Shown: positions 1 through 61,746 of the stretch, piece by piece
How the letters are laid out: the number at the start of each line of letters is the position of its first letter
Numbering within the stretch: the stretch's first letter is position 1
Notes under the pieces: model-generated
Told to the model about the DNA's origin: nothing
The model's input: the letters and a program-made list of their open reading frames with translations, nothing else
Databases searched by the model: none
Assembly: GCA_022843325.1 (NCBI GenBank)
Contig: JALHNV010000010.1
Span: 1 to 61,746, forward strand
DNA length: 61,746 nt
Direction of reading: 5' to 3'
Source: Pseudolabrys sp.
GTDB lineage: Bacteria; Pseudomonadota; Alphaproteobacteria; Rhizobiales; Xanthobacteraceae
Translations under genes and position numbers: made by a program

Positions 1-1
1 G

Positions 2-130
2 CTCGTGCAGGAGGGGAAAACGGGCCTTGCCGCGATCGGCGTTGTGGCCTCCGTTGTGCTCTGGCTGCTCGCGGTATGGATCGGCTACCGTGCCGGCAGC
101 TACCTGAACCGCGCCAACGAGGAGGTGTAG
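2..130 (+). CDS. crcB: Fluoride exporter CrcB, C-terminal end (partial)
   Basis: Only the last 42 codons are in the window, ending at TAG 128-130. The fragment opens LVQEGKTG and runs into one hydrophobic helix followed by a short charged tail. This matches the end of CrcB/Fluc fluoride channels, where a LLQEG segment precedes the final transmembrane helix. CrcB exports fluoride through the inner membrane as a small dimeric channel. The gene converges on soxA with a single base between the two stop codons. The call rests on the short QEG motif and the topology, so it is moderate. Confidence 0.6.
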   Translation, partial: LVQEGKTGLAAIGVVASVVLWLLAVWIGYRAGSYLNRANEEV

Positions 131-131
131 G

Positions 132-929
132 TCACGGCCGCACCGCCGGTGTTTCCATCGGCATGCCGCGCGCGCGCCACATCAGATAGGTTTCCAGTTC
201 GACGTATTCCGGGGCGCCGTAGGCATAGTGCTCGGCGCGCATGCCGATCAGGCAGTTGCGCAGCCGCCGCTGCAACGAGCCGACGCTCTGCCACTCCAGA
301 CGGTAGAGCGGGTAACCGGTCGGATGGGCCTGCGGAATGACGATGCCGGCCAGCCGCTGACCGCGGTTGTCGTCGTGGCAATGGCCGCAGGCAAGATTAA
401 GCTGACCCTGGCGGCGGTTGTAGGTCTCGCGCCCGGCGTCGCGGAACGGCTCAAGCCGCGCGTCGTCCGGTGGCGCGATGGGCTGGCCGCGCGACTGCAG
501 GCCGACAAAGGCGGACAGCGCCAGCATGTCGCGGCTTTCGTAAGCCAATGGCTTGGCCTGCTGGCGCTCCTCCCGGCACAGATTGATGCGCTGCTCGATG
601 TTGACCGGACGCCCTGAGGCCGCGTCGAAGGCCGGATACCGCGCCGAGACGCCCTTCATGCTGGCGCGCGCATCGCCGTGGCAGTCGGCGCAGGAACGTC
701 CGGCACTGCCGGCCTTCGCGCTCCACAACGTTTCGCCATCGAGCACCGCCAGCATGCCGGGATTGGCGGTGTCGTCGTCCTGCATCGCCTTGGTCTCGCG
801 GCCGAGGTCGGCATAGCCGGACCGCCGTTCGTTCAGGGGAATTTCCGCGGAGGCGGTGACGATGGCCATGGCGGCCAGCACGGCGGCGGCCGGCGCCAGC
901 CGCCGCAGGCGGGCCCAGCCGGAGGTCAT
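132..929 (-). CDS. soxA: SoxA, diheme c-type cytochrome of the Sox thiosulfate system
   Basis: 265 residues. SoxA pairs with SoxX to join sulfur substrates oxidatively to the carrier SoxYZ in the periplasm. A signal peptide covers about residues 1-28. Two heme-binding CxxCH motifs are visible (CADCH near residue 80, CGHCH near 183), followed by RNCLIGMR near 225, which supplies the active-site cysteine ligated to the catalytic heme. The start overlaps the soxZ stop by 4 bp (ATGA), so translation is probably coupled. It is the last gene of the operon and abuts crcB. Two hemes rather than one suggests the diheme SoxA class. Confidence 0.93.
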   Translation of the reverse strand: MTSGWARLRRLAPAAAVLAAMAIVTASAEIPLNERRSGYADLGRETKAMQDDDTANPGMLAVLDGETLWSAKAGSAGRSCADCHGDARASMKGVSARYPAFDAASGRPVNIEQRINLCREERQQAKPLAYESRDMLALSAFVGLQSRGQPIAPPDDARLEPFRDAGRETYNRRQGQLNLACGHCHDDNRGQRLAGIVIPQAHPTGYPLYRLEWQSVGSLQRRLRNCLIGMRAEHYAYGAPEYVELETYLMWRARGMPMETPAVRP

Positions 930-1246
930 TCGACGACAATCTTCGCGGTCTCAGTCGCCGCGAAGCCGTTGTCGCCAGTCCATTTGAATTCGAATGTGCC
1001 GCTCTCGGTCGCTACCGTGTGGAAGGTGACGAAGGGGTTGGCGGAGATGGCGGGGTAAAGCTGGGCGGCGAAGATTTCCTCGCCGTTATAGCTGCACGTG
1101 AACAACGTCACGATGTCGCGCGGGATCGCCTCGCCGGTCTGGGTCCGGCGGAAGCCGGATTCCATGACATGCGAGATCAGCGTCTTGATCTCGATCACAT
1201 CGCCTTTGCGGGCCTTGGCCGGAACGTTGATGAGGGCGCGCGCCAT
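926..1246 (-). CDS. soxZ: SoxZ, sulfur-carrier scaffold protein
   Basis: 106 residues, starting at the ATG at 1246-1244, which shares one base with the soxY stop (TGATG). SoxZ is a small periplasmic immunoglobulin-like protein that forms the SoxYZ heterodimer and positions SoxY for the Sox enzymes. It has no signal peptide, as usual for SoxZ, which is co-exported with SoxY. The family pattern is clear: KARKGDVIEIKTLISH near the N-terminus, then HVMESGFRR, IPRDIV, and a beta-rich ANPFVTFHT...GTFEFKWTGDNG region. The length fits the family. Confidence 0.95.
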   Translation of the reverse strand: MARALINVPAKARKGDVIEIKTLISHVMESGFRRTQTGEAIPRDIVTLFTCSYNGEEIFAAQLYPAISANPFVTFHTVATESGTFEFKWTGDNGFAATETAKIVVE

Positions 1247-1722
1247 CAGATCACATCCTCCAGACAGGCGCCGAGCGTGATGATGACGTGGCCGGTCTCG
1301 GTCCAGAACGATCCGTCGCTCAGTTCGGCCACCGCGGTAATGGTCTGGGTGTCGGCCAGCCGCATACGGGTCGTGATGCCCGCCTTGCCGGCGCGCGGCC
1401 CGAGACGGACGCTGACGATGTTCGGCTGCGGGTTCTTCTCGCTGAAGACGTGGATCGCCTTGACGTAATCGGTGGCGGTCATCGGGCTGTCGACCGAGAC
1501 GCCCAGCGCCACCGTGTTGCCGTTCTCGCTCAGCGGCGGCACGTCGAGATGCACCCGGCCCTTGTTCAGCTTGGCGCCGCCCGTGACCTTGCGGATCGCC
1601 GCATTCAGCGCCACCGGATTGGCCTGCAATTGCGCCTGCGCCGGCCGCACGATCAAGGCGAGCCCGAGGCCGCCGGCGGCGGCGAGCATCTGGCGGCGGG
1701 TTGCTGAAGGCGTCTCGTTCAT
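1246..1722 (-). CDS. soxY: SoxY, sulfur-carrier protein with atypical C-terminus
   Basis: 158 residues. A Tat-type leader (RRQMLAAAGG..., cleavage after AQA near residue 31) is followed by the SoxY fold. SoxY carries the sulfur intermediate on a C-terminal cysteine, normally the swinging arm GGCGG at the very end. Here the chain ends LGACLEDVI: the cysteine is kept, but it is followed by five residues and the flexible Gly-Gly flank is reduced. Neighbours are soxX upstream (12 bp gap) and soxZ downstream (1-base overlap). The identity is secure from order and sequence. Whether the altered arm is fully functional cannot be read from the sequence. Confidence 0.9.
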   Translation of the reverse strand: MNETPSATRRQMLAAAGGLGLALIVRPAQAQLQANPVALNAAIRKVTGGAKLNKGRVHLDVPPLSENGNTVALGVSVDSPMTATDYVKAIHVFSEKNPQPNIVSVRLGPRAGKAGITTRMRLADTQTITAVAELSDGSFWTETGHVIITLGACLEDVI

Positions 1723-1734
1723 GCGGACCTCTGT

Positions 1735-2178
1735 CTACTGCCGAAGCGTCGTCAGATAAGCCACGGCATCCTCGATCTGCTCCGCCGTCAGGATCGGCTT
1801 GCCGCGCCAGGTGGCCCCCACCCGGGTCAGGCCGTCGACGCGATAATAGGACGGCATAATCGTTGCCGGATTGAGGCGGGAGGCATCGACCAGCCGCAGC
1901 CGGAGCTGGCCTTCGCTCCAGCGTGCGCCGGCGCCCGCGAGGTTGGGCGACAGGTCGCCCTGAAACCGTTCGTCCGGAAACGGACCTGAGTGGCACAAGA
2001 GGCAGGTGTTCTCGCGCTTCAGCACGATGGCGCGCCCGCGCTCTGCGTCGCCCGGCACCCCCGTCAGCGACGACGGAATGGCGTCGCCGACGACCTCATA
2101 CCGCTGCAGCGCCTCCTGCGCGGGCGCCGCCGTCATGACCAACACGTTCGCCAGCAAGGCCGTCAGCATGAATTTCAA
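1735..2178 (-). CDS. soxX: SoxX, monoheme c-type cytochrome
   Basis: 147 residues with an N-terminal signal peptide (about residues 1-20). It has one CLLCH heme site near residue 60 and a likely axial methionine in NPATIMPSYYR near 107, both typical of SoxX. SoxX accepts electrons from SoxA in the SoxAX complex. The start overlaps the end of the flavoprotein gene by 4 bp (ATGA). The short length and single heme fit the family. Confidence 0.93.
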   Translation of the reverse strand: MKFMLTALLANVLVMTAAPAQEALQRYEVVGDAIPSSLTGVPGDAERGRAIVLKRENTCLLCHSGPFPDERFQGDLSPNLAGAGARWSEGQLRLRLVDASRLNPATIMPSYYRVDGLTRVGATWRGKPILTAEQIEDAVAYLTTLRQ

Positions 2179-3446
2179 CCGAACACCTCGGTGGTGATGG
2201 TCCTGTACCAGGCCTCGGCATAAACTGCCTCGGCGGCCCTGACATCGGCGGTCGCGTCCAGCGGGCTGACGCCCCCCGAGCCCTTCACCTCCGCCAGCAT
2301 GTCCTTCGCCGGCGCATAGACCCCGGCGACGCTGATGCCATAATCGGGCGCCACCAAACTATAACAGGTGTTGATCAGCCGCGGTTCCTGCGGTTTGGCG
2401 CCGGTCAGCAGCTTGGCCACCGCGGCGGCGCAGACCTTGGCCTGCGCATTGGCGGAAAAGGCGGATTTCGGCATGGCGCCGGCGATGGTGGCGTCGCCGA
2501 CGACATGGATGCCGGGCACCAGCACCGACTCGAAGGTCACCGGATCGATCGGACACCAGCCGGTCTGGTTGGCGACGCCGGCGATCTCGGCGATGCGCCC
2601 CGCCTTCTGCGGCGGGATCACGTTGGCGACCTGGGCGGCCTGTTTGCCGAAGTCGGTCGCCAGGGTGTTGGTGGCGGGATCGACGGAGGTCACCTTGCCG
2701 CCGGCCGACAGCGACACCCATTCGAGATGGTCGGGATACAGCTCTTTCCAGGCGTTCTGGAACAGCCGTTGCTTGGAAAACTGGTCCTTGGCGTCGAGGA
2801 CGATCAGTTTCGACTTCGGTTTGCTGGTCTTGAGATAATGCGCGATCAGGCTGGCGCGCTCGTAAGGACCGGGCGGGCAGCGGAACGGATTGGCCGGCAC
2901 CGACATCACCACCACGCCGCCGTCGTCCATGGCGACGAGCTGGTCGCGCAGGAGCGTCGTCTGGTCGCCAGCGCGCCAGGCGTGGGGCATTTTCGCCGCC
3001 GCGGCTTCGTCATATCCCGGCAGCGCGCCCCAGCGGATGTCGATTCCGGGCGCCAGCACCAGCCGGTCATAAGGCAGCGTTATGCCGCCCAGCCGCACTG
3101 TGCGACTTGTGGCGTTGACGGCGGTGGCGGTGTCGATGACGACGTTGACGCCGGCGGCGCGCAGCTTGTCGTAGCCGAACTGCTGCGCCTTGAGATCGCG
3201 CAGGCCGCCGATGACGGCATTACTGAACGGACAGGCGGTGAAGGTCGCGTTCGATTCGATCAGCGTGACGTGGATCTTCGGATCGATACTTCTCAACTCA
3301 CGGGCGACGCTGGCGCCGCCAAAGCCGCCGCCAATCACCAGCACGCGCGGCGCCTTCTGCGCCAGCGCCGGCAAGGGGAACGCCGCCGCCGCGGCCAGCG
3401 CGGCTGAACTGCGGAGGAAACGTCGGCGGCTGTGAGCAGTCGTCAC
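2175..3446 (-). CDS. soxF: Flavocytochrome c sulfide dehydrogenase, FAD subunit (SoxF/FccB)
   Basis: 423 residues. A Tat leader (SRRRFLRSSAA) precedes a Rossmann FAD motif VIGGGFGG near residue 38. Redox-active cysteines of the FCSD family are visible in TACPFSN and in QTGWCPIDP. The protein oxidises sulfide to sulfur in the periplasm and passes electrons to a partner cytochrome c, here most likely the gene immediately upstream (9 bp gap). A late VVGDATIAGAMPKS segment is the second FAD-contacting region. Sulfide:quinone reductase is the alternative family, but the Tat leader, the cysteine pattern and the adjacent cytochrome favour FCSD. Confidence 0.9.
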   Translation of the reverse strand: MTTAHSRRRFLRSSAALAAAAAFPLPALAQKAPRVLVIGGGFGGASVARELRSIDPKIHVTLIESNATFTACPFSNAVIGGLRDLKAQQFGYDKLRAAGVNVVIDTATAVNATSRTVRLGGITLPYDRLVLAPGIDIRWGALPGYDEAAAAKMPHAWRAGDQTTLLRDQLVAMDDGGVVVMSVPANPFRCPPGPYERASLIAHYLKTSKPKSKLIVLDAKDQFSKQRLFQNAWKELYPDHLEWVSLSAGGKVTSVDPATNTLATDFGKQAAQVANVIPPQKAGRIAEIAGVANQTGWCPIDPVTFESVLVPGIHVVGDATIAGAMPKSAFSANAQAKVCAAAVAKLLTGAKPQEPRLINTCYSLVAPDYGISVAGVYAPAKDMLAEVKGSGGVSPLDATADVRAAEAVYAEAWYRTITTEVFG

Positions 3447-3455
3447 CGCGTCCCC

Positions 3456-3746
3456 CTATTTCTGCGCCGCGAGCCAGTCGGCGATCAGCCGCGTCTCGTC
3501 GTCGGTGAAACCCTTGGCGATGCGGTCCATCACCGTCGCCGGACGTTCGCCGGAGCGGAATGCCACCATGGCGGCGACAGTTTCGCCGGCATCGCGACCC
3601 TGGAGTTTCGGGACCGGCGTGTCCGCCGTGGCGCTGCTGCCATGACAACCGGAACACGCCGTCGCTCCCGGCGGCGGATCGGCGGCGTTGGCCGCGACCG
3701 GCAACAGGACGAGTGCCCCCACAGCAATGGCGGACATCGCCTTCAT
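3456..3746 (-). CDS. Monoheme cytochrome c, probable FCSD electron acceptor (SoxE/FccA-like)
   Basis: 96 residues from MKAMSAIAVG. The frame stays open further upstream, but the sequence there lacks a signal peptide, whereas this start gives one ending at ANAA near residue 21. One heme motif, CSGCH, sits at residues 31-35. There is a possible axial Met later (ATVMDRIAKGF). Position directly before the sulfide dehydrogenase flavoprotein suggests it is the cytochrome subunit. It is about half the size of diheme FccA, so a monoheme SoxE-type partner is the better description. Confidence 0.8.
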   Translation of the reverse strand: MKAMSAIAVGALVLLPVAANAADPPPGATACSGCHGSSATADTPVPKLQGRDAGETVAAMVAFRSGERPATVMDRIAKGFTDDETRLIADWLAAQK

Positions 3747-3801
3747 CGCAGTCCCCGGAAAAAAGAGACCGGCAGCCAAACGGCCGCCGGTCCCAAGGTT
3801 G

Positions 3802-5988
3802 TCACGCCAGTTCAAGATTGTGGTTCTTGAGCGGGAAGGACCGAACGCGCTTGCCGGTCGCCGCCGCATAGGCATTCAGCACCGCCGGCGCCGCCACGCA
3901 GATGGTCGGCTCGCCGACGCCGCCCCACGGTCCGTCGCCGCCCGCCGGCATGATGATCGACTCCACTTTCGGCATCTGCGCGATCCGCATCGAGTCGTAG
4001 CTGTCGAAATTCAGCTCGACGATGCGGCCGTCCTTGACCGTGCACTCCTGATAGAACAGCGCCGACAGGCCGTAGACGAACGATCCAGCGACCTGGCGAT
4101 CGATCTGCGATGGATTAACCGCATAGGTCGGATCGGTGGCCGCGACGATGCGGTGCACCTTGATCTTGTTGCCGGTCACCGAGACTTCCGCCGCCGCCGC
4201 CACATAGGCGCCGAATGCCTTCATGTGCGACAGCCCGCGGAAGAGGCCTTGCGGCGCCGGCTTGCCCCAGCCGACCCGTTCGGCGACGGCATTGAGCACG
4301 GCAAGGTTTCGCGGATGCTGGCCCAGCAGCTTGCGTCGGAATTCCAGTGCATCCTGGCCCGCCGCGGTGGCGAGTTCGTCCATGAAGCATTCGAGGAAGA
4401 TGCAGTTCTGGTTGATGTTGACGCCGCGCCAGAAGCCCGGCGGCACATGCGGATTGCGCATCGCATGATCGATCAGAAGGTTCGGGATGGTGTAACCGAA
4501 GGCATGCTCGCCGGAGTCGGCGACGCCCTGGAACACCAGCGGATCGCGGCCCTTCTGTTGCTCGACGATCTGCGGCCGGACCGCCGCAAGAATTGACTGC
4601 CCCGATAGCCGCATGTGCAGACCGGTCAGGTTGTTGTCCTTGTCGAGCGCGCCAACCAGCTTGCACTGCATGACCGGGTGGAAGCGGCCCTGCGCCATGT
4701 CCTCCTCGCGCGACCACAGCAGCTTGACCGGCGTGCCGGGCATTTCCTTGGCGATGATGACCGCCTGGTGCACGTAGTCCTGGAACGCGCCGCGCCGGCC
4801 GAAGCCGCCGCCGAGGTCAAGCTTGTAGACCTCGCACTTGTCGGCCGGCAGGCCAGAGGCGGCGAGCACCGCAGCGAATGACGCCTCGCCGTCCTGCGTC
4901 GGCACCCAGACCTCGCATTTGTCCGCCGTGTAGCGCGCGGTGGCGTTCATCGGCTCCATGCAGACATGGTTCTGGTACGGATAGGCGTAGACCGCCTCGA
5001 CCTTCTTGGCCGCGCCGGCCAGCGCCGCCTTGATGTCCCCGTTTTGATTGCCGACGAAGGCCTGCTCGGCATCGAGCCCAGCCTTCAGGGTTTCCGCGAT
5101 CATGTCACTCGAGACCTTGGCGTGCGCACCTTCGTCCCAGACGATCGGCAGCGCGTCGAGCGCGGTCTTGGCCTGCCACCATGTATCGGCCACAACGGCG
5201 ACCGCCGTGTCGCCGACCTTCATGACCTTTTTCACGCCCTTCATGCCGCTCACCTTGGCGGCATCGAAGCTCTTCACCTTGCCGCCGAACACCGGCGATT
5301 CCTTGATCGCGGCGTTGACCATGCCGGGCAGCGTGAGGTCGAAGCCGTAGACCTGCTTGCCGGTCACCTTGTCGACGATGCCGAAACGCTTGATCGGCTT
5401 GCCGGCAATCTTCCAATCCTTCGGATCCTTCAGCTTCGGCTTGTCCGGCACCGGCAGCTTGGCCGCCGCTTCGGCGACCTTGCCGAAGGTGGTGCTGCGG
5501 TTGCCGGGCCCAGTGATGACGCTGTTGGCAGCCGAGCATTGCTCAACAGGGACTTTCCATTCCGTGGCCGCGGCCTGCAGCAGCATCATGCGGGCCGACG
5601 CGCCGCCCTGGCGCACGTATTCATGCGACTCGCGGATGCCGCGGCTGCCGCCGGTCGAGTACGACCCCCAGGCGCGCTTGCGGGCAACATTCTGACCGGG
5701 CGTCGGATATTCGTAGGACACCTTGGACCAGTCGCACTCCAGTTCCTCGGCGACCAGCTGCGCCAGGCCGGTGATCGTGCCCTGCCCCATCTCCGAGCGG
5801 GCGATGCGGATGACGACGCTGTCGTCGGGCTTGACGACGACCCATACACCCAGTTCGGGGCCATTGCCGGTGGCCAGCGCGGACACCGGCCCGCCGAACG
5901 GCAGGTCGAAGCCGATAGCGAGCCCGCCGCCGACCGCAGCACTGCCGATGACGAAGGTGCGGCGATTGATTTTCGGAACGACATTCAT
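3802..5988 (-). CDS. Molybdopterin-binding large subunit, isoquinoline 1-oxidoreductase (IorB) type
   Basis: 728 residues from the ATG at 5988, preceded by GGGGAGG. A longer in-frame start at 6057 lacks this site and would displace the Tat leader (NRRTFVIGSAAVGG). The Tat leader marks the IorB-like periplasmic branch of xanthine-dehydrogenase family proteins. Mo-pterin contacts include GGGFGRRG near residue 396, and the catalytic glutamate lies in GPWGGVGEP near 690. Known relatives hydroxylate N-heterocycles or oxidise aldehydes. The substrate here is unknown. It follows the 2Fe-2S gene by 14 bp and precedes the Sox cytochrome by 55 bp on the same strand, so it probably heads the sox transcript. 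Confidence 0.88.
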   Translation of the reverse strand: MNVVPKINRRTFVIGSAAVGGGLAIGFDLPFGGPVSALATGNGPELGVWVVVKPDDSVVIRIARSEMGQGTITGLAQLVAEELECDWSKVSYEYPTPGQNVARKRAWGSYSTGGSRGIRESHEYVRQGGASARMMLLQAAATEWKVPVEQCSAANSVITGPGNRSTTFGKVAEAAAKLPVPDKPKLKDPKDWKIAGKPIKRFGIVDKVTGKQVYGFDLTLPGMVNAAIKESPVFGGKVKSFDAAKVSGMKGVKKVMKVGDTAVAVVADTWWQAKTALDALPIVWDEGAHAKVSSDMIAETLKAGLDAEQAFVGNQNGDIKAALAGAAKKVEAVYAYPYQNHVCMEPMNATARYTADKCEVWVPTQDGEASFAAVLAASGLPADKCEVYKLDLGGGFGRRGAFQDYVHQAVIIAKEMPGTPVKLLWSREEDMAQGRFHPVMQCKLVGALDKDNNLTGLHMRLSGQSILAAVRPQIVEQQKGRDPLVFQGVADSGEHAFGYTIPNLLIDHAMRNPHVPPGFWRGVNINQNCIFLECFMDELATAAGQDALEFRRKLLGQHPRNLAVLNAVAERVGWGKPAPQGLFRGLSHMKAFGAYVAAAAEVSVTGNKIKVHRIVAATDPTYAVNPSQIDRQVAGSFVYGLSALFYQECTVKDGRIVELNFDSYDSMRIAQMPKVESIIMPAGGDGPWGGVGEPTICVAAPAVLNAYAAATGKRVRSFPLKNHNLELA

Positions 5989-6002
5989 GGCTGCCTCCCC
6001 GA

Positions 6003-6452
6003 TCACGCGTTCGCGGCGGCGTGGATCGCCGCGCGTACTTGTTGGAAGGTGCCGCACCGGCAGATGTTGGTGATGGCATTGTCAATGTCGGCGTCCGTCG
6101 GCTTCGGCGTGTTCTTCAGCAATTCCGCCGCGGCCATGATCATGCCGCTCTGGCAATAGCCGCATTGCGGGACTTCGTGCGCAATCCAGGCCTGCTGCAC
6201 CCGATGCAACGTGCCGTTCTGCGCAAGACCCTCGATGGTGGTGATTTGCTTGCCGACCGCGTCACTCACCGCCATGGCGCAGGAACGCGTTGCGACCCCG
6301 TCGACGTGGACCGTGCAGGCGCCGCACATCGCAATGCCGCAGCCATATTTGGTGCCGGTGAGGCCGACGTTCTCGCGGATCGCCCAGAGCAGCGGCGTGG
6401 TGGGATCCACGTCAACATCGTGAGTTTTTCCGTTGATGGTCAGGCGCGCCAT
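6003..6452 (-). CDS. 2Fe-2S small subunit of molybdenum hydroxylase (IorA type)
   Basis: 149 residues from the ATG at 6452, preceded by GGGAGAG. The N-terminal plant-type ferredoxin cluster ligands are in [11 protein letters not shown] (residues 36-46). The C-terminal cluster ligands are in CGYCQSG and NICRCGTF. There is no export signal, as usual: the small subunit is carried with the Tat-bearing large subunit. It delivers electrons from the Mo centre to an acceptor, which in Tat-exported IorAB enzymes is normally a cytochrome. First gene of the likely ior-sox transcript. Confidence 0.9.
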
Positions 6453-6796
6453 ATGTCTCTCCCTGGTCGAGTTTTCCGGGCCTCTTGCGAGCGGGCCTTT
6501 GAAATTCGGATGCGCAACTCTAATGAGAATATTTCTAATCAACAATCCGGTTTTTTGAGGCGTGCGACTGTCACGCGTGCGGCGGCGCAAAAACTCTTTC
6601 GCCATGAATTTCAGGCCACCCGCACTGCGGCATGGCGAGGATGGCACCGGCAGCCGCCTTGAATTGAAGAGAATGTGATGATCGGCCGCAGTGGCTTGCC
6701 AAAGGGCATGACCGCCAGGCCATAAGCGCACCAGCGGGCGTCATAACCGCGAATGACTAACGCGGACGCCGGAAAGTGGGCAGTGGTGTTGGGCAA
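6453..6796. other. Intergenic region upstream of the ior-sox transcript
   Basis: No credible gene. An AT-rich patch at about 6518-6556 interrupts otherwise GC-rich sequence. On the minus strand it contains TTGTTG and, 17 bp on, TAGAGT, a weak promoter candidate for the ior-sox operon. I see no strong operator. Confidence 0.35.
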
Positions 6797-6800
6797 ATAA

Positions 6801-6830
6801 AAAAGCCGGCGCGATGAACGCGCCGGCTTT
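6801..6830 (-). terminator. Rho-independent terminator of the acetamidase gene
   Basis: A perfect 10-bp stem (AGCCGGCGCG and CGCGCCGGCT, loop ATGAA) is followed on the minus strand by TTTTTTATTT. It lies 28 bp beyond the stop of the acetamidase-family gene that ends at 6858, and it isolates that gene from the ior-sox promoter. Confidence 0.85.
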
Positions 6831-6857
6831 CCGGCAAGGGTGCAGGCGAACGCCTAT

Positions 6858-7817
6858 TCACTTTACCAAAATGCTCTTTGCGAGCATCGCGTGCACACCT
6901 TTGACGTTATTCACGGTCTGCGTGACGTGCAGATCGCAAGCGAAGCTACACAGGGCATAAGCTTCGTCTTTGTGCATACCGGTCATGCTGACGATCCAGG
7001 CGATCATTTCCTTCAAGGCCTGGCGTGCCGCATCGTCCAGATCCGTGTCGAGACCGAAAGCGATATAATGCGTCGGCGTCTCCGCGCGCGGCATTTTCCA
7101 GCCGAGATCCTTGCGAACGGTAAACTCGAAGGTACCCGCCAAAGCGGTTTCGATGGCCGTGCCGTCAACTTCACCGTCGCCTTGTGCGCCGTGACCGTCT
7201 CCGGTCGAGAACAATGCGCCTTCATTCCACACGGGCAGATATATCGTGCTGCCCGCGGTCAGTTCCTTGCAATCGAGATTGCCGCCGAACTCACGCGGTT
7301 CTTTGCTGTTCTGCCGGCCGAAGGTCGCCGCCGGCGCAACGGCGAGTTGCCCGAAAAACGGCGCCAGCGGAACCTTGTATCCCGACGGCAAGATCGCAAC
7401 ATTCGCTTTCAGATCCAGCGGAATGTGGGTCAGGCGCATGTAGGGAAAGTCTTCGGGGATCGTTCCCATGTAGCCACGAAAGAGGTTCCAACCCCAGTTC
7501 TGGCGAATCTTGATATCGTGAATTTTCACCTCGAGGACATCGCCGATCTTCGCATCCCGCACGAAGATGGGACCCGTAAAGATATGGGTGCCCGACCCCT
7601 TCTTCACCTTTGAATGAATCTCGGTGATGTCGGGCAGAACATCCATGCCGCTGTCCTTCGGCGGCATCCATTCCGGGGTACAGGTGACGCATTCGATCGT
7701 CACGCGCTCGCCTGAATCGATCGTCAGCGCGGGCTCAATCGCCGCGTCGAGATAGCCCCAATGCACCGTTTCAGGAGTCGCTTTTAACACTTTCGTGTTT
7801 GTTGTTTCTGTTTTCAT
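6858..7817 (-). CDS. Acetamidase/formamidase family protein, copy 1
   Basis: 319 residues from the ATG at 7817, which has AAAGGAGTT in front. FmdA/AmdA family enzymes hydrolyse formamide or short amides to ammonia and the acid in the cytoplasm. Family features visible are HWGYLDAAIEP near the N-terminus, GTHIFTGPIFVRDAKIGDVLEVKI, the FGRQNSKEPREFGGNLDCKEL block, and the metal-site-like STGDGHGAQGDGEV. A second copy at 12790-13758 keeps nearly all of these blocks, with many substitutions between them. It sits 98 bp downstream of a deacetylase-like gene, with a long hairpin between. Confidence 0.88.
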   Translation of the reverse strand: MKTETTNTKVLKATPETVHWGYLDAAIEPALTIDSGERVTIECVTCTPEWMPPKDSGMDVLPDITEIHSKVKKGSGTHIFTGPIFVRDAKIGDVLEVKIHDIKIRQNWGWNLFRGYMGTIPEDFPYMRLTHIPLDLKANVAILPSGYKVPLAPFFGQLAVAPAATFGRQNSKEPREFGGNLDCKELTAGSTIYLPVWNEGALFSTGDGHGAQGDGEVDGTAIETALAGTFEFTVRKDLGWKMPRAETPTHYIAFGLDTDLDDAARQALKEMIAWIVSMTGMHKDEAYALCSFACDLHVTQTVNNVKGVHAMLAKSILVK

Positions 7818-7855
7818 TGGCAACTCCTTTTGTAACATGCTCGCTTGCCCGAACG

Positions 7856-7893
7856 CGCCACAACAACCCACGCGTACGTGCGTTGTTGTGGCG
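7856..7893. other. Long intercistronic hairpin
   Basis: Arms CGCCACAACAAC (7856-7867) and GTTGTTGTGGCG (7882-7893) pair perfectly over 12 bp. A further 4 bp pair inside after one mismatch, around loop CGTA. It lies between two minus-strand genes. There is no U-tract on either side, so it may stabilise mRNA, attenuate, or be an operator. Confidence 0.6.
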
Positions 7894-7915
7894 GCGTCCA
7901 GTTCGTTCTGTTGGC

Positions 7916-8821
7916 TTAGCTGCCGAGCAGCACACCCTGGGGAAGCTTGAAGCAGTAATCGGCAATGTCGCCGGCGCGGGTGAACCAGACGCGGTCCTTG
8001 TTCTTGTGCTCGGCGCAATGCTTGAGCGCCTGGCGCAGCGGACGCAGGCGCGCCGGCTGGCCGACGATGAAGCCGTGCAGCGACAGCGAAAAGACCAGCG
8101 GCTGCTTTTCCGATTGCTCCAGCATCTCCTCGAAGGCGTCGACGATCATGTCGGCGAACTCGCGGCCGGTATGGTCGCGCCCCACCAGCGTGCCGGCATC
8201 GTTGAGTGGCTCCAGCGGATACGGCACCGACAGGATCTTGCCCGCGCGCGTCTTCATCCACAGCGGCTGGTCGTCCATCGGCCAGTCGAGAAGATGGGTG
8301 TAGCCCGCTTCCTGCAACAGGTCCGGCGTGATGCCGGATTCCTGCGCGCCCGGTCCCATCCAGCCGGTCGGCCGGACGCCGCAATATTTCTCGATCGCCT
8401 GGGTGACGTCGTCGATGATGCGCTTCTCATCGAGTTCCCAGCGGCCGCTCATCACCTCCGCATTGGTACGGCCGTGGCCGAGCACGTCGTCGCCGCGCTG
8501 CTTAATCTTGGCGACGATGTCGGGATACAGTTCGGCCACTTCGCCGTTCAGCAGGATGGACGCCGGCAGGTTCAACTCGTCCAGGATCTGGAACACACGC
8601 CAGATGCCGACACGGTTGCCGTAATCGCGCCATGCGAAGTTGCGGGTCGACGGCGCGCCGCCGCGATTGGTCGGGTCCATGCCGCGACCGGTCATGAAAG
8701 CGAAATGTTCGATGTTGAGAGCGATATAGAACGCCAGCCGTTTGCCTTCCGGCCAACTGTAGTCCTTGCGCTGTTCGATGGAGGAATGTTCGTAACGCTT
8801 CTGGCCGGGCATCAACAGCAT
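7916..8821 (-). CDS. Polysaccharide deacetylase-fold hydrolase, PuuE/allantoinase-like
   Basis: 301 residues from the ATG at 8821 (CGGAG upstream). The frame continues 70 codons further upstream but without a recognisable ribosome site. The fold is the NodB-type barrel seen in cofactor-independent allantoinase PuuE and related hydrolases: ALNIEHFAF in place of the first acidic motif, GHGRTNAE with a metal-type histidine, MGPGAQES, and SLSLHGF near the C-terminus. With two amidases, a hydrolase and an ABC importer nearby, it probably opens a cyclic amide or removes an N-acyl group. The substrate is not readable. There is no signal peptide, so it should be cytoplasmic. Confidence 0.78.
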   Translation of the reverse strand: MLLMPGQKRYEHSSIEQRKDYSWPEGKRLAFYIALNIEHFAFMTGRGMDPTNRGGAPSTRNFAWRDYGNRVGIWRVFQILDELNLPASILLNGEVAELYPDIVAKIKQRGDDVLGHGRTNAEVMSGRWELDEKRIIDDVTQAIEKYCGVRPTGWMGPGAQESGITPDLLQEAGYTHLLDWPMDDQPLWMKTRAGKILSVPYPLEPLNDAGTLVGRDHTGREFADMIVDAFEEMLEQSEKQPLVFSLSLHGFIVGQPARLRPLRQALKHCAEHKNKDRVWFTRAGDIADYCFKLPQGVLLGS

Positions 8822-8888
8822 AGGAAATTTTCTCCGAAAGGACATTTTGAATGGGCTGTGCGTGCAGCCGGCACTGCATCGCCGGCAA

Positions 8889-8917
8889 ATACTGAAGGCC
8901 ACCTGATTGTGTGTCAA
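8889..8917 (-). promoter_or_regulatory. Candidate promoter with overlapping TGTCA inverted repeat
   Basis: On the minus strand a consensus TTGACA (-35) is followed 17 bp later by CAGTAT (weak -10), about 68 bp before the deacetylase-like start. The -35 overlaps an inverted repeat TGTCA-N7-TGACA (8912-8928), a reasonable operator for a repressor. Confidence 0.45.
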
Positions 8918-8928
8918 GTATGATGACA

Positions 8929-9300
8929 ACTGGTGGCATATGAGCAATGCAAAGGCGGACTGCTCGCTGTGAACAGGCGCCTCGCCGCAAAACTGGTAAT
9001 GCGCAAAAAAGTGCCGTTTTAAATGCCTCAATGGCTATTTTTCATGCGCTGCTGTCCCTGCCTTTTGGATCGATAAAGTACCTTGACAAAAAGTCCAGAA
9101 GCGTGCCGGTTAGACGCGCCGGGTTGACGTATGGCGGACAGGTTCGGGCACCAGGCCCACACCGTTCCGCTGTCGAAGCGCGACGACCCGTTTGCCCCCA
9201 TCCCTGATTTTCCCGCCCATCCCTTCGGCCTTCCCTGGCCCGCGCAGCACTGGGCAAATGCTGCGTGCCGCGACGAAATCAAAACAAAAGGAGCGTTGAA
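8929..9300. other. Divergent intergenic region
   Basis: No supported gene. A TTGACA hexamer at 9083-9088 could serve the plus-strand hydrolase, but no good -10 follows at standard spacing. AAAGGAG at about 9290 is the ribosome site of the next gene. Confidence 0.3.
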
Positions 9301-10206
9301 ATGACCATCACCAGCCAGGAATTCTGGCCGACGAAGAACGGCGTGAAACTGTTTGTTTTCCGCAAGTTCAAGGACACGCCGAAGAACAAGCCGGTGCTGG
9401 TTCTGATCCACGGCTCATCGCTGTGCGCGCTGCCGAGCTATGACCTGCGGGTGCCCGGCCGCGAGTCCGAGTATTCGATGATGGACATATGCGCCGAGCG
9501 CGGCTTCGACGTCTGGACCATCGACCATGAAGGCTACGGCCGTTCCGACCGCACTTCGAGCAACTCGAACATCGCCATGGCGGTCGATGACATCGGCGCC
9601 ATGCTGCCGATTTTGCTGAAAGAGACCGACCAGACCAAGTTCAGCTTCTATGGCCAGTCATCGGGCGGGTTGCGGGCTGCGGTGTTCGCCCAGGCCTATC
9701 CGCAGCATATCGACCGGCTGATCCTCGACGCTTTCGTCTGGACCGGCGAAGGCTCCGTGACGCTGAAAAAGCGGCGCGAGGGCCTCGCCGACTACAAGGC
9801 CAGCAACACCCGGAAACTGCTGCGCGAGAACCTGGTCGGCATTTTCCACCGCGACGCCGCCGGCACCGCCGAGGACGCAGTCGCGCAGGCGGTCGCCGAT
9901 CTGCAACTGTCGTTTGGCGATTCGGTGCCGTCCGGCACCTTCGTCGACATGTGCTCGGTGCTGCCGGTGGTCGATCCGCTGAAGCTGACCAGCCCGGTCT
10001 TCATCATGCGCGGCGCGCACGACGGCATTGCCACCATGGAGGATTTGACCAAGTTCTTCACCAAGCTGCCGAATGACGACAAGCAGTTCGTCGTCATGCC
10101 GGGTTCGGCCCACATCACCCATCTGGGGCTGAACAAGCACCGCTTCTATCACTCGCTGTTCAACTTCCTGGAAATGCCCGAGCGCCGCGACAGCGCCGCG
10201 CACTAA
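9301..10206 (+). CDS. Alpha/beta hydrolase
   Basis: 301 residues from the ATG at 9301, preceded by AAAGGAGCG. A 12-codon longer start at 9265 lacks a ribosome site. The alpha/beta-hydrolase hallmarks are present: oxyanion region LIHGSS near residue 40, nucleophile elbow GQSSGG near 119, an acidic residue in MRGAHDG, and a late histidine in GSAHITHLG. There is no signal peptide. It is the only plus-strand gene between the minus-strand amide-metabolism genes, and it ends in a bidirectional terminator shared with the XRE-cupin regulator. It may be an esterase or amidase of the same pathway. Confidence 0.85.
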   Translation: MTITSQEFWPTKNGVKLFVFRKFKDTPKNKPVLVLIHGSSLCALPSYDLRVPGRESEYSMMDICAERGFDVWTIDHEGYGRSDRTSSNSNIAMAVDDIGAMLPILLKETDQTKFSFYGQSSGGLRAAVFAQAYPQHIDRLILDAFVWTGEGSVTLKKRREGLADYKASNTRKLLRENLVGIFHRDAAGTAEDAVAQAVADLQLSFGDSVPSGTFVDMCSVLPVVDPLKLTSPVFIMRGAHDGIATMEDLTKFFTKLPNDDKQFVVMPGSAHITHLGLNKHRFYHSLFNFLEMPERRDSAAH

Positions 10207-10222
10207 ACATGCGGCTTAATGC

Positions 10223-10260
10223 GAAAAGCCCTGCGCGGCTGAGGCCGCGCAGGGCTTTTC
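10223..10260. terminator. Bidirectional rho-independent terminator
   Basis: A perfect 17-bp stem (10223-10239 with 10244-10260, loop TGAG) is flanked by GAAAA on one side and CTTTTC plus TTTATT on the other. It lies between the converging hydrolase and XRE-cupin genes and serves both. Confidence 0.9.
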
Positions 10261-10278
10261 TTTATTCATGCTGAACCG

Positions 10279-10950
10279 TCAGAAGGTCGGCGGCGTGTTC
10301 ACCCACAGCACGCGGGCGACCTTGTCGCTGATATTGCGGTAGCCGTGCGCCAGCGGCGAGCGGAAGAACACGCTGTCGCCTTCCATCAGGCGGTAGGTTT
10401 CCTTGCCGATTGTGAGTTCAAGCGTTCCGGCCAGCATGTAGCTGAACTCTTCGCCCGAATGCTCGATCAGCCCGTCGCTGTAGCCGCCGGGCGCGACCTC
10501 GAGAATATTGGCCTGCAGCAGCGACGCCGCGCGCTGCGGCACGATCTGCTCCAGCGAAATGTCCTTGCCCTGCCATTCGGGATCGACGCGGATGACCCAG
10601 CGTTTGCCCTTGCGCAGCACCTGAACGTCGCCGATGCCGTCCTCGGACTCCTCGAACAGCGCCCCGACATTGATGCCGAGCTCGGAACACAGTGCGTGCA
10701 GCATGGCGATCGACGGCCGCACCTTGTTGTTCTCGATCTTCGAAACAAAGCTTTCGGAACATCCGACGGCGTCGGCCAACTGGCGCAGGCTGTAGTCCTT
10801 GGTGAGCCGGGCGTGACGAAGCTGGGCGCCGATGCGGACTTCCGGCTTTTTCTTGGTCGCCTGCTCGGCGATGTCGATAACAACGGCCTTGCTTGCTTTT
10901 CTGACGCGCCTCACCGGTGCAGGCGACTTCTTCTTCGATCTGGCCAGCAC
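10279..10950 (-). CDS. XRE-cupin transcriptional regulator
   Basis: 223 residues from a GTG at 10950, chosen because GGAGGGCGG lies just upstream. The first ATG in frame at 11046 has no ribosome site. A basic, Ala/Lys-rich N-terminal tail is followed by an XRE helix-turn-helix (about 37-91; SLRQLADAVGCSESFVSKIENN). A C-terminal cupin (about 140-220) contains EHSGEEFSYMLAGTLEL. Such HTH-cupin proteins, such as PuuR, are usually repressors that sense a small catabolite. It probably controls the flanking acetamidase, transporter and hydrolase genes. Confidence 0.88.
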   Translation of the reverse strand: MLARSKKKSPAPVRRVRKASKAVVIDIAEQATKKKPEVRIGAQLRHARLTKDYSLRQLADAVGCSESFVSKIENNKVRPSIAMLHALCSELGINVGALFEESEDGIGDVQVLRKGKRWVIRVDPEWQGKDISLEQIVPQRAASLLQANILEVAPGGYSDGLIEHSGEEFSYMLAGTLELTIGKETYRLMEGDSVFFRSPLAHGYRNISDKVARVLWVNTPPTF

Positions 10951-11078
10951 GTCCCGCCCTCCGAATTTTCTTGTTGGCAACCGCACGCCCGCAGCCTTTG
11001 AACGCTGCAAGCAATGCGGGTGCCCTAATGCCAGACTCTTAACCACCGATCAAGTCGCATGACTTGCCGGACGTTGGA

Positions 11079-11927
11079 TCAGCCGGCCGCGACGGAAATC
11101 GCTCCATTGGGACCACGCGTCGCCCAGCCGGTCATGCGCTTCTCCACTGTGCTCGTGATCGTGTACATGATGATGCCCATCATGCTGGTGACCAGAAGCG
11201 CGGCGAAGGCCAGCGGCACTTCGAAGCGGGATGACGCCACCAGCATGAAGCTGCCGATGCCCTTGTTGCCGCCGACGGTCTCGGCGACGATGGAGCCGAT
11301 GAAGGCCACGGTGATCGCCACCTTCAACGACGCGAAGAAGAACGGCATCGAGCGCGGCAGGCCGACCTTCTTGATGACCTGCCAGCGGTTGGCGCCGAGC
11401 GCGCGCATCACGTCCTGCAGCTCCGGTTCCACCGTCGCGATGCCGGTGGCGACGTTCACCAGGATCGGGAAGAACGACAGCAGGAACGACGTGATGATGG
11501 CGGGAGATGAGCCGACGCCGAACCAGATGATCAGGATCGGCACCACCGCAACTTTCGGAATGGTGTTGAAGCCGATCAGCGCCGGATAGACGGCGGCGTA
11601 GATCATCGACGACGAGCCGACCGCGACGCCGGCGGCGAGCCCCACCACGATGGCGCAGGCGAAACCGATCGCCGTTGTCATGAAGGTCTGCCCGGCGCTG
11701 ACCAGAAGCGGTCCGCGGAATTCCCACATCGCGGCGAAAATCGACGTCGGCGATGGCAGCACGAATTCCTCGATCCGGAAGCCCGCCACCGCGGCCTGCC
11801 AGAGGAAGAAGATGCCGAACACCACCATCCAGGGCAGGAAGCGGCGAAACGTCTTGTTGCGCGACAGCGGGCGTCGCCGCACCGGCCGAACCGCCAGGGC
11901 GGACTTTTCGATTGCTGTGTCTGTCAT
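11079..11927 (-). CDS. ABC transporter permease, NitT/TauT (SsuC/ThiX) type
   Basis: 282 residues from the ATG at 11927 (GAGGC upstream). The frame opens 20 codons earlier without a ribosome site. About six membrane helices are visible. The cytoplasmic EAA loop is present as DVMRALGANRWQVIKKVGLPRSMP. This family imports nitrate, taurine, sulfonates, or pyrimidine precursors. It follows its ATPase by 10 bp. The matching binding protein is divergently encoded at 14042. Confidence 0.9.
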   Translation of the reverse strand: MTDTAIEKSALAVRPVRRRPLSRNKTFRRFLPWMVVFGIFFLWQAAVAGFRIEEFVLPSPTSIFAAMWEFRGPLLVSAGQTFMTTAIGFACAIVVGLAAGVAVGSSSMIYAAVYPALIGFNTIPKVAVVPILIIWFGVGSSPAIITSFLLSFFPILVNVATGIATVEPELQDVMRALGANRWQVIKKVGLPRSMPFFFASLKVAITVAFIGSIVAETVGGNKGIGSFMLVASSRFEVPLAFAALLVTSMMGIIMYTITSTVEKRMTGWATRGPNGAISVAAG

Positions 11928-11937
11928 AACGCCTCGC

Positions 11938-12750
11938 TTATACGGTTTCGCGCGCGGCACTGATGTGCTGGCGCAGCTCATGAACAAGATTGACCGCGTA
12001 GGGATCGTAGGAAGACTCCAACGTCCGCGGCCGCGGCAGATCGATGGTGCGCTCGGCGATGATCTTGCCGGGACGCGCGCTCATCACCAGGATGCGATCG
12101 GCCAGGAAAACCGCCTCGCGCAGATCGTGCGTCACCAGGATCACGGTCGGGCGCCGCGCCAGCCAGAGGTCCTGCAGCGACAGCCACAGCTCCTCGCGGG
12201 TGAACATGTCGAGTGCGCCGAACGGCTCGTCGAGCATCAGCAAGGCCGGCTCGTGGATCAGCGCCCGGCACAGCGACGCGCGCTGCTGCATGCCGCCGGA
12301 CAATTCCCAGGGAAACTTGTTTTCGAAGCCCTTGAGGCCGACCAGCGCCAGCAAATCCATGGCCTTGGCTTCGTAGGCGGCCCGATCGCGCTTCATCAGC
12401 GTGGCGTGCGGCTCGACGATCTCCAGCGGCAACATCACGTTGTCGATGGTGGTGCGCCACGGCAGCAGCGTCGGGTTCTGGAACGCCATGCCGGTGATGC
12501 TCAGCGGCCGGTCGACTTCCTTGGAATTGACGATGACGCCGCCTTTGGTCGCCGGCCACAGGCCGGTGACCACCTTCATCAGCGTTGACTTGCCGCACCC
12601 CGACGGGCCGACGACGGCGACGAATTCGCCGCGGTCGACCCGCATCGATGTGTCTTCAAGGGCCAGTGTGCCGTCGCCATCCTCGCCGTAGCGAAGGGAG
12701 ACGCGGTGCATCTCAACGAAATTCTTGGAACCGGTATCTGTAGGGATCAT
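11938..12750 (-). CDS. ABC transporter ATP-binding protein, NitT/TauT type
   Basis: 270 residues. Walker A GPSGCGKST (about 52-60), signature LSGGMQQR (about 150), Walker B LLMLDEPFGALD and the switch histidine in LVTHD are all present. It energises the permease gene that follows 10 bp later. It lies 39 bp downstream of the second acetamidase-family gene, so amidase and importer are almost certainly cotranscribed. Confidence 0.93.
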   Translation of the reverse strand: MIPTDTGSKNFVEMHRVSLRYGEDGDGTLALEDTSMRVDRGEFVAVVGPSGCGKSTLMKVVTGLWPATKGGVIVNSKEVDRPLSITGMAFQNPTLLPWRTTIDNVMLPLEIVEPHATLMKRDRAAYEAKAMDLLALVGLKGFENKFPWELSGGMQQRASLCRALIHEPALLMLDEPFGALDMFTREELWLSLQDLWLARRPTVILVTHDLREAVFLADRILVMSARPGKIIAERTIDLPRPRTLESSYDPYAVNLVHELRQHISAARETV

Positions 12751-12789
12751 TTTCTCTCACTGCTTCTCGGGTTCGGACGCGACTGCTGG

Positions 12790-13758
12790 CTACTTCTCCA
12801 GAACCGCTTTTGGGATCATGGCGTGGACGCCCTTCACGTGATTGACCGTCTGCGTGCAGTGCAGATCGGCAGCGATGCTGCACAAGGCGTAGGCTTGTTC
12901 CTTGGTGATGCCGGTCAGCGTCACGATCCAGTCGATCATCTGCTTCACCGCGGTGCGCGCGGCGTCGTCGAGATCGGTGTCGAGGCCGAACGTGATGTAA
13001 TGGGTCGGCGTTTCGCCGCGCGGCAGCGTCCAGCCCAGGCCCTTGTGCAGGTTGAACTCGAACTTGCCCTTCAAACAGGTCTCGATCGCGGTGCCGTTGA
13101 CTTCACCGTGGCCTTGCGCTGCATGGCCGTCCCCGGTCGAGAACAGCGCGCCCTCGTTCCACACCGGGAAATAGATCGTCGAACCGGCGACCAGATCCTT
13201 GCAGTCGATGTTGCCACCGAACTCGCGCGGCTCCTTGCTGTTCTGCCGGCCGAATGCCGCCGGCGGCTGCACTGCGAGTTGCCCGAAGAACGGCTTGATC
13301 GGCACTTTCATGCCCCACGGCATGGTCGCCATTCCGGTATCCTTGTCGAGATGGATCTGGATCATCCCGCTCGACGGGAAATCTTCAGGCACGGTACCGA
13401 CGTAAGGGCGATAGCCGTTGAAGCCCCAGTCCTGGCGCAGGTCGATTTCGAGAATCTTGACCTCGAGCACGTCGCCGACCGCGGCGCCGTTGACATAGAT
13501 CGGACCGGTCAGAATGTGGTTGCCGGTGCCACGCTTGGCTTTCTCATGAATCTGCTTGAGCTCGGGCAGGATCTCGTACTCGGCCGGTGGCGGCCGCTCC
13601 GGATTCCCCGACACGCACTCAATGACAACCTGATCGCCCGGGTCGATGGTCAGCACGGGCTTCAACCCGCCGTAGAAAAAGCCCCAGTGCACAGTCTCTG
13701 GCGACGACTGCAAAAGGTGCGTCTTGCCCATCGTTTTCGGATCAACAGGCTTGTTCAT
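12790..13758 (-). CDS. Acetamidase/formamidase family protein, copy 2
   Basis: 322 residues from the ATG at 13758 (GAGAGGAATGAG upstream). It keeps the same blocks as copy 1: HWGFFYGGLKP, FGRQNSKEPREFGGNIDCKDL, STGDGHAAQGHGEV, and the C-terminal QTVNHVKGVHAM. It differs in the loop after the first third (NPERPPPAEYEI). It heads an operon with the ABC ATPase and permease and diverges from the binding-protein gene, which suggests its amide substrate is imported by this ABC system. Two diverged copies in one cluster imply two substrates or two steps. Confidence 0.9.
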   Translation of the reverse strand: MNKPVDPKTMGKTHLLQSSPETVHWGFFYGGLKPVLTIDPGDQVVIECVSGNPERPPPAEYEILPELKQIHEKAKRGTGNHILTGPIYVNGAAVGDVLEVKILEIDLRQDWGFNGYRPYVGTVPEDFPSSGMIQIHLDKDTGMATMPWGMKVPIKPFFGQLAVQPPAAFGRQNSKEPREFGGNIDCKDLVAGSTIYFPVWNEGALFSTGDGHAAQGHGEVNGTAIETCLKGKFEFNLHKGLGWTLPRGETPTHYITFGLDTDLDDAARTAVKQMIDWIVTLTGITKEQAYALCSIAADLHCTQTVNHVKGVHAMIPKAVLEK

Positions 13759-14041
13759 TACTCATTCCTCTCAAGAATTACGCGCCTGACCGAACGTCAT
13801 CGCGAATGGCTTCACGCAGTTCCGGAGCGCCAAACGCGGCAGACCGGTGTCGCAAACATGGCGTGGGCGCAGTTTCATCACCGCGTGATTACGAATGCGG
13901 CAGTCCTGCTCTGAACAGGTGTGCGGCCCAGCACCTGCGTCAAACTTGCAACCATCGTGCCAGTCATTCAACGAACTTTCCCGGCATGCAATTTGCTTGA
14001 TGCCGAGTCACGGAAATCGGCAAAAGCACAGGAGTGACACG
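13759..14041. promoter_or_regulatory. Divergent control region, acetamidase 2 / ABC binding protein
   Basis: These 283 bp separate two divergent transcripts of the importer cluster and must hold both promoters. The only motifs I am sure of are the two ribosome sites: GAGAGGAATGAG on the minus strand and CACAGGAGTG before 14042. Confidence 0.4.
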
Positions 14042-15133
14042 ATGACTGCGTCAGTTTCGTACGGAATAAAGAGCGGCGGGGCGGCCATGACGGCGGCGGG
14101 CTTCGGCCGCCGCGCATTGTTGACCGGCGTAGCCTGCCTTGCGGCATCGGCTCTCGCCTTCGCGGTGCCCGCTCAGGCGCAAACGAAGAACGTCAAGATC
14201 GGGCTGGACTGGATCATCCAGGGCACGCACGCGCCGTTCTTCATTGCGCAGGAGAAGGGTTACTTCAAAGACGCCGGCGTTAACGTCACTGCCCTCGATC
14301 CGGGCAAGGGTGCGACCAACGTCGCCATCAGCGTCGCCAGCGGTGCCTATGATTTCGGCTGGGTCGACCTGCCGGCCATGATCAACTTCAACGCGAAGAA
14401 TCCGAACTCGCAGCTGATCGCGGTCTACATCAGCTTCGATGCTTCGGCGCTGGCCGTCATCGCCAACGCCGCCGCCGGGATTAAGCACCCGCGGGATATG
14501 AACGGCAAGAAAATGGCCGGCGGCAGCGGCGGTGCCGGCCACGACACCATCAACATTCTGCTCAAGGCCTCGGGCGCCGAAGGCATCAAGATCGACTGGG
14601 TGCCGGTGCAGAACACGCTGTACGGCGCCATGATCAAGCGCGGCGAAGTGGCCGGCACGGTCGCCTTCACCAACTCCAACGTTCCGGCGCTGCTTGGTGT
14701 CGGCATGAAGCCGGAAGAGATCACGGTCCTGAAATATTCCGACTACGGCGCCGACATGTATGGCCTGACACTGGTGACGACAAAGAAGTTCGCCGAAGAG
14801 AACCCGGACGCCGTCCGCGGCGTGGTGAAGGCTCTCAACCTCGGCACCAAGGAGACCATTGCCGATCCGGCCGCGGCACTCGAGTTGATGAAGAAGCGCG
14901 ACCAGATGATGAAGATCGACGTCGAAAAGACCCGTCTCGACCTGGCGCTTGAACTGACCAAGACGCCATGGGTCGAGAAGAACGGCCTCAGCACAGTGGA
15001 CCCGAAGAAGCTGCAGTTCACCATCGACTCGATCGCCGAAGCCTACAACCTGCCCTCCAAGCCGGCGCCGTCGGAAGTCTATACCGACAAGTTCCTGCCG
15101 CCGGTGGCGGAACGCATGCTCACCTCCAAGTAG
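14042..15133 (+). CDS. ABC transporter substrate-binding protein, NMT1/THI5-SsuA type
   Basis: 363 residues from the ATG at 14042 (AGGAG seven bases upstream). The frame is open 49 codons earlier but non-coding in character. An export signal with twin arginine (FGRRALLTG...) ends at AQAQ near residue 46. The mature start KNVKIGLDWIIQGTHAPFFIAQEKGYFK is the NMT1/SsuA hallmark: ligands in this family include thiamine precursors, sulfonates and nitrate. It is the periplasmic receptor for the permease/ATPase pair on the other strand. A terminator follows 17 bp after the stop. Confidence 0.9.
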   Translation: MTASVSYGIKSGGAAMTAAGFGRRALLTGVACLAASALAFAVPAQAQTKNVKIGLDWIIQGTHAPFFIAQEKGYFKDAGVNVTALDPGKGATNVAISVASGAYDFGWVDLPAMINFNAKNPNSQLIAVYISFDASALAVIANAAAGIKHPRDMNGKKMAGGSGGAGHDTINILLKASGAEGIKIDWVPVQNTLYGAMIKRGEVAGTVAFTNSNVPALLGVGMKPEEITVLKYSDYGADMYGLTLVTTKKFAEENPDAVRGVVKALNLGTKETIADPAAALELMKKRDQMMKIDVEKTRLDLALELTKTPWVEKNGLSTVDPKKLQFTIDSIAEAYNLPSKPAPSEVYTDKFLPPVAERMLTSK

Positions 15134-15150
15134 GCCGCGCATGATATCTG

Positions 15151-15180
15151 CGAAGGCGCCGGGGCATCCCGGCGCCTTCG
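15151..15180 (+). terminator. Terminator hairpin after the ABC binding protein
   Basis: A perfect 13-bp stem (CGAAGGCGCCGGG with CCCGGCGCCTTCG, loop GCAT) is followed by TCGTTTGT. The T-tract is weak but the position is right. Confidence 0.7.
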
Positions 15181-15298
15181 TCGTTTGTGTGGCGCCGCGG
15201 CGTAATGACGCCGCTCAAAGACCATGACCGTGTCTGCCCTAATGTCGCCCCTTCATTGCCGACTGGCTAAAGGGAACTTGGCCGATGCGAGGGTAAGA

Positions 15299-15319
15299 AT
15301 GTCCGGGCTGGCTCGATGA
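15299..15319 (+). CDS. Six-codon leader reading frame coupled to the ABC ATPase
   Basis: ATG at 15299 opens MSGLAR and stops at TGA 15317-15319, overlapping the ATPase start as ATGA. GAGGGTAAG precedes the mini-ORF, while the ATPase ATG itself has no obvious ribosome site. This suggests that ATPase translation depends on termination of the leader. The function is inferred only from layout. Confidence 0.35.
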   Translation: MSGLAR

Positions 15320-16077
15320 ACAAGGCAAATACAGGCCTCAGCGCCCACACGTCGGGCGGAGGGACGCCGGCCAACACTGTCCTCCTGGAGGGCGCACGAC
15401 TTTCCTATCCCTCGCCCGAGGGCGAGATCGAGGTCCTGCGCGGCATCGACCTCCAGATTTGTGCCGGCGAGATCGTCGCCGTCATGGGCCCGTCCGGCTC
15501 GGGCAAGTCGTCGCTGATCGCCGCCATCGGCGGGCTCGAGCTGGCGACGGGTGGGCGCGTTATGGTGCTGGGCCATGACATCACGCGGGCATCAGAGATG
15601 TCGCGCACCGCCTTGCGCCGCCGCAACATCGGCATTGTCTTTCAGTCCTACCATCTGGTCCCCGCCATGACCGCGCAAGAGAATGCAGCCCTGCCCTTGA
15701 TGCTGTCGGATGACCGCGAGGCGATGACAAAGGCAGCGACCTTGCTGACGCGCGTCGGCCTTGGTCACAGGTTGCGGCACCGTCCGTCGGCGCTGTCCGG
15801 GGGCGAGCAGCAGCGCGTGGCCATCGCCCGTGCCTTCGTCAGCGCACCGAAGCTGGTGCTCGCCGACGAGCCCACCGGCAATCTCGACCAGGCGACCGGC
15901 AAGGACGTGACGCGCATCATGTTCGATCTGGTGCACGAGTCCGGATCGTCGCTGGTGCTTGTTACGCATGACGAAGCGCTGGCCCGCTTGTGCCAGCGCA
16001 CCATCCGTATCGACAACGGACGTATCGTCGAGGATGCCGGCAAGCCCGCGGCGCGCAGCCTGGCAGTCGACGCGTGA
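15316..16077 (+). CDS. ABC transporter ATP-binding protein, LolD/MacB type
   Basis: 253 residues. Walker [10 protein letters not shown] (about 57-65), Q-loop in [12 protein letters not shown], signature [14 protein letters not shown], Walker [13 protein letters not shown] and a switch histidine in LVTHD are present. The NLD and the LVPAMT loop are typical of LolD/MacB/YbbA ATPases that work with FtsX-type permeases by mechanotransmission, not classical import. It overlaps its permease gene by 4 bp (GTGA). No periplasmic adaptor gene is adjacent. Confidence 0.92.
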
Positions 16078-18647
16078 CCACTGAAACGCTCGATCCCGGC
16101 GTGCGCCGCCGCATCGTCGGCCGGCTCGCCGCAGCCGAACTGACCGCCGGCATTGCCGGCCTAAAATTGTTCATCGGCTGCGTCGTCATCGCGTCGCTGA
16201 TGGTCGTCGGCGTTTGGGTCCTGGGCAATGGGTTGTCGAAGGCGATGTCGGAAGGCGGCACCACCTTTCTGGGCGGCGACCTTGCCGTCAGCGTCGCCAA
16301 TGTGCCGCTGACCGACGCCGAGGTCGATGGATTGCGCGAATTGGGCGACGTCTCGAGCGTCACTGAACTGCGGACGTCGGCGCGCATTGGCGATGCCCGC
16401 GTTGCGGTCGAAGTAAAGGGTGTCGACGCCGCCTATCCGCTGTACGGCACGGTCCGGCTGCAAAGCGGCCGATCGCTGCATCAGGCGCTGGCACCGCGGG
16501 ACGGCGTACTCATGGCAATCGTCGAGGCGGCCTTGCTCAGCCGCATGGCGGCGACGGTCGGCGACACGCTGCACCTCGGCGACGCCCGCTTCGAAATCGC
16601 CGACGTGTTGCTGCTCGAGCCGGATCGGCTGTCGGCGGGCCGCTTTATGGTCGGCCCCCGCATCCTGATCGGCCAATCTGAGATGGCCGCGGCCAAGGTG
16701 ATCCAGCCCGGCTCGCTGGTGGAATACCGCTACCGCCTGCGCACGCCGGCCGGCACCGACGCGGAAGCAGCCTTGGATGCCGCGGAGGAAATGCAGCCGG
16801 AGCGTGGCTGGGAGCTCGAGGCGCCCACCGACGCCGGCGACCGGGTGCGCCGAACCGTGCAGCGCACGACGACCTTTCTCGGCATGGCCGGGATCGTCGC
16901 GCTGGTGATCGGCCTTGCCGGCACCTGGGCTGCGGCCAAGGCGTGGATCGGCCGCCGCGCCCGGACCATTGCGCTCTATCAACTGTCGGGCGCGTCGCCC
17001 GGCATTGTCATCGCGCTGCATGCCGTGATCCTGGCGGCGGCCAGCGCCATCGGCGTCGTCATTGGCGCGCTGCTGGCGGCGGCGATCGTGCTGCCGGTGA
17101 CCCAGCTGATTGCCGGCGAGTTGCACCTGACGCTGACCGCCTCTTCACTGCTCGGCCCGTTCGCCACCGCCCTGACGATCCTTGTCCTCGGCATTGTCGG
17201 TACCAGCGTGATCGTGCTGGGGGCCATCGGCAGCATTCGCCCCGGCGCGGCAATGCGCGACAGCGAGGTCTCGCTGGGCGGCAGACGGCTGCCGTCGGTT
17301 ATCGGCGGATTGGTCGTTCTCGCTGCGTTACTTGCTGCAACGCTCAGCCTGCCGATCCCGGAGATCGCCATGGCCAGCGTGATGGGGCTTGGCGCTGCTG
17401 CCGCAGGCCTGGCCGTCGTCGCGTTGGCGCTGGCGCGGGCCGGCGCATCCATCCGCGTTCGCGGCTTCCTGTCGCTGGTGGTGCAGAAGGGACTGGGAAA
17501 CGGCGCGACGGTCGCGGCCCGCGCCGTCGCTATCGGCATCGGCATCGCCGGAATCACCGCGCTGGTGTCGGCCCAGCACTCCCTGGAGACGGCACTGCGT
17601 TCCGAACTGCCGGACCGCGTGCCCGATCTGGTCCTGATCGATGTCCAGCCCGATCAGGTCGACCGCCTCCGGGCACGCATCGAGTCCGATCCCGGGCTCG
17701 GCGGCCTGCAAGCCAATCCATTCATGCGCTTCACGCTGACGGCGGTGAACGGGGTCCCGGCCGAAGAGGCGCTGGTGCGCGACGACAAGGCCTGGGTGAT
17801 CGAGGGCGATCGCAGTTTTTCCTGGACCAGCGAACCCACCGGCGCCGAATTGCTGGCAGGCGAATGGTGGCCGGCCGATTACTCCGGCCCGCCGCTGGTG
17901 TCGCCGGAGGAGGATCTCGCCGAGGCCTTCGACCTCAAGCCGGGCGATACCCTGACCTACAGCGTGCTGGGACGGACCTTCACGTCCGAGGTCGCCAATA
18001 TACGCATGGAGTATCACCGCACGTTCCGGCCGGAGTTTCTGCTGGTCGGTTCGCCCAGCCCGTTCAGGGACGCGCCGCACAGCTGGATCATGAGCCTGCA
18101 GGGCATGGATGCGCTCGAAGCGTCGACGTTACGTGACGCCCGGAACGGTGGGCCCGTGGACACGCTGATTCAGGAACTGGGCCGGGACGATCCCAACGTA
18201 ACCGCCATCGATATCCGTCCGCTGGCGGCGCAGTTTCTCGACGTCATCGACGGCGCCATCGGCGCATCGCTGCTGGTGGCGCTGCTGCTGATCGTGGCCG
18301 GCGCCATGTCGATCGCGTCCGTCACCGCGGCCGAAGTCGATGCCCGGCGCCGCGACGCCATCGTCTTTTCGCTGGTCGGCGCATCGCGGCGCGAGGTCGC
18401 CGTGGCGCGCTTGATCGAGGCGTCGGCGATCGGTCTGGTGGCCGCCATCGTCGGCGGGCTGGCGGGACTGCTCGGCGGCTACTTTGCTGCCACCGATGCG
18501 CTGCGTATCGACTGGGTGCCGGGACCCATGGCATTCGTGCTACCGGCCGTGCTGGGCGTTCTCGCGGCCTTGCCGGCCGCGCTGGTCGGCGGCCTGTTCG
18601 CACTGCCGCGCGGCCGCGGCCAAATGCTGCGGCACCTCAGCGGCTAA
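16074..18647 (+). CDS. ABC transporter permease with FtsX-like domains (YbbP/LolC type)
   Basis: 857 residues from a GTG at 16074 that overlaps the ATPase stop. One N-terminal helix (about 22-45) is followed by a large periplasmic domain. A first FtsX core (about 265-405) and a second N-terminal-like segment come next. A second FtsX core ends near the C-terminus, where the [23 protein letters not shown] coupling helix is visible. The duplicated architecture resembles E. coli YbbP, which with YbbA and TesA is linked to lipid or ester handling. Likely roles are lipoprotein or hydrophobic-compound extraction. The substrate is unknown. Confidence 0.88.
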
Positions 18648-19059
18648 GCGAACGGGAACGACGGTCCGGCGCCGGCGGAGGGAGTGCTAACTCATTGTCT
18701 CGTGGCCGTGCGATGCATTGGTAAGGCCGCCCCTCTCAAGTCAGAACGGCTTGGCGCGGATTACACCAATATCTGGCCGCTCGGCATCGCCGCTGTAGGC
18801 CACGCGCAGGCGGACTCGAAAATCCGGCTGCCGACGCACAGTGATCTATTGAGCGCAATCTCCTCCCGTCGCAGCCTGTACAGGAGCGGGTTATGGAAGC
18901 TGAGATGGTTGTCGGTAAGCTCGACTTTTTCCGCGAGCGCTCCGGTCCGGCCATTTGCGACCTGCTTCAGAAAATCACTTGCACACAAACAATTTTTCCG
19001 CCTTACTTGACGGCGAACGCCTTAAAAACTCAGCACAATCCAATGCTTGAGGGACGTCG
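18648..19059. other. Intergenic region, no recognised gene
   Basis: About 410 bp between the FtsX gene and the CoxM-like gene. A minus-strand frame at 18761-18988 (75 codons, TTG start, no family recognised) reads protein-like but has no ribosome site I trust. The segment 18668-18715 resembles 40214-40265, and its first bases (GGCGGAGGGAGTG) resemble a tRNA-Ser 3' end read in reverse, so it may be an old attachment site. GAGGGA at about 19049 is the ribosome site of the next gene. Confidence 0.3.
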
Positions 19060-19941
19060 TTGAAGCTTCCGGATCTCGATTACATCCGCCCCGGGACCCT
19101 CCAGGAAACCATCGACCTGCTGGTGGCGTATGAGGGCGAGGCCAAGCTCGTCGCCGGCGGACAAAGCCTGATGCCGATGCTGGCCTTCCGGCTGCTCGCG
19201 CCGAAGATCCTGATCGACATCAGCCGCCTTCCCGGCCTCAACGCCATCGATATTGGGCCGGATGGCGTCCGCCTCGGCGCGCTGACGACGTGGCGCGACA
19301 TAGAGCGCCATGCCGCGCTGAAGACCGCGCATCCCTTGCTGGCCGCAGCGATCGCCCACGTGGCGCATTATCAAATCCGCAATCGCGGCACGGTCGGCGG
19401 CAGCCTCGCCCATAGCGATCCGGCGTCGGAATTTCCCGCATTGGTTACGACCTGCGACGCCGATGTCGTGGTGCACGGCGCCGGCGGCGAACGCGTCGTC
19501 AAGGGATCCGAATTCGTGCTCGGGGCCATGACGACCAGCCTCGAACCTGACGAGATGATCACCGGGATTCGTTTTCCGGCCTGGCCGGCAGCTCGGCGGT
19601 GGGGCTTCGAGGAGTTCGCCCGGCGGCGCGGCGATTTCGCAATGGCGGCCGCCGTCGTGTTCTACGATCTCGATGCGGGCGGCCGGGCCGCTGATCCGCA
19701 CATCGGCATCATCGGCGAGCCCGAGCGCGCCGTCCGTCTCGCCGCGGTCGAGGACTTGCTCACCGGCCGCGTCATCGACCGCGATGTCATCGCTGAAGCG
19801 CGCGCGATCGGCGAACAGGCGGCGCAAACGTCCGACGATATCCACACACCCGCGAAGTATCGCAAGGCGCTGATCGGCACGATGATAGAGCGCGCGCTCA
19901 TGACCGCCGCCGGCCTTGAGCTGCGTCCGGTGGCCGCATGA
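19060..19941 (+). CDS. FAD-binding medium subunit of molybdenum hydroxylase (CoxM-like)
   Basis: 293 residues from a TTG start with GAGGGA upstream. The two FAD pyrophosphate loops of the family are clear: VAGGQSLMPML near residue 31 and NRGTVGGSLAH near 110. It shuttles electrons from the 2Fe-2S subunit to the quinone pool or another acceptor. The stop overlaps the 2Fe-2S gene start (ATGA). The gene order M-S-L is that of cox-type operons in alphaproteobacteria. Confidence 0.92.
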   Translation: MKLPDLDYIRPGTLQETIDLLVAYEGEAKLVAGGQSLMPMLAFRLLAPKILIDISRLPGLNAIDIGPDGVRLGALTTWRDIERHAALKTAHPLLAAAIAHVAHYQIRNRGTVGGSLAHSDPASEFPALVTTCDADVVVHGAGGERVVKGSEFVLGAMTTSLEPDEMITGIRFPAWPAARRWGFEEFARRRGDFAMAAAVVFYDLDAGGRAADPHIGIIGEPERAVRLAAVEDLLTGRVIDRDVIAEARAIGEQAAQTSDDIHTPAKYRKALIGTMIERALMTAAGLELRPVAA

Positions 19942-20441
19942 GCCGCAAGATCGACATCACCCTGACCGTCAACGGTGCGGCGTATGCTCATGCCGCCGAT
20001 ACGCGCTCGACGCTGGTCGACTTTCTCCGCGACGACCTGAAGCTCACCGGCACCCACATCGGATGCGAGCACGGCGTCTGCGGGGCCTGTACCGTACTGG
20101 TCGACGGCGAGGCAGTGCGATCCTGCCTGATGCTGGCGCCGCAGGCCGACGGCGCTTCGATCGTCACCGTCGAAGGGCTGGGCGCAGCAAACGGAGAACT
20201 CGGTGCGCTGCAACGCGCCTTCCGCAAGCATCACGCCCTGCAATGCGGCTTCTGCACCCCGGGCATTCTGACCACCGCGCATGCGCTGCTGACGCAGGAG
20301 CCCGACGCCGATGCCGACCGCATCCGCGACGTGCTGTCGGGCAACATCTGCCGCTGCACCGGCTACGTCACCATCGTCCAGGCCATCCTGGAGGCGCGCG
20401 ACGCCTATCGGCGGCCTGCAGACGCGGGCACGTCGCGATGA
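19938..20441 (+). CDS. 2Fe-2S small subunit of molybdenum hydroxylase (CoxS-like)
   Basis: 167 residues. N-terminal cluster ligands lie in GCEHGVCGACTVLVDG (about 42-57). C-terminal cluster ligands lie in CGFCTPG and NICRCTGY. It carries electrons from the Mo centre to FAD. It overlaps both neighbours by 4 bp, so the three subunits are translationally coupled. There is no export signal, so this hydroxylase is cytoplasmic, unlike the IorAB pair at 3.8-6.5 kb. Confidence 0.94.
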   Translation: MSRKIDITLTVNGAAYAHAADTRSTLVDFLRDDLKLTGTHIGCEHGVCGACTVLVDGEAVRSCLMLAPQADGASIVTVEGLGAANGELGALQRAFRKHHALQCGFCTPGILTTAHALLTQEPDADADRIRDVLSGNICRCTGYVTIVQAILEARDAYRRPADAGTSR

Positions 20442-22747
20442 CCATTGTCCAGAACACACCGCTGGTCGGCACGTCGCTGGAGCGTCTGGAAGACGAGCGT
20501 TTTCTCAGCGGCAGAGGCCAGTATGTTGCCGATGTCCGCAAAGCCGGCATGTTGCACGCCGCCATCCTGCGCAGCAGTGTCGCCCACGGCCGCATTGTCC
20601 GCATCGGCCTCGACGCCGCGCGCGCTTTGCCGGGCATTCATGCGATCGTGACGGCGGCGGATATCCCGCAGCCGATCCCGCGAATCCCGCTGCGGCTGGT
20701 GCCGCTGCCGGAATTCGCGCCCTACCATCAGCCCGTCATTGCCTCGGCCAAGGTCCGCTATGTCGGCGAACCGATCGCCGTGGTCGTCGCCGACAGCCGG
20801 GCGCTTGCCGAAGACGCCATCGACCTGATCGAGATCGAGATCGACAACCTGCCGCCGATCGGCGACCGCGACGTCGACGCCAGCGGCTCGTTCCTGTTCG
20901 AAGAGACCGGCACCAATATCGCCTTGCGCTATCACACCGCGTCCGGCGACCCCGACGGCGCCTTCGCCACGGCCGACTACACGCGCAGGGAAACCTTCCA
21001 GATCCAGCGCCATACCGCGGCGCCGATGGAGACGCGCGGCCTGATGGCGCAATGGGACGAAAGCGGCCCGACGCTGAAACTCTATGGCGCCGCCAAGGTC
21101 CCCTACTTCAACCGGCGCGCGCTCGCCGCCATGATGAACCTGCCGGAAACCAGCCTCGAACTGATCGAGGTCGATGTCGGCGGCGGCTTCGGCGTGCGCG
21201 GCGAGTTCTATCCGGAAGATTACCTCATTCCCTTCGCCGCGCGCCTGGTGGGCAAACCGGTTAGTTGGATCGAGGACCGCCGCGAACACCTGATGGCGAC
21301 CAACCATTCGCGCGACGTCGGCGCCACGGTCGAGATTGCCTGCACGAAGGACGGCACGATCACCGGCCTGCGCGGCGAAGTGTTCGGCGACATGGGCGCC
21401 TATATCCGCACCAATGGCGGCGTGGTGCCGACGGCCGCGGGCATGTTCCTGCAGGGGCCCTACCGTATCGCCAATGTCGACATCACCGTTCTCGCCTTGA
21501 TGACCAACAAGACGCCGGTCGGCACCTATCGCGGCCCCGGCCGTTTTGAAGCCAATTTCTTTCGCGAGCGCCTGCTCGACATGGCGGCTGCAGACCTGGG
21601 CATCGATCCGGCCGAATTCCGCCGCATCAATCTCATCCGCGAGGACGAACTGCCCTATTCGATCGGCAAGCGCGCCCCGCATCTGCCCGACGCGGTCTAC
21701 GACACCGGCGACTATCACGCCGCCTTCGAGCGTTGCCTGACGGAAATCGACTGGACCGGCAAAGCCGCCGTGCAGGGCCGCCTGATCGATGGCCGCTACC
21801 ACGGCGTCGGCATCGCCAGTTTCGTCGAGAGCGGCGGCGCCGGGCCGAAGGAGACCTCGCGCTTCGTGCTGGAAAAAGACGGCATGGTCACCATCGCGGT
21901 CGGCTCTTCGATGCTGGGCCAGGGGCTGGAGACGACGTTCTCGCAGATCGCCTCCGACGCCTTGAACATTCCCGTCAGCGCGTTCCGCATCGATCATGGC
22001 TCGACCGCGCGGCTTGCCGACGGACTGGGCAGCTATCACGGCCGGTCCATCATTGTCGGCGGTTCGGCGGTGCTGGATGGCGCGGAAAAATTTCGCACCG
22101 CCGTGATCGAGGCCGCCGCCAACCTGCTCGGCCGGCCGAACGCCGAACTGCGCTTCGAGAACGGCGCGGTCGTCTCCGACGCGGGCGCCTCGATCAGCCT
22201 CAGCCAGATCGCCGCGAGCCGGCGTCCGGACGACGGATTGCTGAGCGTCGACGGCATCTTCCTCGTCAACAAGCCGACCTACAGCTACGGCACGCACGCC
22301 GCCTATGTCGCGGTCGACCCCGACACCGGCCGCGTCGAGGTGCTGGATTACGTCGCGGTCGAGGATGTCGGCCGGGCCATCAACCCGATGATCGTCAGCG
22401 GACAGGCGATCGGCGCGCTGGTGCAAGGTCTCGGCGGCGTGTTTCTCGATCACCTGATCTACGACGAGCAGTGCCAGCTGCTGACCGCTTCCTTCGCCGA
22501 CTATCTGATGCCGACGGCGACCGACTTCCCGTCGCTGCGCAGCGTCGCGCTGGAACTGCGGCTGTCGCCGACCAATCCGCTGGGCGCCAAAAGCGCTGGC
22601 GAAGGCGGCATGGTGCCGGTGGCCGCCGCTGTCGGCAACGCGGTCGGCGCCGCGCTCCAATCGTGCGGCGCGCAACCGCGGACGCTGCCGCTGTCGCCAT
22701 CCAAAGTCTGGAGCCTGATCCACGAGCCTGCCGCAACGGCGCCGTGA
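20438..22747 (+). CDS. Molybdopterin large subunit of xanthine dehydrogenase family (CoxL-like)
   Basis: 769 residues from the ATG at 20438. Mo-pterin binding is shown by VDVGGGFGVRGEF near residue 246. The active-site loop reads GTYRGPGRFE near 362, and the catalytic Glu is in SAGEGGMVPV near 720. True CO dehydrogenase has AYRCSFR in the loop with a cysteine bound to copper. That cysteine is absent, so this is a hydroxylase or aldehyde oxidase, not CO dehydrogenase. With a Bug binding protein and an amidohydrolase following, hydroxylation of an aromatic or N-heterocyclic compound is plausible. Confidence 0.92.
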   Translation: MTIVQNTPLVGTSLERLEDERFLSGRGQYVADVRKAGMLHAAILRSSVAHGRIVRIGLDAARALPGIHAIVTAADIPQPIPRIPLRLVPLPEFAPYHQPVIASAKVRYVGEPIAVVVADSRALAEDAIDLIEIEIDNLPPIGDRDVDASGSFLFEETGTNIALRYHTASGDPDGAFATADYTRRETFQIQRHTAAPMETRGLMAQWDESGPTLKLYGAAKVPYFNRRALAAMMNLPETSLELIEVDVGGGFGVRGEFYPEDYLIPFAARLVGKPVSWIEDRREHLMATNHSRDVGATVEIACTKDGTITGLRGEVFGDMGAYIRTNGGVVPTAAGMFLQGPYRIANVDITVLALMTNKTPVGTYRGPGRFEANFFRERLLDMAAADLGIDPAEFRRINLIREDELPYSIGKRAPHLPDAVYDTGDYHAAFERCLTEIDWTGKAAVQGRLIDGRYHGVGIASFVESGGAGPKETSRFVLEKDGMVTIAVGSSMLGQGLETTFSQIASDALNIPVSAFRIDHGSTARLADGLGSYHGRSIIVGGSAVLDGAEKFRTAVIEAAANLLGRPNAELRFENGAVVSDAGASISLSQIAASRRPDDGLLSVDGIFLVNKPTYSYGTHAAYVAVDPDTGRVEVLDYVAVEDVGRAINPMIVSGQAIGALVQGLGGVFLDHLIYDEQCQLLTASFADYLMPTATDFPSLRSVALELRLSPTNPLGAKSAGEGGMVPVAAAVGNAVGAALQSCGAQPRTLPLSPSKVWSLIHEPAATAP

Positions 22748-22794
22748 CACAGGCCATCGTTTGCCGGGGTCAATGCAACACGAAGGAGTTTGCT

Positions 22795-23766
22795 ATGAAT
22801 CGCAGAAATCTCTTGGGCGTCGCCACCGCGTTTTCGGCCCTGATGCTTCTGGGCGGGGCCGCCGGCGCGCAACAGTATCCGACCAAGCCGATCAAGCTCA
22901 TCGTGCCGTTCGGTGCCGGATCGACCGCTGACGTCATCGCGCGGCTGATCGGCAACTCGGTCGGCGCCGAATTCGGGCAGCAGTTCGTGATCGAGAACAA
23001 GCCCGGCGCCGGCGGCACCATCGGCGGTGCCGAAGCGGCCCGGGCGCCGAACGACGGCTACACGCTGGTGCTCGGCACGGTCGCCAGCCATGCGGTCGGT
23101 CCGCTGTCGATGCACAGCGTGTCCTACGATCCGATCGCCGATTTCGCCCCAATCACCATGATCGCCGATGCGCCGGCGATCATGGTCGTGCATCCGTCGG
23201 TGCCCGCGAGCAACCTCGCCGAATTCATCGCCTACGTGAAGAAGGAAGGTAACCTGAACTATGCGTCGGCCGGCACCGGCACGACAACGCATCTGGCCGG
23301 TGAGGCGCTGAAGGCGAAGGCCGGCATCACCCTCACCCACGTGCCCTACAAGGCGGTGGGACAGGCGATCACCGACGTCGTCTCGGGCGAGGTCAAGATG
23401 ATGTTCTACCAGGTGCCGTCGGTCAGGCAGTTCATCGAAACCGGCAAGCTCAAGGCCATTGCGGTGACCACGGCCAAGCCGATCGCCTCGATGCCAAATG
23501 TGCCGACCATCGCCGCGACCTATCCGGGTTTCGATTTCTCGGCCTGGTTCGGTATCATGGCGCCGGCCGGTACGCCGAAGCCGATCCTGGACAAGCTGCA
23601 CGCCGCGATCGTGAAGGCGATGAACACGCCGGAAATGAAGCAGCAGCTGGAAACACAGGGCCTCGTCGCGTCCGGCATCGGCCCGGATGAGTTCGCCGCC
23701 ATGATGAAGGAAGCCATGCCGCGGTGGAAAGAGACCATCGAGGCGGCCGGCACCAAGACCCGCTAG
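22795..23766 (+). CDS. Bug/TctC-family periplasmic binding protein
   Basis: 323 residues from the ATG at 22795 (AAGGAG upstream). The signal peptide ends AGAQQ near residue 24. The family signature YPTKPIKLIVPFGAGSTADV and VIENKPGAGGTIGG follows. Bug proteins bind carboxylates or amides, usually for TctAB transport, although most have no transporter nearby. None is seen here. It lies 47 bp after the hydroxylase large subunit and is probably in the same transcript, so its ligand is likely the hydroxylase substrate. Confidence 0.93.
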   Translation: MNRRNLLGVATAFSALMLLGGAAGAQQYPTKPIKLIVPFGAGSTADVIARLIGNSVGAEFGQQFVIENKPGAGGTIGGAEAARAPNDGYTLVLGTVASHAVGPLSMHSVSYDPIADFAPITMIADAPAIMVVHPSVPASNLAEFIAYVKKEGNLNYASAGTGTTTHLAGEALKAKAGITLTHVPYKAVGQAITDVVSGEVKMMFYQVPSVRQFIETGKLKAIAVTTAKPIASMPNVPTIAATYPGFDFSAWFGIMAPAGTPKPILDKLHAAIVKAMNTPEMKQQLETQGLVASGIGPDEFAAMMKEAMPRWKETIEAAGTKTR

Positions 23767-23780
23767 AACATAACACCCCA

Positions 23781-23812
23781 CGGGCGGCGGCGGCTTGAAG
23801 CGCCGCCGCCCG
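23781..23812. other. Intercistronic GC-rich hairpin
   Basis: A 12-bp perfect stem (CGGGCGGCGGCG with CGCCGCCGCCCG, loop GCTTGAAG) lies between the Bug gene and the amidohydrolase gene. There is no T-tract, so it is more likely an mRNA-stability or attenuating element than a full terminator. Confidence 0.6.
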
Positions 23813-23831
23813 CAATAGTGACGGAGTTCCG

Positions 23832-24839
23832 ATGCCCATCGACGCCCATGCGCACTACGTGCCGCCCACGCTGATCGAGACGATCGAAAAGCGCGCCGCC
23901 GACTTCGGCATCTCGGTGATCCAGCATCCGCCGACGTGTTCGTGCGCGCTGCATTTCAATTACGGGCTGAAGGTGCGGCCGTTCTTTCCCAAGCTGATCG
24001 AGCCGGTCGAACGCCGCATCGCGGCCATGCAGCAGCAGGGCGTGACGCGTCAGGTGCTGTCGATGTGGACCGACATCTTCGCCCACGGCATGGAGCGCGA
24101 CAAAGCCGTCCAATGGCACCGCTACATGAACGAGCACATGGCATCGCTGTGTCAGGCCTCGCCCGACTCCTTCTCGATGCTGGCGTCGGTGCCCTTGCCG
24201 CACGCGCAGGAATCGGCGGCAGAGCTTGAATACGCAATGAAAAATCTCGGCGCCGTCGGCGGCGTCATCGCCGCCAATGTCGAGGGCGTCAATCTCGGTG
24301 AACTGGACCTCGATGCCTTCTGGCAGGCCGCGGTCGATCTCGACGCCGGCATTTTCATTCATCCGGTGCAGGCGCAGCCCAGCCCCCGTTCGGCGAAGTT
24401 CGCGCTGTCGCAGATCGCGCAATACACCGTCGACACCACCTTTACCGTCGGCTCGCTGATTTCGGCCGGCGTCATGGACCGTTTTCCGAAGCTGCGCCTG
24501 ATGCTGTCGCACGGCGGCGGCACGTTCCCCTATCTCACCGGGCGCTTCGACGTCATGCACGAGCGGATGGACCGCAAGCAGCAAGGCGACATCGCCGCCA
24601 ACCCGCCGTCGAGCTATCTGCAGCGCTTCTATTACGACACCATTCTGCACGACCCCACCATTCTGAAATGGCTGGCCGGCCGCGTCTCGGTCGACCGCAT
24701 TGTGCTGGGCAGCGACTATTCATTCCCGCCGGCGGACCTCGATCCGGTTTCGACGGTTAAGGGTGCTGGCTTTTCGTCGGCGGAGCAACACCGCATCCTC
24801 GAAGACAATCCCCGCGCGCTGTTCCCGCAGTTGCGTTAG
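23832..24839 (+). CDS. Amidohydrolase, ACMSD/aromatic-decarboxylase-like
   Basis: 335 residues (GGAG upstream). Metal ligands follow the ACMSD pattern: DAHAHY at residues 4-9, a histidine in FIHPVQ near 178, LSHGGG near 224, and an Asp in LGSDYSFPP near 295. These enzymes hydrolyse C-N bonds or decarboxylate aromatic or muconate acids. Following the CoxMSL-like hydroxylase and Bug protein, it is probably a later step of the same catabolic route, for example decarboxylation of a hydroxylated ring acid. Confidence 0.88.
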   Translation: MPIDAHAHYVPPTLIETIEKRAADFGISVIQHPPTCSCALHFNYGLKVRPFFPKLIEPVERRIAAMQQQGVTRQVLSMWTDIFAHGMERDKAVQWHRYMNEHMASLCQASPDSFSMLASVPLPHAQESAAELEYAMKNLGAVGGVIAANVEGVNLGELDLDAFWQAAVDLDAGIFIHPVQAQPSPRSAKFALSQIAQYTVDTTFTVGSLISAGVMDRFPKLRLMLSHGGGTFPYLTGRFDVMHERMDRKQQGDIAANPPSSYLQRFYYDTILHDPTILKWLAGRVSVDRIVLGSDYSFPPADLDPVSTVKGAGFSSAEQHRILEDNPRALFPQLR

Positions 24840-25262
24840 GCGTCTTTTCAGAGCGCCGAAACCAGCCGGATGAGATCCTCGCCCATCCGCGCGTTGCCGA
24901 AGCGCGCGCGCTGAATGGATTCGACGCCGCTCTTCGAGGAAAGCGATCCGCGCTGGGTGCGTTTCAGGACATTCTCGAACGCAAGCAGCTCGCGAGCCGC
25001 AGGTAGCGGAAATCATTGGACGCTACCGGGACATTCGCGGCTGGCGGCTGTCGTCATTCCTCGCCGACCTCTAGTCTGGCCATGACGCGCTCGGGCAATT
25101 CGCGCGGCGGCTGATGGCTGCGGAATAAACGGTCCGCCCGACGCTCCCACCTGCGCTTATCAGCGCGACCTTGCCTTCGTCTGGACCGAACGACGATCCG
25201 CTTGAGGCCAGCGGATCGGTAAGATTTTCACCCTTGACCTTGGATTTCCACCGCGCCCGCTC
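24840..25262. other. Worn intergenic segment
   Basis: No intact gene. The minus strand at 24848-25013 reads an open, start-less stretch ending RMGEDLIRLVSAL. The plus strand ends another at about 25073 with IRGWRLSSFLADL. Both look like possible gene tails but I recognise neither. Base composition drops in GC toward the right, leading into the receiver remnant. Confidence 0.3.
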
Positions 25263-25523
25263 TTGGCAAAAATCGAATCGCTTGGCGCTATCGACTTGGT
25301 ATTCTCGGATATAGTCATGCCGGGCATGAGTGGGGTTGAATTTGCCAAGACGGTCTATAAAAAATTTCCGGCCTTCCTGTGGCACTCGCTACAGGATACA
25401 GCGAGGCGGCCAACAGCGCTAAGGCCGAAGGTTTTACGATATTATCCAAGCCTTACCATGGAGACCTTATTGGAGGCAGCCAATGATGCAGTCGCAGTAG
25501 GACAGCCAACCTCATCAACCTAG
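25263..25523 (+). pseudogene. Response-regulator receiver remnant, frameshifted
   Basis: The frame begins inside a receiver domain (IDLVFSDIVMPGMSG, carrying the phospho-acceptor Asp). After KKFP it leaves the family sequence. From about 25371 the third frame instead reads GLPVALATGYSEAA and then ILSKPYH, the normal continuation with the Thr/Lys region. At METLLEAAND the original frame resumes. Two small deletions totalling three bases would explain this. The N-terminal beta-alpha-beta unit is missing too. It is the wreck of a hybrid-kinase receiver, just upstream of an intact hybrid kinase. Confidence 0.75.
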
Positions 25524-25614
25524 CATTGGGGCGCTCGGATTTCCTGTTTGGATCCATCCCAAGTTATCGGCATCTTCAACAACGCGTCAACTCGCTAAGC
25601 GACAGACTCATCCG

Positions 25615-27909
25615 ATGGGCCACTATCACGATCCTCTATTGGTTTCTTTATCTATCGCTGTGGCAATCTTTGCATCGTACACGGCGCTACTTCTGGCAAC
25701 GCGAGTTCAACCCTTCAAGCGCGGCAGCAGATATTGGTGGCTCGCCGCAGCGTCAATCGCTCTCGGCGGCGGGATCTGGTCGATGCATTTCGTCGCAATG
25801 CTGGCGTTCAGCTTGCCAAATACAGAGGTCACATACGATCTAGGGATAACATTAGTCTCGCTCGGGTTGCCGATTGCAGTCACTGGGTTCGGCTTCGCCG
25901 TTGTAGCGGGAGGAACGAGTCCACTACGGCTGGCGCTTAGCGGCGGTGCAATGGGAGCGGGCATCGTGGCAATGCACTACACCGGTATGGAAGCGATTCG
26001 CTTCAATGGGACCCTCAACTACGCACCTTTGTGGGTAGGCGTGTCGATAGTCATCGCTGTTGCTGCAGCGACCACCGCTCTTTGGATCGCTTGCCAAAAC
26101 ACGACCCATATACAACGGGGGATCGCTGCAGTCGTTATGGGCCTTGCTATTTCTGGCATGCATTACAGCGCCATGGCCGGCGCGACGTTCACTATCGCAT
26201 CAAAGACGCAGGGCCACGTTGCCGGTAGCTCCTTTGGGCAAACAACTCTTGCCCTTTGGGTCACCCTGACAACACTCGCTATTCTGTTATTTGCGCTCGC
26301 CGCGGCCATCCTCGACCGACGCATTGGCGAGAAAACACAACAACATCGAGAGGCGCTTAGAGATAGCGAAGAACGTTTTCGTATACTGGTGCAGGGCGTC
26401 ACCGACTACGCGATCTTCATGCTCGATCCGAACGGGCACGTAACAAATTGGAATTCAGGAGCCGAGCGGATCAAGGGATACACGAGTGACGAAGCCATCG
26501 GGCGCCACTTTTCCATGTTCTACCAGGCCGAAGACCGGGACGCGGGCACTCCGAACAGCGCCCTAAAAACGGCAGAAACCAGTGGACGCTTTGAAGCTGA
26601 AGGCTGGCGCGTGCGAAAGGATGGAGACGCCTTCTGGGCGCATACAGTCATTCAAGCCATTCGCGATGATCGCGGCAAGCTTGTTGGTTTCGCAAAAGTC
26701 ACGCGTGATATTACGGAGAGCAAGAAGGCGCGCGAAAGTCTCGAAGAAGCACGGCAGCATATTGCGCAATCGCAGAAGATGGAAGCGATCGGCCAGCTGA
26801 CAGGCGGAGTCGCACATGACTTCAATAATCTGCTTACGATCGTGCTCGGGAACCTCGATGTAGCCAATTCACTCCTGGAACGAGGCGATACAGGGAGTGA
26901 CCGATTGAGGCGCGCAATTCAAAATGCTCGCCATGGGGCGCAACGTGGAAGCAGCTTGACCAAAAGTCTCTTGGCGTTCTCGCGGCGGCAGCCCCTTGAG
27001 CCCAGGGTAATCAATATCAATCAAGCTCTACAGGATGCCACACCCCTTCTGCAGCGAGCCTTGGGTGAAGACCGGCCGCTTGAGACGGTAGGCTTGGCCG
27101 GCGCATGGAATATCGAGGCTGATCCCGCACAGCTAGAAGTCGCGCTGCTGAATTTAGCTATCAACGCCCGGGATGCCATGCCCGAAGGCGGAAAGGCAAC
27201 TCTGGAAGTAGCAAACACTTACGTCGACGAAAACTATGCTGCCCGTCATCCGGACATTAAAGCCGGTCAGCATTGCGTAATTTCTTTGACTGACACGGGT
27301 CTTGGCATGTCAAGAGAGACCTTATCGCAAGTCTTCGAACCCTTCTTTACGACCAAGGCACCCGGGCATGGCACCGGTCTTGGTCTTAGTCAGGTGTATG
27401 GCTTCGTCAAACAGTCCGGCGGGCACGTCAACCTGTACAGTGAACAGGGTCACGGGACCTGTGTTAAAATGTACTTTCCCCGGGCTTTTCAGCACAGCGA
27501 CACCAGCACTCGGGAGACTTCGTCGTCTCTACTCATGGGGAGAGGCCAACGGGTGCTGGTCGTTGAGGACGACGCGGACGTTCGGCAGTTTGTTTCGGAG
27601 GCACTGCGCGACCTTAACTACAATGTAGTCGCTCTAGAATCGGGAGAGGCAGCGCTAGACCATTTGCGGAGCGAATTTCACGTTGATGTGATCATTACAG
27701 ACGTCATCATGCCAGGGATAAGCGGTCGCCAGCTTGCAGATGTTGCTTTGACTATCTCACCTCAAACTAAGGTGATTTTCATGACAGGCTATTCCCGCAA
27801 CGCTATCGTTCACAATGGCCGTTTGGATCCCGGTGTTGTCCTTCTGCAGAAACCATTTTCGCGTGAAGAGCTTTCGAGTAAGTTAGACTCGTTATTCCCC
27901 GCCAAATAG
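25615..27909 (+). CDS. MHYT-domain hybrid sensor histidine kinase
   Basis: 764 residues. The membrane part (about 1-240) holds the three MHYT repeats SMHFVAM, AMHYTGM and GMHYSAM, thought to bind copper and sense O2, CO or NO. A PAS domain (about 250-365), dimerisation box GGVAHDFNN (His near 400), ATPase with DTGLGM and GHGTGLGLS, and a C-terminal receiver (phospho-Asp in ITDVIMPG near 694) follow. The start gives the usual MHYT opening, HDPLLVSLS...SYTALLLA. Local GC is lower and codon use differs from neighbours, suggesting separate acquisition. No separate output regulator is adjacent. Confidence 0.93.
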   Translation: MGHYHDPLLVSLSIAVAIFASYTALLLATRVQPFKRGSRYWWLAAASIALGGGIWSMHFVAMLAFSLPNTEVTYDLGITLVSLGLPIAVTGFGFAVVAGGTSPLRLALSGGAMGAGIVAMHYTGMEAIRFNGTLNYAPLWVGVSIVIAVAAATTALWIACQNTTHIQRGIAAVVMGLAISGMHYSAMAGATFTIASKTQGHVAGSSFGQTTLALWVTLTTLAILLFALAAAILDRRIGEKTQQHREALRDSEERFRILVQGVTDYAIFMLDPNGHVTNWNSGAERIKGYTSDEAIGRHFSMFYQAEDRDAGTPNSALKTAETSGRFEAEGWRVRKDGDAFWAHTVIQAIRDDRGKLVGFAKVTRDITESKKARESLEEARQHIAQSQKMEAIGQLTGGVAHDFNNLLTIVLGNLDVANSLLERGDTGSDRLRRAIQNARHGAQRGSSLTKSLLAFSRRQPLEPRVININQALQDATPLLQRALGEDRPLETVGLAGAWNIEADPAQLEVALLNLAINARDAMPEGGKATLEVANTYVDENYAARHPDIKAGQHCVISLTDTGLGMSRETLSQVFEPFFTTKAPGHGTGLGLSQVYGFVKQSGGHVNLYSEQGHGTCVKMYFPRAFQHSDTSTRETSSSLLMGRGQRVLVVEDDADVRQFVSEALRDLNYNVVALESGEAALDHLRSEFHVDVIITDVIMPGISGRQLADVALTISPQTKVIFMTGYSRNAIVHNGRLDPGVVLLQKPFSREELSSKLDSLFPAK

Positions 27910-27994
27910 GCACGGCCGGGAGGCCGACTCAATCCGCGCTGCTGTCAGTTTGGTTGTCGAAGACAGTAATCGCAAAGGACGGCACTGACCTGCG

Positions 27995-28141
27995 ATGTGC
28001 GAGAACCGTCGCAAGCTGCAATGGCGAAGCTATGCGTTAGCGTGCGAAGCACTCGCCAAAGCTGATCTGCGCGAAGCGCTTTCATCTATTGCGGCAAAGA
28101 CGCTGGTGGTTTGCTCGACGACGGTCAACCTGCGGCTCTAA
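27995..28141 (+). pseudogene. Remnant of a 3-oxoadipate enol-lactonase-like hydrolase
   Basis: 48 codons. The segment SYALACEALAKADLREA...AAKTLVVC matches residues about 176-208 of the intact hydrolase at 33911-34684 (GYALACEALARADLRDR...KARTLVIC) nearly residue for residue. Everything before and after is lost. It lies between the MHYT kinase and a Bug gene, so an enol-lactonase gene once stood here or a fragment was copied from the locus 6 kb away. Confidence 0.7.
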
Positions 28142-28235
28142 CCGGCAGGTGTGTCGGCGGTTTTCTGGCGGTGAAAAGCAAGCAGCTTGACGGAACAGAG
28201 TCTGTGTCCCTAAGTTTGCGCAGGGAGAAACACAC

Positions 28236-29201
28236 ATGAAAAACATGCTTTCGCGCGCCGGGTTCGCCGCAATCTTATCGATCGCCGCCCTCACAACCGC
28301 GACTGCCCAGGAATGGCCTTCGCGTAACGTCACTGTTGTCGTGCCAGTCCCGGCTGGCGTCACAAGCGATCTCGTGGCGCGCGTGGTTTTCGAGCAGGTT
28401 GCAAAGCAGCTTGGACAGAGCTTCGTGATCGAGAATCGGGTGGGCGCCGGTGGAACCATCGGCGGCAATACAGTCGCCAAAGCCACGCCCGATGGTCATA
28501 CGATTCTGGTTTGGGGCGCCATTGCCGCCGCGACCGCGATCTACACGAAGCTGCCCTTCGACACGCTCAATGATTTCACGCCAGTGGCTGTGTTCGGTCA
28601 AACCCCGCTTGTCGTGGTCGCTACCCCCGGTCGTTACAAGACGCTCGGTGAACTTGTTTCTGCGGCAAAGGCCGATCCCGGAAAGCTGAATTATGCGACC
28701 GTCGGTGCAGGATCAGCCTCCCACTTCGGCGCCGCGCAACTTATGGTGAGCGCAGGGTTCACCGCGCAGCACATCCCCTTCAAGGGCAGCGAATGGCTGA
28801 CGGAGGTCATGGCCGGCCGCATTGAGTTCTCCGTGCCGCCGATGCCGAGTGCGATCAGCCTGATCAGGGACGGCAAGGTGGTCCCGCTCGCAGTTAGTTC
28901 GTCAACGCGTTCCACATCGCTCCCCAACGTGCCGACGATGGTCGAGGCAGGGCTAAAGGAAGACGCTGTCTATCCGTTCTACACTGCAGCCTTTCTTCCC
29001 GCCAAAACACCACCTGCCATCGCCGAGAAGCTGCACGCGGAGATCATGAAGGCGCTGGCGTTGCCATCCGTGAAGGAACGGCTGGCCGCAATCGGTGTTG
29101 ATCCGATGCCGATGACCCAAGCTCAGTTCGCTGAGTTCTTCAAGAAAGACGTTGCCAACAACCAGGCGCTGGTAAAGGCGGCGAACATTCCAACGCAATA
29201 G
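28236..29201 (+). CDS. Bug/TctC-family periplasmic binding protein
   Basis: 321 residues (AGGGAG upstream). The signal peptide ends TATAQ near residue 24. The family pattern is VVVPVPAGVTSDLVARV, VIENRVGAGGTIGGN and NYATVGAGSASHFGA. It lacks the more common GGPxD loop, having AGVTSD instead, so ligand choice may differ. There is no TctAB partner. It faces the LysR gene convergently and may serve the catabolic locus to the right. Confidence 0.92.
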   Translation: MKNMLSRAGFAAILSIAALTTATAQEWPSRNVTVVVPVPAGVTSDLVARVVFEQVAKQLGQSFVIENRVGAGGTIGGNTVAKATPDGHTILVWGAIAAATAIYTKLPFDTLNDFTPVAVFGQTPLVVVATPGRYKTLGELVSAAKADPGKLNYATVGAGSASHFGAAQLMVSAGFTAQHIPFKGSEWLTEVMAGRIEFSVPPMPSAISLIRDGKVVPLAVSSSTRSTSLPNVPTMVEAGLKEDAVYPFYTAAFLPAKTPPAIAEKLHAEIMKALALPSVKERLAAIGVDPMPMTQAQFAEFFKKDVANNQALVKAANIPTQ

Positions 29202-29483
29202 CTGGTCGCCGGCGGGATCCGATGTCTGCGCGTGCGGTTTCGGATTGCGCTTTGACGGAATTGGCCGGAGATCTTCGCCGTCGGAATTCCACTGCCCGCC
29301 CGCCGGATCCCAGCCAATCCCGTGACATCGCCTTTCTGTCCCTTGGGGCGACCACGTTCCAATCGAGCGCCGCGATCACCTCTTTGCAATGCTACCGTAA
29401 GTGCTTCGCCATGCTGTAAGTTGCCGATATTAGACAACTGGCAGAACTCCACAAAGCAACACCGTTTTCCGCCAGCGTAAGGC

Positions 29484-30398
29484 TCACGGCAATCCGCTAC
29501 TGAGAAAGCGGTCGCGCATCATCTGGCCAAAAGTGCGCGCCGACGCCGAGCGGAAGCTGGCTTTCGGCCATAACAAGGCGGAGGTTCTGACCGGTGTTGG
29601 TTCGTACAATGGAATTGCTCGATAGCGGTTGGGTGCAATCCGCAGACCGTGCTCGGAGATAATGGTCGACACGCTGCTCTCGGCGATAGCACCGAGCATG
29701 ACTTCCAGTGAATTCGTCTCACATATAACGTTGGGCTTGGCTCCAACTTGATCGAGGTATTTGTCGATCAGGCGGCGGGTGAGGAAGTCCCTGCTCAGGA
29801 GGACCATGGACTTTTTATCGAGCTCGAACAGCTTCACCCGCTTGCGTGCGGCGAATTCATGTGCGCGGCCGACCACAAGAAACAGACGTTCTTCGAGAAT
29901 CGGCTCGACCTCGGTTCCGTCAAGCGTGGTTGGCGCAAATGCAATTCCCAGGTCAAGAGACCCCGCCGCTAGCCCATGCTCGATTTCGAGGCCGGTCAAC
30001 TCTCGAATGTTCAAGTGGATGCCGGGATAGGCCGTAATGAACCCTCCGAGAATCGATGGGAGCAGTGTGCGGCTGAACGACTGAATGACGCCAATCCGCA
30101 GATCGCCACGGATCATTCCCCCCAGTTCCGACAGGGCGAGGCGCCCCGCCTCAAGTTCACGCACAGCACGATTGGCGTAGTCCCGAAGCAGCCTGCCCGG
30201 CTCCGTCAAGCGGACTTGCTTGCCAATGCGATCAAACAGCAGGCTGCCGAGTTGGGCTTCGAGCTGCGCGATCTGGTGAGACAAAGTAGGCTGCGTCACC
30301 GAAAGCCGCTCGGCTGCTTTTGTAAAATGCAGGCATTCGGCCGCCGCTAAAAAGTAGTGGAGCTGCCGAAGGGTGATGGAAGTGGGGAACCGAACCAT
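29484..30398 (-). CDS. LysR-family transcriptional regulator
   Basis: 304 residues. A winged HTH occupies residues 1-65 (LRQLHYFLAAAECLHFTKAAERLSVTQPTLSHQIAQLE). A co-inducer-binding domain starts at about 92 (GDLRIGVIQSF). It is transcribed away from the amidohydrolase/CoA-transferase operon, with an inverted repeat of LysR type between them. That arrangement marks it as the local activator, responding to a substrate or intermediate of the pathway and repressing itself. Confidence 0.93.
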   Translation of the reverse strand: MVRFPTSITLRQLHYFLAAAECLHFTKAAERLSVTQPTLSHQIAQLEAQLGSLLFDRIGKQVRLTEPGRLLRDYANRAVRELEAGRLALSELGGMIRGDLRIGVIQSFSRTLLPSILGGFITAYPGIHLNIRELTGLEIEHGLAAGSLDLGIAFAPTTLDGTEVEPILEERLFLVVGRAHEFAARKRVKLFELDKKSMVLLSRDFLTRRLIDKYLDQVGAKPNVICETNSLEVMLGAIAESSVSTIISEHGLRIAPNRYRAIPLYEPTPVRTSALLWPKASFRSASARTFGQMMRDRFLSSGLP

Positions 30399-30405
30399 GC
30401 GGCTA

Positions 30406-30424
30406 TTCTATCGATAATATAGAA
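30406..30424. promoter_or_regulatory. LysR-type operator
   Basis: A perfect inverted repeat TTCTAT-N7-ATAGAA contains the T-N11-A core (T 30409, A 30421) typical of LysR boxes. It begins 8 bp upstream of the lysR start codon and faces the divergent catabolic operon. It lies in an AT-rich pocket within GC-rich DNA. Confidence 0.75.
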
Positions 30425-30629
30425 AATAGCCACTGTCCCTATGGATACCGCGCTGCTACGCTCCAGCCAATCTGCCGATAAGCGCAGCATTTTGGCTTGG
30501 GAGAGTCCGAGGCGGCCGGTGCGGATGGGCCGCCGAGCTACCCTGATTCAAATCCAAATCCCTCGCGCGCAGCTAGACGCTGCTCCTGATCTGTGGGGAA
30601 GCCGAACTTATGCAGCCGAGGAAGCTCGC

Positions 30630-31637
30630 GTGAAAATCGACGTCTTCAATCATTTCACACCCGCAAAGGTGTTTGAGCGGTTCAAGAATTTGGCGCCGGA
30701 TAATCCCGGCCTGAAAGCGTTCGGCGCTCTGCCCGCATTATGGGATATCGACGCGCGTCTCCGCTTGATGGAGCAGTTTCCCGACGTTCAGCAGGTGCTG
30801 TCGCTTGCTAATCCGCCGCTCGAATTGCTCGCAGGTCCCAATCAAACGCCTGAACTGGCGATACTCGCCAACGACGAGCTTGCGGCCGTGTGCGGCAAGT
30901 ATCCGAAGCTGTTCCCCACCTTCACGGCGTCGGTGCCGGCCAACAACGTCGATGCCTCGATCCGCGAGGCCGAACGCGCCATCAAGACGCTGGGAGCGCG
31001 CGGCATTCAGCTCTTCACCAATGTCAACGGCAAGCCGCTGTCCAATCCGGAGTTTCTGCCGCTGTTCGAGTTCATGGCGGCGCAGGATCTTCCGATCTGG
31101 ATCCATCCGATGCGCACGGGCGCGTTCGCCGATTACGCGACGGAGGATCATTCCGAACAGGAAATCTGGTTCACGTTCGGCTGGCCCTACGAGACCACCG
31201 CCTGCATGACGCGCCTGATTTATTCCGGGCTCTTCGACCGGCTGCCGAACCTGAAGATCATTTCGCACCATTACGGCGGCATGATCCCGTTCTTTGCGGA
31301 GAAGATCGCGCTCGGCTTTCAGCAGATATTCCACGGGGCACCCGGTCGCAATCCGGTTGCGGAGAAAGCGGGACTGAAGAAGCCGGTGCTGGACTATTAC
31401 CGCATGCTCTACGCGGATACCGCGATCAACGGCTCCGCGCCGGCGACCGTCTGTGGCTATGCGTTCTTCGGCGTCGAGCGGTCACTGTTTGCCACCGATG
31501 CGCCCTTCGATTCACTCGGCGGAAAGCAGATGATCCAGGGCACCATCGACGCCGTGAACAAGCTCGATATCGGCGCCGGCGAGAAAACCCGCATTTTCGA
31601 AAAGAATGCGCGCACGCTGCTCCGGCTGGACGCTTGA
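30630..31637 (+). CDS. Amidohydrolase, gamma-resorcylate-decarboxylase-like
   Basis: 335 residues from a GTG at 30630 with GAGGAA upstream. An ATG 63 codons earlier gives an unrelated, low-quality extension. The opening KIDVFNHF replaces the usual HxH with a single His. Other metal-site residues remain: WIHPM near 158, ISHHYGG near 211 and FATDAPFDS near 290. Likely reactions are decarboxylation or C-C/C-N hydrolysis of an aromatic acid. First gene of the LysR-controlled operon, 2 bp before the CoA-transferase gene. Confidence 0.85.
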   Translation: MKIDVFNHFTPAKVFERFKNLAPDNPGLKAFGALPALWDIDARLRLMEQFPDVQQVLSLANPPLELLAGPNQTPELAILANDELAAVCGKYPKLFPTFTASVPANNVDASIREAERAIKTLGARGIQLFTNVNGKPLSNPEFLPLFEFMAAQDLPIWIHPMRTGAFADYATEDHSEQEIWFTFGWPYETTACMTRLIYSGLFDRLPNLKIISHHYGGMIPFFAEKIALGFQQIFHGAPGRNPVAEKAGLKKPVLDYYRMLYADTAINGSAPATVCGYAFFGVERSLFATDAPFDSLGGKQMIQGTIDAVNKLDIGAGEKTRIFEKNARTLLRLDA

Positions 31638-31639
31638 CG

Positions 31640-32905
31640 ATGGACAAGCCAATGCCCGGCGCCCTCGCAGGCTTGCGTGTTCTCGATCTTTCCCGGGTGC
31701 TCGCGGGCCCGTGGGCCGCGCAGGTTTTCGGCGATCTCGGCGCCGATGTCATCAAGGTCGAGCGGCCGGGCACCGGCGACGATACGCGCACCTGGGGTCC
31801 CCCGTATCTCAAGGACGGCGCCGGCAAGGACACGACCGAGGCGGCCTATTTCCTTTCCGCCAACCGCAACAAACGGTCGGTCTGTGTCGACTTCACTCGC
31901 CCCGAAGGCCAGGAGATCGTCCGCAAGCTGGCCGCGGAGTGCGACATCCTGATTGAGAACTTCAAGGTCGGCGGACTCAAGCAATACGGGCTCGATTACG
32001 AATCGATCCGCAAGATCAATCCGCGGCTGATCTATTGCTCGATCACCGGCTTCGGCCAGCAGGGGCCCTACGCCCCGCGCGCAGGTTACGATTTTCTGAT
32101 TCAGGGCATGGGCGGATTGATGAGCCTGACCGGCCGCAAGGACGGCGAGCCGGGCGGCGGACCACAGAAGGTCGGCGTCGCGCTGACCGATATTCTGACC
32201 GGATTGTACTCGGTGATCGCCGTGCTCGCCGCGCTGAATCACCGCCACGCGACCAACGAAGGCCAGCACGTCGACCTGGCATTGCTCGACGTCCAGGTGA
32301 CGAGCCTGGCCAATCAGAACATGAACTACCTGACCAGCGGCGAGGCCCCGGTCCGCATGGGCAATGCGCATCCCAACATCGTGCCCTACCAGGACTTTCC
32401 CACTGCGGATGGCGACATGATCATCGCCGTCGGAAACGACGGGCAGTTCGCCGCACTGTGCGGCGTCCTCGGCCACCCGGAGTGGGCGGCGGACGCGCGC
32501 TTCTCCACCAACACCTTGCGGGTCAAGAACCGCGAGACGATCATCGCAATGTTGCGCGCCGTGACGGCAACGCGCACGACCACGGAATGGGTGAAGGCCT
32601 GCGAAAGCGTCGGCGTTCCCTGCGGACCGATCAACGACCTCAGCGCGGTTTTTGAGGACCCCCACATCAAGTCGCGCCGGCTCAAGATCGAACTGCCGCA
32701 CCCGACCGCAGGCACCATACCGCTGGTCGGAAGTCCGATCCGGATGTCGGCGACGCCGGTCGAATACCGGTCGCCGCCCCCGCTGCTTGGCGAACACACA
32801 CTGGCCGTGCTCGAAGAGATCCTGGGCCTGAGCCTCAGCGACGTCAGCAAGCTGGCCGAAAGTAAAATTGTCGCGTCGTCGGACTTTCCAGGGCCGCCGA
32901 GATGA
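31640..32905 (+). CDS. CaiB/BaiF-family (class III) CoA-transferase
   Basis: 421 residues. The N-terminus GLRVLDLSRVLAGPWAAQ...GADVIKVERPGTGDDTR and the block SITGFGQQGPY...GYDFLIQGMGG, with the catalytic Asp near residue 155, are diagnostic. These enzymes activate carboxylic acids by moving CoA from a donor thioester. The last 10-15 residues overlap sequence that in another frame still encodes enoyl-CoA hydratase, so the 3' end may be a deletion junction. It overlaps the next frame by 4 bp. Confidence 0.92.
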   Translation: MDKPMPGALAGLRVLDLSRVLAGPWAAQVFGDLGADVIKVERPGTGDDTRTWGPPYLKDGAGKDTTEAAYFLSANRNKRSVCVDFTRPEGQEIVRKLAAECDILIENFKVGGLKQYGLDYESIRKINPRLIYCSITGFGQQGPYAPRAGYDFLIQGMGGLMSLTGRKDGEPGGGPQKVGVALTDILTGLYSVIAVLAALNHRHATNEGQHVDLALLDVQVTSLANQNMNYLTSGEAPVRMGNAHPNIVPYQDFPTADGDMIIAVGNDGQFAALCGVLGHPEWAADARFSTNTLRVKNRETIIAMLRAVTATRTTTEWVKACESVGVPCGPINDLSAVFEDPHIKSRRLKIELPHPTAGTIPLVGSPIRMSATPVEYRSPPPLLGEHTLAVLEEILGLSLSDVSKLAESKIVASSDFPGPPR

Positions 32906-33201
32906 CGTTTACCGGTGATCCGATCAATGCACAGGAAGTGCTGGCGGGCGGGCTCGTTTCCAAGGTCGTGCCGGCGGCTTCACTGCCCGACGAGGCGCTC
33001 AAGCTGGCCGGGCGCATCGCCGCCAATCCGGGCCATCAACTCCGCATGGCCAAGAGGCTGATCCGCGAGGCGCAGACCGGCCGGCTGGAAGCCACGCTTG
33101 AAATGTCGGCCGCCTTCCAGGCGCTCGCGCATTCGACCGAAGAAAATCGCACGCTGATCGCCGAGGCCGTCGCGCGCATTTCCAAATCGCAGAAAGGGTA
33201 A
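32902..33201 (+). pseudogene. Enoyl-CoA hydratase/isomerase, C-terminal third only
   Basis: 99 residues that match only the end of crotonase-family proteins: FTGDPINAQEVLAGGLVSKVVP, then the helical trimerisation tail HQLRMAKRLIREA. The CoA-binding and oxyanion-hole regions are missing. Upstream of the ATG, the same frame still reads VVGLSRAAEM, which fits the family, before a stop at about 32866. A deletion has therefore probably removed the first two thirds and brought the rest against the CoA-transferase gene. It is unlikely to be catalytic. The open frame and ATGA coupling mean a short protein may still be made. Confidence 0.8.
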
Positions 33202-33206
33202 TTCTG

Positions 33207-33905
33207 ATGAAGACCGAAACCGTCATCGTTCCGATGCGCGACGGCAAGATGAGCGCCTATGTCGCCTATCCGGACAAGACTCCGACCGGAGCAATCATCG
33301 CCATCATGGAAATCTGGGGCGTCAACGACACGATGCGCGCACATGCGCATGAATTTGCCGAGGCCGGCTTCGTCTGCCTGGTCCCCGACTTGTTCTGGCG
33401 TCAAGAACCCGGTGTAGAACTGTCCGACCGCAACCCGGCGCATGTCGAGAAGGCGTTCGATCTCTATTACAATTTCGACTACGACCTCGGTGTCCAGGAC
33501 ATGGAGGACACCCGCGCCTATCTTAAGACTTTGAGCGCGGTCAATGGCAAGGTCGGCGCCGTCGGCTACTGCCTTGGCGGCAAGCTATGTTACCTTATGT
33601 GCTGCCGGACGGATATCGACTGCGCCGTTGCTTATTACGGGACCTATATCGAGCATAACATCCGCGAAGTGGGCAACCTTCACCGCCCCTTCGTTCTGCA
33701 CATGGCGATGAAAGACCGCTGGGTGCAGAAGGAAGTCAACGAGCTTCTGGAACGCAAGTTGTCGCCCAATCCGCTGGTTGAAATTCACAAGTACCCCGGC
33801 GCGGATCACGCTTTCGCGCGGCATGGCGGACTGACCTACAGCAAACCGGAGGCAGACCGCGCGCTCGCTCTCTCCGTCGACTTCTTCCACAAACATCTGG
33901 ATTAA
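33207..33905 (+). CDS. Dienelactone hydrolase family protein
   Basis: 232 residues (AAAGGGTAA upstream). The catalytic triad of carboxymethylenebutenolidase-type enzymes is visible: Cys in GYCLGG near 119, an Asp in AMKDRWV, and His in GADHAFAR near 204. Dienelactone hydrolase opens dienelactone to maleylacetate in chlorocatechol-type pathways. Relatives act on other lactones and esters. Position between a CoA-transferase gene and an enol-lactonase-like gene fits a ring-cleavage lower pathway. Confidence 0.9.
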   Translation: MKTETVIVPMRDGKMSAYVAYPDKTPTGAIIAIMEIWGVNDTMRAHAHEFAEAGFVCLVPDLFWRQEPGVELSDRNPAHVEKAFDLYYNFDYDLGVQDMEDTRAYLKTLSAVNGKVGAVGYCLGGKLCYLMCCRTDIDCAVAYYGTYIEHNIREVGNLHRPFVLHMAMKDRWVQKEVNELLERKLSPNPLVEIHKYPGADHAFARHGGLTYSKPEADRALALSVDFFHKHLD

Positions 33906-33910
33906 TTGTC

Positions 33911-34684
33911 ATGCCAGCGCTCGACACCCAGATTACCGTTCGGTGTGAAGGCAGCGGACCTCCGCTTGTGCTGCTTCATTGCCTCGGCGTCGATCACCGA
34001 TTCTGGGATTTCGCCAGTCCGCTTGGCACAGACTTCACGATCTATCGCTACGATCTGCCCGGTCACGGGACGACCCCGGCGCCCAAAAGCGCCTACGATA
34101 TCGAAGACCTGTCGGACCAGCTCGCCGCCATCATGCGGGCGCAAGGCGTTGCCCGGGCCAGCATTGCGGGAATTTCGCTGGGCGGTCTGATCGCGCAGGA
34201 CTTCGCGGCGCGTTATGCGGGGATGGTCGACAAGCTCGTCCTGGTGGATACGACCCCGCGCTACACCGACGAAATGCGCTCGATGTGGGCGGAACGTGCA
34301 GCAACCGCGCGCACCAAAGGCGTCACGGCCATGGTCGACCCGCTTCTTAAAATCTGGTTCTCGGCCGACGCAGCCACGAGAAATCCCGCTGCCGTGGACT
34401 ATGTCCGGAACGCGCTCAGCCGCGCCGACGGCGAAGGATATGCCCTGGCTTGCGAGGCGCTCGCCCGCGCCGACCTGCGGGACCGCGCGCCGAAGATCAA
34501 GGCGCGGACACTGGTCATATGCGGTGACGACGATATCCCGAGTTTTCTGGATGCGGCGCGCTGGCTGTCCGCAAACATCGCGGGCGCAGAATTGTCGTGG
34601 ATCCCGCAAACGCGTCATGCCTCGGTCATTGAAGATCCTCAATCCGCCGTGCGGATCATGAAGTCTTTTCTGCAAAAGGCCTGA
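33911..34684 (+). CDS. Alpha/beta hydrolase, 3-oxoadipate enol-lactonase-like
   Basis: 257 residues. It has LLHCLGVDHRFW in the oxyanion region, nucleophile elbow GISLGGL near 97, an acidic residue in VICGDDDIPS near 203 and His in RHASVIE near 234. The overall layout follows PcaD, which hydrolyses 3-oxoadipate enol-lactone in the beta-ketoadipate pathway. A broken copy of its middle lies at 27995. It is 5 bp after the dienelactone hydrolase gene and clearly cotranscribed. Confidence 0.85.
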   Translation: MPALDTQITVRCEGSGPPLVLLHCLGVDHRFWDFASPLGTDFTIYRYDLPGHGTTPAPKSAYDIEDLSDQLAAIMRAQGVARASIAGISLGGLIAQDFAARYAGMVDKLVLVDTTPRYTDEMRSMWAERAATARTKGVTAMVDPLLKIWFSADAATRNPAAVDYVRNALSRADGEGYALACEALARADLRDRAPKIKARTLVICGDDDIPSFLDAARWLSANIAGAELSWIPQTRHASVIEDPQSAVRIMKSFLQKA

Positions 34685-34763
34685 CGGGTGGATTAGGACC
34701 ACCGCGACGAAAACGAGAATTCAACTCGAGCAACACCACACGAACGAAAATAGGGAGGTTTAG

Positions 34764-35837
34764 ATGCTTGCACGCTCAAAAATCCTACTGTCAGCAGCAC
34801 TCATGCTGTCTGCGGGCGCATTTGCCGGACCGGCGAATGCCGCCAACTACAACATCACTTTCGCAGGCGGCCACGGCACGCATTTGCCCTGGATGAAGGC
34901 GATCGAGGAATTCTACATTCCGGAAATCGACAAGCGGCTTGCCGCCGCAGGCGGCAAGGACAAGGTCGTCTGGACCAAGGCGTTCGGCGGCACCCTCGCC
35001 AAAATTGGCGGCGTCCTTGAGGCGGTGCAGGAAGGCATTGCCGATATGGGCATGGTCTACACCATCTTCGAGCCGGCGAAATTGCCGCTGATGCAGGTGA
35101 CCCACTTGGCGCCGTTCGGCACCGGCGACGTCACGCTGATCAGCAAGATCATCGTCGAAATGAACGCAGAAATGCCGGAATTGAAGGCCCATTGGGATAA
35201 ACAGGGCCAGGTGTTCCTCGGCGCGATCGCGGCCGACAACAATCACACGTGGACCAAGTTTCCGGTCACCAAGCTCGAAGACTACAAGGGACGCAAGCTG
35301 GGCGCTTCCGGCTCGCTGTCGCTATGGGCAAACGGCATCGGCGCTGTCGCCGTGCAGGGCGACTTTGCCACGCATTACAACAACGTTAAGACCGGTGTTT
35401 ATGACGGGCTGATCGCCTTCACGACCGGCGTGTATCCGATCAAAATCCACGAAGTGGCACCGTACATGGTTAAAGCCGACCTCGGAGCCACGTCGATCGG
35501 GGCGATAACGATTAACAAAAAGCTCTTCGATTCGATGTCGCCCGAGACGCAAAAAATATTCCGCGACGTTGGAGTCGAATACAGCCAGCGCGTTTCAGCA
35601 ACGATGAAGAACCTTGCCGGCGTCTTTGAAAAGAAGATGGCCGAAGAAGGCGCGAAGATTACTGAGTTCCCGCGGGAGGAGCGCAAGAAGTGGGCGACCA
35701 CCATGCCCAACATTGCCAAGGACTGGGTCAGTCGGAATGAAGACCGAGGCGACCCGGCCAAGAAGGTGCTGGAGGCGTATATGTCCAAGCTGCGTGCAGC
35801 CAAAGTCGAGCTCGTGCGCGAGTGGGATAAGGAATAG
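34764..35837 (+). CDS. TRAP transporter substrate-binding protein (DctP family)
   Basis: 357 residues with a strong ribosome site (GGGAGGTTTAG). The signal peptide ends ANAAN near residue 27. The DctP fold follows: PWMKAIEEFY, a GTLAKIGGVLEAVQEGIADMG segment, and the carboxylate-binding arginine region LEDYKGRKLGASGS near 178. It captures an organic acid in the periplasm for the DctQM pair that follows. A long hairpin separates it from dctQ, which would let the receptor be made in excess. Confidence 0.92.
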   Translation: MLARSKILLSAALMLSAGAFAGPANAANYNITFAGGHGTHLPWMKAIEEFYIPEIDKRLAAAGGKDKVVWTKAFGGTLAKIGGVLEAVQEGIADMGMVYTIFEPAKLPLMQVTHLAPFGTGDVTLISKIIVEMNAEMPELKAHWDKQGQVFLGAIAADNNHTWTKFPVTKLEDYKGRKLGASGSLSLWANGIGAVAVQGDFATHYNNVKTGVYDGLIAFTTGVYPIKIHEVAPYMVKADLGATSIGAITINKKLFDSMSPETQKIFRDVGVEYSQRVSATMKNLAGVFEKKMAEEGAKITEFPREERKKWATTMPNIAKDWVSRNEDRGDPAKKVLEAYMSKLRAAKVELVREWDKE

Positions 35838-35856
35838 CGCCGTCAAGTCCAACTGA

Positions 35857-35893
35857 CCGCTCGCGGCGAGATCCTGCATCTTGCCGCGAGCGG
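35857..35893 (+). other. Intercistronic hairpin between dctP and dctQ
   Basis: The outer arms CCGCTCGCGGC and GCCGCGAGCGG pair perfectly, and the stem extends inward (GAGAT with ATCTT, one G-U pair) to a 5-base loop, giving about 16-17 bp. There is no T-tract. Such structures between receptor and membrane-subunit genes typically stabilise upstream mRNA or cause partial termination. Confidence 0.7.
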
Positions 35894-35920
35894 CCCGCGC
35901 CTCAAACCGGTATCGCGTCA

Positions 35921-36514
35921 ATGAACAATCAGCGGCCAAATCCTGCGTCACCCCGGCGATTCGAATGGTTTGAGTCGCTGCTGTCGGTGCTCAATTCGAT
36001 CGGCACGTTGTGGATTTTCGTGCTGATGGTCGTCATCAGCCTCGACGTCATTGGCCGCACAGCATTCAACGCTCCGCTGCCCGGCGTTCTGGAACTGGTG
36101 CGCCTTTCGATTGTCGGCATCGTGTTCATTCAACTCGCACATACGTTGCGCGCCGGCCGGATCACGCGGGCGGATAATCTGTTGCGGATTCTGCAGCGCA
36201 GGCGCCCACGTTGGGGATACGGCCTGGAGATGCTCTTCAGTCTCACCGGCGCGATGATTTTCGTCGTGCTTCTCAGGGCGAGTTCTCCATTATTTCTGCG
36301 CTCATGGGAATCCGGCGAGTACGCCGGCATTGAGGGCTATATCACCTATCCGGTCTGGCCGGTGCGGTTGATCATACTCATCGGCAGTCTTTGCGCAGGA
36401 TTGCAGTTTCTTCTTTTCGCGTGGCGCGACCTGCAAGTGGTGTTGAGCGGCGTTCCACCGATAGAGGACGTATCGGACTCCTCCGAAAGCCTTGCTTACG
36501 GAGATAAGGTGTAG
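35921..36514 (+). CDS. TRAP transporter small permease (DctQ family)
   Basis: 197 residues with four predicted membrane helices (near 22-44, 55-75, 103-123 and 145-168). A VVISLDVIGRTAFNAPLPGVLELVR segment is typical of DctQ. It forms the membrane complex with the large subunit, whose gene begins 2 bp after its stop. A charged C-terminal tail of about 20 residues is family-normal. Confidence 0.9.
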   Translation: MNNQRPNPASPRRFEWFESLLSVLNSIGTLWIFVLMVVISLDVIGRTAFNAPLPGVLELVRLSIVGIVFIQLAHTLRAGRITRADNLLRILQRRRPRWGYGLEMLFSLTGAMIFVVLLRASSPLFLRSWESGEYAGIEGYITYPVWPVRLIILIGSLCAGLQFLLFAWRDLQVVLSGVPPIEDVSDSSESLAYGDKV

Positions 36515-36516
36515 CA

Positions 36517-37836
36517 ATGGACGGGCTCGACATCGGATTGCTGTCGATGATCGCCATTGTGGTGCTCATCTACGCGGGCATGCACGTCGCCATCGCGCTT
36601 TGCCTTGTATCTCTCGTTGGCGTCTGGGCCATTAAAGGCAACTTTGCTCTCGCCGAGACGCTTCTTGCGCTTGCCGCCTCAGATGCCGTGTCGAGCTATG
36701 AGTTCGGCGTGGTGCCGTTGTTCGTCCTCATGGGGCTTCTCGTCAGCGTCGCGGGCATCGGGCGCGATACATTCGTGGCCGCCAATGTGCTGCTGCGGGG
36801 CATGCGCGGCGGATTGGGTGTCGCGACCGTCGTGGCCAATGCGGCCTTCGCAGCCGTTACGGGCATTTCCATCGCGTCCGCCGCGGTGTTCACGAAGATC
36901 GCCGTGCCGGAAATGCTCCGGCTCGGATACCGGCCGCGCTTTGCCGTCGGCGTCGTCGCCGGCAGTTCCATCCTCGGAATGCTTATTCCGCCGAGTCTGC
37001 TCCTGATTATCTTCGGCTTGCTGGCCGAGCAGTCGATCGGCGACCTGTTCATCGCCGGCATTGTTCCGGGTCTGCTCCTGGCCGCCTGCTTCTGCGCGAT
37101 GATCATGTTTTTCGCTTATTTCGCCCCTGATTTGGTTCAGGATTCGAGTGGGGCGCAAGTTCAGGCCGACGCCCGCGACGATCTCACGGTCGCTCACGCG
37201 CTGTTGAGCCTGCTGCCGATGGTCGGCCTCGTGGCCCTGGTCATGGGCGGCATCTATGCCGGCTGGTTCACGCCGACCGAGTCCGGGGCGATCGGCGCGC
37301 TGGGCGCATTGGTGCTTGCGATCGCCAGGCGGCGCCTGACGCTGGCCTCGACGTGGCGCGTATTAACCGAAACCGGCTACGTGACCGTCTCGATTCTGTT
37401 CCTGATCATAGCGGCCAATATCTACAGCCGTCTGCTCGCAATGTCGGGCTTGCCGCAGGCGCTGGATGCATGGGTGACCGCCATGCAGATGAGTTTCTAC
37501 ACGCTGCTCATTGCCTACGTTCTCATCGTAGTGGTCATGGGCACGTTGATCGATGGCGTGTCGATCATGCTCATCATGGTGCCGATGTTCCTGCCGCCGC
37601 TGGCCACGTACGACGTCAACCTTATCTGGTTCGGCATTATCACGGTTATCGCCGTGGAAATCGGCTTGCTGACGCCGCCGTTCGGATTGTCGGTCTACGT
37701 CATCAAGAGCACGCTCGACGACAAGCGCATTTCCCTGAACGACATTTTCATCGGGGCAGCGCCTTACGCGGTCATCATGTTCCTGGTTCTGTTGTTGATC
37801 ATCTTTGTGCCCGGCATCGCCTTGGTGCTTCTCTAG
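36517..37836 (+). CDS. TRAP transporter large permease (DctM family)
   Basis: 439 residues with about 12 hydrophobic helices. It carries the DctM patterns GMHVAIALCLVSL, VPLFVLMG, VVANAAFAAVTGISIASAAVF, and a conserved PPSLLLIIFG. It is the Na+-coupled transport subunit for the DctP ligand. The ribosome site GGAGATAAGG lies in the end of the dctQ gene. Confidence 0.93.
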   Translation: MDGLDIGLLSMIAIVVLIYAGMHVAIALCLVSLVGVWAIKGNFALAETLLALAASDAVSSYEFGVVPLFVLMGLLVSVAGIGRDTFVAANVLLRGMRGGLGVATVVANAAFAAVTGISIASAAVFTKIAVPEMLRLGYRPRFAVGVVAGSSILGMLIPPSLLLIIFGLLAEQSIGDLFIAGIVPGLLLAACFCAMIMFFAYFAPDLVQDSSGAQVQADARDDLTVAHALLSLLPMVGLVALVMGGIYAGWFTPTESGAIGALGALVLAIARRRLTLASTWRVLTETGYVTVSILFLIIAANIYSRLLAMSGLPQALDAWVTAMQMSFYTLLIAYVLIVVVMGTLIDGVSIMLIMVPMFLPPLATYDVNLIWFGIITVIAVEIGLLTPPFGLSVYVIKSTLDDKRISLNDIFIGAAPYAVIMFLVLLLIIFVPGIALVLL

Positions 37837-37856
37837 AAAACGAAGGCTAAAGCGAC

Positions 37857-39611
37857 ATGAGCGATTTCAAAAGCGAGGTCCGTGACGGTATGCGCATCGA
37901 CTGGGATGTGCCGGTCGAAATGAGCGATGGCGTCATCATGCGCTGCGACGTGTTCCGGCCGGTCGAAGAGGGGAGCTACCCCGCCATTCTCGGCTACGGT
38001 CCCTACGGAAAGCTTCTGCATTTCGGCGAGGGGTATCCCGACCAGTGGAACCGGATGGTCGAGCAACATCCGGACGTCACCGCGGGTTCGACGAACAAGT
38101 ATCAAAGCTTTGAACTGTGCGACCCGGAGAAGTTTGTTCCGCATGGCTACGCGGTCGTGCGCTTCGACTCGCGCGGCGCCGGGCGTTCGGAGGGTTACCT
38201 CAACCCGTTTTCCGAGCGGGAGACGCAGGACATATACGAATGCATCGAGTGGACGGCCGCGCAATCCTGGTGCACTGGCAAGGTCGGCATGAGCGGCATT
38301 TCGTACCTGGCCAGCAATCAATGGCAGGTCGCCGCGCTACAGCCGCCGCATCTGGCCGCGATCTGCGCCTGGGAAGGCATGAACGACTTCTACCGCGAAT
38401 GGGCTCACCACGGCGGCATCCAAAGCACTTTCGGGCGAAGCTGGTACAAGCCTTTCATCCTGCCGTTGCAGCACGGTAAGGGGGCCAACGGCTACAAGAG
38501 CAGCATGAACGGCGAATGGGTGGCGGGACCCGAAACGCTGAGCGAGGAGGAACTCGAAGCCAATCGGATCGATTGGCACAACGAGTGCCTCAAGCACAAA
38601 CTGGCGACCGACGAGTTCTGGACATCCCGCACGCCCGATCTCTCCAAGGTTACAGTGCCGGTTTTTTCCAGCGGCAACTGGGGCGGACAAGGTCTTCACC
38701 TTCGCGGCAATGTCGAAGGATATCTGGACTCGGCTTCAAAGGAAAAATGGCTCGAGTTTCACTGCCTCGAGCACTGGACCGAGTACTACACAGACTACGG
38801 GGTGAACCTGCAAAGGAAGTTCTTCGATTACTTCTTGAAAGGCGAGGACACCGGCTGGAAATCACAGCCGCCGGTCCTGATGCAGGTGCGGCAGGTCGAT
38901 GGAAGCTGGCAGCCGCGAAACGAGCACGAATGGCCGCTCAAGCGCACACGCTGGACCAAACTGTTCCTCGACGCCGCCGCGGGTACGCTCGCGGAAGCGC
39001 CTGCGCGAGACGATACACGCATCGAATATCGCGGCCTGTCGGAAGGGGCGACTTTCGTTTCACCGCCCTTGGCCGCCGAGACCGAAATTACCGGTCCAAT
39101 TGCTGCAAAGCTGTTCGTCTCATCAGCGACGGACGACGCTGATATATTCGTCGTGGTCCGGGTGTTTAACCCGGAGCTAAAGGAAGTTACCTTCCAGGGA
39201 CACACCGATCCGCATACGACCGTTGCGCAGGGCTGGCTCCGCGCCTCGCACCGCAAACTCGACCGCAAGCGCAGCCTGCCTTATCGGCCTTACCACACGC
39301 ATGATGAGATACAAAAGCTGACGCCGGGACGCATTTACGAACTGGACATCGAGGTCTGGCCGACCTGCATCGTCATCCCAAAGGGTTATCGTCTGGCCGT
39401 CAGTGTGCGCGGCAAGGACTACGAATATCCCGGTGGCGTCGGCGGCCCCGGCGTGAAAATGCTCGGCACCTTTACGGGGGTCGGCCCGTTCCGCCACGAC
39501 GAAGTGCGCGACCGGCCGCCGGAAACGTTCGACGGAGACGTAACGCTCCACACCGGACCCAAACGCCCCGCGTATGTCTTATTGCCGGTGGTTCCTGCCA
39601 AGGCAAAGTAG
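37857..39611 (+). CDS. CocE/NonD-family hydrolase
   Basis: 584 residues, no signal peptide. The catalytic Ser lies in GMSGISYLA near 145. An N-terminal MSDGVIMRCDVFRP and a C-terminal jelly-roll region (from about 350; ITGPIAAKLFVSSATDDADIFV) complete the X-Pro dipeptidyl-peptidase/cocaine-esterase architecture. Family members cleave esters or amides. NonD-type enzymes act in nonactin degradation. Here it probably removes an ester or amide group early in the pathway. A terminator hairpin follows 17 bp after the stop, so it closes the operon. Confidence 0.9.
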   Translation: MSDFKSEVRDGMRIDWDVPVEMSDGVIMRCDVFRPVEEGSYPAILGYGPYGKLLHFGEGYPDQWNRMVEQHPDVTAGSTNKYQSFELCDPEKFVPHGYAVVRFDSRGAGRSEGYLNPFSERETQDIYECIEWTAAQSWCTGKVGMSGISYLASNQWQVAALQPPHLAAICAWEGMNDFYREWAHHGGIQSTFGRSWYKPFILPLQHGKGANGYKSSMNGEWVAGPETLSEEELEANRIDWHNECLKHKLATDEFWTSRTPDLSKVTVPVFSSGNWGGQGLHLRGNVEGYLDSASKEKWLEFHCLEHWTEYYTDYGVNLQRKFFDYFLKGEDTGWKSQPPVLMQVRQVDGSWQPRNEHEWPLKRTRWTKLFLDAAAGTLAEAPARDDTRIEYRGLSEGATFVSPPLAAETEITGPIAAKLFVSSATDDADIFVVVRVFNPELKEVTFQGHTDPHTTVAQGWLRASHRKLDRKRSLPYRPYHTHDEIQKLTPGRIYELDIEVWPTCIVIPKGYRLAVSVRGKDYEYPGGVGGPGVKMLGTFTGVGPFRHDEVRDRPPETFDGDVTLHTGPKRPAYVLLPVVPAKAK

Positions 39612-39628
39612 CCGCGCGTTCGATACCC

Positions 39629-39657
39629 GCGTAGCGGTCCCTGCCGGACCGCTACGC
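39629..39657 (+). terminator. Terminator-like hairpin after the CocE/NonD gene
   Basis: A perfect 12-bp stem (GCGTAGCGGTCC with GGACCGCTACGC, loop CTGCC) is followed by AGGTAATATCATT. The T content is low, but the position at the end of a long operon fits termination. Confidence 0.6.
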
Positions 39658-39692
39658 AGGTAATATCATTGCGCGGCCATACATTCTGGAGA

Positions 39693-39893
39693 TCATTCGG
39701 TCGTGGTGACTTGCCCGAAGAATCGATCGATGTTTTTCAGCGATGCTTCGTGGTCGGCCTGGATGTATGTGCCATGCTTTTTGACAACAGGATCAATTAT
39801 TTCCAGCTTTAGGGCACCTGATCGTTCGACGCCTTTTTTCTGGAAGCAGGCACAGGCACGATAAAGCAAGAGGGCCGACGACCACGGTTCGGC
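39693..39893 (-). pseudogene. Start-less open stretch, probable C-terminal gene remnant
   Basis: 66 codons between two stops, with no start codon in a usable place. The last 40 residues (LEIIDPVVKKHGTYIQADHE... ending FFGQVTTTE) have convincing protein character. I do not recognise the family. It overlaps, in another frame, the 3' end of the restriction-gene remnant at 39809-40027. The two may be the tail and head of one deleted gene or pieces of different genes. Confidence 0.35.
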
Positions 39894-40027
39894 TCACCTT
39901 CCAGAGGCTGGCCGTTTTTGTCGAGTGGATGGTGCAATTCTGGCGCCCGATAGGGCGAGTTCAGAATCGCCCTTTCGTAAAAGCTGCTCAATTTTTCTAC
40001 GTCCACCCCCACGGATCCGCTTCGCAT
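39809..40027 (-). pseudogene. N-terminal remnant of a type III restriction/DEAD-helicase-like protein
   Basis: 72 codons. AILNSPYRAPELHHPLDKNGQ followed by GRRPSCFIVPVPASRKK has the layout of the N-terminus of BPTD_3080-type restriction endonuclease (Res) proteins: ILNSPY, a His-rich stretch, then RRPS plus a hydrophobic PxP. The helicase motifs that should follow are absent, since the frame stops after 72 codons. No modification gene is adjacent. Read as the head of a deleted restriction gene. Identification is from memory of the family. Confidence 0.5.
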
Positions 40028-40341
40028 GGAGAGCGAAGCGACCTCAGGCAGCCATCTCCGGGCACGAAAGTACAGAGCCGCAGAGAAAACTACCCCCTAG
40101 AGAGCGGAATGCAGTTGCCGGCCACTTTCGACAGTACAGAGCTCGGTTTGAGAATCCCGCAAATCCAATGCGACCTTTACCCGCAAAATCGGATCGAGCG
40201 GCGGTTAGATACAGGCGCTGGCGGAGAGAGTGCGAGAACTAACTAACTGTCTCTAGTACGCGATTGATAACTACTGAAAATTCGCCCATTTACAAGGGGT
40301 TATAGGGCATCCTTCCAGACCCCTCTAAGGCAACAGAATCG
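40028..40341. other. Intergenic segment with possible attachment-site trace
   Basis: No gene supported. Bases 40214-40265 resemble 18668-18715 and begin GGCGCTGGCGGAGAGAGTG, close to the 3' end of a serine tRNA read in reverse, but no full tRNA folds here. AT-rich sequence follows up to the receiver-protein stop at 40342. Confidence 0.3.
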
Positions 40342-40710
40342 TTATTTTTCTAAAAGCTGCCTCATCTTTCCGAGCAGCCTTTCGAACTCGACCGGCTTGG
40401 TATCGAACTCGTCGCAGCCGGCCGCCAACGCCTTCTCGCGGGCTCCCGCGAGGGCGTGGGCCGACAATGCAATCACAGGAATCGCCTGCGTCCCGGGATC
40501 GGCCTTGAGGCGCCGCGTGGCCTCCCAGCCGTCAATCACCGGAAGATCGAGGTCCATCAGGATGAGGTCTGGCTTTTCCGCCGCCGCCGCCGCGCAGCCC
40601 TTCTCGCCGTCCTCGGCTACGACAACTTCGAACTCGTCGAGCAACTCAAGACGCATCTTGAGCATGTAGACGTTGTCGTCGTTGTCTTCCACGTACAGTA
40701 TCTTGATCAC
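40342..40710 (-). CDS. Single-domain response regulator (receiver only)
   Basis: 122 residues from a GTG that overlaps the hybrid-kinase stop (GTGA). It has acidic residues in YVEDNDDN, phospho-Asp in [13 protein letters not shown] near 52, Thr/Ser in ALSAHALAG near 82, and Lys in [12 protein letters not shown] near 104. It lacks an output domain, so it works as a phosphorelay intermediate or by protein contact. Coupled translation with the hybrid kinase strongly suggests it is that kinase's partner. Confidence 0.93.
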
Positions 40711-43700
40711 GACAAAGCTTCCGCCACGCTCCGGGCGTCGACCAACCGCCGGATGCGCGCGACGAGATCGGCGGGCTTGAACGACTCTTTCACCAGCACG
40801 GACTGCACCCCGGAATTCAGGCGATGGCGATCTTCAGCATTCAAGTCTCTCGACGTGACCACTATAACGGGGATATCGCGCCATTCGAGATTTTCCTGCA
40901 GGGCATCCACCAGTTGGAACCCGTCCATCTCCGGCATCATCAAATCGAGCAGAATGAGATCGGGAACATTCGCCTTCAGCAGGGCCAGTGCCTCCCGCCC
41001 GTTGCCCGCCTCGGCGATCGTCCAGTGCTGGTCCTGTATCCACAATCGGACACGCTCGCGCTGTAACGGATCGTCATCGACCAGAAGCACTCGCTTCGCC
41101 GGCCCGGCCGTCCGGAACTTTTTCACGACCTCGCGCAATCGCTCCCGCTCGATCGGCTTGACCAGAAAGCCGGCGGCCCCGAGCGTCATGCCACGGCGCT
41201 GCTCGTCCAAAATCGTGACCATAATGACGGGCGTTTCAGCGAGTTCCGCGTCCTGCCGCAGCGCCGCGAGGACAGACCAGCCGTCAAGGTCCGGCATCAT
41301 CACGTCGAGCGTGATGGCGACCGGGCGGATTTCCTTGGCGATCTTGATACCCTCTAGCCCGCCATTCGCGGTGACCACGTCGAACCCTTCGGCCGCAAGC
41401 TGTTCCTTGATCAGTTCCCGTGCGGTGGCGTCGTCGTCGATAACCAGAATGGCGCTGGAGCGCGGCCGGGCATCCTCAACCGGACCACCAACGGGTTCCG
41501 GGCCCCCGGGCAACTGCACCGTGAACACCGAGCCTTTGCCCTCCTCGCTTTCGACCACGACGTCGCCGCCCATCATGCGCGCGAGCTTGCGCGTGATGGC
41601 AAGGCCAAGTCCCGTACCGCCGAAGCGGCGAGCGGTCGTGGATTCGGCCTGGGTGAACTCCTGGAACAGTTTTGCCTGCTGCTCCGGCGTCATGCCGATA
41701 CCGGTATCCCGCACGGCGATTTCGATGATGCCCTGCCCTGCCTTCGCCTTGCGTTGCACGGTAAGGAACACCTCGCCATCTTTGGTGAACTTGCACGCAT
41801 TGCTGAGCAGGTTGAGCAGAATCTGACGCAGGCGCATCGGATCGACCGTGATCGGCGGCAGGTTCGCAGGGCATTCGACCGTCAGCTTGTTACCATTCTG
41901 CTCGGCGAGCTGCCGTGCGGTGCCGATCACCTCATCGACGAGCGGCGCGATGCTCGTCGATTCCGGGTTGAGCTCGAGCTTGCCGGCCTCGATCTTGGAC
42001 AGATCGAGCACCTGATTAATCAACCCCAATAAATGCGCGCCGGCGCGATGAACGCGCTTCAAGGGCTCAATCGCCTTTTCGGTGCCGAACCGCCCCGCAT
42101 TGGTGAACATCATCTCGGTCAGGCCGATGATGGCGTTCAGCGGCGTGCGCAACTCGTGGCTCATATTGGCCAGGAACTGCGATTTGTGCTGGCTGGCGAT
42201 CTCAAGCTGCCTGCTCTTTTCTTCAACCTCGCTGAACAGGCGCGCATTCTCGATCGCAATAACCGCCTGGTCCGCGAAGGTCGCCACCAACTCGATCTGC
42301 TTGTCCGTAAACGGCGCGACGACGTCACGGGTCAGCACGAACACGCCGATGACGGCGCCATCGCGCAACAGCGGCACACCGAGATTGGTGCGATAGCCAA
42401 ACGTCTCCCGGTATCCGCTCGCGGTGTATTCGGGGTCGGCGAGCACATCGTGGATATGGCTCACCTTCCCGGTCAATACCACGCGTCCCGTGCTGCTGCC
42501 GCGCCCTGCCCGCAGCGGATTTTCCCGCCCGTAGCGCGAGGCCTCTTCGGTGAAGCCATAATTCGACTGGATACGGAACAGATCGCCGTCGGGCAGAAAG
42601 ATGACGCCTTTGTCGGCGCCGCAAAGCTGACAGGCCGATTGGGTCAGCGTATCGAGCACCGTCTGCAGTTCGAAGGTCGAACGGCTGATCACCTTGAGCA
42701 CATCCGCCGTCGCCGTCTGCTGCTGCAACGACTCACTCAAGTCGTCTGTCCGATTACGCAGCTCATTGAGCAGACGCGCATTTTCGATTGCAATCACGGC
42801 CTGGGCAGCGAAGCTTTCAACAAGTTCAATTTGGTTGTCTGAAAAGCGCTCAACCGCGGGCCGGTAGATCGTGATCGCGCCGATGACCTCATCCTCCTTG
42901 ATCATCGGGACAAACAGCGCGGTCCGGGCTCGGCCGAGATCGACCAGCGCCGCAACATGCGAGACCCGGTGGCGATAGGCATCGAGTTCGGCGACGTCCT
43001 CGAGCTGAACCGTCCGTCGGGATTCCATCATTCGATAGAAGCCCGTGCCGGGCGGCGGCTTGAACGGCGGCATTGTCTTGAGAAATGTCGCAAAATCCGG
43101 CGGCACCCCGCGATCAACGATCGGGCGAAATGCGCCGCCTTCATTGCGCGTAACGAAGCCCATATGCGCACGGCACAATTCAAGCGCGTTGGCAATCATC
43201 GCGTTGAAGACCGGCTCAAGTTCGCCGGGCGAACTTGAAATGACGCGCAGCACCTCGGAGGTCGCCGTCTGCTGCTCCAGTGATTGGGTCAGCTCATGCG
43301 TGCGTTGTTCGACCTTTTTCTCCAGCCCAACATAGGATTCTTCGAGCTTTCCGGCCATGTCGTTGAACTGGTCGGCCAGCGCCTCCAGTTCGTCGCCGGT
43401 CCTGATCGTTATGCGTTGCGAGAGATCGCCGCTGCCAATGCGGGCGGCGCCCGTGCGCAGGGCACGGATAGGGCCGACCATGCGGCGGGCGAGAAACATG
43501 CCCGCGAGCACGGCAAAGATCAGGGCCGCCGTCAGCGCAAAAGCGAGGCGTTGCAGCGCCTCATAGAGGGGCGCATAGGCTTCGTCGACCGGCAGCTCGA
43601 CGAACATCAGCCAGCCGAGCGGCTTGACCGGCGCGAAGGCGGTCAGGACCTCGCCGCCCTGAATATTTTTCGCGACCTGGAGCGGCTCGCCCGGAGTTCC

Positions 43701-44450
43701 GGCTTCCGCCGCCCGCGCAGCCCTGACCTGGGCAAGATTCGACATATCGGTATTGCGCAGGACGAGACTGATGTCTGGATGGGCAATCAGTCGGCCGTCG
43801 GGTCCGACGACATAGGCACTGCCCTTTTCGCCAACCCTGATCTGGCTGACCACGTCCCAGATGAGCTTGAGATTGACCTCTGCCACGCTGACCCCGGCAT
43901 CGCGGCGCGCCCCGGCGATCGCCAGCGTCATGTAAGGCTCGGACTGCCGGCGGAAATAGACCGGCCCGTAATAGACCTTCTTCGCCAAGGCCTCGGTGAA
44001 CTTCGGGTCCTTCGAGAAGTCCGTGCCGCTATCGATCACGTCCATGGCGAGGCGCGACACCCGCAGACGCTCCTTGCCCGTGGCATCGAGCTGGGACAAT
44101 TCGGTGATCGCGGGCACCTGCCGCAACAGACGCAGCGCATCGAAACGGCGCTGCTCGATCGAACCGGCCGACCAGGGCAACTGGGTGGTCCAGCCCAGCT
44201 GGTTCTCGATCTCGCTGATGAACTGGCTGATCTTGCCGGAAGCCGCTTCAGCCTGCTCGCGCTGGATGCGAATGAGCGCCGTCTTGCGCTCCTGGTAATA
44301 GAAGTAGACGTCGAAAATGCCGTTGGCGATGAGCGCAACAGCGACGACGGAGACGAACAGCGCGACATATTTGACGAACAGCCGGTTGCGGCCGCGGAAA
44401 GGCGGCACGCCCCCGGCTGACGGCTCGGTCGGTGCACTGCTAATCGTCAT
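40707..44450 (-). CDS. Large hybrid histidine kinase: dCache, HAMP, two GAF, HisKA, ATPase, two receivers
   Basis: 1247 residues. A membrane helix near 25-46, a periplasmic dCache-type sensor (about 55-300), a second helix (about 308-328) and HAMP (about 330-385) come first. Two GAF domains (about 420-590 and 600-750) follow. The dimerisation box [14 protein letters not shown] (His near 763) and ATPase ([15 protein letters not shown]) follow. Two receivers with phospho-Asp in [11 protein letters not shown] (near 1048) and [11 protein letters not shown] (near 1168) end the chain. It senses an extracellular small ligand. Next to it lie many orphan periplasmic binding proteins, which could present ligands to the sensor. 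Confidence 0.94.
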
Positions 44451-44572
44451 TGGTACCGCGTATCCAGTGTGTCCGGAATATCCTCACGAATCCGCTCTAA
44501 CAACCTTACCAAATCCGGCCCGGCTTGTTCTTGCGAAGAGCCCGCCATCCGGACCTGTATCCCGACGCGAGT

Positions 44573-44713
44573 TCATATCAGATCGAACAGATACGCCATG
44601 CCGGCCAGCACCGCTGCGGCGGACAAGACCAGCCAACAACGGGTGGCCGAGGCGGCCCACCCGGCAAGCATATCGTGGTTCGCAATGTACAGATCGGTAT
44701 GACGCTGGCTCAT
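44573..44713 (-). CDS. Small single-pass membrane protein, 46 residues
   Basis: Starts at the ATG at 44713 with GGAGAG upstream and ends TGA 44573-44575. The sequence opens MSQRHTDLYIANHDMLAGW and continues into one hydrophobic helix (about 26-43, WLVLSAAAVLAGMAYLF). No family recognised. One of six copies of the 28-bp regulatory element lies 72 bp upstream of the start, at the same distance as for other genes, which supports it being real. It lies between the hybrid kinase and the first ABC_sub_bind gene. Confidence 0.65.
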   Translation of the reverse strand: MSQRHTDLYIANHDMLAGWAASATRCWLVLSAAAVLAGMAYLFDLI

Positions 44714-44784
44714 CGCACTCTCTCCGGTTTGCACCGCGATGTGCGGCGCCTGCGAGGGAGACCATGCGCCGGACGGAACGAAGA

Positions 44785-44812
44785 GGCTTTGGGGCGAGCC
44801 TGAATTGTTGTG
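44785..44812 (-). promoter_or_regulatory. 28-bp regulatory element, copy 1
   Basis: In gene orientation: CACAAC-N4-CAGGCT-N6-AAAGCC, with TT before the first and second boxes. Degenerate, but spacing (4 and 6) and the CCC before the third box match the other copies. Its inner end is 72 bp from the start of the 46-residue membrane protein. Confidence 0.6.
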
Positions 44813-44833
44813 AATTCGGGGTGGCGACGCGTC

Positions 44834-45808
44834 TCACTCGATCACCTCGTCGGCGCGGGCGAGCAGCATCGGCGGTATCGAGAGGCCAAGCGCCTTCGCC
44901 GCTTTCAGGTTGATCACGAGTTCGAATTTTGTGGGCTGTTCGACAGGGAGATCGGCGGGCTTGGCGCCCCGCAAAATCTTGTCGACATATTCGGCGCCGT
45001 GCTTGAACAAATCGGAAAAGCTCGGACCATACGAGAGAAGGCCGCCCGCCTGCACAAATTCCCGATACGCGAAGACCGACGGCAACCGGGCGTCCGTCGC
45101 GAGCACGCTGATGCGTGCGCGGTTGGTCAGCGTCAGAGGCTCGTTGGTGACATAGAGCGCCTGAGCGTTGCCTTTGGCGCGCTGGATGGCCTCGGCAATG
45201 TCATCCGCCCGACGGATTTCTAGAACTTGAATCTCGGTGCCGAGATTTCCGGCGCTCCGCTGCGCCTCATGCATCTGTTCGACGGCGTTCTGGGCATTGA
45301 CGTTGACCAGGACCGCCACGCGGCGAAGGCCGGGCACGAGATCCCGCAAGAGTTCGAGATGCTTGCCGGCCAGTTCGGAGCTTTGCAACGATAGCCCCGT
45401 CATGTTGCCGCCCGGACGAGAGAGGCTGGCGACCAGCCCCGTCCCAACGGGGTCACCGGCGACAAAGACGATGGGAATCTGCGCAGTGGCGCGCTTCACG
45501 GCCGAGACGATGGGCGTTCCGTTCGTGAAGATCACGTCGACCTTGCGCGAGACGAGCTCCGCTGCCGCCGTTGCCGCGCGCTCCGCACTCCCCTCCGCCC
45601 AGCGATACTCGATCGTCACTGTTCGTCCTTCGACCCAGCCAAGCTCCCGGAGACGGTCAACAAAGGCCGCCGTCAGTCGTGTCTGCCCTTGCTGGGTCGA
45701 TGCGCCGATGAAGCCGATCGTCTTGCCGGCTTCTTGGGCACGGACGAGCGATGGCACGGTCCACAAGGCGCAAAGGCCCGCGCGCACGATGAAATCTCGT
45801 CGTTTCAT
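44834..45808 (-). CDS. ABC_sub_bind-family periplasmic binding protein, copy 1
   Basis: 324 residues from the ATG at 45808, which has GGGAGGAACA directly upstream. A longer start lies 4 codons before but would overlap that site. The leader KRRDFIVRAGL ends at VRAQ. The type 1 binding fold shows TIGFIGAST, VDVIFTNGTP, PIVFVAGDPVGTGLVASLSRPGGNMTGLS and the conserved C-terminus FELVINLKAAKALGLSIPPMLLARADEVIE in pieces. PF04392 proteins resemble tryptophan/LIV-type receptors. No ABC permease or ATPase is anywhere near. First of seven in the window. Confidence 0.9.
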   Translation of the reverse strand: MKRRDFIVRAGLCALWTVPSLVRAQEAGKTIGFIGASTQQGQTRLTAAFVDRLRELGWVEGRTVTIEYRWAEGSAERAATAAAELVSRKVDVIFTNGTPIVSAVKRATAQIPIVFVAGDPVGTGLVASLSRPGGNMTGLSLQSSELAGKHLELLRDLVPGLRRVAVLVNVNAQNAVEQMHEAQRSAGNLGTEIQVLEIRRADDIAEAIQRAKGNAQALYVTNEPLTLTNRARISVLATDARLPSVFAYREFVQAGGLLSYGPSFSDLFKHGAEYVDKILRGAKPADLPVEQPTKFELVINLKAAKALGLSIPPMLLARADEVIE

Positions 45809-45842
45809 TGTTCCTCCCATGATACGGCTGTGGCCGGCTGCA

Positions 45843-46613
45843 TTAGTCTATGCGTTCATAGCCTCGCGAAACCACACCCGAGTCAGCCTTTGGCGACATG
45901 AAAAACTTGAGGAGAGCCTCGGCCTCTGTCTTTGTCTTGGTGGCGCTGCTGACGCCACCCGTCATCACAATGTAGTCCTGAAGTTCCGCCGGCCAGGCGC
46001 CGGCGAGTTCGACGCCCTTCGCGGCCGTGATCAAGGGAACCGGCATCAGCACAGCGTCAACCGAACCCGATGAAACGCCGCCCAGGTTTTCCGCCACACC
46101 GCCTGCCTTGAGCTTGGGCAGCGCCTGTTCCGCGATGCCGAGCTTTCCGAGCATGCCGCGGACCACCGGCCCGGTCGAACCGACGGCCACGTATCCGATC
46201 GAGTTGAACTTGAGAACGGCGCTTCTAAGCGCGGCCGGCGTTCCGACATCGGGCTTCGTCGCCCCGGCGCGCACGCCAACCCCCATTCCGAACCTTGCGA
46301 TATTCGTCGCCGTGCCGGCTCGCACGGTGCCCTGTGCGATCATGTCAGCGATGTGCTTCGGGTCGCTGATCGCCACATCGAAGCCGGGGCTCTCGGTCGC
46401 GGCTTGCGGTATCTGTGGGGTGAGAGCGAACCGCACGGCAACCTTGTGGCCGGTCTCCCGCTCGAATTCCGGAACCAAGGCGTCCACGACCGGCTTCAGC
46501 CCCAGTGAACTCAGGAGTTTCAACTCGGCGGCATGCGCCGCCTGCGGCAAACCGAGAATGGCGCCGGACCAGAGTACGCAAGCCAGCACCTTCAACGTTT
46601 TCATCGACGACAT
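45843..46613 (-). CDS. ModA-like extracellular solute-binding protein
   Basis: 256 residues from the ATG at 46613 (CAAGGAGAT upstream). The signal peptide ends AHAAE near 29. The type 2 fold starts LKLLSSLGLKPVVDALVPEFERETGHKV and has FDVAISDPKHIADM and FGMGVGVRAGA, as in molybdate/tungstate-type receptors. ModB/ModC are absent, and similar lone proteins are annotated only as substrate-binding. A copy of the 28-bp element sits 76 bp upstream, so it belongs to the proposed regulon. Confidence 0.85.
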   Translation of the reverse strand: MSSMKTLKVLACVLWSGAILGLPQAAHAAELKLLSSLGLKPVVDALVPEFERETGHKVAVRFALTPQIPQAATESPGFDVAISDPKHIADMIAQGTVRAGTATNIARFGMGVGVRAGATKPDVGTPAALRSAVLKFNSIGYVAVGSTGPVVRGMLGKLGIAEQALPKLKAGGVAENLGGVSSGSVDAVLMPVPLITAAKGVELAGAWPAELQDYIVMTGGVSSATKTKTEAEALLKFFMSPKADSGVVSRGYERID

Positions 46614-46688
46614 GGCGATCTCCTTGTTTTGCCGGGACGGCAGGGCATGTGCGTTCGCGCTCGCAACATACGTTCAGCGCAGAGATCG

Positions 46689-46716
46689 ATCCTTGGGGCA
46701 GACCTGAAATGTCCTG
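46689..46716 (-). promoter_or_regulatory. 28-bp regulatory element, copy 2
   Basis: In gene orientation: CAGGAC-ATTT-CAGGTC-TGCCCC, then AAGGAT. It lies between the ModA-like gene and the next ABC_sub_bind gene, 76 bp before the ModA-like start. Confidence 0.75.
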
Positions 46717-46744
46717 AATCGGGCCGCGCGTCACGGCCCATGGC

Positions 46745-47722
46745 TCATTCGATCACCTCGTCGGTCCGGGCGAGCAACGCGGGCGGCACGGTAAGGCCGA
46801 GCGCCATCGCCGTCTTCAGGTTGATGACGAGTCCATATTTGGTCGGTTGCTCCACCGGGAGTTCGCCGGGCTTGGCACCTTTGAGGATGCGGTCCACGTA
46901 GACGGCCGCGCGCCGGTACATGACCTCCTGACTGGCAGCGTAGGCCAGCAGGCCGCCCATCTTGGGAACGAGCAGATTCGACGAAACCGCCGCCAGCCGG
47001 TGCTTGCTGACGAGGTCAATGACCTCCCTGCTTGTGAGACTGCCCTGGATCATGAGGAAATCGGAATTGCTGTCGGCGATCGTCTTGAAGACATCGTCCA
47101 TCGGCTGTGACGGTCGCACCATGAATATCTGCACCAACAGCCCTAAAGTGGCCGCGTCACGCTCGATGTGCGCGACGAAAGGCTTCGTGAATCCATCGGT
47201 TTCGTTGGCGAGCACCGCGACGCTTTGCGCCGTCGGCTTCAATTCACGCAACAATTCAAGCGTTTTGCCGGCAATCTCCGCCGCCGCTGCCGAGATGCCG
47301 GTGACATTGCCCTCTGGGCGCGCCAGGCTGGTGACCAGGCCCGTGCCGAGCGCATCGCCGACGGGCGCCATAACGATAGGAATGTCGCCCGTCGCGCGTT
47401 TGGCCGCGAGCGCGGCGGGCGTCTGGAAGGCGACGATCACATCGACTTTGTCGCGGACCAGCTCTGCGGCCAGTTCATCCAGCCTGTCGGGCCTGTTCCC
47501 GGCGTTACGAGCGTCCAGGCGAATATTTCGTCCTTCGACGTAGCCGAGCGATTCCAGGCCTAAGCGCAACTCCTTCAAGAAGAGGTCCGGCGTCGGGCTG
47601 CCGAGCACGAGGACACCGATTTTCGCGGGTCTCGCTTCTTGCGCCTGCTGTGCAATCGCAGGAAACGACAGCGTCAGGCTGGCGACCCCGGCAATCAGAA
47701 TGAATTCGCGGCGGGAGTTCAT
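46745..47722 (-). CDS. ABC_sub_bind-family periplasmic binding protein, copy 2
   Basis: 325 residues. The leader NSRREFILIAG ends at AIAQQ near 25. Family blocks are KIGVLVLGSP, KVDVIVAFQTPAALAAKRATGDIPIVM, GLVTSLARPEGNVTG and the C-terminal LPVEQPTKYGLVINLKTAMALGL with end ARTDEVIE. The 3' 20 bp of the gene are identical to four other copies. The region after residue 190 is divergent (VRPSQPMDDVFKTIADS), so ligands probably differ. Confidence 0.9.
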   Translation of the reverse strand: MNSRREFILIAGVASLTLSFPAIAQQAQEARPAKIGVLVLGSPTPDLFLKELRLGLESLGYVEGRNIRLDARNAGNRPDRLDELAAELVRDKVDVIVAFQTPAALAAKRATGDIPIVMAPVGDALGTGLVTSLARPEGNVTGISAAAAEIAGKTLELLRELKPTAQSVAVLANETDGFTKPFVAHIERDAATLGLLVQIFMVRPSQPMDDVFKTIADSNSDFLMIQGSLTSREVIDLVSKHRLAAVSSNLLVPKMGGLLAYAASQEVMYRRAAVYVDRILKGAKPGELPVEQPTKYGLVINLKTAMALGLTVPPALLARTDEVIE

Positions 47723-47787
47723 TGCTCTTCACCAGGGTTTGAGATCAGCCGAGCGTCGGATGAATTTGCGCCGATGCAGGCGAGGGG

Positions 47788-48783
47788 TCATTCGATCACC
47801 TCGTCGGCGCGGGCGAGCAGCGTCGGCGGCACAATCAGCCCAATTGCCTTCGCCGTTTTGAGATTAATGACGAGCTCATAGTCGGTTGGCTGCTCGAAGG
47901 GCAGCTCCGCCGGCTTAGCTCCCTTCAGGATCCTATCCACCAGTCGCGCGGAACGGCGGAATATCCCAAGAATATTCGGCCCGTAGGAGATGAAGGCGCC
48001 GGCCCTCACCATCGGCCCCATGAACACCATCATCGGCACGCCGCGCGCCAGCGCCAACTGCGCGAGACGTTCGCGTTCGTTCAGCAGCATAGCGTCGTTG
48101 TTGACGATGATGCCGGTCCGCTCCGACGGCTTGATCATCTGAAACGCCGGCTCCACGTCTGCCGGCGTGCGCACTTCGGCGACCTGCAAGGCAATCTGCA
48201 AGCGCGATGCGGCGGCACGACTGTCATCGACAAATTGCCGGGCAAGCCCGGCATCGCTCGGATTGACCAACAAGACCGCACTCTGCATGCCGCCTACGGC
48301 TTCGTTCATGATCTCCATGCGCTTGGCGGTGAGGTCGACTCCCATATTGGAGAGGCCGGTGATGTTTCCGCCCGGTCTCGCCAGGCTCACGACGAGGCCG
48401 CTGGCGACCGGATCGGGAATAACAACGGCGACAATGGGGATGGTCTGGGTCGCGCGTTGCGCTGCCAGCGCGGCCGGCCGGGTGACGGCCACCAGCACAT
48501 CGACCTTGCGCGCGACGAGGTCGGCGGCGTTGCTGGCGAAGCGCTCGTATTGCTCGCCCGCATAGGTGTTGACGAGGACGATGTCGCGGCCTTCCGCATA
48601 GCCGAGATCGGTCAAGCCCTGGCGGATGGCGTTCAGAAAGATCGCCTCCTCCCGTTCATTGCCGGCGTGCCAAAGAATCCCGACGGTCGGGATGCGTTTC
48701 TGCGCGGAGGCCGGGAGCGGCCGCAGCCCCGACGCTGCCGCCACCGCGCCACCGAGAGCCAAGATGAACGCGCGCCGCCTCAT
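47788..48783 (-). CDS. ABC_sub_bind-family periplasmic binding protein, copy 3
   Basis: 331 residues. The leader RRRAFILALGG ends at ASAQ near 28. Blocks TVGILWHAGN, KVDVLVAVTRPAALAAQRATQTIPIVAVV, GLVVSLARPGGNITGLSNM and the C-terminal LPFEQPTDYELVINLKTAKAIGL are present. The start overlaps the end of copy 4 by 4 bp (ATGA), so the two are translated together. Confidence 0.9.
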   Translation of the reverse strand: MRRRAFILALGGAVAAASGLRPLPASAQKRIPTVGILWHAGNEREEAIFLNAIRQGLTDLGYAEGRDIVLVNTYAGEQYERFASNAADLVARKVDVLVAVTRPAALAAQRATQTIPIVAVVIPDPVASGLVVSLARPGGNITGLSNMGVDLTAKRMEIMNEAVGGMQSAVLLVNPSDAGLARQFVDDSRAAASRLQIALQVAEVRTPADVEPAFQMIKPSERTGIIVNNDAMLLNERERLAQLALARGVPMMVFMGPMVRAGAFISYGPNILGIFRRSARLVDRILKGAKPAELPFEQPTDYELVINLKTAKAIGLIVPPTLLARADEVIE

Positions 48784-49754
48784 TCGATCACCTCGTCGGC
48801 GCGGGCTAGCAGTGTCGGCGGGAGCGCGATCCCCAGCGCCCTGGCGGTCCCCTGATTCACCGTCAGCTCGAACCGCGTCGGCCGCTCCATCGGCAGGTCG
48901 GCCGGCCGGGCACCTTTGATCACCTTGTCGACGTAGACCACGATGCGCCGCATCATATCGCCGGCGTTCGCGCCATAGGTGAGCAGCAAGCCATCCTTTA
49001 CCCAGGCGGACCAGTTGCCGACCATGACAATCCGGTTTTTCATGCCGAATTCCGCGATCTGGCGGCGCTGCTGGAGCAGCAGTCGGCTCGATATGACGAT
49101 GAGGCCTTCCGCCCGTTCGCGTAATGCCGTTTCGAAGGCCCCGCCGAAGTCGCCGGCGCGCCGAACCTCAAGCGACGTCACGTTGACGCCCAACCTCGTT
49201 GCGGCCTGCTTGATCTCCTGAAATTCCGGATCGGCATGATCGGGATTCCAGAGGACGCCGACGCGTGAAATACCGGGGACCGCTTCCTTGAGCAGCTCAA
49301 TGACCTTGCCCGACAGTTCGTCATAGACCTGCGTGACGCCCGTGATGTTGCCGCCCGGGCGGGAAAGGCTTGCGACGAGACCGCTCTGGACGGGATCGGT
49401 ACTGACCAGGGCCACGACAGGAATCGTCGACGTGGCCTTCTTGACATGCGGCGCGACGTCGCCGCCGAACGCAAAAATCACGTCCGGCTTCAGGGCCACC
49501 AGCTCCGCGGCGAGCTGGGGCAGCCGCTCGGCGCGGCCCTCCGCAAAGCGGTAGTCGATGGTGATGGTCTTGCCATCCTCGTAGCCGAGATCCTTCAGTC
49601 CGTTCAGCAACAGGCCGATGGGATCGATCTGCGGGGAATTGTACAGCAAGATGCCGAGGCGCTTCCTTGCCGGCGCCTGTTGGGCGGCGGCAGGAAACGG
49701 CAAAAGGAGTATTCCTGCGCCAACTCCCGCGACAAAGCTGCGTCGTGTCGTCAT
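48780..49754 (-). CDS. ABC_sub_bind-family periplasmic binding protein, copy 4
   Basis: 324 residues from an ATG with GGGAGGAGACG upstream, the best ribosome site of the set. The Tat-like leader TTRRSFVAGVGAG ends AAAQQ. Blocks RLGILLYNSP, KPDVIFAFGGDVAPHVKKATSTIPVVALVSTDPV and GLVASLSRPGGNITGVTQVY are present. The C-terminal block is LPMERPTRFELTVNQGTARALGIALPP, less like the others. First gene of the copy 4-copy 3 pair. Confidence 0.9.
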   Translation of the reverse strand: MTTRRSFVAGVGAGILLLPFPAAAQQAPARKRLGILLYNSPQIDPIGLLLNGLKDLGYEDGKTITIDYRFAEGRAERLPQLAAELVALKPDVIFAFGGDVAPHVKKATSTIPVVALVSTDPVQSGLVASLSRPGGNITGVTQVYDELSGKVIELLKEAVPGISRVGVLWNPDHADPEFQEIKQAATRLGVNVTSLEVRRAGDFGGAFETALRERAEGLIVISSRLLLQQRRQIAEFGMKNRIVMVGNWSAWVKDGLLLTYGANAGDMMRRIVVYVDKVIKGARPADLPMERPTRFELTVNQGTARALGIALPPTLLARADEVIE

Positions 49755-49801
49755 CGTCTCCTCCCATAATCTGCTATCGTTCTCACCGCTCCGTCAGCCA
49801 G

Positions 49802-49824
49802 GGCGGAAGCACCACGCTTCCGCC
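49802..49824 (-). terminator. Hairpin after the DUF1080 gene
   Basis: A 9-bp perfect stem (GGCGGAAGC with GCTTCCGCC, loop ACCAC) lies 39 bp beyond the stop of the DUF1080-like gene and before the next binding-protein start. There is no T-tract, so termination is tentative. Confidence 0.5.
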
Positions 49825-49862
49825 TCATGATCATCGGCGACCGGAGCGCCTCGTCTTTGCGG

Positions 49863-50459
49863 TTACAGCGGCTTGATCGCGATCTTTCTGACCTTGATGG
49901 TGCCAGCCGCATGTTGCAGCGCGACCGGCCCTTCGGCAAAGAGGCCGTTGCGCAGTTCCGTGGTCTTCTGGCCGTTGAGGACCACCGTCACGTGCCGGCC
50001 CTTGGCCGTGATCTCGTAAGTATTCCACTTGCCGCCGGCCTTGGGCATCGGATTGACTTCGGCGAAGTGGGTGATGCCGCCGGTGCCGTAGGTCTGGTCC
50101 TTGCGCCCGTCGAAAATGTTGGCCTCGTAACAGGTCCGGTCGGTGATATTGCCGGCGTCGCTGCAGCGGATAAAGATGCCGCTGTTGGCGTCATCGCTCG
50201 CCCAGAATTCGACCTGAAGCACGAAATCCTTGTAGGCGTTGCGGGAGACCAGATAGGCGAAGTCCTTGCCGCTGCGCTTGTCGGCGACGATCAGGCCGTC
50301 CTCCGCGCGCCAGTTGGATTCGCCGACCCGGTTCCAGTCCCCGATCGTCTTGTCGTCCAGCAATGTGACCCACCCGTCGCCGGATTGGGCGGCCGCCGGG
50401 CTGAACGTGAAGGGTGCGAGGGCCAGGCCCAGCACCAGAACGATCGCTTTCCGATTCAT
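49863..50459 (-). CDS. Secreted DUF1080 (3-keto-disaccharide hydrolase-like) protein
   Basis: 198 residues. The signal peptide ends AAAQS near 26. The concanavalin-like fold of DUF1080 shows WVTLLDDKTIGDWNRVGESNW, FVLQVEFWASDDANSGIFIRC, and NTYEITAKGRHVTVVLNGQKT. Family members are carbohydrate-binding or 3-keto-glycoside hydrolases. This one is a minimal single domain. A strong copy of the 28-bp element lies 83 bp upstream, and the 5' leader carries a small GC hairpin (50482-50498). Confidence 0.88.
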   Translation of the reverse strand: MNRKAIVLVLGLALAPFTFSPAAAQSGDGWVTLLDDKTIGDWNRVGESNWRAEDGLIVADKRSGKDFAYLVSRNAYKDFVLQVEFWASDDANSGIFIRCSDAGNITDRTCYEANIFDGRKDQTYGTGGITHFAEVNPMPKAGGKWNTYEITAKGRHVTVVLNGQKTTELRNGLFAEGPVALQHAAGTIKVRKIAIKPL

Positions 50460-50542
50460 TGTCAGTCTCCTCCTGTCCAGGCCGGGCCAGCGGCCCGGTT
50501 TGCGTTATCGACAGGGCCATCATCCTCACAACATCGCTTCAA

Positions 50543-50570
50543 GTCCTTGGGACGGTTCTGAATCGTTCTT
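50543..50570 (-). promoter_or_regulatory. 28-bp regulatory element, copy 3
   Basis: In gene orientation: AAGAAC-GATT-CAGAAC, then CGTCCC and AAGGAC. One of the two best copies. It lies 83 bp upstream of the DUF1080-like gene and 40 bp from the stop of the next binding-protein gene. Confidence 0.85.
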
Positions 50571-50609
50571 AAACCTAGGCCGGCCCGCGCTGATTTTCCC
50601 GCCGCCTCG

Positions 50610-51602
50610 TCATTCGATCACCTCGTCGGCACGGGCCATCAGTGTCGGGGAAACCTCGATTCCGAGTGCCTTGGCTGTCTTGAGGTTGATCGCCAGCTTG
50701 TAATTGGTCGGCTGCTGGACCGGCAGTTCGGCAGGTTTTTCGCCGCGCAGGATGCGATCGACATAGGTGGCCGCCTGCCGGAATTGGTCGGCCAGATCGG
50801 GCCCGTAGGACACCAGGCCGCCGGCCACGACAGAGGGTCGCAGGAAGTAAGCCGTGGGCAAGCGATGTCTCTCGGCCATGGCGATGATCAGACCACGGTT
50901 GCCATCCGTGACAGGGTTCGGCAGCACGACCACCCCACCGTTCGGCTCGCGCGCGAACTGATCGATGGCGCGTTCAAGGGCTGCGGCATCGCGTACGCCG
51001 CTCGCCACCAGTTCCACCCGCAGCGACGGCGCGACCGCCTCGATGGCGCGCAACATCCCTGCCTGCGGTTTCTGGTCCGGATGGAGGATGACGGCAGCGC
51101 GCGTCATGTGCGGCACGACCTCCTTGAGCAACTCCAGCAATTTTCCAAAAATCGAAAATTCAGCCACGGTAAAGCCGGTGAGGTTGCCACCCGGACGCGC
51201 CAGGCTGGCAACGAGGCCGGCACCGACGGGATCAACGATCTGTGTAAAGACAATCGGTATGCGACTGGTCTCCTGCAGGAGTGGCTGCAATGCGAGCCCG
51301 GTGCTGACCAGGATCACGTCGGGATCAAGGCTCACCAGTTCTTTCGCTTGAGCGCGGATGCGTCCGGAGTCGCCGCCGCCCCAGCGATAGTAGATGCGGG
51401 CGTTACGGCCCTCGATCCAGCCGAGTTTTTGCAGTGCCTGCTCGAATGCCGCGACATTGGCCTTCACTTCCGCATCGCTGTCGGCTACCGCGACCAGCAC
51501 GCCGATGCGCCGCACTTTCTCTTGCGCGCGCGCCGCGATCGGCCAGGACAACGACGAGAGGACCGCGCCGCCAGCGCCCCCTATGAATTCTCGCCGCTTC
51601 AT
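50610..51602 (-). CDS. ABC_sub_bind-family periplasmic binding protein, copy 5
   Basis: 330 residues. The leader KRREFIGGAGGAVL ends ARAQE near 27. Blocks RIGVLVAVADSD, DPDVILVSTGLALQPLLQETSRIPIVFTQIVDPVGAGLVASLARPGGNLTGF and the C-terminal LPVQQPTNYKLAINLKTAKALGIEVSP are present. The start overlaps copy 6 by 4 bp. The domain after residue 150 differs from the other copies. Confidence 0.9.
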   Translation of the reverse strand: MKRREFIGGAGGAVLSSLSWPIAARAQEKVRRIGVLVAVADSDAEVKANVAAFEQALQKLGWIEGRNARIYYRWGGGDSGRIRAQAKELVSLDPDVILVSTGLALQPLLQETSRIPIVFTQIVDPVGAGLVASLARPGGNLTGFTVAEFSIFGKLLELLKEVVPHMTRAAVILHPDQKPQAGMLRAIEAVAPSLRVELVASGVRDAAALERAIDQFAREPNGGVVVLPNPVTDGNRGLIIAMAERHRLPTAYFLRPSVVAGGLVSYGPDLADQFRQAATYVDRILRGEKPAELPVQQPTNYKLAINLKTAKALGIEVSPTLMARADEVIE

Positions 51603-52585
51603 TCGATCACCTCGTCGGCTAGCGCGAGCAGCGTCGGCGGCAAAGTCAGGCCGAGCGACTTGGCGGTCTTGAGATTGATTGCGAGTTCGAACTTCGTCGG
51701 CTGCTCGACCGGCAGATCGGCGGGCTTTGCCCCTTTCAGGATACGGTCGATGAAGTAGGCCGTGCGCCGCACCTGTGCGCTGAGATCGACGCCCAAAGTG
51801 GCGAGCGCTCCTGCCCTTGCAAACACAGGATAGTCGGAAATCACCGCCAGCCCGTGCTTCAGGCCGAGCGCGGCAATTTCGGCGGCATGGCCGGTGTAAA
51901 GCGGCTGGATAATGATAGCCTCCGCACCTTCCTTCTTCAACCCGTCGAAGAGCGCCTCGTTTGCCTCTTCGGGACGATCGATGAGGCGCACCAGAAATTT
52001 GATGCCGATCTTGTCGGCATTTCCCTGTGTTTCACGGACAAATGCCGCCGCGCTCGGGCTCCCCGCGTTGCCGAGGAAGGCAACCTTGGCGATGCCAGGC
52101 TTGATCTCGCGCAGGAGTTCGAGCCGCTTGCCGGCCAGGTCCGGCCCCGACATCGAGACGCCGGTAAGGTTGCCGCCCGGCCGCGACAGGCTCGGCACGA
52201 GCTTCGCCGCGACCGGATCGGACGCGATCATCACCATGGGGATGGTCTGGTTTTCCTCTTTGGCAAGTTGCACGGTCGGCGTGGTCCAGGGCACGATGAC
52301 ATCGAACCGGCGTTCGACAAACGACTTCACCGCATCCCTCGCCCGTTGCTTGTCGCCATCGGTAAAATGCGTTTCGATGTCGAACGTCTTGCCTTGCACA
52401 TAGCCCAGCTTGCGCAGCTCCTGGCGGATGCCCTCGACATCGCGCGCAAGTTCCGGCGCGTGCAGGCTGACGACGCCAATTCTGGCAAGCCGCGCGTCCT
52501 GGGCGATCGCCGGACCGGACACGAGCAGTCCCATCAGGACACCCGCAGCCGCCCCTCCGCACATCCTCGATCGATGGTCTCGCAT
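51599..52585 (-). CDS. ABC_sub_bind-family periplasmic binding protein, copy 6
   Basis: 328 residues. The signal peptide ends AIAQD near 29. Blocks RIGVVSLHAPE, RFDVIVPWTTPTVQLAKEENQTIPMVMIASDPVAAKLVPSLSRPGGNLTGVSMSG and the C-terminal LPVEQPTKFELAINLKTAKSLGL are present. It ends ALADEVIE. First gene of the copy 6-copy 5 pair. The 121 bp upstream show no copy of the 28-bp element. Confidence 0.9.
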   Translation of the reverse strand: MRDHRSRMCGGAAAGVLMGLLVSGPAIAQDARLARIGVVSLHAPELARDVEGIRQELRKLGYVQGKTFDIETHFTDGDKQRARDAVKSFVERRFDVIVPWTTPTVQLAKEENQTIPMVMIASDPVAAKLVPSLSRPGGNLTGVSMSGPDLAGKRLELLREIKPGIAKVAFLGNAGSPSAAAFVRETQGNADKIGIKFLVRLIDRPEEANEALFDGLKKEGAEAIIIQPLYTGHAAEIAALGLKHGLAVISDYPVFARAGALATLGVDLSAQVRRTAYFIDRILKGAKPADLPVEQPTKFELAINLKTAKSLGLTLPPTLLALADEVIE

Positions 52586-52706
52586 GTCGAACCTCGTTGA
52601 TGACCTCGGCGCCTGGTTACTGTCGGCAGTTTCACACTTTCAACCGCCGCCGACATTTCGCACCGCCCCGGCGCGCTGGTCGCCCCGAGGCCTCCCTGAA
52701 GACCGC

Positions 52707-53138
52707 CTATTTCTTGAACGGCGTGGTCAGCCGCTCACCCTTCCTGCCGACAATAACCGCGAGAAAAACCGCCGGCTGGCTCCCAGTGTTCTTCAGGCCG
52801 TGCGGCACCCCTTCCTTGGCGTAACCCCACTCCCCGGCCTTCAGCATGACCGGCGGCTCGTCGACGCCGGTCTCCTCGAGTTCGCCCGAAACGACGTAGT
52901 GGAACTCGGGGCCGGAATGGGTATGCACCGGCAGAAAATGACCGGGCGCGACTGTAATCCGGGCGACGTTGAAGATTGAGTCCGGCGACGACTTGAAATA
53001 GTCGAACACGAAGCGTTCCGCCTTCACGCCCTCGCGCGCCGACGCGACGCCGGCGAGTTCGGGCGGGGTCGCCTGCTGGGCCAGAGCCGGAGCAGCCAAT
53101 GTCAGCACCAGGCCGGCAACGAACAGATGTTTGCGCAT
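52707..53138 (-). CDS. Secreted cupin-domain protein
   Basis: 143 residues from the ATG at 53138 (AGGGGATTG upstream). A TTG two codons earlier overlaps that site. The signal peptide ends ALAQQ near 22. A single cupin barrel has VHTHSGPEFHYVVSGELEE (metal-type His/Glu) and a second-motif His in GVPHGLKNTG. The periplasmic location and lack of other domains leave the role open: binding, isomerase, or quercetinase-like oxygenase. A strong copy of the 28-bp element is 72 bp upstream. Confidence 0.85.
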   Translation of the reverse strand: MRKHLFVAGLVLTLAAPALAQQATPPELAGVASAREGVKAERFVFDYFKSSPDSIFNVARITVAPGHFLPVHTHSGPEFHYVVSGELEETGVDEPPVMLKAGEWGYAKEGVPHGLKNTGSQPAVFLAVIVGRKGERLTTPFKK

Positions 53139-53209
53139 GGTCAATCCCCTACGATTAGGTCGCGCGAACCGCGACCGATCCGTTCATCTTCTCCCTGTTC
53201 TGCTCCTCC

Positions 53210-53237
53210 GTCCTTGGGGCGGTTCTGAAAGGTTCTT
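53210..53237 (-). promoter_or_regulatory. 28-bp regulatory element, copy 4
   Basis: In gene orientation: AAGAAC-CTTT-CAGAAC, then CGCCCC and AAGGAC. It differs from copy 3 only in the linkers. It lies 72 bp upstream of the cupin gene and just beyond the stop of the PP2C phosphatase gene. Confidence 0.85.
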
Positions 53238-53265
53238 AAGGCGCCGCTCCACGGCCCGCCGTCTG

Positions 53266-54441
53266 TCATGACGGCATTCGCCGCAACGCCAGCATCGTGA
53301 TGTCATCGGACGCCGGCGCCGTGCCGACAAAGCTCTTCACCGCATCACTGATGACGGTCACGATCTCGGCACTGCGCCGCCCTGAGACGGCACGCAGGAC
53401 AGCCTCCAGACGTTCCTCCGAGAACAAGAGCCCCGCCGGATCGTGCGCCTCGGTCACCCCGTCGCTAAACAGATAAAGGGTCTCGCCTGGCTCCAGGGTC
53501 AGCGTTCCGGTCCGATAGGTGGCCTGCGGCCGCACGCCGAGAATGATGCCCTTGCCCTCGTCGAGCGCCGCAAGTGCGCCGCCGCCGATGCGGTACGGCG
53601 GATTATGACCGGCATTGCAGTAGGCCAGGTCGCCGGTCGCGGGCTTCAGCATCCCGAAGAACATGGTCACAAACATCATGTCGCTGTTGTTCTGGCAAAG
53701 CTCGCGGTTGACGCGGCCGATGATCTCGGCCGGCCCGGCCGCACCGTCACGGCTGCGCATAAGCTCTGTGGCAAGGCGAATCAGGCTCTTGGTGCGCGCC
53801 ATGAACAAGGCCGCCGGCATGCCCTTGCCCGACACGTCGCCGACGAAGAAACAGAACGAGCCGTCGTCGGTGAGGAAGAAGTCATAGAGATCCCCGCCCA
53901 CCTCTCGTGCCGGCTGAATGAGGCCGTGCACATCGACTGGACATAGCGCAGTCGGCTCCGGAAATTTTTGCGGCAGCATCGACATCTGCAGATCGCGGGC
54001 CGCCTGCAATTCCTGCTCCAGCCGGGCAAGATGAGCATTGACCTCGTCGCGCAGCCGCTTCTTGTCGAGGCTCGCGCCGAGCCGGGCACGCAGCAGGTGC
54101 TGATTGAAAGGCTTCTGCAGATAGTCGACGGCGCCCAGTTCAATGCAGCGGACGACGCTGCTCATTTCATTGAGCGCGGAAATCATGATCACCGGCAAAT
54201 CGGCGAGGCGCTTCTCGCCCTTCAGCCAGGTCAGCACCTGATAGCCATCGACCTTCGGCATCATGACGTCGAGCAGGACGAGGTCGAATTGCCGTTCCTT
54301 GAGCGCGGCGATGGCCTGCTCGCCGTCTTCGGCAATCGCCAAATCGGTATAGCCCTCCAGCTCCAAATAGAGCGTGAGGGTGTAGCGGTTGTCGTCGTTG
54401 TCGTCGACAACCAGGATGCGGGGGGCTGCGTCAGGGTGCAT
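53266..54441 (-). CDS. RsbU-like response regulator: receiver plus PP2C phosphatase
   Basis: 391 residues. Receiver (about 8-125) with acidic DDNDDN, phospho-Asp in LVLLDVMMPKVDG near 57 and Lys in YLQKPFNQ. A short coiled linker (about 130-165) follows. The SpoIIE/PP2C domain (about 175-390) has metal-binding EVGGDLYDFF and GDVSGKGMPAALFM, plus LYLFSDGVTEA. Such proteins dephosphorylate STAS anti-anti-factors when their receiver is phosphorylated. Two STAS genes lie 2-4 kb upstream, and the possible kinase is the hybrid kinase at 40.7 kb. It follows the permease gene by 9 bp. Confidence 0.93.
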   Translation of the reverse strand: MHPDAAPRILVVDDNDDNRYTLTLYLELEGYTDLAIAEDGEQAIAALKERQFDLVLLDVMMPKVDGYQVLTWLKGEKRLADLPVIMISALNEMSSVVRCIELGAVDYLQKPFNQHLLRARLGASLDKKRLRDEVNAHLARLEQELQAARDLQMSMLPQKFPEPTALCPVDVHGLIQPAREVGGDLYDFFLTDDGSFCFFVGDVSGKGMPAALFMARTKSLIRLATELMRSRDGAAGPAEIIGRVNRELCQNNSDMMFVTMFFGMLKPATGDLAYCNAGHNPPYRIGGGALAALDEGKGIILGVRPQATYRTGTLTLEPGETLYLFSDGVTEAHDPAGLLFSEERLEAVLRAVSGRRSAEIVTVISDAVKSFVGTAPASDDITMLALRRMPS

Positions 54442-54450
54442 GGGCGGCCG

Positions 54451-56160
54451 TCAATGCTGGAAATGGAATTCGAGCACGGCACTGTCGCCCTTGCGGCTCG
54501 CGCGCACACGGTCGGCATTGCGCTGAATCAGGTATCCGGCCAGCAGGCGCAGTCCCTCGTCCGTTTCACGGATCTGCGCGTCGGTCGGTCGGCGCTCCGG
54601 CAGAATTAAATCGTCGCCCTGGTAGATGAGCCGGACATCGAGATTGAACTCGTCGAAAGATGCCTCGAGCGTTATGGGGCCCTGCACATTGCAATGCTCG
54701 ACAATGCTTTCGACCGACTGCGCAGCGCCGAAGATCGCACGTTCGATCACGTCGCGACGGGCGCCCCATTTTGCCCCCTGCTGATCGAGGAAAGTGCGTA
54801 CCGCATCGTGGTTGTCGGCATCTGGCGCCAGCAACACTGACGCTCGGGTTTTTACGCCAATGCGAAAGATGGCATTCAGGAATAGCGCGGTCACAAGACC
54901 GATGACAAGGCTGGAGGTGACGAACGGCTGCAACAGCGCCGGCGCCTTTGCATAGAGCGCGGGAAAGATTTCGTAGCCAAGGCTGGCGGTGAGGGCAATC
55001 CCGACGATGAACGACCGCCGCGCGTCGAGCAGTCGGCTGGTGATAATCTGCAGCCCACTCACGATAATGAAGCAGGCCGTGAACAGAAAAGCCGCCCCAA
55101 TCACCGGGCGCGGCATGGCCACCATGACGGCCGATACGATCGGAAACATTGAAAATACGATCAGCAGCCCGCCGAGCCAGAACCCCACCCAGCGCGAGGT
55201 CACGCCCGTGGCATTCGACATACCGATGGAAGAGGACTGCGTGTTGCCGCCGATGCTGCCGAAGAAGCCGGCAATGACCGTCGCAAAGCCGTTGGCGGTG
55301 ATTCCGGTTCGGATCGACGTCATGTCGGGACGAATCCAGTCCCGATCGTTGATCTTCTGCGCGGCGCTGAGGTCGCCCATGCCACGCAGCGCGCAGGTGA
55401 GCGCCGCGGCCATGAACGGAACGATGAGCTCGACGCTCAGCTGCGGCAGTTTCGGCGTCCACGCCGGCAACGCAAACACCGGCGCGCTGGCAAGGACCCG
55501 CATCGATTCCGGATTGAAGGCCCCGGCCGCGACGGCAACGAGGTAGCCGCAGACCACGCCGACGATGGCGCAAAGCATCCGAAGATGCCCTTTGCCCCAC
55601 AGATTAAGACCGATCATCAGAGTAAGCGTCCCGGCGCTAATCAGAAGTTCGGTCCGGGTCGCGGTTGCCTGCATCGTTGCCTTGTCCAGACCGAACAGCG
55701 CCTGGATGGCAAGAATGCCGACATACATGCCAATCAGCAGAATGCAGAGGCCGGAAATTTCAGCCGGAAAGAAAGGCCGGAAGCGACGTACTATTTGGGC
55801 AAAACCAATCTCGAAAATGCCGGCGAGCATGGTCATGCCGGCGAGCAGCGGCAGGCCGCCCGTTTTGATCGCGATGATGCTGATGGGAACGTAGGGAGCC
55901 GCCGGCGCGGAGGTGATGAGAAACCCGGACCCCAGCCACTTGCCCGGCCAGGCCTGCAATATGGTGCCGACGCCGCACACCAGGATCGTCAGGCTCACCA
56001 CCTGAGCGACGACATCTTCGCTGGCGCCGCTGCCGCGCATTACCAGAACCGTGTAGATTAAAATCGGTGCCAATACCGTCAGCTGCTGTGCCGCGTTGGC
56101 GAAGCAGATCAGGGCCGGCGGCTTCTCATCGACGCTGTAGATCAAATTGCTTGGGCGCAT
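54451..56160 (-). CDS. NCS2 (xanthine/uracil) permease fused to a degenerate GHKL ATPase-like domain
   Basis: 569 residues (CAAGGAG upstream). Residues about 15-435 form an NCS2-type transporter: paired helices, GSGFLITSAPAAPYVPISII, AALTCALRGMGDLSAAQKIND and the GFFGSIGGNTQSSSIGMSNATGVTSRWVG block near 320. After about 440 a soluble tail aligns with RsbW/GHKL kinases (SVESIVEHC for the N-box, LIYQGDDLILP for the G1 box), but the ATP-binding Asn and the Asp of DxG are gone. It therefore looks like a pseudo-kinase tail. Encoded between the STAS gene and the RsbU-like gene, it probably links purine-like ligand transport to partner switching. Confidence 0.85.
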   Translation of the reverse strand: MRPSNLIYSVDEKPPALICFANAAQQLTVLAPILIYTVLVMRGSGASEDVVAQVVSLTILVCGVGTILQAWPGKWLGSGFLITSAPAAPYVPISIIAIKTGGLPLLAGMTMLAGIFEIGFAQIVRRFRPFFPAEISGLCILLIGMYVGILAIQALFGLDKATMQATATRTELLISAGTLTLMIGLNLWGKGHLRMLCAIVGVVCGYLVAVAAGAFNPESMRVLASAPVFALPAWTPKLPQLSVELIVPFMAAALTCALRGMGDLSAAQKINDRDWIRPDMTSIRTGITANGFATVIAGFFGSIGGNTQSSSIGMSNATGVTSRWVGFWLGGLLIVFSMFPIVSAVMVAMPRPVIGAAFLFTACFIIVSGLQIITSRLLDARRSFIVGIALTASLGYEIFPALYAKAPALLQPFVTSSLVIGLVTALFLNAIFRIGVKTRASVLLAPDADNHDAVRTFLDQQGAKWGARRDVIERAIFGAAQSVESIVEHCNVQGPITLEASFDEFNLDVRLIYQGDDLILPERRPTDAQIRETDEGLRLLAGYLIQRNADRVRASRKGDSAVLEFHFQH

Positions 56161-56204
56161 TGCTCCTTGCAGCGGTCATTCCCCCGCCCTCCCCGGACTT
56201 GTTT

Positions 56205-56540
56205 TTATTTTGTCTTTGCGACGCCTTCGTCACGGGTGCCGCAGATCGTGAACAGATCGGTAAACGCGCCGATCTCGAACAACCTCCTGATTTCCGCCGA
56301 CATGCCGCAGAGGACCAGCTTGCCCTTGGCCTCGTCCATCATCTTGGCGGAGATCAACAGGGAGCGGAAGCCGGCGCTGCTGATGTAGGGTATCTGCCGC
56401 AGGTCGATCACCACCCGATGGGCGCCGCCGCCAATCAGCGCCGTCACCCGCTCGCCGAACGGCTTGGCGCTGTTGGTGTCGATCCGGCCCCGCGGCTCCA
56501 CGATGATCGCCCCGTCCTGCTCCGATTCGGTCATCTCCAC
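56205..56540 (-). CDS. STAS-domain anti-anti-factor (RsbV/SpoIIAA-like), left half
   Basis: 111 residues from a GTG at 56540 with AAAGGAG at good spacing. An ATG two codons later is possible. The STAS fold shows GAIIVEPRGRIDTNSAKPF, VVIDLRQIPYISSAGFRSLL, and KLVLCGMSAEIRRLFEIGAF. The SSAG serine is the usual phosphorylation site. Unphosphorylated STAS binds and inactivates its RsbW-type kinase. Lies between the kinase-like gene (21 bp upstream) and the permease fusion. Confidence 0.92.
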   Translation of the reverse strand: MEMTESEQDGAIIVEPRGRIDTNSAKPFGERVTALIGGGAHRVVIDLRQIPYISSAGFRSLLISAKMMDEAKGKLVLCGMSAEIRRLFEIGAFTDLFTICGTRDEGVAKTK

Positions 56541-56561
56541 GACGTTCTCCTTTGCCGGATT

Positions 56562-56978
56562 TCAGGTGGTGAATTTTTTGGTCAGGCACAGCCGATTCGT
56601 ATCGCCGGCCCGCGTATAGGTCAGGTCGTCCATCAGGCTCCGCATGAAATGCACCCCCAGGCCGCCAACCTTGCGCGCGTGCAACGGTGCAATGAGGTCA
56701 GGAGCCGAAACCTGCCGCGGGTCGAAAGGTCGGCCCTGATCCTCGATCAGCAGCACTATCTCGCCGTCCCGCCGTTCCAGCCGAACCTTTATTTCGTCCT
56801 GCGCGCCATCCTCGTAGCCGTAAGCAATGATGTTGTTGAGCACCTCGTCTAACACCACATTGAGGTCGTGCAGAACCGACTGTGGCAGCCCGTTCTCTCC
56901 TGCGAATCGGCCGAGCATGCTGGTGACGATCGGCATGTCTTCCCAACGGTTGAGGATACGCGCCTCAATTTGCCTCAC
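56562..56978 (-). CDS. RsbW-like serine kinase/anti-factor (HATPase_c), left half
   Basis: 138 residues from the GTG at 56978 (GGGG upstream). A TTG at 57005 would add nine residues and is also possible. N-box LDEVLNNIIAYGYED, G1 box IEDQGRPFDP and a GGLGVHFMRSLMDDLTY segment show an intact GHKL kinase. RsbW proteins phosphorylate STAS partners and sequester an output protein. It is the first gene of the left operon, which continues with STAS, permease fusion and PP2C phosphatase. Confidence 0.9.
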   Translation of the reverse strand: MRQIEARILNRWEDMPIVTSMLGRFAGENGLPQSVLHDLNVVLDEVLNNIIAYGYEDGAQDEIKVRLERRDGEIVLLIEDQGRPFDPRQVSAPDLIAPLHARKVGGLGVHFMRSLMDDLTYTRAGDTNRLCLTKKFTT

Positions 56979-57122
56979 TGTGAAACCCCATGACGCGCGA
57001 CGCAATCGATGCGTCCTTCATAGAACATGGCAGGCCCGAACCCGCCCGTCACCGCCCCCCTGTGTGACGATGCCGGGAGCGATCCAGCAGACGCTCCGAT
57101 CTTGCCGCAGCGCAGCGATCAT

Positions 57123-57150
57123 GTCTTTGGCTGCGGCCTGATATTTCCTG
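57123..57150 (-). promoter_or_regulatory. 28-bp regulatory element, copy 5, in the divergent control region
   Basis: In gene orientation for the left operon: CAGGAA-ATAT-CAGGCC-GCAGCC, then AAAGAC. It lies between the two divergent partner-switching operons, 118-145 bp from the left kinase start (depending on the start used) and 94 bp from the right STAS start. If functional, the module regulates itself. The weakest but correctly spaced match together with copy 1. Confidence 0.55.
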
Positions 57151-57243
57151 AATTCTTATGAATCGCCCTGCAACCCATTCATTCGCGCAAGATTTGCCAG
57201 TACAGTTAAATCCAAGGGCAGCGCTGGCGGGGGCTGGAAAGCG

Positions 57244-57579
57244 ATGGAACTTAAGGTCGAAGAACACACGGACGGCGCCACCATTGCCGTGTTGCGCGGT
57301 CGTTTCGATACGACCGGAGCGATCGCCATCGAGCTTCCGTTCAATGCGCTGGCCAGCGAGCGGCCGGCGCTTGTCGCCGATCTGTCGGACGTAAATTTCA
57401 TGTCGTCATACGGGATCCGCGTCCTGCTCCGCGCCGCCAAGATCGCCAAGAGCAAAAACGCGCGCCTCTTGATCGTTTGCCCGGATACAGCCGTGTGCAA
57501 AGTGCTCCAGACGGCCGGAACCAGCGATCTCATTCCGGTGTATCCGACGATCGCTGCGGCGATGGCAGTCCTGGGTTGA
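57244..57579 (+). CDS. STAS-domain anti-anti-factor, right half
   Basis: 111 residues. STAS motifs are GATIAVLRGRFDTTGAIAIE, LVADLSDVNFMSSYGIRVLL with the phospho-serine in MSSYG, and RLLIVCPDTAVCKVLQTAG. It has the same length as the left STAS protein but clearly diverged sequence, so the two probably pair with different kinases. Its own kinase gene follows after 4 bp. Confidence 0.92.
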   Translation: MELKVEEHTDGATIAVLRGRFDTTGAIAIELPFNALASERPALVADLSDVNFMSSYGIRVLLRAAKIAKSKNARLLIVCPDTAVCKVLQTAGTSDLIPVYPTIAAAMAVLG

Positions 57580-57583
57580 CGTC

Positions 57584-58030
57584 ATGCCCGCGACGCACAC
57601 AACGAGCGGCGGCCGGCTCGTTCTGCGGACGAGCCTTGGCGAAATCCCACGGCTCGCGGCCTGGGTCGACGACGTCGCACGCCAAACCGCCCTGCGAGCG
57701 GAGACCGTCTTTGCGATTCAGCTCTGCCTCGAAGAGGCGATTGCCAACGTCATCATGTATGGTGACTCGCCGGAAGATTCGCCGATCTCCGTCGAACTTG
57801 GCTTCGGTAACGATGGTGCCACGGCCGTGATCGAAGACCGGGGCCGGCCGTTCGACCCGACAGCCCTGCCGCCTCGCATCAAGCCCACGTCGCTCGATGA
57901 TTCCAAAATTGGGGAGCTCGGCGTTCATCTGATCCGGAATTATTCGCGGACGATGCGCTATCAGCGGGTCGATGGCTGCAATCGCCTCACCCTGACGTTC
58001 GAGACGACATCATCCGGGGTGCAGGCGTGA
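57584..58030 (+). CDS. RsbW-like serine kinase/anti-factor, right half
   Basis: 148 residues. N-box CLEEAIANVIMYG, G1 box IEDRGRPFDP, and GELGVHLIRNYSRTMRYQRVDGCNRLTLTF complete an intact GHKL domain. The stop overlaps the start of the winged-helix ATPase gene (GTGA). In classical systems this place is taken by the sigma factor that RsbW holds. Here it is taken by a transcription regulator, which is the best candidate for the sequestered output. Confidence 0.92.
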   Translation: MPATHTTSGGRLVLRTSLGEIPRLAAWVDDVARQTALRAETVFAIQLCLEEAIANVIMYGDSPEDSPISVELGFGNDGATAVIEDRGRPFDPTALPPRIKPTSLDDSKIGELGVHLIRNYSRTMRYQRVDGCNRLTLTFETTSSGVQA

Positions 58031-60090
58031 CCCCGCTACTCCCCCCGGCCTTCGCTTTCGGCCCATTCCGCCTGGTTGTGCAACGCCGCGAACTTCTGCT
58101 GCACGGCATCCCCGTCATGCTCGGGCAACGCGCAATTGAGGTGTTGCTGGCCTTGGTCAGTCGTGCCGGTCAGCTTGTCACCAAGGACGAGATCATGACG
58201 GCAGTCTGGCCCGGCGTGATTGTCGAAGAGAACAACCTTCAGGTCCACATCTCGGCATTGCGCAAGGCGCTAGGAACAGCCGGCGACCCGAAGTCATTCC
58301 TGCAGACGGTGGCCGGGCGCGGTTATCGCTTCGTCGCCGCGGTCGAAATCGACAGCATGGATGCCAAGCCCGCCCCGGCCGTGCCGTCCGAGCCAGCATC
58401 GGCGTCGGTATCGCCGCTCCCAAGCAACCTGCCACGGCAACTGACCAGCTTTGTTGGTCGCGAGGCCGAACTCGACCTCCTGACACAAGAACTTCAGCGC
58501 CACCGCCTCGTCACGCTCACAGGCCCGGGCGGCGTCGGCAAGACGCGCCTGGCCGTCGAGGCCGGCTGGCAGGTGGTGAACCGCTATCCCCACGGTGTTT
58601 GGATCGTTGAACTTGCGCCCTTGCAGGAGAAGACCCTCGTCGCCTTCGCGATTGCCGAGGTCCTCGGCATTGCGATCCCCGCCGGCGTCGCTGTGTTTCC
58701 CGCTCTCGTTTCTGCCCTTGGCGACCGGCACATCCTCCTGATCTTCGACAACTGCGAACACCTCATCGGCGCGGCCGCAGTAGCCGCCGAGGCGCTGCTG
58801 CGTGCCGTGCCGAACCTGTCGATCCTGGCGACCAGCCGCGAGCGTCTCGCGATCGACGGAGAAAAGGTCCTGAACGTGCCACCGTTAGCGATGCCCGCAA
58901 CAGCGGAGATCACCGCCGCCCAGGCCGGAGCATTCGACGCCGTGCGACTTTTTGCGGAGCGGGCCCGTGCGCTGGACGAAAACTGGCTCCTCACCGACGC
59001 GAGCGCCGCCGGGGTTTCGGCGATTTGCCGGCGGCTGGACGGCATGCCTCTGGCCATTGAAATGGCGGCTCCGATGCTACGCGTCCTGTCTCTGCCGCAA
59101 ATCGCCGCCGGACTCGACGAGCGATTCAGGTTCTTCACGGCCGCCACGCGCACCGCGTTGCCTCATCATCGCTCGCTCCAAGCGGTGATCGATTGGAGCT
59201 ACTCCCTGTTGAGCGAGCCCGAAAAGCAGCTTCTGCAAGGGCTTTCGGTCTTTTCAGGCAGCGTCAACCGCGAAGCGATCGCCGCCGTGGCCACGGACGC
59301 CACCTTGCCCGCGGCGGACATTCTGGGCCAGCTGCGGCTGCTGATCGACAAATCGCTGGTCGTTCCTGAACGCGGCGCCGGCGGCATCCGCTACCGGCTC
59401 CTTGAAACAACGCGTGAATACGCACGCGACAAGCTCGGACCGGAGGCGACGCTCACCTCACATCGACGGCATGCGGATTTTTTCCGGGCGATGCTCAGAC
59501 AGGCCAGCATTGATTGGGAAACCACTGGCGTTGAACCCTGGCTCGACCGTTATGCTACTGACCTCGACGAAGTGCGGGCGGCGCTGCAGTGGGCCTTCGG
59601 GCCGCAAGGCGACGCTCGACTAGGGATCGAACTGGCTGCAAACAGTCACGTGTTCTGGGGCGAGCTCGGGCTTGCTTCCGAACACAGGCGCTGGGTGCAA
59701 GAAGCACTTGCCCGCACGGACGATTCCACGCCGACCGAAACGATGGCCCAGCTTCTTTCGTGGCATGCCGGCGACGTCAAGGACATCGACGATCCATCCG
59801 ATTACGACGACGCCCTGCGCGCGGCCGAACTGCACGCGCAGCTTGGCAATGCATTCGCTCAAGGGCAAAACTTGCTCCGCGCGGGCAGTGCCCTCTTTCT
59901 TTCCGGCGATGACGGCGGAGAGGCCATGCTCCGCAAGGCTTACGCGCTCCTCGAACCCTTCGGCGCAACGAAGACTCAGGCGCGTTGTCTCAGCGCGATG
60001 GCATCGTCTTCGTTGCTGGCAGGCGATTTGTCGAAAGCAAAACATTTACATAATCAGGCGATGGTGGTCGCCCAACAGATCGAAGCTTAA
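58027..60090 (+). CDS. Winged-helix (OmpR/CadC-type) STAND ATPase regulator
   Basis: 687 residues from a GTG overlapping the kinase stop. The OmpR-type winged helix (about 8-105) has LGQRAIEVLLALV and VWPGVIVEENNLQVHISALRKAL. The NB-ARC-like ATPase has Walker A LTGPGGVGKTRL near 165 and Walker B ILLIFDNCEH near 238. Then come the winged-helix-like arm (YRLLETTREYARDKL) and a TPR-like tail that ends early at AQQIEA. Relatives I know run some 200-300 residues longer, so the tail may be truncated. STAND proteins switch between inactive ADP and oligomeric ATP forms; binding by the RsbW-like kinase could hold it off. Confidence 0.9.
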   Translation: MTPLLPPAFAFGPFRLVVQRRELLLHGIPVMLGQRAIEVLLALVSRAGQLVTKDEIMTAVWPGVIVEENNLQVHISALRKALGTAGDPKSFLQTVAGRGYRFVAAVEIDSMDAKPAPAVPSEPASASVSPLPSNLPRQLTSFVGREAELDLLTQELQRHRLVTLTGPGGVGKTRLAVEAGWQVVNRYPHGVWIVELAPLQEKTLVAFAIAEVLGIAIPAGVAVFPALVSALGDRHILLIFDNCEHLIGAAAVAAEALLRAVPNLSILATSRERLAIDGEKVLNVPPLAMPATAEITAAQAGAFDAVRLFAERARALDENWLLTDASAAGVSAICRRLDGMPLAIEMAAPMLRVLSLPQIAAGLDERFRFFTAATRTALPHHRSLQAVIDWSYSLLSEPEKQLLQGLSVFSGSVNREAIAAVATDATLPAADILGQLRLLIDKSLVVPERGAGGIRYRLLETTREYARDKLGPEATLTSHRRHADFFRAMLRQASIDWETTGVEPWLDRYATDLDEVRAALQWAFGPQGDARLGIELAANSHVFWGELGLASEHRRWVQEALARTDDSTPTETMAQLLSWHAGDVKDIDDPSDYDDALRAAELHAQLGNAFAQGQNLLRAGSALFLSGDDGGEAMLRKAYALLEPFGATKTQARCLSAMASSSLLAGDLSKAKHLHNQAMVVAQQIEA

Positions 60091-60101
60091 ACCTGGCCTT
60101 T

Positions 60102-60129
60102 CAGAACATTTCATGTCTGTCCCAAGGAC
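60102..60129 (+). promoter_or_regulatory. 28-bp regulatory element, copy 6
   Basis: In gene orientation: CAGAAC-ATTT-CATGTC-TGTCCC, then AAGGAC. The only plus-strand copy, and it precedes a plus-strand gene: its inner end is 70 bp from the haloperoxidase-like start, the same placement as on the minus strand. Confidence 0.8.
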
Positions 60130-60198
60130 CAGCCATACGGTCTGGGTCAAGCTCCCCGGGATGTCAGCAAACCGCTGCCTGAGCGAAGGGAGAAGACC

Positions 60199-61494
60199 AT
60201 GAACCGGATTACGAAGCCCGAAGCGACCTGGAGTAACGTCTGGAAGGCGGCATTTCTGGTGACCACGTTCACCGGCGCTCTGATGGCCTCACCTGCTGCC
60301 CAGGCCGACATGATCTCGGAATGGAACGAGCAGGCGGACTCGATCGCCCTGCAAAATCGCGACAACCCGGCGGCCTACCCCACCCGACTCGCGGCCGTCC
60401 ACCTCGCCATGTTCGAGGCGGTCAACGCCGTTGAGCGCCGCTATGCCTCCTACAGGTTCAAGCTGAGCGTCGACCGCGAGACCTCGAAGGAGGCGGCTGC
60501 CGCCGCTGCGGCGCACGCCATGCTGGTCGCGCACTACCCCGACCAGAAGGACAAGCTCGATGCCTTCCTGGAGCAATCGCTGCGCGGCGGCCGCGAGCAC
60601 CGCTTGAATCCGATCCCGGACGGCGAGGCCAAGACCAAGGGCCTGGAACTCGGACGGCAGGCCGCGGCCGAGGTCATCGCGATGCGCGCCAACGACGGGC
60701 TGAATGCGCGGGAAAGCTATCGCCCAGCCACCCATCCCGGCGTCTATGTGCCGACCACCATTCCGGTGAATTCCACCATGGGCGGCGTCACGCCCTGGTC
60801 GTTGTCCAGCGCCGCTCAGTTCCGTCCGGCCGCGCCGCCGGCGCTCGACTCAGCAACCTGGACCAAGGACGTGAACGAGATCCGGGAATACGGCAGCCGC
60901 AACAGCAAGACGCGCAGTACCGAGCAGACCGAGATCGGGCGGTTCTGGTTCTTCACGGGCCCGGCGACCTACAACCCGATCGTCCGGCAGATCGTGGCTG
61001 CCAAGAAGCTCGACCTGGTCGACAGCGCTCGCCTGTTCGCGCTGGTCACCATGGGCGGCAGCGACGCGATCACCGCGGTGTTCGAGGCCAAGTACCACTA
61101 CAACTTCTGGCGTCCGATCACCGCGATCCGGAACGCCGACCAGACCGGCAACAAGGCTACGCCGCGCGACGCAACCTGGCTTGCGCTCGGCGAGACTCCG
61201 ATGCATCCGGAATATCCCTGCGCGCACTGCATCGTGTCAGCGACGGTAAGCACGGTGCTGCAGGCCGCCGTGGGCAATGAGGTGTCGTTCTCGCTGACCA
61301 GCCCGACCGCGCCTGGCGTCGTCCGCAAGTGGAACCGGCTGTCCGATTACGCCGACGAGGTTTCGATGGCGCGTATCTACGGCGGCTTCCACTACCGCTT
61401 CTCCAACGAGGTGGCCAAGGACATGGGCCGCAAGATTGGCCAACAGTTGGTCACCACGCAGCTACAAGGTGCGGCAGCTTCGGCCAGCCGCTGA
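60199..61494 (+). CDS. Secreted vanadium-haloperoxidase/PAP2-superfamily protein
   Basis: 431 residues (AAGGGAG upstream). The signal peptide ends AAQAD near 37. The all-helical PAP2/VHPO core shows KYHYNFWRPITAIR near 300, HPEYPCAHCIVSA near 335, and ARIYGGFHYRFS near 394. These align with the vanadate/phosphate-binding motifs K..RP, PSGH, and R...GxHxxxD. In the middle motif PSGH is replaced by PCAH: the histidine stays, Ser and Gly are lost. The enzyme may act as haloperoxidase, phosphatase, or neither. A copy of the 28-bp element lies upstream and a terminator downstream. Confidence 0.85.
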   Translation: MNRITKPEATWSNVWKAAFLVTTFTGALMASPAAQADMISEWNEQADSIALQNRDNPAAYPTRLAAVHLAMFEAVNAVERRYASYRFKLSVDRETSKEAAAAAAAHAMLVAHYPDQKDKLDAFLEQSLRGGREHRLNPIPDGEAKTKGLELGRQAAAEVIAMRANDGLNARESYRPATHPGVYVPTTIPVNSTMGGVTPWSLSSAAQFRPAAPPALDSATWTKDVNEIREYGSRNSKTRSTEQTEIGRFWFFTGPATYNPIVRQIVAAKKLDLVDSARLFALVTMGGSDAITAVFEAKYHYNFWRPITAIRNADQTGNKATPRDATWLALGETPMHPEYPCAHCIVSATVSTVLQAAVGNEVSFSLTSPTAPGVVRKWNRLSDYADEVSMARIYGGFHYRFSNEVAKDMGRKIGQQLVTTQLQGAAASASR

Positions 61495-61504
61495 ACGACA
61501 CTGA

Positions 61505-61535
61505 GGCCCGTGCGGCGCAATGCGCCGTACGGCCC
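61505..61535 (+). terminator. Terminator hairpin after the haloperoxidase-like gene
   Basis: A 14-bp stem with two mismatches (GGCCCGTGCGGCGC with GCGCCGTACGGCCC, loop AAT) is followed by CTTTCCC. It is placed 11 bp after the stop. Confidence 0.65.
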
Positions 61536-61587
61536 CTTTCCCGCGTCGAATTGCGCTACCATCGAAAATCTAACGGCGGAAATAACA

Positions 61588-61746
61588 ATGAACAGACGCA
61601 CATTCCTCAATTCCGTGGCGGGCTCCGCGATCGTGTGGCCGCTCACCGCATGGGCCCAATCCTCCCGACCGGTGATCGGCCTGCTCAGTGGTACCGACCG
61701 CGAAGAGAGCCAGATCGCGGCGATTGAGCAGGGCTTGAAAGAGGCC
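61588..61746 (+). CDS. ABC_sub_bind-family periplasmic binding protein, copy 7 (5' end only)
   Basis: 53 codons before the window ends. NRRTFLNSVAGSAIVWPLTAWAQ is a Tat-like leader, and the mature start RPVIGLLSGTDREESQIAAIEQGLKE matches the first strand and helix of the other six copies. It is the only copy on the plus strand. Confidence 0.85.
   Translation, partial: MNRRTFLNSVAGSAIVWPLTAWAQSSRPVIGLLSGTDREESQIAAIEQGLKEA

Follow-up and report, generated by a model that had tools for sequence, protein, structure and literature searches.

What do six copies of a direct-repeat element control in a 61,746-nucleotide stretch of Pseudolabrys sp. DNA (hereafter the window), and which protein reads them? 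The initial annotation described a 28-bp element and proposed that a winged-helix protein encoded nearby binds it. We found all six sites at the positions given there, each far above chance; the full unit is 30 bp when the leading TT is counted. The layout also held, with a TTCAGRAC-like box, two bases, a TTCAGRNC-like box, six bases ending in CC(C) and an AAGGAC-like box, at a spacing that is constant in 6/6.

Element 1, 44785-44814, minus strand: -10-like CATGGT at 44761-44766; upstream of a 46-aa membrane ORF and a hybrid histidine kinase
Element 2, 46689-46718, minus strand: -10-like TATGTT at 46665-46670; upstream of a ModA-like substrate-binding protein and a PF04392 gene (putative operon, judged by orientation)
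Element 3, 50543-50572, minus strand: -10-like GATGAT at 50519-50524; upstream of a PF06439 (DUF1080-type) gene and three PF04392 genes (putative operon)
Element 4, 53210-53239, minus strand: -10-like GAAGAT at 53186-53191; upstream of a cupin and two PF04392 genes (putative operon)
Element 5, 57123-57152, minus strand: -10-like CAAGAT at 57099-57104; between divergent partner-switching operons
Extra half-site, 57153-57162, minus strand: TTCATAAGAA, an additional TTCA(T) repeat lying 10 bp before element 5
Element 6, 60100-60129, plus strand: -10-like CAAGCT at 60148-60153; upstream of a PAP2/haloperoxidase-like gene

Matrix scores of the six elements ranged from 35.8 to 47.3 (weakest at 57123, second weakest at 44785), and the next-best window position scored 13.6. 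That position, 36462, is the best in the first 44 kb, which had been described as free of copies and proved to be so. Among 50 Markov-1 random windows, the best score averaged 6.5 and reached at most 13.4. In leave-one-out scans, each withheld site came fifth or sixth in a ranking of every window position that also counted the five training sites, and the withheld site 57123 scored 16.1. A model search of the whole genome (3.88 Mb) returned these six sites and then, among the 150 of 538 first-look candidates that were scored, a next match at E 0.6.

Each element is followed by a feature that the initial annotation had missed, namely a -10-like hexamer, NAnnnT, exactly 18 bp past its end in 6/6, compared with 0-1/6 at other offsets from 8 to 29. 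When 18 sites from five genomes were aligned, 17 had both key -10 letters. A promoter -35 region is the best reading of the third box, and the elements are predicted operator-promoter units in which direct repeats end in a -35-like box. Five of them end 71, 75, 83, 71 and 69 bp before an ATG, in agreement with the claimed 70-83 bp. Ahead of orthologous genes, the element was identical at 140/180 positions (78%) versus 106/360 (29%) in the preceding 60 bp, counted over six promoter pairs; the extra half-site of element 5 has a counterpart, TTCAGAACGA, at the matching position in genome G014. The elements are head-to-tail direct repeats with a 10-11 bp period, the kind of operator used by OmpR/PhoB-type regulators. 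Judged by eye against the consensus sequences, the units matched neither an EcfG-type nor a sigma54 promoter.

The elements lie in an island of the following genes.

40707-44450, minus strand: hybrid histidine kinase, dCache-HAMP-GAF-GAF-HisKA-HATPase-REC-REC by Pfam
44573-44713, minus strand: 46-aa membrane ORF without a Pfam match, first after element 1
44834-45820, minus strand: PF04392 substrate-binding protein
45843-46613, minus strand: SBP_bac_11 (ModA-like), first gene after element 2
46745-49754, minus strand: three PF04392 substrate-binding proteins
49863-50459, minus strand: PF06439 3-keto-disaccharide hydrolase family (DUF1080-type), first gene after element 3
50610-52585, minus strand: two PF04392 substrate-binding proteins
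52707-53144, minus strand: cupin, first gene after element 4
53266-54441, minus strand: receiver plus SpoIIE phosphatase
54451-56160, minus strand: NCS2-type permease with a conserved C-terminal extension
56205-56540, minus strand: second STAS protein, with an SSAG motif (PF01740, 2.6e-18)
56562-57005, minus strand: second RsbW-type kinase
57244-57579, plus strand: STAS protein (RsbV-type), first gene of the regulator operon
57584-58030, plus strand: RsbW-type kinase (HATPase_c_2), overlapping the regulator start by 4 bp
58027-60090, plus strand: proposed regulator of 687 aa with an OmpR-type winged helix, STAND ATPase and helical repeats (Pfam, PDB sequence matches, AlphaFold, Foldseek)
60199-61494, plus strand: PAP2/vanadium-haloperoxidase-like protein (under the Pfam cut-off), first gene after element 6

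The small membrane protein gene of the initial annotation stands as the 46-aa ORF, to which we add that the hybrid kinase gene comes next. ORFs 44484-44837 and 56230-56589 are in the wrong frame, the true ones there being the 46-aa ORF and the STAS gene 56205-56540, and the true start of the second RsbW-type kinase is probably an internal GTG. We found no support for a degenerate RsbW domain at the C-terminal end of the permease (hhalign probability 1.4).

The proposed regulon and its regulator withstood the refuting conditions set out in the initial annotation. The winged-helix protein 58027-60090 stands as a well-supported candidate regulator through the genome comparison below, but not as a plain OmpR-type protein, since its winged helix is fused to a STAND ATPase. 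The winged helix matches PF00486 (Trans_reg_C, E 1.3e-16), with a recognition helix at residues 68-83 (EENNLQVHI), and PDB sequence matches were to PhoB, OmpR and CadC. An AlphaFold model (pLDDT 75, pTM 0.39) aligned in Foldseek with the DNA-binding domains of CadC and SaeR (TMt 0.85-0.87); the top match was the STAND-TPR protein 6mfv, followed by Apaf-1/CED-4, at E about 1e-11 to 1e-8 and low full-length TM. AAA_16/nSTAND1 matches fell under the Pfam cut-off and NB-ARC exceeded it in one Burkholderia homologue, and we assign the region to the NB-ARC/STAND ATPase modules. No BTA domain followed the winged helix by Pfam at E<=0.001. Among the island proteins scanned with Pfam at 40.7-61.5 kb, there was no DNA-binding domain besides that of this protein and no cognate sigma factor.

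We compared 60 genomes, our own and 59 others; fetched loci were searched with 19 window queries (two of them the wrong-frame ORFs above). R1 matches at E<=0.01 occurred in just 4/60 genomes, the same four that carry a long regulator homologue at E<1e-100. Because the model came from our own genome and the island is also present in G014 and G025, co-occurrence in these three may reflect block inheritance. In G039, one of the four genomes, the regulator was the sole one of the 19 queries to match the fetched locus, and the motif adjoins the gene. The winged-helix-STAND gene was likewise the sole match at the fetched loci of Burkholderia G068 and G069, where 6/6 and 7/7 TTMAGRANNNTTCAG matches fall in one ~40-kb region around the regulator homologue, whose recognition helix, EENNLQVHIAALRKAL, is nearly identical to EENNLQVHISALRKAL. 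The overlap of the RsbW and regulator genes and the gene order are kept in G014 and G025, and also in L044, which lacks the permease and second kinase.

That the element tracks the winged-helix gene is borne out by loci found through the pattern alone. One of two pattern matches in G071, and the single match in G072, a complete element with its -10, adjoin winged-helix-STAND genes of the Q-helix type, distinct from the genes through which the two genomes had entered the comparison. G134 and G358 have a single match each, at a distance of 0.1-0.2 kb from a gene of this kind. Four sites were located on other contigs of G067, and two of these stand before PF04392 genes. The genomes of L044, L060, L064, L068 and L076 were added after motif matches had been noticed in their loci; what they newly contributed is two Burkholderia genomes free of matches outside the ~40-kb region. 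G439 encodes a Q-helix homologue and has no site. Upstream core scores (400 bp) did not rise significantly for NNLQ-like compared with other homologues (7 vs 91; Mann-Whitney p=0.095, with NTLQ and NSLQ helices left out of the class). Across 385 genomes of the taxonomic class, the strict two-box pattern TTCAGAACNNTTCAG gave 17 matches versus 16 for the reversed control, 1/17 of them by a regulator gene (~3-kb stretches read), and CTCACAACNNCTCAC gave 7 versus 7, with 1/7 by a regulator gene. Because it is no commoner than its reversed control, the two-box core has no diagnostic value by itself. R2, over the same 385 genomes with 14 candidates per genome scored, recovered the six sites of our own genome plus two single weak matches (E 0.002-0.003). 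Homologues at E<=1e-75 occurred in 11 of these genomes; more widely, winged-helix-STAND regulators are found in many proteobacterial genera, with at least 590 confirmed relatives, of which 80 loci were kept.

The family may share a grammar. Family-wide, repeat spacing peaks at 10 bp, and homologues with other recognition helices have other half-sites in the same 10-bp arrangement, a partly post hoc observation. We propose that Q-helices (N-x-L-Q) read TTCAG, Bradyrhizobium LRFH helices CTCAC, Pseudomonas LRVH helices TTAAC or TGCCG, LR[IV]HIGTLRK helices TTTAC and, at one locus, RLHVH TTTAG.

The operator-promoter reading, with the winged-helix-STAND protein as regulator, is in our judgement highly probable. 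The elements might instead be real operators of some other protein, such as an unlinked response regulator that the hybrid kinase switches on, leaving the winged-helix-STAND gene a mere neighbour. The kinase does need an output and the genome holds other winged-helix genes, but the isolated gene-motif pairs in G039 and the two Burkholderia loci, the pattern matches in G071 and G072 and the single DNA-binding domain of the scanned island make this quite improbable. We hold it very improbable indeed that the unit is an alternative sigma factor promoter with AAGGAC as -35, NAWGNT as -10 and extended -35 contacts made by the TTCAG repeats. The AAGGAC-N18 geometry is fixed, and partner-switch genes mostly govern sigma factors (PMC8256260); against this, the strong columns include two half-sites 10 bp apart upstream of the -35, these vary with the recognition-helix group at constant spacing, and the scanned genes include no sigma factor. 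A role for the regulator as repressor or autoregulator at these sites, with some other factor activating, seems unlikely. Site 57123, with its extra half-site, could act on both divergent operons; however, the operators lie upstream of and at the -35 and do not cover the -10 or start, and one orientation at similar distance at five promoters would fit activation.

Known systems resemble parts of this arrangement. OmpR, PhoB and ToxR share the Pfam family of the winged helix, and the proposed ToxR tox-box, TNAAA-N5-TNAAA, has the same 10-bp period of half-site, 5-bp gap and half-site (PMC8517210). The island element differs in its half-site and in a third box at the -35, and the regulator carries a STAND ATPase where those proteins have a receiver or membrane anchor. 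AfsR, a large SARP of Streptomyces, likewise combines a winged helix, NOD ATPase and TPR and acts on direct repeats at a promoter whose -35 is poor (PMC10936776). It differs in that the island regulator has no detected BTA domain, its half-sites are 10 and then about 11 bp apart, its last box is 18 bp from the -10 (6/6) versus 8 bp for the SARP 3' repeat, and it is encoded beside partner-switch genes. With its STAS, HATPase_c_2 kinase and receiver-SpoIIE proteins, the island belongs with RsbV/RsbW/SpoIIE partner switches, except that the scanned genes include no sigma factor and a winged-helix-STAND gene comes after the RsbW gene. By sequence, the STAS loop has a Ser, which we take to align with SpoIIAA Ser58.

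Under the operator-promoter reading, each element would present head-to-tail half-sites TTCAGRAC and TTCAGRNC, then CCCAAGGAC overlapping the -35, with a sigma70-type -10 18 bp on. The winged helix would bind these repeats side by side and recruit RNA polymerase to promoters with a weak -35, activating rather than repressing them. Since the regulator would act at the element promoters, its regulon would be the very island that encodes it, with the sensor kinase, the substrate-binding proteins, the hydrolase, the cupin and the PAP2 enzyme as well as the signalling genes. The RsbW-type kinase encoded just before the regulator may hold it in check until the hybrid kinase fires, whereupon the receiver-SpoIIE phosphatase and STAS proteins would free it, closing a positive loop. 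Gene order points to this partner-switch input, to which we give about an even chance; the target of the switch would then be a STAND activator in place of a sigma factor. We are evenly divided on the joint reading, in which winged-helix-STAND regulators share the grammar N5-AAC-N2-N5 with a 10-bp period and a five-letter word set by the helix, and in which partner switching here acts on a STAND activator, not a sigma factor, so that a periplasmic-binding-protein island senses, amplifies and expresses itself.

Among titles and abstract openings, which covered few subscription papers, we found no report of this operator or of any operator for winged-helix-STAND regulators, nor of partner switching onto a STAND regulator. 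In Rhodobacter capsulatus, the published study of RbaVW did not succeed in identifying a cognate sigma factor (PMC3999984). A readable operator grammar would allow the targets of winged-helix-STAND regulators to be predicted from sequence, and a STAND activator as partner-switch output, if true, would offer a testable answer for alphaproteobacterial RsbVW systems that, like the one in that report, have no identified sigma factor.

The six direct-repeat sites claimed in the initial annotation stand, both in their coordinates and in their layout. With the invariant leading TT included, the element is a 30-bp unit (a TTCAGRAC-like box, two bases, a TTCAGRNC-like box, six bases and an AAGGAC-like box), and all six copies align without gaps.

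44785, 46689, 50543, 53210 and 57123: left-hand coordinates of five element copies, all on the reverse strand
60100-60129: sixth element copy
57244-57579: STAS-domain protein
57584-58030: RsbW2, an RsbW-type kinase
58027-60090, forward strand: regulator of 687 residues, winged helix plus STAND ATPase

A matrix built from the six sites scored them at 35.8-47.3, with the best other position in the window at 13.6 and 50 Markov-1 random windows at most 13.4. In leave-one-out scans every withheld site ranked 5th or 6th among all positions, the five training sites counted in; the weakest was 57123 (score 16.1). The reading of these sites as one regulon also withstood a scan of the whole 3.88-Mb genome with R1, a sequence-only covariance model of the elements: the six were recovered at E 3.4e-6 to 7.8e-4, and beyond them no match fell below E 0.6 among the 150 of 538 first-look candidates scored. 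Since the window is an entire contig, the island may extend beyond the contig end.

Conservation in front of orthologues, expected of a genuine operator, was borne out. Examined parts of orthologous contigs hold five elements in G014 (regulator 69-70% identical) and three in G025 (64%), and in six pairs of orthologous promoters, five of them shared with G014 and the other with G025, 140/180 element positions are identical, versus 106/360 in the preceding 60 bp, 63/108 in the 18-bp spacer and 138/336 in the 56 bp after the -10. The G025 island is rearranged, with elements still at the PAP2 gene and the kinase operon; its divergent promoter has only a degenerate copy, recognized by eye, with a repeat 1 bp shorter and a score under the matrix threshold. 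In G067, the genome of locus L044 (regulator 55%), elements lie on four small contigs other than that of the regulator: two before PF04392 genes, one before a LysR gene and one before a gene without a Pfam match. A search of 43 genomes of the genus turned up a regulator orthologue (E<=1e-40) in three.

Each element is followed, at a distance of exactly 18 bp, by a hexamer NAnnnT (CATGGT, TATGTT, GATGAT, GAAGAT, CAAGAT, CAAGCT); its A and T are present at 6/6 sites at this offset and at none or one of six at any other offset from 8 to 29. Both letters are kept in 17 of 18 aligned sites from five genomes (the exception is L172), an alignment that took in three of the four G067 off-locus elements and left out L173, whose linker is one base shorter. 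The promoter is part of the unit, with the last box placed as the -35: AGGACN, 17 bp, -10. At the five single promoters the ATG lies 69-83 bp from the element end, which leaves 45-59 bp between the end of the -10 and the start codon. We predict, with near certainty, that the elements are functional operator-promoters.

The OmpR-type winged helix proposed for 58027-60090 is confirmed by a PF00486 match, with PhoB, OmpR and CadC as PDB relatives. Its STAND ATPase part gives weak AAA_16/nSTAND1 matches, and a Burkholderia homologue an NB-ARC match. The predicted model (pLDDT 75, pTM 0.39) best matches a STAND-TPR protein, Apaf-1 and CED-4 at low overall TM-scores, and thus does not fix the domain arrangement. 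Helix 68-83 bears EENNLQVHI, of which E68, N69 and L71-I75 do not vary when the window's regulator is compared with those of G014, G025, G039 and both Burkholderia.

To which protein the elements belong is indicated by their distribution. R1 at E<=0.01 hit four of 60 genomes (our own plus 59 relatives), with six matches in our genome, five in G014, two in G025 (a third at E 0.058) and one in G039; these are exactly the four of the 60 with a regulator homologue at E below 1e-100. Elsewhere the best match, under the stricter search filters of this 60-genome scan, was E 0.016. G039 is the independent case, because the model was built from our genome and the island is also present in G014 and G025. 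The G039 homologue match spans residues 7-568 of 687, and of 19 window queries, a set that included two wrong frames, the regulator alone matched the 20-kb locus.

We searched a relaxed pattern, TTMAGRANNNTTCAG, in 26 genomes: the four with R1 matches, 10 others with a regulator homologue at E<=1e-75 among 385 genomes of the class, and 12 chosen from the genomes of 80 named homologue loci, five of these 12 (L044, L060, L064, L068, L076) having been picked after motif matches were seen in their loci. It gave 48 matches (12 for the reversed-pattern control), 28 of them, by our tally, no more than about 40 kb away from a winged-helix-STAND gene whose residue 72 is Q or E. All six matches in Burkholderia territorii (G068) and all seven in B. 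catarinensis (G069) lie inside one ~40-kb region around the regulator gene, and no other window query matched the 21-kb loci of either. By Pfam, this region of six or seven TTCAG elements (L166-L168 and L169-L171) includes, in G068, a second winged-helix-STAND gene and genes for a mechanosensitive channel, cytochrome c and TetR, and in G069 genes of the alpha/beta hydrolase and MFS families. Of the two matches in G071 one, and in G072 the sole match (a complete element with GATGAT in the -10 position), adjoins a gene with an N-x-L-Q recognition helix (Q-helix) that is not the gene for which the genome was chosen. G134 and G358 each have one match, 0.1-0.2 kb from a winged-helix-STAND gene.

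The two-box core is less telling outside this setting. Within 400 bp upstream, the core score of seven NNLQ-like homologues was not significantly higher than that of the remaining 91 (p=0.095; shuffle p<0.01 in 2/7 versus 3/91), in a class that omitted NTLQ and NSLQ helices and with the L044 and L068 sites lying farther than 400 bp. The strict pattern TTCAGAACNNTTCAG matched 17 times in 385 genomes of the class versus 16 for its reversed control, and in the ~3-kb stretches examined around the matches one of the 17 had a regulator gene beside it; the core is therefore meaningful only in genomes holding such a regulator. One genome, G439, has a Q-helix homologue and no site was found. In the 80 named loci TTCAG-N5-TTCAG occurs 13 times (1.8 expected), with weaker excesses at gaps of 4, 6 and 7 (6 versus 2.2, 5 versus 2.0, 9 versus 2.4). 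TTCAG repeats are also present on a Bacteroidetes contig (L115, 3304), and TTCAGAACATTTCAGTGAAA recurs with a conserved flank in three genomes of one genus (L207, L217, L218), with no winged-helix gene within the examined stretch around it. Taken together, assignment of the elements to the regulator at 58027-60090 is very probably correct, and activation by it is likely.

The wider family appears to share a grammar. From 97 winged-helix starts in the homologue loci a set of 66 with less than 75% domain identity was drawn; 29 of these have exact five-letter direct repeats at a 10-bp period within 300 bp upstream (14.2 in shuffles, 13.5 in control regions drawn from those loci). Among the other periods between 6 and 25, none exceeded both controls to a similar degree. 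The frame N5-RAC-N2-N5 occurs in 12/66 (1.65 expected; p 8e-8, descriptive, as these very sequences had suggested the frame and two of its 12 carriers, L137 and L138, entered via a TTCAG pattern). Control frames were somewhat raised for AAC with an 11-bp period (3/66, 0.24 expected) and RCA (4/66, 1.17 expected), and zero at periods 9 and 12 and for CAA. The word varies with the recognition helix: TTCAG for N-x-L-Q, CTCAC for Bradyrhizobium LRFH, TTAAC and TGCCG for two Pseudomonas LRVH groups, TTTAC for LR[IV]HIGTLRK (two loci) and TTTAG for RLHVH (one locus). Upstream of Pseudomonas winged-helix-STAND paralogues lie TTAACAACNNTTAAC repeats (L049, L052, L055, L105) and additional TGCCGMACRCTGCCG repeats (L049, L055, L105). 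Tandem TCAAG-type repeats of 11-bp period just upstream of distant winged-helix genes (L012 1916-1968, L015 1409-1460, L013 1863-1892) are a putative second operator type.

The consensus proposed for ToxR is TNAAA-N5-TNAAA (PMC8517210). AfsR, a winged helix with NOD and TPR, works at a promoter whose -35 (TTCAGC) is poor, and SARP repeats are spaced by 11 or 22 bp, the last of them 8 bp from the -10 (PMC10936776). The present system resembles ToxR and AfsR in its predicted working but differs from SARPs in two features: no BTA domain was found after the winged helix by Pfam at E<=0.001, and the 3' repeat lies 18 bp, not 8 bp, from the -10. Partner switching canonically ends at a sigma factor (PMC8256260); for R. 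capsulatus the authors report that no such factor could be identified (PMC3999984).

Here the operons run STAS-RsbW2-regulator, with a 4-bp overlap, and divergently RsbW1-STAS-permease-receiver-SpoIIE. On the simplest reading, whose steps beyond the DNA element come from gene order, a signal would start at substrate-binding proteins and the hybrid kinase, pass to receiver-SpoIIE and on through STAS and RsbW to the STAND activator, which would act on the promoters of these same genes and close the loop; for partner-switch control of the regulator the balance is about even. Six PF04392 substrate-binding proteins are interleaved with element-headed genes at 44834-52585, and neither an ABC permease nor an ABC ATPase gene was among the ORFs scanned there. 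The NCS2 permease has a C-terminal extension of ~127 residues (54451-54834) beyond its Pfam match. The G014 and G025 counterparts of this extension are 83-87% identical to it, and a relationship to RsbW found no support when the two were compared.

The initial finding is thus right, and larger than first described: the repeats are very probably operator-promoter units of a winged-helix-STAND regulator, whose predicted regulon is local and autogenous.
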